From positions 2,761,462 to 2,825,461 of the forward strand of contig CP136069.1 of NCBI GenBank assembly GCA_032622095.1: 64,000 bases of DNA, given 5' to 3'. This document shows positions 1 through 64,000 of the stretch, in pieces. Both the position numbers and the translations under genes were made by a program. This DNA comes from Siphonodentalium dalli (Eukaryota; Mollusca; Scaphopoda; Gadilida; Siphonodentaliidae). Below the pieces are notes generated by a model. That model ran no database searches. It saw nothing but the letters and a program-made list of their open reading frames with translations, and was not told where the DNA came from. How positions within the stretch are numbered: position 1 is the stretch's first letter; every line of letters begins with the position of its first letter.

Positions 1-437
1 GCTCAAGAAATATAATATTTTTTTTTGTAGTACATCATTCATCACAGTGTTCAGTACATATTCCCATATTTGATTCTTAGATATGGACTTTGTTTTTCTG
101 CCTGTAAATTTTATTTTTTTAAATCTCAATAAAGTTCACATTTTGTATTTCTAACATAATCCACCATGAAGTATACTCTTCAAATGTTGCATCAATGGGC
201 ATGGTTTCTATGATTACTAATATATATGAACAGAATCCTTTATTTGCACTCTAAAATTTTGGAAAAATTGGGTCGACCACAATTTAAAGCCCTTAAACTT
301 AAAGTTAATGATTAATCTGAATCGTCTAATTTGTTGGACTACTATACAAGTACAACTGATAATTTATTGAAATTGACATACACATACGGTACATTGTATG
401 ATGACAAAGTTCGTCTGATTCTCTAAGACATACATAC

Positions 438-523
438 CCTGGAACATGTGATCCATCTCTAAGTGAAGAAAATGATCTTCTCTGTTCTAAAGAAGGACCT
501 CCTCCAAAAGCAATAGTGGTCAT
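438..523 (-). CDS. Possible first coding exon of a divergent, unidentified gene (partial)
   Basis: Reading leftward from an ATG at 523-521 there are 28 codons plus two bases, ending in a good donor (AGG|GTATGT, GT at 437-436). The peptide begins MTTIAFGGGPSLEQRR and ends near SHVPG. The rest of the gene would lie beyond the left edge. A promoter-like motif cluster lies about 250 bp upstream of the ATG (769-800), as expected for a minus-strand gene arranged head to head with the channel gene. The G-rich start and the HVPG(Y) end loosely recall small ciliary proteins with a PGY motif, but this is only a resemblance and no family is assigned. A chance ORF with a chance donor is the alternative. 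Confidence 0.35.
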
Positions 524-768
524 GATTTTCTAGTTTCAGTCACTCACAAAATTGTCAAAAAATCTGAATTTTGTTCTCGAAATCAATAACTGAGTTTATG
601 ATCACAGAACAACGGCAGACATTCCCCATAAAGCACCTGTTTGACACTCGTCTTGTTTTAACGAGGAATAATCTCTGTTGCTATGAGCAGTAGCCGATTA
701 AAACGACAACAGCCAATTGCCGCATTCATTTCTGTTTACATTGGTGTCAAGATCGATAAAAATGGCGG

Positions 769-800
769 AAGTGTTGACCGAATCGTCCTTTGCGCATGCG
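769..800. promoter_or_regulatory. Promoter-like YY1/NRF1-type motif pair
   Basis: AAATGGCGGAAG (YY1/ETS-like) at about 769-780 and TGCGCATGCG (the NRF1 palindrome) at 791-800 lie 20 bp apart in a locally GC-richer stretch of an otherwise AT-rich region. Such pairs are typical of TATA-less, often bidirectional, animal promoters. It could serve the minus-strand exon at 438-523, an upstream 5' UTR exon of the TRPV gene, or both. Confidence 0.4.
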
Positions 801-892
801 GGCACCTGGTTGGGAATGACAACAAAATGTTCTCTCCAAATTGTGCACATAATTTCCCACGATTTATCCGAAGATTTTCAGTAATTCGTTGA

Positions 893-1615
893 TTAGAATG
901 ATTGTGGAAACTCAGTGATTACTTTGGAACTAAACAAAATCAGTTTAGGATTTGCGGTGTAGGTTTTAAAATAGATTTCGTATTTCATGTTTTCGGCGCC
1001 ATTGATTTTATTTTCTTGTTGGATTATCTCCCTTGATTGGCTCAGACTCGGCAAGTTATCGCCCTTGATTCTCTTTTTACATTTTGCTCCAATTATTTCT
1101 AACAACAACAATTTCTAACTAAATATTTTACTATAAACTAAATATTGTCATTCAAATGATTCAATGATTCGTGATCTTTATATTTCATAATTAATTGAAT
1201 TGGTCAAGAAAACATTTCATTGTTGAATAAAAGTGTTAACTTATAATAAAAATTATGTATGAGACTATGACTGAATGGATATTGTTTTTTGTATAAATAA
1301 AGTTTATTTGTGCATAAGTGTCATATAGCCTAAGCTAAAGAACAGAGCACGGATCCGGTCAACAGGAAAACCTATAGCTGGTAACCAATAGTCAAAATTC
1401 AATACACGTGATCGGATGCAACAGTGAAATAAGATGAAACAACATAATAATTCATTGCTCAGTAGAAAATGAGGACGCGCGGGGATCAGGCAATTAAATA
1501 CTATAATAGTATAAGGATGTACCATACTCGAGGTGACAACAGCTAGGGCTGTGGTGTAGAGGGATGATAAAGTAAACAATATATGTACCGGTACTTGTTC
1601 AATTGTATTATATTA
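893..1615. other. AT-rich sequence without recognised features
   Basis: No convincing coding, RNA or repeat signal was seen here; short ORFs on both strands look like chance. Confidence 0.5.
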
Positions 1616-1967
1616 AGTGAACGTTCAGACAACCACGATTCAATCGTAAGTGGAAGGATTTCCGTCGTAGGAAGTAACCGGTAGTTAGACTGCACATGCT
1701 CACATCAATATCACAAGTAAAAAAATAATATGAAGTACTGTTTGATTTTAGATTCAAAATCATGACGTATCCTTGGATACTTCCACTTGCAACGTAATCG
1801 CAGTCATGTGTACGTAAAAATCGTGGCTGGAAAGATCGCAGGGTTGTCAATTACATGCTTACGAACCACCTACAATATCATCATGTACGACGACATCAGA
1901 ATCGTTTGAACAAACTATCCAGGATTCCTCCACTTACGATTGAATCGTGGTCGTCTGAACATTCACT
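1616..1967. mobile_element. Miniature inverted-repeat element, about 350 bp
   Basis: The left end (AGTGAACGTTCAGAC) and right end (GTCTGAACATTCACT) form terminal inverted repeats. They continue for about 45 bp through ACCACGATTCAATCGTAAGT and its complement near 1930-1950. No transposase is present, so it is a non-autonomous DNA element of unassigned superfamily. Confidence 0.7.
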
Positions 1968-3210
1968 GAGGATTTTGAATTAAACAGCTTTGTAGATTCG
2001 TAGAATAGATGGACATGCACAGCAATAAAGATAAGATAATTTTGTTGCATCACTCTTAGAATTGTTTCCATAAAGTAAGCTTTTAATAGTTATCCTTATT
2101 TGTTTATCTGAAAATGTTGGATTTCTGTCCGTCCACTCATATACCGGTACCTCAACCATCTCAATGAAAATTGGTATGCTGGTTTGGCATCAGGAGGGCT
2201 TCCAAAAGAGGTTTCATTGGCATTGTTCACATTTCCCGTTTAAGAGTTATCCTTTTTCTTTATCGGAAACTGTTGGATTTCCCTCCGTTTTTTGTTAGAA
2301 TTGTCAAGTAATTTGTTCATTCATCACATTTGTTTTCACAATTTGGTTTCCGACCGGCCCATATTTCAGTTTTCACCATGGGGGTATCCCAGCACCCATG
2401 GTGTACCGGTATCCTCTTGTTGCATATGCATAGTGTACATGTATACATTTGTATATATAAATATGGCGTTATGTAGGGTACCTTTACACTGGCCAATGGC
2501 TCTTTCAGCCCTATAACCCAAACTTCCTTCTCATACACTAGCTGTAGGACCATAGGGCTATAGGATTATTTCTTATTTATGCGCCAGGAATAAGCACTGA
2601 CTGGAAATTGCATGGGCCAAATGTGTATGTGGTATTGATGCCTGGATTTTCGTAATTTTAGTTATCGATATTGCTAACTGTAGGCATGCCACTACATGTA
2701 TATACATGTACCATGTGTCAGATTTGTTCATTCGGGTAGGTTATAGCTTTTTTCAATGACAAATTGTCATTAAAGAATGCTATAACCTACTCGAATGAGT
2801 TGTACATGTACATGATGGATTGACACAGGCAAATTTCAAATCAACGTCGCAAGTGATACCAGATATCCTTATGCACCCCGGGTGTTGTCAGCTGCCAATG
2901 GTAAGATGATACACTGCATGTGATTGCCAGTCGTTCTCTCATGTAAAGCTGGACCATAATATTTCTGGGAAAAAAAGCCTGGTTATGTAGTCAAGAGGCT
3001 GTCCATAACTAACAGTGTTCATGCGAGAGACTGGTCCTTTAAACTAATTTGAACAAGCAGCTAAGCTGTCTAATATGCAGCAATTTGTCCATATCAACCG
3101 TGGTGTTGGAACATCAAAGTGTCATATAAATAAAATTTAGTTACCACATGTACACATAACATCATGGAACGTAATCAGACACTAACAATTTCAGTTCTGC
3201 ACACTCCTAT
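1968..3210. other. Unassigned sequence with one hairpin at 2729-2797
   Basis: Mostly featureless apart from a nearly perfect inverted repeat at 2729-2797 (CATTCGGGTAGGTTATAGC against GCTATAACCTACTCGAATG, with CAATGACA/TGTCATT inside). It may be a very short terminal-repeat element. Confidence 0.55.
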
Positions 3211-3412
3211 AGCAATGTCCTAAATAATCGACTCCTTAACCACAGCAGAATTATGGGTAATTTTTCAGAATTTAGTCGGAAAATGGCTTGTTGCTGTTCA
3301 TCAGAAAGCTCTCTGATGAATGTCAACAAGCCATATTTCCGACTAAATCCTGAAAAGTTACCCATAATTCTGCTGTGTTTAAGGAGTCGTTTATTTAGGG
3401 CATTACTGTACA
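3211..3412. mobile_element. TA-flanked palindromic MITE (mariner-like), copy 1
   Basis: An almost complete palindrome of about 200 bp with ends of the type CAGTAATGCCCTAAATAATC. Inside it are AGCAGAATTATGGGTAA and the centre GGAAAGCTCTC. Other copies are flanked by TA, as in Tc1/mariner-type insertions. It carries no coding capacity. Confidence 0.75.
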
Positions 3413-3779
3413 CTCACATTGTCAACTTGTGTGGTGACATAGGTCTACATGCACCTCAGCGAATTTAATTGTAAATAGCTCATCTACATGTATATTATAA
3501 ACTACATGTACTTGAAATGAATACCACATACATGTAAACCAGTAAATCATGCAGGATCAAGTTTGTCTAACTCAATAATTACAGTATTTCTGATTCCCCC
3601 GTCTTTCTAGCCACTTCAGTATGTCAGTAGCTGACTGAATTCCCATGCCCCCAAACCAAGGAAAACGCATCATTTTGAAAGCAATATTAAAAGTTTTCCC
3701 AGACCCCCTCCAACACGAAACCCGCACTCACTGCTTCGCGGCTCAGATGAGGCTTGGCAGCATCATATATTAATTACAA

Positions 3780-4735
3780 ACATAGCCAATGCCTCATCAA
3801 GATTCATCAGAAGAAATATCAGGACAAATAACCATAAAACAAAAGAACTAGCCTATAAAAAATATGTCCGCCCTAAACTGGAATATTGCTCAACACATGG
3901 CAAGCATACCTATGAGACCAAATAGAAATGGTCCAACACAGAGCAGCTAGCCCGATACACACTGAACATTTACAACTACCCAAAGCAGTGCTTCTGACAT
4001 GCTAAAACAACTGCAATGGCCTTCTCTAGAACAGTAACAATTATATTCATTGCTTGTCATGTTCTACAAAATCAAAAACAACATTGTTAACCCTTTCAGT
4101 GCCAGGGACCGATCTCATCGGCCCTAATTTATGGTCTGTAAAATCGGCCCTAAAAAAAATTAATTTTTTTTTTTTTTTAGATTTTTGGTTAATTTTATTT
4201 GGGTATGCTTAAGCATACTATAGCGAATTTAAAAACAAACTGGATAAAACCTTAGGGGCATGTTATAACTCAAAACTATCACCAAGTATTCATAGTAATA
4301 ATTTTGATGCCCATGAAAAACGTGAGATTCCCTGGCACTAAACCTATATATAAGAAAAAATTATTAAAATTGTAAAAAATTGTAAAAAATAATAAAAAAT
4401 AATGAAAAATTGTTAGGCCAATGCATTCTCTTATATATGCGAGGCGACCTATGGTCGACTCGCATATATAAGAGAATGCATTGGCACAGGGTATATGGGT
4501 TGATACAAAAATCGGACCTGGCACTGAAAGGGTTAATATACGAGACACTTCCCCCCTCACAACATCCAGAGGTCATAAATTTGTACTGTTTTTCACTGGA
4601 CCCAAATACATCCGCACCTCATTCTACCCACATACTATTCTTGCATGGAATTCTCTTGACCCTGCTATTGCTACCCTCACAGACATGGACAAGTTCAAAT
4701 CTGCTCTTTATAGCGACCACTTCAAACTCCCATAA
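3780..4735 (+). pseudogene. Non-LTR retrotransposon reverse transcriptase, C-terminal remnant, split by a TTAA element
   Basis: Translation of 3790-4086 gives a decayed thumb/C-terminal region of a LINE reverse transcriptase (FIRRNIRTNNHKTK, LAYKKYVRPKLEYC, then MLKQLQWPSLEQ, with stops). It continues after the insertion at 4087-4536 as NIRDTSPLTTSRGHKF and ends with the typical SFYPHTILAWNSLD stretch and a stop near 4735. The two parts join in frame exactly at a TTAA, so one ancestral copy was interrupted. The pattern is CR1/jockey-like; the clade is uncertain. Confidence 0.7.
4087..4536. mobile_element. TTAA-flanked non-autonomous element (piggyBac-like) inserted in a LINE
   Basis: Begins TTAACCCTTTCAGTGCCAGG and ends CCTGGCACTGAAAGGGTTAA, giving perfect outer inverted repeats and duplicated TTAA. 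Inside at about 4415-4484 is a 69-bp palindrome (GCCAATGCATTCTCTT ... GCATTGGC) shared with many elements in this window. There is no transposase. TTAA duplication with CCC ends is the signature of piggyBac-class mobility. Confidence 0.8.
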
Positions 4736-4899
4736 CCCAACCTGTACCTAATCTGAGTTTTTATCATGTTTTTAAATAAAATCCAAAATTCACCAAAAAT
4801 ATTGCACATAAAAATTGTATAGCTACTAGTACACAATCATGTGCCTCCTTTAAAACTTCAACATGATGAAGGTTAGGAGAAACCTATAGATAGATAAAT

Positions 4900-5400
4900 T
4901 ATGCCCCAATTTATTAGGCTGTACGAATAGTTTTCTGGCCGCTACGCCTCTGCTAGACCTATAGTGTATGATCTACTATATATTTTGAGAACTACGTATA
5001 TATATCCATATATATATCCTTTATAGACTCGTAAACGGCTTGACCAATTGAGCCCAAACTTGCTACCTAGTGGTAATTTTGTCCGGGGAGTGTTTTGGAC
5101 GGGTCAAATCGTAACCATGACCTGACCTTGACCTTCAAAATGGTCAATTCAAGGTCAAATCGAGTAAAACTGGCGGATTTCGACGAAATTTGATACCTAT
5201 GGGTACTTTAGTCCAGGGAGTGTTTTGGGCGGGTCAAATCGTGACCCGTACCCGACCTTGACCTTCAAAATGGTCAATTCAAGGTAAAATCGGGTCCAAT
5301 TTTTCATGCGCCAGTGTCCTTGCTCATATACGCTCATATACACTCATATAGTCATGTTTCTGGCAAAGTTATGGGACGAATCCCGCCAGTGGTGGGCTAA
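4900..5400. repeat. Dispersed-repeat-like sequence with an internal duplication of about 120 bp
   Basis: A segment containing GGGAGTGTTTTGG, CGGGTCAAATCGT and TGACCTTGACCTTC...TTCAAGGTCAA occurs twice (about 5095-5165 and 5215-5290). It looks like the tail of a non-coding repeat. The paired TGACCTTGA/AAGGTCA motifs also match nuclear-receptor half-sites. Confidence 0.45.
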
Positions 5401-5555
5401 TCTGCTAGTAATATATAATTTTGAAATATTTAGTTGAAAATAATTTGAGCAATATGGAATCAAAGACGATCTGTCTGTATATTCATCCATACATGTATGT
5501 CAGATATTTGACAACTCTTCGAGTATTACTGCATGTTTTTCTCTCCTTTTTTTAG

Positions 5556-5743
5556 TCTGGATTTGATGCATTATGGGTAATACTACAGTCGTAGCCAACA
5601 GCGTGAAATCGCAAGCCGATGGTGGCACTTTTAAGATATATCAATTTGCGGACTTGAAAGGAGGAGGTGAACTTGTCGAGTTGGTGAAGACAGCAAGGAA
5701 GACAAAGAATTATGAGGAAGTGGACCATATGATTGCAACGGAG
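5556..5743 (+). CDS. TRPV exon 1: short 5' UTR and residues 1-57
   Basis: A pyrimidine tract ending in TAG at 5553-5555 marks a likely acceptor, so a 5' UTR exon lies further upstream (possibly near 600-870). The ATG at 5573 is favoured because an in-frame TGA stands at 5564-5566. The peptide starts [10 protein letters not shown] and contains [20 protein letters not shown], an LKGGG signature also seen near the N-terminus of invertebrate TRPV proteins. The donor is GAG|GTGAGG, phase 0. Gly2 suggests myristoylation, but residue 6 is Val, so the consensus is not met. Confidence 0.85.
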
Positions 5744-8700
5744 GTGAGGATTAATGGACTACCCATATGGCACCTCACATAGATACAGCTGCCATTATGC
5801 TCTGATTAATCTACATGTATCGGTACATCCTTAACAAGTATTACCGAGGTGCAATACCGCAGTCGACTGCAGTATTGAATCAGCAGACTACCGCCTGGTC
5901 CTGGTTGGGATTTGGGTACCGTGGTGACCTGTGGTACCACGCTTCATGACCATGGTGACCTGCGGTAGCACATTTCATGACCATGGTTGACTTAGAGTAA
6001 TGTATTTCATGACTGGGGTTGACTTACTGTAATGTATTTCATGACCAGGGTTGACTTACGTAATGTATTTCATGACCGGGATTGACTTATAGTAATGTAT
6101 TTCATGACCGAGGTTGACTTATAGCAATGTATTTGATGACCGAGGTTGACGTATAGTAATGTATTTGATGACCAGGGTTGACTTATAGTAATGTATTTCA
6201 TGACCGGGGTTGACTTATAGTAATGTATTTCATGACCGGGGTTGACTATAGTAATGTATTTCATGACCGGGGTTGACTTATAGTAATGTATTTCGTGACC
6301 GATGTTGACTTATAGTAATGTATTTCATGACCGGGGTTGACTTATAGTAATGTATTTCATGACCGAGGTTGACTTATAGTAATGTATTTCATGACCAGGG
6401 TTGACTTACGGTAATGTATTTCATGACCAGGGTTGACTTATAGTAATGTATTTCATGACCGGGGTTTACTTATAGTAATGTATTTCATGACTGAGGTTGA
6501 CCGATAGTAATGTATTTCATGACCGTGGTTGACTTACGGTAATGTATTTCATGACCGGGGTTGACTTATAGTAATGTTTTTCATGACCAGGGTTTACTTA
6601 TAGTAATGTATTTCATGATCAGGGTTTACTTATAGTAATGTATTTCATGACCGGGGTTTACTTATAGTAATGTTTTTCATGACCAGGGTTTACTTATAAT
6701 AATGTATTTCATGACCAAGGTTTACTTATAGTAATGTATTTCATGACCAGGGTTGACTTATAGTAATGTATTTTATGACCAGGGTTGACTTATAGTAATG
6801 TATTTCATGACCAGGGTTGACTTATAGTAATGTATTTCATGACCAGGGTTACCCGGTAACTTATAGTAATGTATTTCATGACCAGGGTTGACTTATAGTA
6901 ATGTATTTCATGACCGGGGTTGACTTATAGTAATGTATTTCATGACCAGGGTTGACTTATAGTAATGTATTTCATGACAGGGTTGACTTATAGTAATGTA
7001 TTTCATGACAGGGTTGACTTATAGTAATGTATTTCATGACAGGGTTGACTTATAGTAATGTATTTCATGACCAGGGTTGACTTATAGTAATGTATTTCAT
7101 GACCAGGGTTGACTTATAGTAATGTATTTCATGACAGGGTTGACTTATAGTAATGTTTTTCATGACCAGGGTTGACTTACGGTAATGTATTTCATGACAG
7201 GGTTGACTTATAGTAATGTATTTCATGACCAGGGTTGACTTATGGTAATGTATTTCATGACCGGTGTTGACTTACGGTAATGTATTTCATGACCGCAGTT
7301 ATCTTACAGTAATAATTTCTTGATGTACTGTGGAATGTCATCTGAAAACATGTAAAACAAATTGGCAGAATGAGGTACACAAATGGTGAATATACATGTA
7401 ATGATGCTATCCTGCACTTAGGGTTAGTGTTACCAAATGCACCCTCTTGGGACCTCATTCTGCTCATGCTTCATCTTTTGGTAAGTATCTACATGTATAG
7501 TGTTAAATTAACATTGTTTTTAGTTACTTTTTTCCTTTTGTTGAGTTTCTATATCCCCTGACCTAGAGTCAGGTTTATGTTCCCAGATGGTGAAGATGGT
7601 GGTGTGCTAGCTCCCATTGTGCACCTCAATTACATTTTTGAAAGCTCTCACTGAGAGTAATGCCCTAAGTATTCGACTCTTTAACCACAGCAGAATTATG
7701 GGTAACTTTTCAGGATTTAGACGGAAATATGGCTTGTTTCCGACTAAATCCTGAAAAATTACCCATAATTCTGCTGTGGTTAAAGGTACTCAACCCGTAA
7801 AGAGGGTCCCCATCTCAACAGATTCCAACAACAACAATCCGATCAGAGGGTCCTATATTACTATTTCTTTGGCTTTGGGGGTAAAAAATATTTGATTCCA
7901 GTCGAGGAACCCATCAAACAAAGCTCAGAGTTATTAGATATTGATTTTTGAAAATTCTTATGTTCTCGAGATGAGTACTTATAACTGCCGTCAATTTGGT
8001 AACATGCTCGAGATGTTACGCCAAAATTCTATTCAAACAGACAAGGATGGATAACTCTATAATCAAGTAGTAATAATTGACTACGTACTGGGCCAGAAAG
8101 AATTCCCGATAATGAAAAATAATAGATTTCTAAAATCGATATCTAACAAATCTGAGCTTTGATGGGTGACTTCCTCGACTCGAATCAAATATTTTTGACC
8201 CCCGAAGCCATTGAAATAGTAATTGAGAGGAGTTTTATCGGGTTGAGTACCTTTAAAGAGTCGAATACTTAGGGCCTTTAACTGTATGCACGTCTGTCAA
8301 TATTATACTATTACCAGTGTGAGGCTCAATATAGGGTACATTATACTATTACCAGTGTGAGGCTCAATATAGGGTATATTATACTATTACCAGTGTGAGG
8401 CTCAATATAGGGTACATTATACTATTACCAGTGTGAGGCTCAATATAGGGTATATTATACTATTACCAGTGTGAGGCTCAATATAGGGCATATTATACTA
8501 TTACCAGTGTGAGGCTCAATATAGGGCATATTATACTATTACCAGTGTGAGGCTCAATATAGGGTATATATACTATTACCAGTGTGAGGCTCAATATAGG
8601 GTATATTATACTATTACCAGTGTGAGGCTCAATTATAGGGCATATTATACTATTACCAGTGTGAGGCTCAATATAGGGTATATTATACTATTACCAGTGT

Positions 8701-11700
8701 GAGGCTCAATATAGGGTATATTATACTATTACCAGTGTGAGGCTCAATATAGGGCATATTACACTATTACCAGTGTGAGGCTCAATATAGGGTATATTAT
8801 ACTATTACCAGTGTGAGGCTCAATATAGGGTATATTATACTATTACCAGTGTGAGGCTCAATATAGGGTATATTATACTATTACCAGTGTCAGGCTCAAT
8901 ATAGGGTATATTATACTATTACCAGTGTGAGGCTCAATATAGGGTATATTATACTATTACCAGTGTGAGGCTCAATATAGGGCATATTATACTATTACCA
9001 GTGTGAGGCTCAATATAGGGTATATTATACTATTACCAGTGTGAGGCTCAATATAGGGTATATTATACTATTACCAGTGTGAGGCTCAATATAGGGTACA
9101 TTATACTATTACCAGTGTGAGGCTCAATATAGGGTATATTATACTATTACCAGTGTGAGGCTCAATATAGGGTATATTATACTATTACCAGTGTGAGGCT
9201 CAATATAGGGTATATTATACTATTACCAGTGTGAGGCTCAATATAGGGTATATTATACTATTACCAGTGTCAGGCTCAATATAGGGCATATTATACTATT
9301 ACCAGTGTGAGGCTCAATATAGGGCATATTATACTATTACCAGTGTGAGGCTCAATATAGGGTATATTATACTATTACCAGTGTGAGGCTCAATATAGGG
9401 CATATTATACTATTACCAGTGTGAGGCTCAATATAGGGCATATTATACTATTACCAGTGTCAGGCTCAATATAGGGTATATTATACTATTACCAGTGTGA
9501 GGCTCAATATAGGGCATATTATACTATTACCAGTGTCAGGCTCAATATAGGGTATATTATACTATTACCAGTGTGAGGCTCAATATAGGGTATATTATAC
9601 TATTACCAGTGTCAGGCTCAATATAGGGCATATTATACTATTACCAGTGTCAGGCTCAATATAGGGCATATTATACTATTACCAGTGTGAGGCTCAATAT
9701 AGGGTATATTATACTATTACCAGTGTGAGGCTCAATATAGGGTATATTATACTATTACCAGTGTGAGGCTCAATATAGGGTATATTATACTATTACCAGT
9801 GTGAGGCTCAATATAGGGTATATTATACTATTACCAGTGTGAGGCTCAATATAGGGTATATTACACTATTACCAGTGTCAGGCTCAATATAGGGTATATT
9901 ATACTATTACCAGTGTGAGGCTCAATATAGGGTATATTATACTATTACCAGTGTGAGGCTCAATATAGGGTATATTATACTATTACCAGTGTGAGGCTCA
10001 ATATAGGGTATATTATACTATTACCAGTGTGAGGCTCAATATAGGGTATATTATACTATTACCAGTGTGAGGCTCAATATAGGGTATATTATACTATTAC
10101 CAGTGTGAGGCTCAATATAGGGTATATTATACTATTACCAGTGTGAGGCTCAATATAGGGCATATTATACTATTACCAGTGTGAGGCTCAATATAGGGTA
10201 TATTATACTATTACCAGTGTCAGGCTCAATATAGGGCATATTATACTATTACCAGTGTGAGGCTCAATATAGGGTATATTATACTATTACCAGTGTGAGG
10301 CTCAATATAGGGTATATTATACTATTACCAGTGTGAGGCTCAATATAGGGTACATTATACTATTACCAGTGTGAGGCTCAATATAGGGTATATTATACTA
10401 TTACCAGTGTGAGGCTCAATATAGGGTATATTATACTATTACCAGTGTGAGGCTCAATATAGGGTATATTATACTATTACCAGTGTGAGGCTCAATATAG
10501 GGTATATTATACTATTACCAGTGTGAGGCTCAATATAGGGCATATTATACTATTACCAGTGTGAGGCTCAATATAGGGTACATTATACTATTACCAGTGT
10601 GAGGCTCAATATAGGGCATATTATACTATTACCAGTGTCAGGCTCAATATAGGGCATATTATACTATTACCAGTGTGAGGCTCAATATAGGGTATATTAT
10701 ACTATTACCAGTGTGAGGCTCAATATAGGGTATATTATACTATTACCAGTGTGAGGCTCAATATAGGGTATATTATACTATTATTAGTGTGAGGCTCAAT
10801 ATAGGGCATATTATACTATTACCAGTGTGAGGCTCAATATAGGGTACATTATACTATTACCAGTGTGAGGCTCAATATAGGGTATATTATACTATTACCC
10901 AGTGTGAGGCTCAATATAGGGCATATTATACTATTACCAGTGTGAGGCTCAATATAGGGCATATTATACTATTACCAGTGTGAGGCTCAATATAGGGCAT
11001 ATTATACTATTACCAGTGTGAGGCTCAATATAGGGCATATTATACTATTACCAGTGTGAGGCTCAATATAGGGCATATTATACTATTACCAGTGTGAGGC
11101 TCAATATAGGGTATATTATACTATTACCAGTGTGAGGCTCAATATAGGGCATATTATACTATTACCAGTGTGAGGCTCAATATAGGGTATATTATACTAT
11201 TACCAGTGTGAGGCTCAATATAGGGTACATTATACTATTACCAGTGTGAGGCTCAATATAGGGTACATTATACTATTACCAGTGTGAGGCTCAATATAGG
11301 GTATATTATACTATTACCAGTGTGAGGCTCAATATAGGGTATATTATACTATTACCAGTGTGAGGCTCAATATAGGGTACATTATACTATTACCAGTGTG
11401 AGGCTCAATATAGGGTACATTATACTATTACCAGTGTGAGGCTCAATATAGGGTATATTATACTATTACCAGTGTGAGGCTCAATATAGGGTATATTATA
11501 CTATTACCAGTGTGAGGCTCAATATAGGGTACATTATACTATTACCAGTGTGAGGCTCAATATAGGGCATATTATACTATTACCAGTGTGAGGCTCAATA
11601 TAGGGCATATTATACTATTACCAGTGTGAGGCTCAATATAGGGTATATTATACTATTACCAGTGTGAGGCTCAATATAGGGCATATTATACTATTACCAG

Positions 11701-14700
11701 TGTGAGGCTCAATATAGGGCATATTATACTATTACCAGTGTGAGGCTCAATATAGGGCATATTATACTATTACCAGTGTGAGGCTCAATATAGGGTATAT
11801 TATACTATTACCAGTGTGAGGCTCAATATAGGGTATATTATACTATTACCAGTGTGAGGCTCAATATAGGGTATATTATACTATTACCAGTGTGAGGCTC
11901 AATATAGGGTATATTATACTATTACCAGTGTGAGGCTCAATATAGGGCATATTATACTATTACCAGTGTGAGGCTCAATATAGGGTATATTATACTATTA
12001 CCAGTGTGAGGCTCAATATAGGGTATATTATACTATTACCAGTGTGAGGCTCAATATAGGGTATATTATACTATTACCAGTGTGAGGCTCAATATAGGGT
12101 ATATTATACTATTACCAGTGTGAGGCTCAATATAGGGTATATTATACTATTACCAGTGTGAGGCTCAATATAGGGTATATTATACTATTACCAGTGTGAG
12201 GCTCAATATAGGGTATATTATACTATTACCAGTGTGAGGCTCAATATAGGGTATATTATACTATTACCAGTGTGAGGCTCAATATAGGGTATATTATACT
12301 ATTACCAGTGTGAGGCTCAATATAGGGTATATTATACTATTACCAGTGTGAGGCTCAATATAGGGTATATTATACTATTACCAGTGTGAGGCTCAATATA
12401 GGGTATATTATATTATTACCAGTGTGAGGCTCAATATAGGGTACATTATACTATTACCAGTGTGAGGCTCAATATAGGGCATATTATACTATTACCAGTG
12501 TGAGGCTCAATATAGGGTACATTATACTATTACCAGTGTGAGGCTCAATATAGGGTATATTATATTATTACCAGTGTGAGGCTCAATATAGGGTATATTA
12601 TACTATTGCCAGTGTGAGGCTCAATATAGGGTATATTATACTATTACCAGTGAGGCTCAATATAGGGCATATTATACTATTACCAGTGTGAGGCTCAATA
12701 TAGGGTATATTATACTATTACCAGTGTGAGGCTCAATATAGGGTATATTATACTATTACCAGTGTGAGGCTCAATATAGGGCATATTATACTATTACCAG
12801 TGTGAGGCTCAATATAGGGCATATTATACTATTACCAGTGTCAGGCTCAATATAGGGCATATTATACTATTACCAGTGTGAGGCTCAATATAGGGCATAT
12901 TATACTATTACCAGTGTGAGGCTCAATATAGGGTATATTATACTATTACCAGTGTGAGGCTCAATATAGGGCATATTATACTATTACCAGTGTGAGGCTC
13001 AATATAGGGTATATTATACTATTACCAGTGTGAGGCTCAATATAGGGTATATTATACTATTACCAGTGTGAGGCTCAATATAGGGCATATTATACTATTA
13101 CCAGTGTGAGGCTCAATATAGGGCATATTATACTATTACCAGTGTGAGGCTCAATATAGGGTATATTATACTATTACCAGTGTGAGGCTCAATATAGGGC
13201 ATATTATACTATTACCAGTGTGAGGCTCAATATAGGGTTATTATACTATTACCAGTGTGAGGCTCAATATAGGGTATATTATACTATTACCAGTGTGAGG
13301 CTCAATATAGGGTACATTATACTATTACCAGTGTGAGGCTCAATATAGGGTACATTATACTATTACCAGTGTGAGGCTCAATATAGGGTATATTATACTA
13401 TTACCAGTGTGAGGCTCAATATAGGGTACATTATACTATTACCAGTGTGAGGCTCAATATAGGGTACATTATACTATTACCAGTGTGAGGCTCAATATAG
13501 GGTACATTATACTATTACCAGTGTGAGGCTCAATATAGGGCATATTATACTATTACCAGTGTGAGGCTCAATATAGGGCATATTATACTATTACCAGTGT
13601 CAGGCTCAATATAGGGCATATTATACTATTACCAGTGTCAGGCTCAATATAGGGCATATTATACTATTACCAGTGTGAGGCTCAATATAGGGCATATTAT
13701 ACTATTACCAGTGTCAGGCTCAATATAGGGCATATTATACTATTACCAGTGTGAGGCTCAATATAGGGTATATTATACTATTACCAGTGTGAGGCTCAAT
13801 ATAGGGCATATTATACTATTACCAGTGTGAGGCTCAATATAGGGTATATTATACTATTACCAGTGTGAGGCTCAATATAGGGTATATTATACTATTACCA
13901 GTGTGAGGCTCAATATAGGGTATATTATACTATTACCAGTGTGAGGCTCAATATATGGTATATTATACTATTACCAGTGTGAGGCTCAATATAGGGCATA
14001 TTATACTATTACCAGTGTCAGGCTCAATATAGGGCATATTATACTATTACCAGTGTGAGGCTCAATATAGGGTATATTATACTATTACCAGTGTGAGGCT
14101 CAATATAGGGCATATTATACTATTACCAGTGTGAGGCTCAATATAGGGTATATTATACTATTACCAGTGTGAGGCTCAATATAGGGTATATTATACTATT
14201 ACCAGTGTGAGGCTCAATATAGGGTATATTATACTATTACCAGTGTGAGGCTCAATATATGGTATATTATACTATTACCAGTGTGAGGCTCAATATAGGG
14301 TATATTATACTATTACCAGTGTGAGGCTCAATATAGGGCATATTATACTATTACCAGTGTGAGGCTCAATATAGGGCATATTATACTATTACCAGTGTGA
14401 GGCTCAATATAGGGTATATTATACTATTACCAGTGTGAGGCTCAATATAGGGCATATTATACTATTACCAGTGTGAGGCTCAATATAGGGTATATTATAC
14501 TATTACCAGTGTGAGGCTCAATATAGGGTACATTATACTATTACCAGTGTGAGGCTCAATATAGGGCATATTATACTATTACCAGTGTGAGGCTCAATAT
14601 AGGGCATATTATACTATTACCAGTGTCAGGCTCAATATAGGGCATATTATACTATTACCAGTGTCAGGCTCAATATAGGGCATATTATACTATTACCAGT

Positions 14701-17700
14701 GTCAGGCTCAATATAGGGCATATTATACTATTACCAGTGTGAGGCTCAATATAGGGTATATTATACTATTACCAGTGTGAGGCTCAATATATGGTATATT
14801 ATACTATTACCAGTGTGAGGCTCAATATAGGGTATATTATACTATTACCAGTGTGAGGCTCAATATAGGGCATATTATACTATTACCAGTGTGAGGCTCA
14901 ATATAGGGTATATTATACTATTACCAGTGTGAGGCTCAATATAGGGCATATTATACTATTACCAGTGTGAGGCTCAATATAGGGTATATTATACTATTAC
15001 CAGTGTGAGGCTCAATATAGGGCATATTATACTATTACCAGTGTGAGGCTCAATATAGGGCATATTATACTATTACCAGTGTGAGGCTCAATATAGGGCA
15101 TATTATACTATTACCAGTGTGAGGCTCAATATAGGGCATATTATACTATTACCAGTGTGAGGCTCAATATAGGGTATATTATACTATTACCAGTGAGGCT
15201 CAATATAGGGCATATTATACTATTACCAGTGTGAGGCTCAATATAGGGTATATTATACTATTACCAGTGTGAGGCTCAATATAGGGTATATTATACTATT
15301 ACCAGTGTGAGGCTCAATATAGGGCATATTATACTATTACCAGTGTGAGGCTCAATATAGGGCATATTATACTATTACCAGTGTGAGGCTCAATATAGGG
15401 CATATTATACTATTACCAGTGTGAGGCTCAATATAGGGCATATTATACTATTACCAGTGTGAGGCTCAATATAGGGCATATTATACTATTACCAGTGTGA
15501 GGCTCAATATAGGGTATATTACACTATTACCAGTGTGAGGCTCAATATAGGGCATATTATACTATTACCAGTGTGAGGCTCAATATAGGGCATATTATAC
15601 TATTACCAGTGTGAGGCTCAATATAGGGCATATTACACTATCACCAGTGTGAGGCTCAATATAGGGCATATTATACTATTACCAGTGTGAGGCTCAATAT
15701 AGGGCATATTATACTATTACCAGTGTGAGGCTCAATATAGGGCATATTATACTATTACCAGTGTGAGGCTCAATATAGGGCATATTATACTATTACCAGT
15801 GTGAGGCTCAATATAGGGCATATTATACTATTACCAGTGTGAGGCTCAATATAGGGTACATTTTAATATTATCACTAGGTGAAGAGCTTCCTGTATAATG
15901 AGGGAAGAGGTAAAAAGATGCACTTCCACGACCTTATAAGGAAGCGGAACAAAGAATTCGGAAAAAAGCTGAAAGGCGGGCGTGAAAAGTCAGTGAAAGA
16001 ACTCGTGATGAATGACCTTCACTTGAAAGAGGATGACGAAAATAACCTTCGTTTTGACCCCAGTGAGTTTTTAACCTTTAACTACTGTCAAGACTCAAAA
16101 TAAAAAAAATTCTACTGACTGTCAAAATGACAGGCACCAAATGGATGGTGTTGGTCATTTCAAAATGGTGTCTGTCAAATTTTCAGATGTACATGTACTG
16201 AATGAGACCGTATTTAAATTTCCAATCAACTTATTATTTGTCAATGAGTGAGTTAGTGAGCGTCCAATCGGCACCCAGAAAAAACCTTCTTATTTTTGTT
16301 TTCAAAAGTTCAAAAACATTCCATCAATGTACAAATGCACTTCACAAATGAGATAATTGCATTAACTCTGAATTGATATGAAATTAAAAAAGAACTATTT
16401 TTTACTTTCAATGTCCGATTTGGCCAGTATAGTAGTGGCTCCTTGGATGTACCCAAACAGATACAGATTGTTTAAAAATTTGCATTGGACAAAATGTCCG
16501 ACAGATACTGAAGTGCACTGGACATAAGCTATTTTTCCGCCAAGGAAAGCCCTTCAACAGAACTATGCGGATTAAATCTCCGGCCTTGTGTCAATCAGGA
16601 GGGTTAAAATTTTATTGCTGTCCGACTCCGCTGTTCACACCCATGCTCAGATTAGTCACGCATGAATACGCCCAAGTAAATCCCGCATTCTTCTAATTAT
16701 CTAGTCAGTTTGTTTGTATACGTAATTCGTTTCGTGTTTTTGTTTTCTCATCAAGTCGGTTCCTTCTAAAAAATTAGAAATAAGAAGGACATCTTGACGA
16801 TGACTAAAGACGCACATAGCTTACTTGTGGCGACACCAAATTTTGCATTTTTGTGCAACATATACGGCGTGATAACTTACGATAAATCCGAAAGATAGTC
16901 CTTGTTATCAGATGACAATTGACATTTCTTTTGACTGAGCGATCTGTACCATTGTTTTAACAATCAATACCTGCGAATTTACACCCGCCAGTATGTATGA
17001 ACGTGAGGTCTTGTATTAGACCCATGGCAAATGTAATACAACATTACAGCTACTTCAAGGTATTTAGAAAATTCTGCCTTGTCTATCACGATTACATATC
17101 CTTTAACTCATTGTATCATCAGTACAATAGTTACTAACACTCCGTAGCAGGGAGATTATATTCGTTATCCCATATATAAACTCACTTCAGATTGGTGTGT
17201 TGTCTGTTGCTATAACTATAGTGTTGCATTATTTACATCCATGTATGTACAGTATGGCTGTAACAGTTTGGGTTACTACGAGTCAGGCGATTGGTTTGAT
17301 TGGGGCCGAGGGCACCCTGATATACAAGCTTTGACGACAACCAATTTTCATTAAAAAGTTTATCAATTGAAATATCGATCAACGACTGCAAAGCAGTGAA
17401 AACGTAGTAACCTGACACTCCAGCTACACCTGGCTCAAACACTGGCCTACTTGTGGCAAGTAACCATATCCAATGGGACCTTGGTAAACAAGGGAAAGCT
17501 TTGTCTTCAATACGGCGCACCTTGTTCATAAGGGGCATGGTCAGGGTGTTGCAACGATTTATCGGCTTGCCAGCATCTCACTGAATTTCAATTAAACGAT
17601 GTTTCTCCTTATTATCATCCGCCAGATGATTTAAGATTTACGCCGTCCACAGGTTAGTAATTAGAATTGTAAATTGTAAATGTGATGTAACGACTGTGAT

Positions 17701-20700
17701 CAGAAGATGTCACCAACTTGGAACATCTGACCTCTTATCCTCAGACATTAGTGTTTGTCGATACATTCAATTTTTCTGTCCCATTGACATATTATGGTTT
17801 AAGTGCCTCAATGCCATATTACCGTAGGACCTAATATGCATCGGAATTGGTGAGCTGGCAACATGTATTGCACGCCATAATAGTTCCATACATTGTACAT
17901 GGCAATAATATGGTATCAGGGCCTCATGTATGCTGTCAGAACTGACTATGCTTACATATGGTGAACAGTTTTCACCACAATACTGACATACTTTGCGGTT
18001 TTCATCAGTGAATAAACAGCGACACAGAAAGCATAAATATTGTCACATGCTCCAGAATCACTGCCAATAATCTTTCCAATAGAGTCCATCACTTGGCTCA
18101 TTAACTTCTATTTCCACATATATCAAAACGATAATCTGCCAAATAGCTTTCACTCATGTATGCAGCGCAGTTACATGCAACACATTTATATTGCGCATGG
18201 CCACTGCCCTTATGATTTCCATAAAAGAGTCCAAACCATGACTCTTTTCCTTCTATTGCCACATATTCAAATGATTATCTGGCAAATATCAGAAATGACT
18301 GCATTTGTATTGTCACATGTCTAAAGCGAGATTACATGCACAGCATTTATATTGCCCACATTCACTGCCAATATATTTCCAAAGAGGCCGAGACATGGCT
18401 CTTCTCCTTCTATTGTCACATATCCAATGATTATCGGGCCAATAGATTCGATACAAGCATAACGAAAATGAAGGCTAAACCGCTTAGTTCTTGCACATAT
18501 GTGCATTCGTCCTCATAAACGAGAAAAGACAGTATCTTACCTGTAATTCAATAAAACTTATAGCAGGTAAGATCACATGGCCAGGGGTATAAAGTAATTT
18601 TTATACTAACCTTACTTTCCATTCAATAACCAACAGACTGTATTGTATATTAACCTTACTTTGTTATAACTAACAGCATGTCTTGCAGTCGAACGTGATT
18701 CAAATTTGATGGCCACACACCGTGCGGGTTGCTCAATCACGGGTGTATTACTTGTCATAGTTCGGGTGAGGGCATTTTAGTCAATGATTACGAACTTTGA
18801 GCAACTGTACCAGTCTTTACCTCGGGCAGGACCAGTTCTGGCCCCCTGGTCCTGCTACGGCAGTCTGATCCAGTGGTAGGCGGGTGCTGCAATTTGTTGA
18901 TTCGGGAAACCAATCTTAAAGTGTGATTGCCCCGGCATCTTACTCTCAGGTGCCTAATGGTAGTGTCAGTACGATTATTAAATTTCGAGGAAACCCATTG
19001 ATACAATATTATTCCACATAGAGTGAAATTTCCATCTGTATTGTTGATTTCGGCCTGGATTCCTGACAACAAGATCTGTTTTTAGGCCATCAAGATTATT
19101 GCGCAACTGGGAGTAGCCTTTGGCAGCTGTTCTGGGAAGACTCGTTGTCATGTGACGCTCTTGCTCATAGACATAGCGCACCAGCCAAATGGCCTTCTGA
19201 CTCTTCCCCACGGTGCAGTGGCCCACATCTACAATAGAGTGGGTCCAGTCGATCCCCTGGAATCATAATACCTTCGGGATACATCCGGGCCTGCTCCTCC
19301 GCCGTCATATGATCATAGTGGTATGTCATCGACATTTATTCCAGTTTGGTCAGGACCACCAGCATTTGGGGGATTCCATGGAAGGGGCTTCCTTTGGTCT
19401 AATGGCTCATCAGAACTTATTCCCTCTGGCCTTGGGGGCGCAGCCTTTTCTACATGGGCCATTGATGATGCTCCAGAATTTGAGGGGGTGACCTTGGACA
19501 GGACATAGCTCCTTATCCCAAATGCAAGAGCATTTGTCTTGCGTCAAACCATTTCAGAGTAGGCCTCTTCTACAGTCTGGTATCCCAACTTGATGCAGCC
19601 AATTCTGTTGGCTGGCGTCGATCCTGACATGCTTCTCTGAATCACGTGGCGTCGGCAGGTTTGACGACGATGAGCAAGAATCGCGGGTCGACAGTGGGTC
19701 ACCAGGCACACTGTCAGACGAGGATTCTGACGTTCCTCTGGTAAGTGATTTTGTACAGGATGAGGACACAGGTTGATCTCTTATATTGCTTCATTTAATT
19801 CAACAATTTGCGATAAAGTACCAGTATTTACCTCAGTCAGGAAAGCTCCAGCAATGTAGCCTTTGGAGGATGTTCAGGGTGGGGAAGACTTGTTGTTGCA
19901 TGCCTCCAAGAGCTGCACCAGGCAACCAGTCTTCTGCCTCTTCCCCACGGTGCAGTGGCCCACATCTCCACAAGATGGGGTCCAGTCGATCCCCTGGAAT
20001 CGTACACCTTCGGGATACCTCCAGGCCACTCCTCCACCAGTAGAAAAGAAAGGCTGAATGTTTTGGGTGGGGAAGACTTGTTGTTGCGTGCCTCCAAGAG
20101 CTGCACCAGCCAACCAGCCTTCTGACTCTTCCCCATGGTGCAGTGGCCCACATCTCCACAAGATGGGGTCCAGTCAATCCCCTGGAATCATCACCTTCGG
20201 GAGACCTCCAGGCCACTCCTTCACCAGTCATTTTGCAACTTTGATCATTCTGCTAAATTTGATCATTTTGAAATGTACCGAAACTTGTCATGTGCACCAT
20301 CATAGATCACTGATGCTTCTATGCCTGTTCTTCAATTCCTCAGTGGTGTTCTCTAATCTCCTATATACTGGTATGCAATGATACCTTGGATCATGTTGGC
20401 GTTCCCTGCTCTCTACATTATACGAGGCTGGAGTAAGGATTTGTGGCATGATATAATGAAACATCATACCTCGCTATGATATCTGCAGCATATCATTTTT
20501 ATATCTGGTTTGTGTATCACAGGGAGCAAATAATTTTGAAATTTTGATTAGCAAATAATCTCACATTGACATGATTAGATAGCATGTTATAACATCATAT
20601 AAAAATTACTCGCTATTACCGGTATCCACATTTCCGTAGCAAATTGCGATGCGATACCAGTTAATTTGCTCCCTGGTGTATCATAAGCATCCTGATATCT

Positions 20701-23700
20701 TATGGCATACACAATGGCTACATGTGACATCAGTTCATAATGTGAACTGTCGAGAGAGCGAAGACTACATGTATGACAAAGAGAATAGGATGAAGCGACG
20801 GAAGAAGTGAAGGAAAAGAAGTCTCTTCAAAAGTTATACTTGCTCGGTTGTCTCGCTAGCATGAATTATATGGCACTACCTGGGATGTTTCTTCCAAAAA
20901 CAAGGGGGGGGGGGGGGGGAGGTCCACGTTTGAGCAATGTCGGAATCTGAATTGTGAGCTCTTTCACGTAACATAATCATATCCGATTCATGACTAAATC
21001 ACATTTACATGAAATCTGTTTCGGAAGAGTAAATTCCCATCGAATTTGGATATTAGTTAACTTTATTGCTCGTGCCTCCTCCTGGGCTTGCATTCTAATC
21101 CATATAGTTCAGTTGAAGGGCTTTCCTTGGCGGAAAAATATAATTTTTAAAATAAAAATTATTTTTTCCTTAACTCATTACCACTCTGACCGCAGCTGAC
21201 AAGAACCCCCAGGTTACTTTGACGTTGTGACGTTAAAATCTCAGCCACCTTGCCACGGCGACGTAATTTACGTCCCATTTCCTCAGAGATTTTGATGTTT
21301 TAGTCGGCTTCAGCATGTTTTTACCTTAGTTCTGTGATCACTGTCATTCTAATTTCTAAATTCTAGAAATGGCCTTTCGTGGTTTCGCTATTTAGTATTT
21401 GTTCAGAATTTGTTGTTTCAAACAAATTGAATAGACTGTGCCACCTTTCCATAATGTCACAATTCCAAGTTTAAAGGTACTCAACCCGTAAAGAGGGTCC
21501 CCATGTCAACAGATTCCAACAACAACAATCCGATCGGAGGGTCCTATATTACTATTTCTTTGGCTTTGGGGGTAAAAAATATTTGATTCGAGTCGAGGAA
21601 CCCATCAAACAAAGCTCAGAGCTATTAGATATTAATTTTTAAAATTTGTTATAAACTCGAGATCAGTACTACTAACTGCCGTAATCTGCTCTGGATGTGT
21701 TCTCCAAATCTATTCAAACAGACAAGGATGGATAACTCTAAAATCAAGTGGTAATTTTAACTCAATTTTGACTGAGTTCTGGGCCAGATAGTATTCCCGA
21801 TAATGAAAAATAATAGATTTCTAAAATCGATATCTAACAAATCTGAGCTTTGATGGGTGACTTCCTCGACTCGAATCAAATATTTTTGACCCCCGAAGCC
21901 ATTGAAATAGTAATTGAGAGGAGTTTTATCGGGTTGAGTACCTTTAAATGTTAAAATGTTGCAACAGTAATCGAAAGCAATCGTCGTTTTTATTAATTTT
22001 TTAACAAATGTACTTTCGAGCAAGGTAAGGCGTGAATGGAATAAAATGTTCTGATTGGATAGAATATACTTCAACCGCATACTTTATGTAAAATCAAAAC
22101 AATCATGACGATTAATGGAGAAAGCCACGAAAATTTTGTGTTTACTTTTATTAAATAAAAAGGTGTCAAAAGGTGCTTCTGAGGAAATGACGTAAGGTGA
22201 CAAAAGGTGCCTCTGAGGAAATGACGTAAGGTGACAAAATGTGCTTCTGAGGAAATGTCGTAAGGTGTCAAAAGGTGCTTCTGAGTGGTAATGAGTTAAG
22301 GGAAGCCCGAAACTGAACTATCATAGATCCCTCCCATGGTGGTGCCATTCCCAACCCCGCGACTCGCAAATCTCATGATTGAGTCGGAAATAAAAAACTG
22401 ACTAGATAATTAGAAGAATGCGGGATTTACTTGGGCATATTCATGCGTGACTAATCTGAGCATGGGTGTGAACAGCGGAGTCGGACAACAATAAAATTTT
22501 AACCCTCCTGATTGACACAAGTCCGGAGATCTAATCCATATAGTTCAGTTTCGGGCTTCCCTTAAGGAAAAACTAATTTTAATTAAAAAAATTATATTTT
22601 TCGTCGGACAATGACCGTGACTGACCACTTATTTTGAGCCTTGACTACTGTATGAATGTCTATGCACGTCTGACTGAACACTTCCCAGACATCAATCATG
22701 GCCATCAGAAACTCATTCATTGTGATAGGTTGTTTAAATATTATATAGTGACAATACATCACCATCGTGTATTGTAGCAAATTATTGTTTAGTTTTGACA
22801 GTGGTTGTACCGGTATAACAAATACCAACTCAGTGCAATAACTCTATCAGTGCAATAACTCTATCAGTGCAATAACTCTATCAGTGCAATAACTCTATCA
22901 GTGCTCTAAGTACTTAACCCTTTACCCAACAGAACGGCCCTGTGCCAATGCATTCTCTTATATATGCGAGTCGACCATAGGTCGCCTCGCATATATAAGA
23001 GAATGCATTGGCTTAACACATTAAAAATTATAAAATTGTTAAAGAATGTAAGAAAAAATGGTAAAAAGTGTTAAAAAAAAGATATTTTTAGGCCAATGCA
23101 TTCTCTTATATATGCGAGGCGACCTATGGTCGACTCGCATATATAAGAGAATGCATTGGCACAGGGTATAACTGTAACTATCACAATGTGGTCAAGGAGC
23201 CGGTTCCAATGATATCCATATTTGTATGGTTCTATTGAGACAGACCGAAGATATTTTAGGCTGTTGAAGCTTTATTTGGCCGGTTCTGGCCGGTTTGTTG
23301 GGTAAAGGGTTAAACCCTTTCAGTGCCAAGTCCGATTTTTGTATCAACCCATATTTCCTTGATCATTTTTCAAATTTATTGATTATTTGAGCTCTTTCCA
23401 TCAATGTATCACATTATTATAATCAATAAATTTGAAAAATGATCAAGGAAATATGGGTTGATACAAAAATCGAACTTGGCACTGAAAAGGTTGAAGTCCC
23501 ATTGTCCACTCAATAGAGACCTTTTGCAAAATTATGAATATGATATATTGTCCTACAGTAATGTATTATACACCACACGGATAATGTTAGAGCGTCCCCA
23601 AGCAGGACCGGTGGCACATTCTTGACACATCTTCACATAATTAAACTGAGTGGGGTATATTTCTTCCCACATAATAACTTCCGTGCGTAAAAATATTAAA

Positions 23701-26700
23701 TTTTGGCCTTATACTGGCAAGATATTGCGAAGGTCTCTATTGTGTGAAATAAGCATACAGATATCTAGACCAAGTCTTCTCAGTCCACAACAGCTTGGGA
23801 TATCGCATGGACTATAAGAGGAAGCTCCAGTCATGTATTCAAGCCTGCAAATAGCGTGTCTGTCATTTGCAGAATGAGGTCCCCAGAGGGTGAATTTAGT
23901 GATGCTATCACTAAATTCGCTCTCTGGAGACCTCATTCTGCTTAGGCCCTCAACTGCTATGGTAGACCTAGGATCAGAATGAAGTTGCCCAGTTGAAGTT
24001 GGTGATGTTCACCCATTGGGCACCTCAATTATGAATTTTATCTTCTGCAAATTAGGGGGATATAGAAACTTCCTAGAAGGGAAATGTAACTAAAACAATC
24101 TTAATTTGATACTATAGATACCTCCCAGAAGATGAAGTCTAAGCAGAATGAGGTCTCCAGAGGGTGAATTTGGTAATGCTAGCCCGATGTGCGGGATAGC
24201 GTTACTAAATTCACCCTCTGGGGACCTCATTCTGCAAATGACAGACACGCTATTTGCAGGCTTGGTCAGTAATCTATAAGACATCCATCTCAAACCTCAC
24301 TAATAAACTTTAATGTTTAACCCACAGGGAGCCTCACACAGATGGAAGCTTGCACTACAGAGTGTCGTCTGCTCCAGTCTATGTGGGGCTCTCTATGGGT
24401 TCAGACACGCTATTTGCAGGATGATGCTGTTTTTGGACTGAGTCCCAACCCGTTGTTCTTCTATAACGGACTTTCATTCAAAATAGTATTCACATAAACC
24501 CTTGAATGTGATTAATCATCTGAAGTGTCCACGATTAATCTGTCTTAAATGATATATCATCTACCATGATAGAAAAAGGTATAGTGATGGTACGATCGTT
24601 TAATATATTGTTTACATGCATTTTCTGACAGCGCGACAAATTCTCTTGAAAACTAGGCTTTTTTTTACTTATATATCTTGTTGCAATGAGATTTAATGGA
24701 CCTCTGATATATGCATGTTTGATATCATAATGCTTGGGAAAGGCTATCCTCTATGATCATATATGCAAAGCTTCCATTTGACCTAATCCAAAGATATACA
24801 AGCAATATAACCCCCACCTACGAATATGGGCGTAACGTCTGTTACAGAAGAGCAACGGGATGGGACTCGGTCCAAAAACATCATCAACCCGACCGATATT
24901 CCATGCCGTTGTGGTCTGAGAAGACTAACCAGGTAACTAACTATACGAGGGTTAACCGATTTGTTACCCTGTGCCAATGCATTCTCTTATATATGCGAGT
25001 CGACCATAGGTCGCCTCGCACATATAAGAGAATGCATTGGCCTAACAATTTTTTATCATTTAAAAAAAATATTTCTTACAATTTTTAGGACATAAAATAA
25101 AAAACATCCATTACCCTGCAGGGAGCCCCACACATATATAGAAGCATATAGAAGAGTGTCGTCTGCTCATGTTTGTCTGGGGCTCTGTATGGGTGAAATT
25201 ATAAAATTGTTAAAGAATACAAGAACAAATTATTAAAATTGTAAAAAATTGTTAGGCCAATGCATTCTCTTATATATGCGAGGCGACCTATGGTTGACTC
25301 GCATATATAAGAGAATGCATTGGCACAGGGCTCTTAGAGCTCTTTCCATCCATCAATGTATCACATTATTATAATCAATAAATTTGAAAACAATTATCAA
25401 GGAAATATGGGTTGATACAAAAATCGGACTTGGCACTGAAAGGGTTAACACACGGAGAATTTAAATGGTCAAGAAGTTACATGAACTAATTAATTGCTCA
25501 ATAAAAGAAGCGCTTCCGTGAAAACAATCGAACACTAACCCGCACCAGCACAGAACGGTACTGTCGTAAGCTGTTGTGGACCGAGAAGACTTGTTCTACA
25601 TGTAAATTCTGTACATCTGAAGATCATGAGAGGGAACTTGGTTTTTTATTCAAGACATTTCATAATTATTTTTATTCTGAAAGACAACCACTGATAAATA
25701 TTTGTCAACATTTATATTTTTATTCGAATCCTTTGACTGGAATTTGGGTTGTATCAGAATGAGCAGAACAATGTACGCCACCGTGAGATCATATATCACT
25801 AAATGTACGCCACCGTGAGATCATATATCACTAAATGTACGCCACCGTGTGATCATATATCACTAAATGTACGCCACTGTGTGATCATATATCACTAAAT
25901 GTATGCCACCGTGTGATCATATATCACTAAATGTAATCCACCGTGTGATCATATATCACTAAATGTACGCCACCGTGTGATCATATATCACTAAATGTAC
26001 GCCACCGTGTGATCATATATCACTAAATGTACGCCACCGTGTGATCATATATCACTAAATGTACGCCACCGTGTGATCATATATCACTAAATGTATGCCA
26101 CCGTGTGATCATATATCACTAAATGTACGCCACCGTGAGATCATATATCACTAAATGTACGCCACCGTGAGATCATATATCACTAAATGTACGCCACCGT
26201 GTGATCATATATCACTAAATGTACGCCACCGTGTGATCATATATCACTAAATGTACGCCACCGTGTGATCATATATCACTAAATGTATGCCACCGTGTGA
26301 TCATATATCACTAAAAGTACGCCACCGTGTGATCATATATCACTAAATGTACGCCACCGTGTGATCATATATCACTAAATGAACGCCACCGTGTGATCAT
26401 ATATCACTAAATGTACGCCACCGTGTGATCATACACTGTATATCACTAAAAGTACGCCACCGTGTGATCATATATCACTAAATGTACGCCACCGTGTGAT
26501 CATATATCACTAAATGTACGCCACCGTGTGATCATACATCACTAAATGTACGCCACCGTGTGATCATATATCACTAAATGCAGACGCATACTGCGCAAAC
26601 ATTATGAAATGGTTGGTTAATATATATATTTTTAAATGACATATACGGCGTCTTTCAACAATATTCGCTCACATGCTCCATGTAGGAAATATCCATGTAA

Positions 26701-29700
26701 ATAATATGTTAATTTTACTACAGTAAATTTCAGGATTTAGTCGGAAACATGGCTTGTTACCATTCATCGGAAAGCTCTCAGTGAAGCTTTCCAATGAATG
26801 GTAACAAGCCATATTTCCGACTAAATCCTGAAAAATTACCCATAATTCTGCTGTGGTGACGGAGTCGATTATTTAGGGCATTGCTATATGTCCACTAAGT
26901 TTACTGACTATGTTCTAATTGTACACTATCATGACAGTCGTAAGTCGGGATTTTTTTACCCTGTGCCAATGCATTCTCTTATATATGCGAGTCGACCATA
27001 GGTCGCCTCGCATATATAAGAGAATGCATTGGCCTAACAATTTCTTACAATTTTAATAATTTTTTCTTGTATTCTTTAACAATTTTATAATTTCACCCAT
27101 ACAGAGCCCCAGACAAACATGAGCAGACGACACTCTTCTATATGCTTCTATATATGTGTGGGGCTCCCTGCAGGGTAATGGATGTTTTTTATTTTATGTC
27201 CTAAAAATTGTAAGAAATTAAAAAAATAAATGATAAAAAATTGTTAGGCCAATGCATTCTCTTATATATGCGAGGCGACCTATGGTCGACTCGCATATAT
27301 AAGAGAATGCATTGGCACAGGGTAAGAATTTCATTACAATCCCATCAATCATCTAATAATTTCAGATCCCGAGTACCGTGAGGTATGTTGGGACATTGAA
27401 CAGCGTGGTGCTGTCGGTGAAACCATCTTTCACATGTGTATCCTGCATAATAATCCCGTCCACCACGATCTCGCCAAACGACTGCTGGCTCACTTTCCGA
27501 AGCTCATAAACGATATATATCTTGATGATGAATATTACGGTAAGTTGTACATACTGTGAGGCATGCTGGGTAATATACCTGGATATTACGGTAAGTCAGC
27601 CAAGTCTGAGTTAAGTGTGTGTGACATTTGCAAATTTACCCTCTGGGGACCTCATTCTGCTTAGGCATTTTTTTTAAAATGATAGTGTGAACATTTAGGA
27701 CCAGCTTGGTATTGTCGATTAAGGGATGGAATCATGGGAGGGGCGGTCAACACGGGTCAATTTTTTTTTTTCGACCGATCTCCAAACTCGGAACATAAAG
27801 TCTCTATGCGTCACCGATTACAGATATGCAAATCGTTATTGTAAACATATTTTATTCCAATCAAAATATAACATATATAAACATTTGACAGACATTTAAC
27901 AGGAGTATAGAATAGTACAAATATTCAACTGATTGGAAAGGGGATTAAACAACAAGCCCAAGGGCTTTTATTAATTTTGCTCCCCTAAATCGTTCCCCGA
28001 TCGCTTGGTAAATGACAGAGATACAGGCCTTCAAACATTTAAAGATTGGGCTAGAGTGACTTCTCGCCGTATCTCCTCTGAAAATAATGAATCTAGGTCA
28101 ATATTTTATTTATATTTTTATTGTACATGATGGCATGTATGAACATTTGGGATGGAGTCAAGAGAGGGGGCAACACTCCATGTGGGGGTCTCTATTGGGC
28201 ATGAAATTTTTTTTTGTCTTGTCATTGCAGGCCGGATAAGATGTGTTTCAAATTAACCCTTTACCCAACAAACCGGCCAAAACCGGCCAAATAAAGCTTC
28301 AACAGCCTAAAATATCTTCGGTCTGTCTCAATAGAACCATACAAATATGGATATCATTGGAACCGGCTCCTTGACCACATTGTGATAGTTACAGTTATGC
28401 CCTGTGCCAATGCATTCTCTTATATATGCGAGTCGACCATAGGTCGCCTCGCATATATAAGAGAATGCATTGGCCTAAAAAAAAAAATTCTTACATTCTT
28501 TAACAATTTTATAATTTTTAATGTGTTAAGCCAATGCATTCTCTTATATATGCGAGGTGACCTATGGTCGACTCGCATATATAAGAGAATGCATTGGCAC
28601 AGGGCCGTTCTGTTGGGTAAAGGGTTAAGCAAGTCTGAATTTAGTGTATCTGACATTTGCAGAATGAGGTCCTCAGAGGGTGAATTTAGCGATGCTATCC
28701 TGCACAGTGGGCTAGTATCACCAAATTCACCCTCTGGGGACCTCATTCTGCAAATGTCAGATACAATAAATTGAGACTTGAAATTAAGCCACAGTTCACC
28801 CCATATGCACTACATTCTGGCTACTGCAGTCTATATGGGTCATGAAAGGCACATGTTTCAAATTAACCCTTTACCCAACAAAACGGCCATAGGTCGCCTC
28901 GCATATACATGTATAAGACATAACACATATTAAAAATGATAAAATTGTCAAAGAATGTAGAAAAATATTATAAAAATTGTTAAAAAATGTAAGAAAAAAT
29001 TATAAAATTGTTAAACAATGCAAGAAAATATGGTAAAAAGTGTTAAAAAATGAATTTGTTTTAGGCCAATGCATTCTCTTATATATGCGAGGCGACCTAT
29101 AAGATAATGCATTGGCACAGGGCATAACTGTAACTATCACAATGTGGTCAATGAGCCGGTTCCAATGATATCCATATTTGTATGGTTCTATTGAGACAGA
29201 CCCAAGATAATTTAGGCTGTTGCAGCTTCATTTGGGCTATTTTTCTGGGTTAAGCCACATCATAAAATTAACAAACCTCAATGAAAAGACACCTTTGCCT
29301 GGGATACACTGTCTTGTGCACTTGTTTTGAATGTAACTGTAACATTTTTTTCAGGAGAGACTGCCTTGCATATAGCGATAGTCAATGAGGACCCGGCTAT
29401 GGTGAAATTTTTCTTGGATCATGGTGCCGATTTTAATTATCGATGCTGTGGGAACTTCTTCTGTCCATTCGATCAGAAGTCATCAAGAAAGGACAGCGGG
29501 GAACATGAATGGATGGACGTCGGTGAAAATACAAATTATGACGGGTAAGATAAATTTTCAGAACTGGCGACAATATCATTGAAATTTCATATATTTTACT
29601 GCAGACCTACACCTTACAACTTAACCCTTTCAGTACTAGTGCCAAGTCCGATTTTTGTATCAACCCCTCTGGATCTCTATATCTTACAACCGAACATGAA

Positions 29701-30876
29701 TGGATGGACGTTGGTCAATATACAAATTATGACGGGTAAGATATGTTCTGAAAAACAACAATTGTTTCGTGGTTGTCCAATTCTCATAATTTTCAAGGTT
29801 CCTGAAATCCACAAAATTAAAAATCCCACGATGAAGTTTCGTCAACAGATATTTTAAGCTGCGGTTTCCGTTTTGGAAAATAGTATGCCATGGGTATATT
29901 CAGGTGTAGGGAGGTAACTCTATTAACCATGGGTATATTCAAGTGTAAGGAGGTAACTCTATTAACAATACCAATTATTGTGAAGTAAGTTATTTGATCT
30001 GGAGGTGAATAGCCACTGTATAAAGTTTAATAATAATTTGATGACAATCTATCAATTCATGCTCACACATTTAACCACTTTCGTGCCACTTTCATTGTAA
30101 TAAGTAACCGTATTTATCACTATATGCGGGAAAAGAGTACCCGATTCTCACACAGAAATGCGCAAACTAAAGCGCAAGGGGCAGGGTTGGCGCTGGATGA
30201 AAATTTTCTCTTGCCAAAATGACTATTTTTTTGCCAAATTAAAAAAATATTTGCCAAATTTAATTGTGCGTATAATTGGAAAAATTATTGTGTTTTTATC
30301 TTTGTTAAAATCTAACAACAGACACAGGTAAAATGAGCTAATAGAAAAGCAAGTTAATATTTTTAATAAATATCAAAGTATCAATAAATATCTAAGCGAC
30401 ATCTGCCTGGAAACTATGTTTAATGTTGCTACACAGTCATCAAGGATACATATTATTTCGCCTTGTATTACTGCTGAAATCAACGAGCCATAAATTAATC
30501 CGTCGTCATTCACACTCGGCTGATTAACCTATTGTCCTATACTCGCTGGTAATATAATGCTGACATCATAAATAATTGCTTTATAATGTCGCCATTAATA
30601 TACATTGTTACAATGACTACATGCGTCCATAATCCAAACGTACAAAGGGAGGATTAACTGGCAAAACAAATAAATAATTACCTTTTGCGGTATCTACATT
30701 GAGATCATGTTACAAAGTACAAACTACAGCCTCAATGAAAAATTTACAGAACATCATTTTTTTTTCCCGACTCACATTTTAACCCTTTGAGTGCCAGGGG
30801 CCGATCTCATCGGCCCGAAACCTACAAAATAAGTATGTTAAAGAATATAAGAATAAATTATTAAAATTGTAAAAAA

Positions 30877-30907
<31 letters not shown>

Positions 30908-33900
30908 GGGTTAGGCCAATGCATTCTCTTATATATGCGAGGCGACCTATGGTCGACTCGCATATATAAGAGAATGCATTGGCACAGGGTATATGGGTTG
31001 ACACAAAAATCGACCTGGCACTCAAAGGGTTAACCACAGTCGATTAGCTGTTTGGTGAAAGTTTGATTATGACAGCAAGATTGGATTACCATTTTGTGAA
31101 AACTGAAGAAGATTACATATAACTGTCGACATAACACTCATGACTGCGCTACATGTAAATTGACAGATTTCTTGTGTTTTTGTTTCCCATTGTATTGTCT
31201 GTAATTCGGCTCACATAACGAATAACCCACATTCGATAATGTTTTATGACTAGATAGTTCGCATACCTTAATTAAAAGCTCACTTGCCAAAATATTTGCC
31301 AAATGAAAATATTTTTTGCCAAATGAACATTTGGCAAGCGGCAGCGCGAACCCTGGCGAGGAGCACCTATCATGACCTATTTTTATACATAATACACTAC
31401 TCTATCATGATCTAACTGCAAATAGGCTGCCTTTTTTCCGCATAAGGCCATACAAACTTAACAACAGTTTGTTGTAATAAGTAACCACATTTATCGCTAT
31501 ATCCAGGAAAGGGGAACCCGATTCTCACACAGAAATGCGCTCAAACTAAAGCATTTCTGTGTGAGAATCGGGTTTCCTTTTCCTGCATATACATATAGCG
31601 ATAAATACGGTTATTTATTACAACAAACTGTTGTTAAGTTTGTATGGCCTTATACGGAAAAAGGCAGCCTATTTGCAGTTAGATCATAATAGAGTATTAT
31701 GTATAAAAATAGGTCATGATAGGTGCTCCTCGCGCTTTAGTTTGTGTGCATATAGCGATAAATGCAGAACTTATAACAATGAAAAATTGTTAAGTTTATA
31801 TGGCCTTATAAGGAAAACGGCAGACTATTTGCAGTTAGATCATGACAGAGTTGTATATTTTTATCAGAAGAACTCAGTAGGCGCGACCCTAGTGATTCAC
31901 TGTGTGCGCATCCCTGTGTGAAATTCGGGTACCATTTGGCCGCATATAGTGATATTAGCACGAAAGTGGTTAAATTTAGATGGCCTTATATGCAATGGTT
32001 CAGTCTAATTGCAGTTAGATTGCGATAAGGTAGTCTATGTTGTTTCAATATAGAACATGAGGGGTGACCTGATTCCTTCCGATTGTGATCAACTATGTAT
32101 GAGACTTGGGTACCCTTTCCCCGCATATAGCGATAAATACGGTTACTTATTTCAATGAAAGCGGGACGATGATAATTTTGCAGGTATGTGAATTTTGGAG
32201 AATACGCCCTTTCATTATATTCTTATATATGTGTTATACCGCTGGATCTAAGATTTCGTAGAGTCCAACAACAAAGTAATTGGGTCGATAAAGTGTATTT
32301 TAAAAAGTATAAACTTCAACATAATTATCACAGCACAGCCAATATAATAAACCACATATAAAAGATAATCCTTAAAAATGAAATTTGCATTTCATTTAAC
32401 CATAGAATCTCAAACGGGTAACTCAATATTGTGCGTCTGTCTATTTCAAAAGCTAATTACTGAATGCCCCCCGGACTGCGCTAATGTTTCCGCCAGTAAC
32501 AGGTGAGTGCTAATCAGTGTGCAGGTGACACAATCATTCATGCTCGCTCTCACGCGCATACACACTGACACACATTTCAGTTAACCCATAACATGCTGAA
32601 ATAACAATGCAGGACGCGCGCAACTATCATGATCCATAAAAGAAGCAGTTTACTAAAACAGATAAAAACGGCACCTATAACATATGTAAGGTACTTTATA
32701 AGTGTTTTTTATTTTGCAGACACGTGTATTTTGGAGAATTCGCCCTGGCGTTTGCCGCATGTCTGGGACAAGAAGAATGTGTTAGATTACTGATAGCAAA
32801 AGGTGCAGACCCTAACTATCAGGACGCTAACGGCAACACCGTGATGCATATGCTAGTCATTCATGACAAAAGGGTAAATTACTAATATAAAATTAGATTA
32901 TCTATTTCTAAATTTACAGCCCTGTTAATTAGCAGAAAGTTTATAATTCGTTGCGAAATAAAAAACGAAAATTTGATCATCAAATTATAGATTTACGAGT
33001 AACTAAGACTTCTTCAAACCAATTACTAGCCCTCCCATCCTCCCCGCCGATGTTATACTTTGTTATGTACATAATATAACTTGGTGTTTTTCATCATCGT
33101 TTGGCGTATTGATGCAGAATGAAGATTGTTTATAACGGGGAATCTTGTACCAAGAGAGTTCATCAAATTTAGGAAGTGTTTTTCACATTGTTTTACTGAT
33201 TTCATAATTAACCCTTTACCCAACAAAACCCCTTATAGAGCCCCACATAGACTGGAGAAGACGACACTCTGCAGTGCATGCTTCCATCTGTGTGAGGCTC
33301 CCTGTGGGATAAATATTAAACTTTATATATCGCTTCGGTTATTAACCCTTTAGAGAGCCCCACATAGACTGGAGCAGACGACACTCTGCAGTGCATGCTT
33401 CCATCTGTGTGAGGCTCCCTGTGGGATATATATTAAACTCTATATATCGCTTCGGTTATTAACCCTTTAGAGAGCCCCACATAGACTGGAGCAGACGACA
33501 CTCTGCAATGCATGCTTCCATCTGTGTGAGGCTCCCTGTGGGATATATATTAAACTTTATATATCGCTTCGGTTATTAACCCTTTATAGAGCCCCACATA
33601 GACTGGAGCAGACGACACTCTGCAGTGCATGCTTCCATCTGTGTGAGGCTCCCTGTGGGATAAATCTCTTAATTAACCCTTTACCCAACAAAACGGCCAA
33701 AAACGGCCAAATAAAGCTTCAACAGCCTAAAATATCTTCGGTCTGTCTCAATAGAACCATACAAATATAGATATCATTGGAACCGGCTCCTTGACCACAT
33801 TGTGATAGTTACAGTTATGCTATGTGCCAATGCATTCTCTCATATATGCGAGTCGACCATAGGTCGCCTCGCATATATAAGAGAATGCATTGGCCTAAAA

Positions 33901-36900
33901 ATCTTTTTTTAACACTTTTTACCATTTTTTCTTACATTCTTTAACAATTTTATAATTTTTAATGTGTTAAGCCAATGCATTCTCTTATATATGCGAGGCG
34001 ACCTATGGTCGACTTGCATATATAAGAGAATGCATTGGCACAGGGCCCTTCTGTTGAGTAAAGGGTTAATGGCAAAACCCCTTTCTCCACCATAAGGTTC
34101 TTGTTCTCATAATTGTTTGCAATTTTTGCCAGAGCAGCAAAAAGTTCTGGTGTAGTACGAAATAGTACTTCTGTAATTAAGTCGTGCGATATAAAGGGAG
34201 ACACTGGAATGCAATCCTAATGGCATCTGGTTTGAATAAGTCTTAGTTACTCATAAAACTATAATTTGATAATCAAATTTTCATTTTGCCTAGGTTAAAT
34301 TTTTCTAGGCCAGAATTGTTTCCTCAACTAAAAAGCATAGGATCCGCATAGTTGCAAGCTCTAAGGTCAAAGGTCAAATACAAAATATTATTTGAGTCTC
34401 AGACACCGCCTCATTGAAATAAATGGCCCGCATTGGATGTTTTATTTCAATTTTTTTGATAAGCCACTCTGTGTAGAAAACATTAAGAATTCGATTACTT
34501 AGGGCATTACTGTATGTTAAGAGTTCATGTGTGTTGCAATTAGTGCTCAAAACATATGGATATGTTGGTAAAAAAAGACCATAATCATTTTGAGTAAAAT
34601 ATTTTTTATTTTTTTTTTATTTTAATAAAATAAAAAATATTTTACTCAAAATTATTATGGTCTTTTTTTACCAACATATCCATATGTTTTGAGCACTAAT
34701 TGCAACACACATGAACTCTTAACATACAGTAATGCCCTAAGTAATCGACTTCTTAACCACAGCAGAATTATGGGTAACTTTTCAGGATTTAGTTGGAAAT
34801 ATGGCTTGTTGCCATTCATCGGAAAGCTCTCTGCTGTGGTTTAGGGGGTCGATTACTTTGGGCATTACTGTAGATGACTACATTGAAGAAAATGATTAGC
34901 TGATCATCATAGTCTGGTCTAATAATTGTAACTCCAGAATAATTGTGTCACTGGAGGAAATTTAGGATCACATGTAATAATGGAGAGATGTCAATTTACT
35001 GACAACAATAACAGAAAAATGACATTTTTTTAAATTATTTTGTTTTTATTTATATATTTTTTAAATTTTAATATTAATTTAATGTTTTTTAAATTTAATT
35101 TATGTATTTTTTCAATTTTTTAATATTTAATACTTTTTTATAATTTAATTGTTTTTTTTATTGTTAATTTTTTTTTTTTCTGGCGGAAATTTCCGATGAA
35201 TCCCCCTTCCTAGGAACGACTTTCAATGAGTTAATTCATGGTAACTGTCCTAAACATTTCGAGCGATAACGTTTTGTTGAATCCCGTCGTAAAATCTCTC
35301 TGCATAATATTTCGAGCTATTTCGAGCGGGTCAATGAAATCGCCCTTCCTAGGATGTAAACTTGGCGACTATACAAGATTCTTGAAGTAAGGAGAGCGGT
35401 TTCACAAATTAACGATTAGAGTTAACAGTTAGGAATATGTTCAAGCCTGATTATAGCGTGTCTGTCATTTGCAGAATGAGGTCCCCAGAGGGTGAATTTA
35501 GTGATGCTATCCCACATAGTGGGCTAGCATCACCAAATTCATCTTCTGGGGACCTCATTCTGCTTAGGCCTCATCATCTGACAAACAGCTGTGGAAATTC
35601 TAATTCCAACACGTTGAAATGGGCAGATCCTCGATGTCTAGAAAATACTTTGAAAATCATGTGTGGGATTTTGATCTTTCTTTTTATAGTAGGTGTTGAA
35701 TAGTCTAAGTCTAGTCGACTAAAGGCTGCCAACTAGTCGACTACAAAATACCTCATATAGATATACTTGTAGCACAATGTAATTTTTATACCCCCACTTT
35801 CGAAGAAAATGGGGGGTATACTGGATTGACTGCGTCCGTCCGTCCATCTGTGTTTACATATGGGCATATATTGGTTACTTTGTGGGTACAATGGGCACTT
35901 GTTGGGTATTTTCCGCCTTGTTGGGTATTTTCCCGCCTTGTTGGGTATACCCAATAGCCCTGACAAGTTATTCTTTGTCCAAACATAATTTTTGGCTTTC
36001 ATGTGAATGTACTCAACAGGTGGTTTGGACTTCATTTGTCCTAAAAAAAAAGTCCATAATGTCCAAACCATAACCCAACAAAACAATATTGGATGACCCA
36101 CTATGTGCCTATTTGTGAGATTTTTTTCATACCCAACAAGGGATTTTTTTCATACCCAACAAGGGAACCCAATAAGATTTTGGACAACTGACCCAATTTG
36201 TGCCCAAATGAGAACCCAAGATGACTTCAACTTATTTGAATTTACTCAACAATGTCTGCATTTTTTAGCCAATAAATATCTGAACAGATCTTTGCAGCCA
36301 ACAATATTTTAATTGTGCCCAACCAGAACCCAACAAAAAAATATTGGATGACCCACTATGTGCCTATTTGTGAGAACACATTTTTCATACCCAACAAGGG
36401 AACCCAATAAGATTTTCGACAACTGACCCAATTTGTGCCCAAATGTGGGTACGTCCGTCCGTCCGTCACGCTTTCTCCCTCCGTGTGTCCGTCCATCCGT
36501 CCATCCGAACTCATAACTCGAACAACTATGAACCGATTTCAATAATATTTTGTATGCAATCTCCTTATGACGGTCTCTCCACATGATGTTAATTGCGGTT
36601 CGGTCCGACTTTTTTTTTTCAAGTTACGCCTCATTTTCGACTTATTTTGACTTAAAAAATTATGTCCGACTTAATAACTTGAACAAATATGAACCGATTT
36701 CAATAATTTTTGGTATACATGCTTCTCAAAATACCCTCTCTACATGATGCGGCTAGGGATTGGCTCAGACTGTTTTCGTAATATTACACTTCATTTTCGA
36801 CTTATTTTGACTTAGAAAATTCTGTCTGACTTAATAACTTTAACAAATATGAACCAATTTGAATAATTTTTTCTGTACAAGCTTCTTGTGACACCATATC

Positions 36901-39900
36901 GATATTATTAGTCCGATTTTTTCTTTAAAGTTAAAAATCTTTTTTGTTGGGTTTATGGATAATGCGGGTTGAATTTGCCACGGTGGGGGTATTCTAGCAC
37001 TCGAGTGCACACCTCTTATTATATCAGGTTAAATGAAGATATATAGGCAAAACAAAGTCTCCTCTACATTTTCTGACTATTTACTAGATAAGGGAAGCTG
37101 TCATTATCCATGCTTACGATGTGTACAAAAAAAAAAAATTATAAATAAAGTCCTCTCACCCTCATTGATTCAGAATTTTTTTTTTACTAATTTTTACTTT
37201 TTGGCATAAACATATCACTTCAGTTTTTTACAGTTGGAAAGTTCTAAAATTTCATTTTTCTTGGTGTTTGCCTCAGGTCAGCCGATAGGCAACCCTAATG
37301 TCTTTTTGGTCTGCATTTGCCTCAGTGCAGCCGATAGCTGACGCTAATTAACAGGGCTCATTTTACGCATACAGTAATGCTCTAAATAATCGACTCCTTA
37401 GCAGAATTATGGGTAATTTTTCATGATTTAGTCGGAAATATGGCTTGTTGCCATTCACCGGAAAGCTCTCCCCGAGAGCTTTCCGATGAATGGCAACAAG
37501 CCATTTTTCTGACTAAATCATGAAAAGTTACCCATAATTCTGCTGTGGTTAAGGAGTCGATTATTTAGGGCATTAATGTATCTTTATTTATAACTTCTAA
37601 CATTTGCACTCGGCTTCAAAGTATGGTGCTGGACATTCGCAGAATGAGGTCCTCCAAGGGTGAATTAATGACACCACCCTACCCATGGGCTAGCATCACT
37701 AAATTCACCCTTTAGGTCCTCATTCTGCTTAGGCCTCATCTTCTCTGGAAAGTATCTTTATTATCAAATCAACAAGTGCATAATCGAGGTGCCCAATGGG
37801 TGCACGTTACCATCTCGGAACTTAAATCTGTGTCTCGGTCTCCCATAGCAGATGAGGCCATGCAGAATGAGGTCCCCAGTGGTTGAACATTGGTGCTGCT
37901 AGCCGCTGTGCAAAGTAGCGTCCCTAAATTCACCCTCTAGTGGCCTCATTCTGCAAATGTAAGGCACGCTAATTTCAGACTTGCTTAATTTGAAACACAT
38001 CTTATCCGGCCTGCAATGACAAGACAAATTTTGTTTCATACCCCATAGAGACCCCCACATGGACTGGAGCAGACGACACTCTGTAGTGCATGCTTCCATC
38101 AGTGTGAGGCTCCCTGCGGGTTAAACAGCACCATATTTGGAAGCCTGCTGACAACTTTCTAACATTTGCACTTTTTTACATTTACTTCTGACTAATGCAC
38201 TGTGCTATGGTGATTGATATGTGTTGGTTGCCATTCTGATTGATATGTGTTGGTTGCCATGGTGATTGATATATGTTGCATGTCGTGCTGCGCTTTGTTT
38301 CAAATTGTTATTTTATGATAAGGTAGTTTGAGCGGGTAACTTGTTCAGGTGTCTCCATTGCAACGAAGCTCATCCGTCATCAAACAACATGTCGTGTGAA
38401 ATGTAACCATGTGAGCTCGTTATGAGTGAAATTTGAACAGGTACTATATATCCAACACGACATTAGCCTAATCTACCCAAGGAGCTCCTCCCGAGCTTAG
38501 TCAGAATACCATATACCCATCACAACATTAGTGCAGACAGAACATAAAACTCATCATAATCAACAATATTTTACCGAATGAGTTGCAGATAGCGCAAGGA
38601 TATATTTTGCGAGAAAAATAACAACTGCGCCATTACTATTGTTTCACCCATAAGGCACCCCTCATAGCCTGAAGCAGAAGACATTAGTAGTGCATGCTGC
38701 CACCTGTGAGGGGCTCCATATGGGTTACATTCAATGTAACTGCGCCATTCCTATTGTTATTGTGTATGTATATTCTTTTGTTTATTCTATTATTCATTCA
38801 TATTGATTATTTGTAACAGGCTATTTTGATTTATTGTTTAGTTTACTTTTTTTGGCTAAAGGAGGATGAATTTCTCTCTATTTTATCTTATTTTGTTTTT
38901 GTTTTGGATTATAATATTATAGGCAATATAAATTGATGGAGGAGGCTGTTTTTTTCTCCCATTTTTTCAGGAGATTATAGTAACGCCCTAAGTAATCGAC
39001 CCCTTAACCACAGCAGAATTATGGGTAACTTTTCAGGATTTAGTCGGAATATGGCTTTCCGATGAATGGCAACAAGCCATAATTCTGCTGTGGTTAAGGG
39101 TCGGGGTAGATTACGTACGGCATTACTGTATATAATCAAAACAAGGCTCAAAATAATTATTTTTTTACTGACCGTCAAAATGACAGGCACCAAATGGATG
39201 ATGTTGGTCATTTCAAAATGGTGCCTGTCAAAATTCAGATGTACTATATGAGACAGTATTTAAATTTCCATCAACTTATTATTCGCACATTTTAGTGAGC
39301 GTCGAATTGCCACCCAGGAAAAACCCATGCTATTTTTGTTTTCAAAAGTTCAAAAACTTTTAAGTCGATAAATAAATATGCATGCATGCAAATGACATTA
39401 TTATATATTCACTCTGAATTGATCTGAAATTAAAAAAGAACTATATTTTACTTTCAATGTATGATTTGGCCAGTAGTTGCTCCTTGGACCCAAACAGATA
39501 CAGATTGTTCAATAATTTGCATTGGACAAAATGTCCGACAGTTACAGAAGTGCACTGGAAATAAGCCATTTATTTTGAGCTTTAAATCAATCCAAGCCAA
39601 TTTTCCTCCAAAGCTTTGTATCTACATGCTCCGTAATATGTCAGTCTCGACATATTTTATTATTCTTTTAACTCTGTTTCCATATCAGCAAAAGTAGGAA
39701 TTCTTTTATGCATTTTTGCATGGTATGCAATAATGCCCTAAATAATCGACTCCTTAACCATAGCAGAATTATGGGTAATTTTTCAGAATTTAGTCAGAAA
39801 TATGGCTTGTTACTATTCATCAGAAAGCTCTCAGTGAGAGCTGTCCGATGAATGGCAACAAGCCATATTTCTGATTAAATCCTGAAAAATTACTCATAAT

Positions 39901-42900
39901 TCTGCTGTGGTTAAGGAGTCTATTATTTATTACATGATCCTACCCTTATTCCATTCAATAAACCCATTCTATAAATTGTGATATTAAACATTCGTTTAAT
40001 AACAGGAAATAGTGCCAGGTGACCTCTGACTTCCGGTTTGTTGTCCGTTTACATTTCATGCGCTACGTCTCAAAATACTAAGACTTCCAATATTTTTCCA
40101 ACAAACTATATACAGTTATCGCATTGTTTCGAGGTTGACACGAGGAATTGTCAACCCGAGGAAGTCAATATTCACCAAGGCCGTAGGCCAAGGTGAATAT
40201 TGACTTCCAAGGGCTGACAATTCCTCGTGTCAACCAAGAAACAATGCAATAACTGTTTTATTATATGAAATGCGCTTTGATTGGACAAGACGTTGTGACG
40301 TTGAACGTCACTGGGAAAATGCTATCTACTTTCAGGTCTGATAATAAGTTATGTTAACCCCTGAAGTACCTGACGTCACTCAGAACTGATATTAACCTAT
40401 TGTTTGATTAATGAGGTGAACATCATTATATATCTCGATGTTTTCGTTATGTTTTAACATAGGAATTGGGAAAGAAACTTATGATCATATAATAATAATG
40501 AATAAAGAGTTTGAAAAGTGATGTTATTAAATATGCGCCAAAGAGTCTTTATTTATCTGGGACTATTTCTTTATGCGGTCAAATAATGCATCGTTACGTG
40601 AAACGTCGTCACATGCCTTATAGAAGCCGATGTTAGTTTCGTGTCCAATTTATTGTATTAAGAATATTTTTCAAGGTTTTGGATCATGTAATAAATAGAA
40701 TCTAAAACTCGTCCCCAGTTTATAGCGGAATTTACAAAACTCGTCCAGTTAATTAGGTCTGGACCTCGCCTAAAACTTAATTTACTGGACTCGTTTTGGA
40801 AATTTCGCTATAAAATGGGGACTCGTTGTAGATCCTCTATTTAGGGCATTACTGTATATTAGACGACAACAGTTTTAAAGTCTTGTTTACAAACAGAAAA
40901 AAAGTAGATGCAGGAGGAAATAAAATAAATATATATAATCCTTTATTTCCTCCATGTAACGGAGAGCTTAGAATAAATTTATACAAATAACGATACGAAT
41001 GAACAATAACACAAAAAAGAATACATGTGAGTCATGTGAGTACATTAAGAATACATGTGAGTCATGTGAGTACATTAAGAATACATGTGAGTACATTAAG
41101 AATACATGTGAGTCATGTGAGTACATTAAGAATACATGTGAGTCATGTGAGTACATTAAGAATACATGTGAGTACATTAAGAATACATGTGAGTCGTGTG
41201 AGTACATTAAGAATACATGTGAGTCATGTGAGTACATTAAGAATACATGTGAGTCGTGTGAGTACATTAAGAATACATGTGAGTCGTGTGAGTACATTAA
41301 GAATACATGTGAGTCGTGTGAGTACATTAAGAATACATGTGAGTCGTGTGAGTACATTAAGAATACATGTGAGTCATGTGAGTACATTAAGAATACATGT
41401 GAGTCATGTGAGTACATTAAGAATACATGTGAGTCATGTGAGTACATTAAGAATACATGTGAGTCATGTGAGTACATTAAGAATACATGTGAGTCATGTG
41501 AGTACATTAAGAATACATGTGAGTCATGTGAGTACATTAAGAATACATGTGAGTCATGTGAGTACATTAAGAATACATGTGAGTCATGTGAGTACATTAA
41601 GAATACATGTGAGTCATGTGAGTACATTAAGAATACATGTGAGTCATGTGAGTACATTAAGAATACATGTGAGTCATGTGAGTACATTAAGAATACATGT
41701 GAGTCATGTGAGTACATTAAGAATACATGTGAGTCATGTGAGTACATTAAGAATACATGTGAGTCATGTGAGTACATTAAGAATACATGTGAGTCATGTG
41801 AGTACATGTGAGTACATTAAGAATACATGTGAGTACATTAAGAATACATGTGAGTACATTAAGAATACATGTGAGTCATGTGAGTACATTAAGAATACAT
41901 GTGAGTCATGTGAGTACATTAAGAATACATGTGAGTCATGTGAGTACATTAAGTCAATCACAGAAGGACATGAATGATAATTATATTTTTCATTTGATCA
42001 ATTATACAATAATATATAAAGAGAATTCAGGCACAAGTGTATAGACGATGTACCTGTTTAGCACGAAAGTATGGGGTTTCGGAATATTGGGATAAGATGC
42101 AATAAGATTCTTTATACAAGGGTAACAGAACTATATCAATAATACGCACCATAATAGTGAGTTGGCATGTAAGATGAATTGTAAGATGGAATTAGCTACT
42201 TCTGGAATAATTGTAATCTTATCCAGCGGTATATCGTTTGAATATGTTTCATTGTGTCCACAAGGATGGTTGACAATAGAGTATATGGTTATTAACCCAT
42301 AGAGAGCCCCATATAGTCTGGAGCAGACGACACTCCATAGTACATGCTCCCATCTGTGTGAGGCTCCCTGTGGGTTAAACATTATACTTTTATCAGTGAG
42401 GTTTGAGATGGATGTCTTACATTACTAAACAAGGATGGTCACGTATAGAAGATAGTTTGTGGTTGACAATAGAGTATATGGTTATGCTGGTGTGGGTCCA
42501 GTCAGAAAATAGCAAATCGCGTGACATCTTACTTTGTATGGATATATCTTATTTCAGTTTTCCGACACTGTCTTGTAGGTTAATTTCGTATCAGTTTTTG
42601 TTCCAAGTTACAGATAAAGACACCTGTATCTTTGCGGACAAATATACCATAGTGCTTTACATTTATTGAAAGAGTTAGAATGTCTACATGTTTGAGTTTT
42701 TTTCTTTTCAGATTTAAGCCTACTATTAAATAATTTTTTTTGTAACTGTGAAAAAAGTTGTAGGTAATGTTTGTAAAAGTACTAAACCAGACATTAAAAT
42801 AGGTGTCACCTTATATTTTTAAAATGTAATTGATGAATTTTACTACTAGTAATAGATGACCGACCGGTCGGGTGTGGTTTTTTGACTTTAATTGATGAAT

Positions 42901-45900
42901 TTTACTAACAGATGGCCGAGCAACCTCCAATCGAGGACCCTGAGGACGATTATGATGATGATGAAAAAGGAATGTTTTACTATGTAAGACAGTGATATGT
43001 TGTATCAAATTAACCCATAGAGAGCCCCATATAGACTGGAGCAGACAACACTCCATAGTACATGCTCCCATCTGTGTGAGGCTCCCTGTGGGTTAAACAT
43101 TATACTTTATCAGTGAGGTTTGAGATGGATGTCTTACATTACTAAACAAGCCTGCAAATAGCGTGTCTGTCATTTGCAGAATGGGGTCGTCATAGGGTGA
43201 ATTTAGTGATGCTATCCCGCACTAGCATCACCAAATTTACCCTCTGGAGACCTCATTCTGCGATGGGTGAACATCACCAACTTCAACTGGGGAACTTCAA
43301 TCTGATCCTAGGTCTATCACAGCAGTTGAGGGCCTAAGCAGAATGAGGTTCCTAGAGGGTGAATTTAGTGATGCTAGCCCGCTGTGCGGGATAGCGTCAC
43401 TAAATTCACCCTCTGGGACCTTATTCTGCAAATGACAGACACGCTATTTGCAGGCTTGGTAAGACAGTGATGTGCTTAAGTAATTGTAGGACCTTCCTAA
43501 TCCCACAGGGAGCCTCAAAGAGATGGAAGATTACAATGAGGTGTGTCTTCAGCTCTTGTCGGGCTCTCTATGGGTTTGCATGACCTTCGACCTTCCGAAC
43601 CCCCATTGTGGCTGAAGTGGTCATGTTTGCTTGGTGTGTAAGCAATCAATGTATTACAAAAATTTTGGAGAAAAATCTGGGAACCCAATAAATACATGAT
43701 TTGGAGATCCTGGGTACCATAATAAATGATTTGGAGATCCTGGGTACCTAATCATTGTTATAGAAATCCTGGGTACAATTATAATCAGTGATACCATGGA
43801 AACTTGATCACTTCAGCTGCTTTGTGTCATCAACATATGACCTTTTGACCTTGTGGACTCAAGTGTCCTGCTAATTTGCTAAGATGCTGGTGGGTCCTGC
43901 TGATTTGAGCAAATCGATGTTGTTAATAAAAAAGTACCATTTTCGTATTTAAATAACATATCCGCAGTGTTTGGTTGACCTGAACAAATCGATGAGAAGA
44001 TGCAATGTGCATAAAACATGTATATTTAGGAGATAAACGTGCATAAAACATGTATATTTAGGAGATAAACGTGCATAAAACATGTATATTTAGGAGATAA
44101 ACGTGCCCTGTTTCATTGTACAATCTGGGATTCGAACATGAGAACAGTTTGTGAATGAGCCAGCAAGTTTCACAAACTGTTTTTATGCTCGAATCCCAGA
44201 ATGTACAACGAAACAGGGTACGTTTATCTCCATTGTAATTCAATCTAGCAAGGACTTTGCAAAAAAACGTTAATGACTTTCATTTTGCCGTTGTCACCGT
44301 GCGTTGTGCATTGCATTACTCGGAACACGTTTCGCTACTCCGTTCTGCGCCGATGAAATTTTACCGTGCTACATTCAGATTTGAGCAGCCAATGTCGGTG
44401 AATCGAAAACAAAAGTTAGCCGCTCTCGGTCAATCAGAATGCTTGGTTTTTGTGACAAATATGCAATTGAATTACAATGTGAAATATTTTAACCCTTTAC
44501 CCAACAAAACGGCCAAAAACGCCCAAATAATGATTCAACAGCCTAAAATATCTTCGGTCTGTCTCAATAACACCATACAAATATGGATATCATTGGAACC
44601 GGTTCATTGACCACATTGTGATGGTTACAGGTATGCCCTGTGCCAATGCATTCTCTTATATTTGCGAGTCGACCATAGGTCGCCTCGCATATATAAGAGA
44701 ATGCATTGGCCTAAAAAACCTTTTTTTTAACACTTTTTACCATTTTTTCTTACATTCTTTAACAATTTTATAATATTTTCTTACATTTTTTAACAATTTT
44801 TATAATATTTTTCTACATTCTTTGACAATTTTATCATTTTTAATATGTGTTAAGCCAATGCATTCTCTTATATATGCGAGGCGACCTATGGTCGACTCGC
44901 ATATATAAGAGAATGCATTGGCACAGGGCCGTTCTGTTGGGTAAAGGGTTAATAATATCGCTGTTGGTTGTTGCCATACCGACCATACTTGAGATGATTA
45001 TCCCTGTTGTTTTGAAAACCAATCCTGAGATTAGTGTGCTTGCCATTTGCAGAATGAGGTCCCCAGAGGGTGAATTTAGTGATGCTATCCTGCATAGCGG
45101 GCTAGCATCACTAAATTCACCCTCTGGTGACCTCATTCTGCATGGCCTCATCTGCTATGAGAGACATAGACTCAGATTGAAATTCCCGAATGGTAAATAT
45201 TGTGATGTACACCCATTGGGAACCTCGATTATGCAATGTGTCATCTGTGGATATACATGTAGGGATACTAAAATAAACAAGACACAGTGTCGCCATTATT
45301 AAATTTGTTTTAAAGTGATGTGAAATACTCCAATGGGTGATTAAAATAGAAATAATCTTGCTGAATATTAACCCAAATTTACAACACACCGTCAGTCTTA
45401 TATACATGTAGTTATTAAATGCAATAAGTCTCGATGGCGAAATCATTTGCGTTAGTTTATTGACGATTGTTGAGTCCCAAATTGAGATGTAAATATTTAC
45501 AATTGAGCGTAGTTCAGACGGTCTTTTATACCGAGTTGTACAGTCGATTTCTTATAGATTTTGGGTGATGTTAGTAGAATGCTACATTCCCCCAGTTGGC
45601 ATAACGAGTACTAATTTATCAGTTTCACCCGAACATGTCCATAATATGTCTTTAATATATATGAATGTTTCATACACACACTGGCTTATTGTTCAAATCG
45701 CTTGTTTTAGCCAAACACTGTTACTATTACTTATAACAACATCACTTTGCCCTACCAGCATCATATCAAATTAGTAGGATCACTTAACCAGTGGTGACTA
45801 TGCGTGTTCCCTGTTTCCATAGCTACCTGTATGTTTAACCCACAGGGAGCCTCATGCAGATGGAAGCATGTACTAGAGAGTGTCGTCTGCTGCAGTCTAT

Positions 45901-48900
45901 GTGGGGCTCTCTATGGGATATGCGTGTTCCCTGTTTACATAGATACCTGTGTATCCTGTTGTTACCTCATGTCTGCAGTTGTTTTTTTTTGTAATCAGAC
46001 CTGAAAATATTGTGCTGGATGTTTGCAGAATGAGGTCCACAGAGGGTGAATTTAGTGATGCTACCCCGCAGTGTGAGGTCCCCAGAGAGTGAATTTAGTG
46101 ATGCTACCCCGCAGTGTGAGGTCCCCAGAGGGTGAATTTAGTGATGCTACCCCGCAGTGTGAGGTCCCCAGAGGATGAATTTAGTGATGCTACCCGCAGT
46201 GTGAGGTCCCCAGAGGGTGAATTTAGTGATGCTACCCTGCAGTGTGAGGTCCACAGAGGGTGAATTTAGTGATGCTACCCCGCAGTGTGAGGTCCACAGA
46301 GGGTGAATTTAGTGATGCTACCCCGCAGTGTGAGGTCCCCAGAGGGTAATTTAGTGATGCTACCCCGCAGTGTGAGGTCCCCAGAGGGTGAATTTAGTGA
46401 TGCTACCCCGCAGTGTGAGGTCCCCAGAGGGTGAATTTAGTGATGCTACCCCGCAGTGTGAGGTCCCCAGAGGGTGAATTTAGTGATGCTACCCCGCAGT
46501 GTGAGGTCCACAGAGGGTGAATTTAGTGATGCTACCCCGCAGTGTGAGGTCCACAGAGGGTGAATTTAGTGATGCTACCCCGCAGTGTGAGCTACAGTAA
46601 TGCCGTAAATAATCGAAAGCTCTCACTTTCCGATGAAGCCATATTTCCAACTAAATCCTGAAAAGTTACTCATAATTCTGCTCTGGTTAAGGAGTTGATT
46701 ATTTAGGGCATCACCAAATTCATCCTCTGGGGACCTCATTCTGCATGGCCTCATCTTCTGTGGGAGACGTAGATACAGATTTAAGTTCCCAGATGGTGAT
46801 GTGCACCCATTGGGCACCTCGATTATGCATTGTGTCGTCTGCTAATTTTGGGATATGGAGGACCTAAACTAAAAAAGAAAAAGAAACTTTCTAAAGAAGT
46901 TTTTAACCCTTTCAGTGCCAAGTCCGATTTTTGTATCAACCCATATTTCCTTGATCATTTTTCAAATTTATTGATTATAATAATGTGATACATTGATGAA
47001 AATAGGTCTTATCACATTATTATAATCAATATGACAAGAAAATCCAAACCGATGTACCCATATTGGACTTCTCCAAAGCATTCGATACAGTGCCCCACAA
47101 CAAATTACTGCAGAAGCTCGAAAATTACGGGATCCGAAACAACATACTAGATTGGCTGACATCTTTCCTGACAAATAGGCGTATGCGGGTAGCAGTTGAA
47201 GGAACCTGCTCTTCGTACCTACCAGTGGACTCTGGAGTTCCACAAGGTACTCTACTGGGACCCCTCCTGTTCCTCATACATGCAAACGACATACCAAACT
47301 GCGTAAATGCCCAAATAAGACTCTTCGCAGATGACTGTCTCATACAAAGAAACATCAACAAACAAGAGGACCACAAGATCCTCCAGAATGACCTGAAAGC
47401 TCTTGAAGATTGGGCAAATACATGGGAAATGTGATTTAACACACAAAAATGTTTCATCATGAGCATTCGGAACCGATCATCGCACATGTACCAACTAAAC
47501 AATGACATCCTTCAATCGGTCCACGACAACCAATATCTCGGATTAACCATCACCGACGATTTATCATGGTCATCACATGTGAGAAAAATAACCAAAAGAG
47601 CAAACTGCACTCTTGGACTTCTCTGCAGGAATATCAGACACGCACCGGAGAAATGTAAAAAAACAGCATAACATAGCCCTAGTCAGACAGACGCTTGAAT
47701 ATGGAGCAGCAGTTTGGGATCCACACGAAAAGAAGGATATAACATCAATTGAGAAAGTGCAAAGACGTGGCGCCAGATTTATCAAGAACAACTACAGGCG
47801 AATGGGGGTATCTGTAACCAACATGCTTGATGAACTGGAACTAACATCACTCCAAGAAAGACGCCAGGAAATAAGACTGACCCAGTTCCACAAGATAGTG
47901 AAGGGGATGGTGCCAGCTCTTGATGTGCATGACTTAATTCCTAATCCCAAAAAAGGAAAGCAGAAAGATTACTGCAACAAATTTCTCGGACTACATCTCC
48001 ACCAACATAGTCGAAAAGGAGGTTTGTAATAATAAATGGCCGTTCCAACTCAGGCGTACTAGCTGCGACCAGTACAAACACTCCTTTTTCGTAACAACGA
48101 CAATTGACTGGAACCAACTTGAGGATTCTGTTGTGTGCGCTAGCGATTCGGAGGAATTCGTAGGCCAGGGGCACTCCGAAAAAGTAGGATCGCTACTCCA
48201 GGAGAGTTCCACCAGTCGCAGCCTCCTGGAAAAACATCACACACCTCATCTCAGTGTGTCTAAAGCCAGCATTGGCTACTGCACAGGAAAATTACAGATA
48301 CAGAATAAATTTGAAAAATGATCAAGGAAATATGGGTTGATACAAAAATCGGACTTGGCACTGAAAGGGTTAAAGATACTAAAAAACTTGTTAATTTTAT
48401 AAAAAAGAAACTTTCCAGAGAAGATGAAGCCTAAGCACTAAATTCACCTTCTGGGGACCTCATTCTGTAAATGACTGACACACTAAATTCACCCTCTGGG
48501 AACCTCATTCTGTAAATGTCCGACACCATACTTTCAGAACTGTTTGTAATTGATAGTTTTCTTGTGGTTTGTATCTGGCTCTTTTTAAGTATTGAGGCGT
48601 TTCCTTTCTCTGGAAGTGGAAAGATTTAAGTTGGACCTACAGTAACACTCTAAATAATCGACTCCTCAACCACAGCAGAATTATGGGTAATTTTTCACGA
48701 TATTGTCGGAAATATGGCTTGTTGCCATTCATCGGAAAGCTCTCACTGAGAGGTTTCTGATGAATGGCAACAAGTCATATTTCCGACTACATCTTGAAAA
48801 ATTACCCATAATTCTGCTGTGGTTAAGGAGTCGATTAGTTAGGGCGTTACTGTACATGTAGTTCACCGCTGGAAGGAATCTGTGCTAACTGAAGACCACA

Positions 48901-50083
48901 TCCATGATGCAATTTATTACATGTATATAACCCTAAAAATGTAAAAAAAAATAAGATGACTTTGAACATATTTTAAAAGATAATTTTAGGTGGAGCATTC
49001 TCAGCAAGTAATTTTACCCTGTGCCAATGCATTCTCTTATATATGCGAGTCGACCATAGGTCGCCTCGCATATATAAGAGAATGCATTGGCCTAACAATT
49101 TTTTATCATTTTTTTTTATAAATTGTTCTTACAATTTTTAGGACATAAAATAAAAAACATCCATACACATATATAGAAGCATGTCGTCTGCTCATGTTTA
49201 TCTGGGGCTCTGTATGGGTGACATTATAAAATTGGAAATTAATAACTGTCATAAAACGATATATGATCTGAACGTGTGAAAGACTTGAATGACTCTGATG
49301 TAATTTGATTCATTTTCGGAATAACGTTCTGGCAATCTTTTGTATAGTTGCACAAAACATGAAACCAAATGAATCTACATTATGACATGCAAGTCGCAAA
49401 ATCTGGTATATATGATTGTATGTATGTGCAGGCTGCCGTGAATCTTACATTGGCGAGACCGACAACACGTTACGTGAGCACATGACATTACACCGTCAAC
49501 ACATCAGGCAGTCTGAATACAGAGAGATACAATTAAGCCAACATCTTGATGTTTGTGGGAACGGAAAGCTGAATTCACTGAAATGACGTCATACCATACA
49601 TGCCGGAAATGACGTCATACCATACATGCCGGAAATGACGTCATACCATACATGCCGGGAATGATGTCATACCATACATGCCGGAAATGACGTCATACCA
49701 TACATGCCTGAAATGACGTCATACCATACATGCCTGAAATGGTGTCATACCATACATGCCTGAAATGACGTCATACCATACATGCCAGAAACGGAAATGA
49801 CGTCGTACCATACATGTCGGAAATGACGTCATACCATACATGCCGGAAATGACGTCACACCATACATGCCGGAAATGACGTCATACCATACATGTCGGAA
49901 ATGACGTCATACCATACATGCCGGAAACGGAAATGACGTCACAATACAATACACTAACTTTGATTATCTTTAAATCTGAAGAGCTCTTTTAAGAGTGAAA
50001 TTAATGCATAATATTAAAAAAGATAATCATAAAAATGAGTCATATTCAACATGTTATTCATATATTGAACTGTTAATCATTTG

Positions 50084-50120
<37 letters not shown>

Positions 50121-53100
50121 CTACATAATGCATGATTATATTTTCCACCTCACCCTACCCTATACAATATAATCATGCATTATGTAGTATATATATATAT
50201 ATATAACCCACCTCACTCCACCCTATACAATATAATCATACATTGTGTAGTATATATATACCCACCTCACCCTACCCTATACATATACAATTCAATCCTG
50301 CATTATGTAGAATATATAAACCCACCTCACCCTACCGTATACAATATAATAAATATTTAACAAATTATGCAGAATTATGGGCCTTTTTTTTATAAAATTG
50401 CCGAAAAGTGTTATTTATCAACATGTTGTTCAACGAAAAGCCTCTTGAGATATCAATCTTCATCCGGAATTTGGTCCGAGACTGTTGGCTCATCAACTTT
50501 TTACTGGGCCGCTAATAAGTCTCGATGGTGAAAAATAATAGATTTCAAAAATCATTATTTAATAACCCTGAGCTTTGATAGGTGGGTTCCTCGACTCGAA
50601 TCATAAATTTTTTACCTCCGAAACCAAATAAATAGTAATTGAGGGGCATTTAACCCTTTACCCAACAAACCGGCCAAAACCGGCCAAATAAAGATTCAAC
50701 AGCCTAAAATATCTTCCGTCTGTCTCAATATAACCATACAAATATGGATATCATTGGAACCGGCTCCTTGACCACATTGTGATAGTTACAGTTATGCCCT
50801 GTGCCAATGCATTCTCTTATATAGGTCGCCTCGCATATATAAGAGAATGCATTGGCCTAAAAAAAATATTTTTTTAACACTTTTTACCATTTTCTTACAT
50901 TCTTTAACAATTTTATAATTTGTAATGTGTTAAGCCAATGCATTCTCTTATATATGCGAGGCGACCTATGGTCGACTCGCATATATAAGAGAATGCATTG
51001 GCACAGGGCCCTTCTGTTGGGTAAAGGGTTAATTGGATTATGCATCTTTAATTCAATGGGTAATTTGTTTTCCCAATTACAGTAATAAAGTTGTGTCACC
51101 TTTAACCCTTTCATGACTCGAGCTTCCTGTAGGGAGCCCCATACAGGTGGCAGCTTGTATTGCTGAGTGCCGTCTGCTCACGTCTGTGAGGGGCTCCGTA
51201 AGGGTAGTTTAACTCTTCTATGACTGGTGCTTCCAGATTTTTTTATGAAAACCCTGTGCCAATGCATTCTCTTATATATGCGAGTCGACCATAGGTCGCC
51301 TCGCATATATAAGAGAATACATTGGCCTAACAAATGTTATATTATTTTTTTATAAACCTCATATATATGCTAATTCTATGATATATGATAAGACTCTTGA
51401 ATTGGTTAACAAAACAGAACCGAAACGGGCTATTCTGACTTGACAGGTATTTTCAGATAGACAATCAGTTTTAGCGGGAGGGTTAAGTTTGTGGAAATAT
51501 CTCGGATATCAGTGTTTGTGCTGTTGATATTAATAAATCAAATGCTTTATACCAAAAAATGAACATTTTATAGGAAATCTTCTGGATTTTTTTTTTTTAA
51601 AAGCAGTCATTTATGCCTTTTTTTTGGCATTTTCATGAATTTTTCACAAAAATTGTTGGAGAATATTTTTTGGGCATTTTCGTGAATTTTTCTCAAAAAT
51701 TATTGGAGAATATAATTTGTTGCACATCATTAATGTTAAACAACCCAGATAGAATAAATATCTGATATCAAGTATATTTTATTCAACATTTGTCTTACAT
51801 GTATATTTTATTCAACATTTGTCTTATGTTATTGGTTTTACTGATAATATACTGATTATACTGAAATTTGCAGGTCAAAACACTAAAAAGGTAAAAAAAT
51901 ATATTTTTCACCTGCTCCACCCTGGATACCTCAGTGTTTTGGAACCCTCATGGGGCAAGGATAATTGGATATAGCGTCCAAATTTCTACCCTATCGTGTG
52001 ACACTACCCTTATCTGGGGGCTGGTCTATTGTAAGAACAAATTCTAAAAAATGATAAAATTGTTAAAGAATATAACACAAAATTTATAAAAATTGTTATA
52101 GAATGTAAGAAAAAATTACTTTATCATACTAATTGACTTTTTGACAACGTTTAGTTTAATGGTACTCAATCCGATCAGAGGGTCCCCATATCATCAAGAT
52201 GCAGCAACAACATTTCTTCAAAATACGTTTTAGTTATCAGAATCAATATATTGTAACAAAATAATGCTAACCACTGTCAACTATTGTAGCAAATTTCCCA
52301 AAACGTGTTATTTATTAACATTTTGTTCAACAAAGTATTTCCGTATTATCACTTAAGTATCACAAAATTTGGCCGTATTACCACTTGATTTTAGAGTTAT
52401 CCATCTTCATCCGCAATTTTGTCCGAAACCTTCCATTTAACCACATGTTTCTGGGCCACATATTACTACACATCTCGAGAAATAACAAACTTCAAAAATC
52501 GATATCTGATCACCCTGAGCTTTGATGGGTGGGTTCCTCGACTCAAATTAAATATTTGTTTTCCCCCGAAGCCAAAGAAATAGTAATTTAGGAGCGTCTG
52601 ATCGAATTGAGTACCTTTAATTGCTTGAATAGGTTTATGAATTTGAAGCCAAAGTTAATAGTAATTTGTTGTTGTTGTATCTTGATGGTATGGGGACGTC
52701 TGATCGAATTGAGTACCTTTAATTGCTTGAATAGGTTTATGAATTTGAAGCCAAAGTTAATAGTAATTTGTTGTTGTTGTATCTTGATGGTATGGGGACG
52801 TCTGATCGAATTGAGTATCTTTAATTGCTTGAATAGGTTTATGAATTTGAAGCCAAAGTTAATAGTAATTTGTTGTTGTTGTATCTTGATGGTATGGGGA
52901 CGTCTGATCGAATTGAGTACCTTTAATTGCTTGAATAGGTTTACGAATTTGAAAAATTGTCACTTGTTATTATCACGGTGGGGAATCACATCGTTTCGAG
53001 GTTGGTTCAAAATGTGCAAACGCACAAAATCATAATATACGAGGAACTGATACAAAACACAGCAGTTTGACTGTGACGAGCATATGCTGGTTTATTTTGA

Positions 53101-56100
53101 AACAAGTTACCTTATTTGTTCGAAATACTTAGTGGTTTTCTATAACATTCTGATCAAAATTGCCAGTCGGAGGTGCGTGGAATACACCAGTCCATACATC
53201 TTGGAAATCCTTCGACTGACAACTTTGGTCAGAATGTTAGAGCAAACAAATGTGAATTTGGACATAAATGAGGTATCAGTTTGTTTGACAGTTAGTATAG
53301 CATCTGCTCGTAGCTGTCAAAATACTATGTTATATGTCATATCTTAGTTTATTACCTTTTTTCCTTGCTTTTAGTCGCATTTTAGATCGCCTCGGCCATT
53401 TTGAATGCGTGATACTCATCAACTCGAAACCACGTGATTCCCCATCGTGAATTTGCCATGAAATCACGACATGGTAAAGTAATATATATAGAGTTCAGGG
53501 GTACTAAAACTAAGAATTCAATTCAACAAAGATAGGTTTTTGTAATGCTATATTTTATTGTGATTTAGTTCAAGGAACCAATCACTGTTTACTACAATGT
53601 AATACTACAATGTAAAATCACAGATTTATAAAAAAAACATGAATTCAACAGTATCAATTTAACCCTTTACCAAAACGGTCAAAAACGCCCAAATAAAGCT
53701 TCTTCGGTCTGTCTCAATAACAACATACAAATATGGATATCATTGGAACCGGTTCATTGACCACATTGTGATGGTTACAGTTATGCCCTGTGCCAATGCA
53801 TTCTCGTATATATGCGAGTCGACCATAGGTCGCCTCGCATATATAAGAGAATACATTGGCCTAAAAAAAAATTCTTACATTTTTTATAATATTTTTCTAC
53901 ATTCTTTGACAATTTTATCATTTTTAATATGTGTTAAGCCAATGCATTCTCTTATATATGCGAGGCGACCTATGATCGACTCGCATATATAAGAGAATGC
54001 ATTGGCACAGGGCCGTTCTGTGATTATATTCATTATTGTGTTCTTGTATCTCATAATATTAATGAAATTAACTTCTCTTAATGCACCCCATACAACAGCG
54101 AGAGAGGGATTATTCAATGAAGGTTTGTTTATATACCCATAAAATACTGAATGGATTAAAGAATTAACAGTCAATAGTATTGAGAAGACAAGTCATTCAC
54201 TGATCTCAAAAAGAGCAGCGAAACTCAATGGATAGCTTTCTGATGTAACAATTTGGAGGGTCTATATCGGATCATGGACAATATACTCTCCCACAATGTG
54301 TTACTATGATGATCAATATCAGCTATGTTTAAACTAGCTTTTGCTAGAGTAATGCCCCAAATAATCGACTCCTTAACCACAGCAGAATTATGGGTAACTT
54401 TTCAGGATTTAGTCGGAAATATGGCTTGTTGCCATTCATCGGAAAGCTCTCAGTTTACCCATAATTATGTTGTGGTTAAGGGGTCGATTATTTAGGGCAT
54501 TACTGTAGATGCCGTGTTGTTATGAATTATAGTGTCACACCAAAGTACACATATGAAATTTCTATTCCAAACATGGGAAAAGTGTCATTAATTTCTTTAT
54601 CACCGCAAGAGTTTTTGCTTTCTAAATTGTTGCACAGCATTATTATGCTAGTCTGCTATGTGGGATAGAGTCACTAAATTCACCCTCTGAGGAACTCATT
54701 CTGCAAATAACAGGCACACTAAATTCAGACTTGATCTACTTTATAGGCGTGAAGACATTAGCGAATAATTCATATGTCAGACAGGGGAGGGGGGGGGGTC
54801 GGTCAAAAGTAAAAACATAGCACGCGAAAATGGCCTTAGTTATCCTTGGACTACACAAAAAAAACAAAAAGAATGAATTTTTTTTTTTTGTTGCAAATTT
54901 GGGAATATTTAGGTGCCACGCCCACTAAAATGAAAACAGAAATAATGAGTTTCAAAGCAAATAAAACCAATATCTTAGACCTATTATGTTCTTAAGTGGC
55001 CACTGAAGACATAGCAAAACTCAAACTTCTTGTATCAGTGAAAAAAATGACAAAAAGTGGATTTTAAAAAAATGGTCTGGCTGCGGGGGACCCACCCCCC
55101 CCTAGGCCCTATATGTTGCAAATTTTTTCCTCCCCTCCCCTCTGTGTCAGATGATTAATTCAATCGGATTGAATTATTCAAGTGATTTGTGGAAAACATG
55201 TCACAGATTTCAACTATAAAATAATTTCTAACAAATTATTTCTAAAAACTACTTCCCAATAAATCGCCCCATTTGTAGAGATTAATTTAATTTGTCATAA
55301 TTCCATGGAAAAAGTTAAGGATATTTAACTGAAAAATAATTTTCTCTATTTTAGGAAATGTTTGATTTGCTGCATACTTTGGGAGCAAAACTGAATATCA
55401 CCAATCGACAAGGATTAACTCCCCTTACGCTGGCCTCAAAGCTCGCGAGAAAGGAGGTAAGCAAGCCTTGAAATAAGGTGTCTGTCATTTGCAGAATGAG
55501 GTCCCCAGAGGGTGAATTTAGTGATGCTACCCCGCATAGCGGGCTAGCATCACCAAATTCACCCTCTGGGAACCTCATTCTGCTGAGGTGTAAGCAGAAT
55601 GAGGTCCCCAGAGGGTGAATTTGGTGATGCTATCCCGCATAGCGGGGTAGCATCACCAAATTCACCCTCTGGGGACCTCATTCTGCAAATGATAGACACC
55701 CTATTTCAAGGCTTGGAGGTAAGTGCTGTAACTGCAAGACATACATGTACCGCTAACTCCACTTACACTGGCATTGAAGCTGAGAAAGGAAGAAAATATA
55801 ACACTATCTATATCCCTGAAACCAGGTCTGGCACTTTCCCCAATTGATGACGTATATATGCCAATCGTCCTTGCGATTGAAAGAAATACCCACTAATTTA
55901 TAAATCTGAAATTACATAAACAGTGTATGACTTAATGTTTAGCTGACAGGTAATATATGACAAAGCCGATAAAAATGCTGCGATAAATTCAAAGTGGTCA
56001 TGTCGGCATGTTGTTCAGATAGGTAGATCATGCCATGAATCTCTACTCTGGCTAAAGTAAAATTAAGTGGGCCTTTAACAAACGCCTTCTCTGGTAAATA

Positions 56101-59100
56101 CTCTGTGCCAATGCATTCTCTTATATATGCGAGTCGACCATAGGTTGCCTCGCATATATAAGAGAATGCATTGGCCTAACAAAATTTTATTATTTGTTCT
56201 TGCCTTCTATAACAATTTAAAAAAAAAATTCTTATATTCTTTAACAATTTTATAATTTCACCCATACAGAGCCCCAGTCAAACATGAGCAGACGACACTC
56301 AGTACACATGCTTCTATATATGTGTGGGGCTCCCTGCAGGGGGTTCGAAAATTCAAAGTGGACATGTCAGCATGTTGTTCAGATAAGTAGATCATGCCAT
56401 GAACCTCTACTCTGGCTAAATACCTGTAGAGATTGTATTCTACTGGTACAAAACCTGGGAACTTTTTGAAGTTTTGAAAGGGAACCTTATAAAGTCGAAA
56501 AATTAACACAGGGAATATATTTCTTAGTTCCTTAACCCTTTACCCAACAAACCGGCCAAAACCGGCCAAATAAAGCTTCAACAGCCTAAAACATCTTCGG
56601 TCTGTCTCAATAGAACCATACAAATATGGATATCATTGGAACCGGCTCCTTGACCACATTGTGATAGTTACAGTTATGCCCTGTGCCAATGCATTCTCTT
56701 ATATATGCGAGTCGACCATAGGTCGCCTCGCATATATAAGAGAATGCATTGGCCTAAAAAAAATCTTTTTTTAACACTTTTTACCATTTTTTCTTACATT
56801 CTTTAACAATTTTATAATTTTTAATGTGTTAAGCCAATGCATTCTCTTATATATGCGAGGCGACCTATGGTCGACTCGCATATATAAGAGAATGCATTGG
56901 CACAGGGCCGTTCTGTTGGGTAAAGGGTTAATACTGATCAGGTGTATCTCTGATTGTTTCAGATGCATGACCACATTTTGGAGATCGAGAGAAGCATTTA
57001 CTGGATTTACGGGAATGTGACGTGTGCAGGCTATCCACTGGACTCCATTGATACAATATCGCCGTCAGGGGAGATAAACCAGAACTCCGCCCTCTATCTC
57101 GTCGTATATGGGGTATGTCTAGTTAGAATGTGAGATGTGCTGTCTATGTTGCCATATATGGGCAATGATAAACCAGAGCTCCGCCCACATATCATTGTAT
57201 ATGGGGTATGATAAACCAGAGCTCCGCCCCTATCATTGTATATGGGGTATGATAAACCAGAGCTCCGCCCCTATCATTGTATATGGGGAATGATAAACCA
57301 GAGCTCCCCCTATCATTATATAAGGGGAATGATAAACCAGAGCTCTGCCCCCCTATCATTGTATATGGGGTATGATAAACCAGAGCTCCGCCCCCCTATC
57401 ATTGTATATGGGCAATGATAAACCAGAGCTCTGCCCCCTATCATTGTATATGGGGAATGATAAACCAGAGCTCTGCCCCCCTATCATTGTATATGGGGTA
57501 TGATAAACCAGAGCTCCGCCCCTATCATTGTATATGGGGTATGATAAACCAGAGCTCCGCCCCCCTATCATTGTATATGGGGAATGATAAACCAGAGCTC
57601 TGCCCCCTATCATTGTATATGGGGTATGATAAACCAGAGCTCCGCCCCTATCATTGTATATGGGGTATGATAAACCAGAGCTCCGCCCCCCTATCATTGT
57701 ATATGGGGTATGATAAACCAGAGCTCCACCCCCTATCATTGTATATGGGGAATGATAAACCAGAGCTCCGCCCCCTATCATTGTATATGGGGTATGATAA
57801 ACCAGAGCTCCGCCCCTATCATTGTATATGGGGTATGATAAACCAGAGCTCCGCCCCTATGATTGTATATTGGGTATGATAAACCAGAGCTCCGCCCCCT
57901 ATCATTATATAAGGGGTATGATAAACCAGAGTTCCGCCCCTATCATTGTATATGGGGAATGATAAACCAGAGCTCCGCCCCCCTATCATTGTATAAGGGG
58001 TATGATAAACCAGAGCTCCGCCCCCTATCATTGTATATGGGGTATGATAAACCAGAGCTCCGCCCCTATCATTGTATATGGGGTATGATAAACCAGATCT
58101 CCGCCCCCCCTATCATTGTATATGGGGTATGATAAACCAGAGCTCCGCCCCTATCATTATATAAGGGGTATGATAAACCAGAGCTCTGCCCCCTATCATT
58201 GTATATGGGTTATGATACACCAGAGCTCCGCCCGTATCATTATATAAGGGGTATGATAAACCAGAGCTCCGCCCCTATCATTGTATATGGGGTATGATAA
58301 ACCAGAGCTCCGCCCCCTATCATTGTATATGGGGTATGATAAACCAGAGCTCTGCCCCCCTATCATTGTATATGGGTTATGATACACCAGAGCTCCGCCC
58401 GTATCATTATATAAGGGGTATGATAAACCAGAGCTCCGCCCCTATCATTGTATATGGGGTATGATAAACCAGATCTCCGCCCCTATCATTGTATATGGGT
58501 TATGATACACCAGAGCTCCGTCCGTATCATTATATAAGGGGTATGATAAACCAGAGCTCCGCCCCTATCATTGTATATGGGGTATGATAAACCAGAGCTC
58601 CGCCCCTATCATTATATAAGGGGTATGATAAACCAGAGCTCCGCCCCTATCATTGTATATGGGGTATGATAAACCAGAGCTCTGCCCCCCTATCATTGTA
58701 TATGGGGTATGATAAACCAGAGCTCCGCCCCCCCTATCATTGTATATGGGGTATGATAAACCAGAGCTCCGCCCCTATCATTGTATATGGGGTATGATAA
58801 ACCAGAGCTCCGCCCCCTATCATTGTATATGGGGTATGATAAACTAGAGCTCCGCCCCTATCATTGTATATGGGGTATGATAAACCAGAGCTCTGCCCCC
58901 TATCATTGTATATGGGTTATGATACACCAGAGCTCCGCATCATTATATAAGGGGTATGATAAACCAGAGCTCCGCCCCTATCATTGTATATGGGGTATGA
59001 TAAACCAGAGCTCCGCCCCTATCATTGTATATGGGGTATGATAAACCAGATCTCCGCCCCCCCTATCATTGTATATGGGGTATGATAAACCAGAGCTCCG

Positions 59101-62100
59101 CCCCTATCATTATATAAGGGGTATGATAAACCAGAGCTCTGCCCCCCTATCATTGTATATGGGTTATGATACACCAGAGCTCCGCCCGTATCATTATATA
59201 AGGGGTATGATAAACCAGAGCTCCGCCCCTATCATTATATAAGGGGTATGATAAACCAGAGCTCCGCCCCCCTATCATTGTATATGGGGAATGATAAACC
59301 AGATCTCCGCCCCCCTATCATTGTATATGGGGTATGATAAACCAGAGCTCCGCCCCCCTATCATTGTATATGGGGTATGATAAACCAGAGCTCCGCCCCC
59401 TATCATTGTATATGGGTTATGATAAACCAGAGCTCTGCCCCCCTATCATTGTATAAGGGGTATGATAAACCAGAGCTCGCCCCTATCATTGTATATGGGG
59501 TATGATAAACCAGAGCTCCGCCCCCCTATCATTGTATGTGGGGTATGATAAACCAGAGCTCCGCCCCCCTATCATTGTATATGGGGTATGATAAACCAGA
59601 TCTCCGCCCCCCCCCCCTATCATTGTATATGGGGTATACAGGGCCGTTCTGTTGGGTAAAGGGTTAAACAGTTATCTTGGTTTTGATTTTGTATACAACT
59701 TGGATTTCAGGAGGAGCAGGAGCATATTGAGATGATGGACGGGTTAGTGGTCAATCTACTCATAGAGAAATGGAAAACCTTCATCAGATTCAGGTATGTA
59801 TCTCCATAGAAACCCCCGCTCAGACCGAAGCAGACTACAGGTATGTATCTCCATAGAAACCCCCGCTCAGACCGAAGCAGACTACAGGTATGTATCTCCA
59901 TAGAAACCCCCGCTCAGACCGAAGCAGACTACAGGTATGTATCTCCATAGAAACCCCCGCTCAGACTGAAGCAGACTACAGGTATGTATCTCCATAGAAA
60001 CCCCCGCTCAGACCGAAGCAGACTACAGGTATGTATCTCCATAGAAACCCCCGCTCAGACCGAAGCAGACTACAGGTATGTATCTCCATAGAAACCCCCG
60101 CTCAGACCGAAGCAGACTACAGGTATGTATCTCCATAGAAACCCCCGCTCAGACCGAAGCAGACTACAGGTATGTATCTCCATAGAAACCCCCGCTCAGA
60201 CCGAAGCAGACTACAGGTATGTATCTCCATAGAAACCCCCGCTCAGACCGAAGCAGACTACAGGTATGTATCTCCATAGAAACCCTCGCTCAGACCGAAG
60301 CAGACTACAGGTATGTATCTCCATAGAAACCCCCACTCAGACCGAAGCAGACTACAGGTATGTATCTCCATAGAAACCCCCGCTCAGACCGAAGCAGACT
60401 ACAGACGATGAAGAGTCAGTAGCAGGCCTTAACCCTTTACCCAACAAACCGGCCAAAACCGGCCAAAACCGGCCAAATAAAGCTTCAACAGCCTAAAATA
60501 TCTTCGGTCTGTCTCAATAGAACCATACAAATATGGATATCATTGGAACCGGCTCCTTGACCACATTGTGATAGTTACAGTTATACCCTGTGCCAATGCA
60601 TTCTCTTATATATGCGAGTCGACCATAGGTCGCCTCGCATATATAAGAGAATGCATTGGCCTAAAAAAAATCTTTTTTTAACACTTTTTACCATTTTTTC
60701 TTACATTCTTTAAAAAAATTTAATGTGTTAAGCCAATGCATTCTCTTATATATGCGAGGCGACCTATGGTCGACTCGCATATATAAGAGAATGCATTGGC
60801 ACAGGGCCCTTCTGTTGGGTAAAGGGTTAACAAAATGTGGTTCCCAGAGTGTATATTTTGTGACGCGAGCCCATTGTGCGTGATAGCGTCATTTAATTCC
60901 CCCTCTGGAGATCTCATTCTGCAGACAATGGAGAGGTATGTAGCCCCATCAGGGTCCCCAGTCAAATCGCATGCAGACCAGGGATGGGGTAATTGTAATT
61001 TGTAATTGTAATTGACTGTAATTAATTACATTTTTTCAAGTAATTGCATGTAATTGAGTTTATTCTCAATTACATGTAATTGCAATTGTAATTGGTTAGG
61101 ATGTAATTGTAATTGTAATTTGGGTCTAATTTCAATTACTTCAAAATCACAGGTACTTATTTCTTCTCAAAGTTCTCTTTCATGATTCATCCAATGGTTT
61201 CTTCAAATGTTTTTTTCCAAATTTCAAAGTGTAAGACTGGTGACTGGCTATCACTATGTTGTCACAACACTGAGTTTTCACCCGCTGTGTCTCAATGGTT
61301 AATTCTGTGGACACCTCTTTGGTTGCTTAAGCATTGGTTTACCGTTGAGGTAGAAGGCTTGTTTTGATAAATACAATGAGAAACCAACTTCAAATAATTG
61401 ACAATAGATCACTATAATAGATCACTCTTATGATCATGTTTCATTATCTCCACCTGATTGCAGACAACACACGTCACCTTCAAGTTAACCATTTCAGGAC
61501 GGAAGATACTGTGCCAGCGCATCCTCTTTCTATGCGAGTCTCCCATAGGGAGCCTCAAATATACAAGAGAATGCACTGGCTTACAAGGTAAATATTCTTA
61601 GGCCAATGTATTCTCTTATACGTATGTCAGGCTCCCAATGGGAGACATGCATATATAAGAGAATGCATTGACACAGGGTTTTCGCAAAATTTCAGGAAGC
61701 TCCAGTCACGGAAGGGTTAAATATGTATGCCTGTTGGGAGCCCCAGAACACAGTGTACTGCACCTGCCAGAATGAGGTCCCCAGAGGTTGAATTTAGTTA
61801 ACGTCACCAAATTCATCCTCTGTGACCTCATTCTGCGTGGCATATGTTATGACCTAGACTCGGATTTAAGTTTCACGATGGTGATGAGCACCCATTGGGC
61901 ACCTCGATTATGCTCTGTGTCGTCTGCCAATTTGGGGATATGGAGGACCTAAACTAACAAGACAATTACAGACTCTTAAATAAATTGCTAGATTAACATT
62001 TTCACGCAAATTGGGCGGGAGGCTGTGGGAGGGCGAATTTTATGATATTGAAGCAGTATCCTATCTTATATAATACAAGGTGATTTATATAGTCCAATTT

Positions 62101-63280: not shown

Positions 63281-64000
63281 GTGAGTAAATATGTTAACCC
63301 CATAGAGAGCCCCACATACATGTAGACTGCAGCAGACGACAACTCCACAGTGCAAGCTTCCATCTATGTGAGGCTCCCTGTGGGTTAAACATTAAACTCA
63401 GATACCGATTTTGTGAGTAAATATGTTAACCCCATAGAGAGCCCCTCATACATGTAGACTGCAGCAGACGACAACGCCACAGTGCAAGCTTCCATCTGTG
63501 TGAGCCGCGATCCCTGTGGGTTAAACATTAAACTCAGATACAGATTTTGTGAGTAAATATGTTAACCCCATAGAGAGCCCCTCATACATGTATGACCGGA
63601 AAGATAAAGAGCACCGTATACAAACGAATATATACGGACTAAGTCCTATAAGAGTGTGCATTAGATTTGATCCCATATAAAATTCATGATATTGTGATCT
63701 ATTATGACCAAATGAGGAACCAAATCGCAATATTTCACCCGAAATGGAATCCGTTTATATAAATACATGAATCCGGAATCTAGCTTAACTTGTGTCTTGA
63801 ATCCGGCGTACGGGTCCAAAATGGGTCGAATCCGGCATACGAAAAGGGGGGGAAGGGGCCCTCAAATATGTTAACCCCATAGAGAGCCCCACATACATGT
63901 AGACTGCAGCAGACGACAACTCCACAGTGCAAGCTTCCATCTGTGTGAGGCTCCCTGTGGGTTAAACATTAAACTCAGATACCGTTTTTGTGAGTAAATA
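63262..64000. repeat. Exon 10 end, donor and short TTAA hairpin repeated in tandem
   Basis: ACTCAGATACCGATTTTGTGAG followed by TAAATATG and a TTAA hairpin (CCCCATAGAGAGCCCC ... CTCCCTGTGGG) recurs, with donors at 63281, 63413, 63549 and 63990. The hairpins lie at 63294-63388, 63426-63524 and 63871-63965. A third hairpin starts at 63562 but is broken at about 63592 by 280 bp of unrelated DNA. Confidence 0.92.

Follow-up and report, generated by a model that had tools for sequence, protein, structure and literature searches.

Exon-intron borders are repeatedly copied into adjacent introns in a predicted Nanchung-type TRPV channel gene and in other genes of Siphonodentalium dalli

The window, i.e. 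the whole stretch of 64,000 nucleotides analysed here, corresponds to C9:2761462-2825461 of a 2.23-Gb genome in 9 contigs. Our gene model places ten exons of one gene in it, at 5574-5743 (exon 1), 15879-16062 (exon 2), 27366-27539 (exon 3), 29355-29544 (exon 4), 32720-32873 (exon 5), 42912-42983 (exon 6), 55355-55456 (exon 7), 56963-57112 (exon 8), 59711-59793 (exon 9), and 63085-63280 (exon 10). These exons are on the + strand, as are the copies and arrays of the window described below. The translation of exons 2 to 10 aligns with the Nanchung protein in PDB 9nvo (E 4e-134). The alignment covers exons 2-5 and their joins, resumes at exon 7, and extends across the following joins into exon 10. 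This alignment provides protein support for exons 2-5 and 7-9 and for the first part of exon 10; exon 1 lay outside the query, and exon 6 and the end of exon 10 are unaligned. Exons encoding the region from S1 to the pore lie 3' of the window and also give a Nanchung-type match (E 4.5e-42). The true borders thus give a Nanchung protein, apart from the unmatched exon 6, and a Nanchung-type TRPV is the best match, with ankyrin and transmembrane sequences in co-linear order. Judged by its predicted protein, the gene is a Nanchung-type TRPV channel gene. Nothing in the Nanchung protein of PDB 9nvo aligns with exon 6 (72 nt, encoding 24 residues of acidic character), and the borders of this exon are therefore uncertain. 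It may have been gained, may be a cassette exon, or may not be a true exon.

The window also carries repetitive sequences of other kinds. By eye, a foldback element with the motif GCCAATGCATTCTCTTATATATGCGAG occurs in both orientations and in many copies, at 28400-28600, 44640-44930, 56100-56910, and elsewhere, and it is probably a non-autonomous transposon. A reverse transcriptase-like reading-frame remnant was seen by eye within an intron at 47030-48320.

Each exon border was assessed by aligning an 80-nt window locally against 2.5 kb on each side, with 200 dinucleotide shuffles per window, and the top chance score per window was 14-20. A parallel test used 50-nt windows and 50 dinucleotide shuffles each over the same 2.5 kb. 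Copies that span the border and score above 200/200 shuffles were found at six of the 19 borders of the window. The tail and donor of exon 4 (border 29544/29545) are copied at 29696..29752 (score 43), and the acceptor and head of exon 5 (32719/32720) are copied upstream of the true exon at 32175..32210 (score 26). The donor of exon 8 (57112/57113; score 31) is followed at 57155..59611 by an array of 58.8 copies, mostly units of 41-43 bp, derived from the exon tail and the donor. At exon 9 (59793/59794; score 44), the true donor is itself the first unit of a 13.1-copy array of 47-bp units at 59791..60404, each opening with CAG followed by GTATGT. Units of 132 bp containing the tail and donor of exon 10 (63280/63281; score 58) lie at 63264..63592, and similar units recur up to the end of the window and beyond. 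The exon 7 donor (55456/55457; score 22) has a decayed copy of the exon tail at 55755..55795 that reaches 4 nt past the border and has lost the GT by eye. With 50-nt windows, this donor scored 11 against a shuffled maximum of 12, which is not significant, so the evidence depends on the longer exon match.

Three further borders are weaker cases. The exon 2 acceptor (score 30, above 200/200 shuffles) is abutted by a 38-bp array of ~199 copies at 8300..15871, and the match is confined to the intron side and ends 4 nt before the border; the functional acceptor region resembles a final, diverged unit of this array, though on its intron side alone. Upstream of exon 6, the end of the intron (border 42911/42912) is copied at 42816..42845 (score 22, above 200/200 shuffles), again on the intron side only and ending 4 nt before the border, and a decayed piece of the exon 6 head follows this copy by eye. 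The exon 3 donor (27539/27540) has a marginal, 17-nt spanning copy 51 bp downstream at 27580..27596, in which GTAAGT is kept. Its score of 15 was reached by 15/200 shuffles, while with 50-nt windows it scored 15 against a maximum of 14 and beat 50/50 shuffles. The exon 6 donor scored 15, a level reached by 33/200 shuffles, and the match does not span the border, so an echo at this donor was rejected. The remaining nine borders of the window (the donors of exons 1, 2, and 5, and the acceptors of exons 3, 4, 7, 8, 9, and 10) scored 10-14, within chance. The initial annotation had named ten copied borders in this gene, about half of the total. Six of the ten are clear and spanning, two are intron-side only, one is marginal, and the exon 6 donor fails; "about half" holds as 9/19 only when the intron-side and marginal cases are counted. 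Its central observation, that real exon borders were repeatedly duplicated into the adjacent intron, is borne out, with scores of 22-58 at the six spanning borders.

One explanation of such matches is chance similarity, or dispersed transposon copies that carry splice-like motifs. In its favor, ~40% of the 94-kb stretch examined resembles either other sequence in the sample or a site in the stretch itself that is more than 5 kb away. The six spanning borders nevertheless score above all shuffles, and their copies contain protein-coding exon sequence. In addition, the stretches of the exon 8 and exon 9 arrays matched this locus alone among the best candidates in the 2.23-Gb genome (very common words were skipped), so these arrays most likely arose locally. 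An origin by chance or transposition is refuted for the six spanning copies, and we regard it as extremely improbable as a general explanation. It is possible for the exon 3 donor match and likely for the exon 6 donor match.

Selection could also maintain the copied borders, either as reserve splice sites or to provide alternative isoforms. Many copies retain GT or AG by eye. Among 59 counted donor sites of the exon 8 array, the true border included, 44 read GGGGTATG, 7 read GGGGAATG, 6 read GGGTTATG, and 2 read GGGCAATG, and in the exon 9 array all 13 of 13 sites, again with the true border, read CAGGTATGT. There is also a precedent: the human gene 6-16/IFI6 is described as having an exon-end minisatellite with multiple donors, two downstream units of which are used as donors (PMC4526556). 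The exon-end position and the donor-type units are shared with the arrays found here, whereas use of the copied donors here is predicted to retain a stop codon in 4/4 cases checked (exons 3, 4, 9, and 10). Moreover, across 58 parsed units of the exon 8 array, conservation is 0.88 for the donor G and 0.86 for the donor T, less than the mean of 0.955 over the whole array, and the exon 7 copy lacks GT. The lower conservation of GT and the retained stop codons both fit poorly with selected reserve sites. The suggestion in the initial annotation that reserve donors are selected thus found no support, and we consider this explanation very unlikely.

The 30 kb 3' of the window contain exons 11-13 of the gene and three pore exons, and 12 borders were tested there. 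The exon 13 acceptor has a clear spanning copy (score 23), and the donor of pore exon c has a spanning 62-bp tandem copy (score 48), both above 200/200 shuffles. A shorter spanning copy of the pore exon a acceptor lies 1.2 kb off (score 19, reached by 1/200 shuffles). The pore exon b acceptor scored 18 (0/200 shuffles), with an intron-side match only, towards the preceding array. The other eight borders were within chance (200 shuffles each). An array of ~94-bp units at L003:1138-6810 (C9:2846599-2852271) occupies much of the interval that separates pore exons a and b, with its end immediately upstream of exon b. The three pore exon versions are located at L002:8549-8694 (C9:2844010-2844155), L003:6830-6975 (C9:2852291-2852436), and L003:8362-8507 (C9:2853823-2853968). 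They are arranged in tandem, each is exactly 146 nt (2 mod 3), and they are frame-locked. Pairs of them share 30-35 of 48 residues, with pN of 0.17-0.25 and pS of 0.63-0.81. A transcript with two of them joined would be out of frame, which makes it likely that the exons are mutually exclusive and provide three pore variants of the Nanchung-type channel.

Other genes contain border copies as well. From sixty loci surrounding exons of the myosin-head and TCP1 families, 17/60 in near-identical, overlapping, or paralogous groups were dropped, which left 43 loci, and 12/86 borders with weak splice signals were dropped, leaving 74 borders (including one donor from L035, which is a single long open frame). 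Six of these borders have spanning copies with a score of at least 22. They comprise the myosin donors of L010 and L012, which are paralogues and represent one common event, and the TCP1-family donors of L054, L058, and L061 and acceptor of L055. In the alignments of sampled loci, the exon tail and the donor are repeated, and L058 contains an array. Of 20 helicase loci, 4 provided usable exons; the other 16, with open frames of 220-905 residues and in part repeated scores, did not look like exons and were left out. The donor of the helicase exon L081 has a copy with a score of 35. All seven of these borders score above 200/200 shuffles. As a side observation, three DEAD-helicase-like frames at G000:C7:181919637-181924946 form a tandem array with an exact spacing of 2,421 bp and identical scores. 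Taken together, the 45 exon loci used from myosin, TCP1, and helicase genes contain six independent cases, so border copying is not confined to the Nanchung-type gene, and copied borders make up ~8% of those tested, a first rough rate.

The initial annotation had proposed that a process might start duplications at exon edges, and that junctions be compared with positions inside introns. For this comparison, 80 exon loci were fetched (60 plus 20 helicase) and 45 were used. Of the 60, 17 were dropped as duplicates (with L012 out and L062 restored), and L034 and L035 were dropped as long single open frames. Ten of 90 borders with weak signals were removed and the 12 downstream borders of the Nanchung-type gene were added, giving 92 in total. 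The L081 donor scored 1.2 against a signal cut-off of 1.5 and was admitted by hand for its GTAAGT after its copy had been noticed. The dispersed-repeat filter wrongly removed the donor of pore exon c, and removed the acceptor of pore exon a as well, because the pore exons resemble each other.

When borders were compared with equal windows of intron at score 22, there was no clear excess: 6/19 borders against 1165/2757 intron windows in the Nanchung-type gene, 6/74 against 728/6033 in the sampled loci, and 7/92 against 553/7742 in the final set, with dispersed repeats masked and the original ten exons excluded. Counting each array or pair as one event, in contrast, gave 7 border hits against 2.56 expected, a 2.7-fold excess (P 0.016). 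This became 6 events (P 0.046) without the hand-admitted L081 donor and 8 (P 0.005) with the pore exon c donor restored. At cut-offs of 18, 20, 25, and 30, P was 0.051, 0.02, 0.071, and 0.28, with only 3 events against 1.84 expected at scores of at least 30. At score 22, a version of the count that treated L010 and L012 as separate events gave 6 border hits in the sample, where 1.48 were expected (P 0.004), and 5 in the Nanchung-type gene, where 0.91 were expected (P 0.002). We note that an exon-derived copy may stay detectable up to ~2 times longer, because the exon half of the pair is conserved. When this two-fold advantage, which is our own estimate, is allowed for, P rises to 0.41, 0.26, and 0.15 for 6, 7, and 8 events, and significance is gone.

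These results bear on the idea that tandem duplication has its mutational hot spots at exon borders, and at donors above all, for example because of breaks linked to transcription, R-loops, or slippage where short matches like CAG/AGGT occur. Besides the event count, it is favored by the distribution of copied borders, with donors at 11/54 and acceptors at 4/57 (Fisher P 0.052; the Nanchung-type gene included and the exon 6 acceptor counted), and by the exon 9 breakpoint, which by eye falls on CAG at the donor itself. The equal-window tests, the small excess at high scores, and the effect of the detection advantage speak against it. That duplications are drawn to exon edges is therefore possible and not established, and we think borders are rather unlikely to be hot spots.

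The initial annotation knew of no described system of this kind, but the mirages of amphioxus match it. In the published reports, the 5' or 3' intron/exon borders of Adh3 and of the globins BflGb6 and BflGb9 are tandemly duplicated in a minisatellite-like manner, RT-PCR suggested regular splicing (PMC3087553), AG/GT is kept in many but not all units (PMC3087553, PMC3902484), and a PGBD5 mirage is added and troponin C is cited (PMC3902484). Mirages are also characterized by length instability between alleles or cells, and active array turnover is reported for Adh3. As in amphioxus, the copies found here are in tandem and span exon-intron borders. They affect either type of border (the donors of exons 4 and 7-10, and the acceptors of exon 5 and L055), retain AG/GT in many but not all units (44/59 sites at exon 8), and occur in several genes of one genome. 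Here, in contrast, six clear cases are found in ten exons of one gene, one array reaches ~59 units, the rate was measured in other genes, and the genome is 2.23 Gb in 9 large contigs. The amphioxus genome is unlike this. Protein-family searches of the genome gave no GFP match and 0, 0, and 6 matches for the haemocyanin beta-sandwich, insect cuticle, and tyrosinase families; control searches for the last three gave matches in none of 14 genomes, and the counts carry no weight for taxonomy. Among the titles and abstract openings searched, with subscription journals mostly outside the coverage, mirages were found in no genome other than amphioxus. A related process is intron gain via tandem duplication of proto-splice sites (PMC2891723, PMC4974935). 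As described, it also involves tandem duplication with splice sites in genes, but there coding sequence becomes an intron, whereas here the copies enter an existing intron and none is gained.

We consider it likely that the copies are mirages, namely short tandem duplications that happen by chance to span borders and are tolerated in a genome with frequent local duplication in its introns. A duplication source, with a unit of ~40-135 bp in the cases read, would happen to include an exon border. The mutational step may be slippage, template switching, or end joining. By eye, breakpoints show short matches (CAG at exon 9, TCA in L010, and TTT at pore exon c) or a match of 0-1 bp (exon 10 and L054), and short or absent matches are compatible with any of these. 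Some border duplications would later grow into minisatellite arrays, while others would decay or be split by insertions. They would survive because one complete exon with a working border always remains, so that production of the original mRNA stays possible; the copies sit in the intron, and splicing may ignore them or their products may be degraded. With local duplication so frequent in its introns, this genome would accumulate several copies in a long gene that has many borders. Under neutral tolerance, copying should be about equally frequent for borders and for intron windows, as observed (7/92 vs 553/7742). A whole-exon version of the same process could also have yielded the three downstream pore exons. 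A bolder proposal is that exon edges, and donors above all, are preferred starts of tandem duplication in animal genes of at least two distant lineages, with one process leading from decayed single copies through arrays of ~60 units to whole functional exons, and supplying both intron turnover and new mutually exclusive exons, of which the three pore exons would be an example. We hold this to be doubtful.

The border copies are real. They were generated locally, occur in several genes, and belong to a kind already described. What is new is their occurrence in a genome unlike that of amphioxus, their density in one gene, the rate of ~8%, and the possible link to tandem pore exons. Because ~8% of the borders tested carry mirages in this second genome, a large one, their possible role as a source of intron sliding, intron gain, and exon duplication can be tested at scale. 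For splicing research, they offer natural genes with dozens of near-identical competing donors, and for gene-prediction pipelines they are a warning that true-looking splice sites may be repeated.
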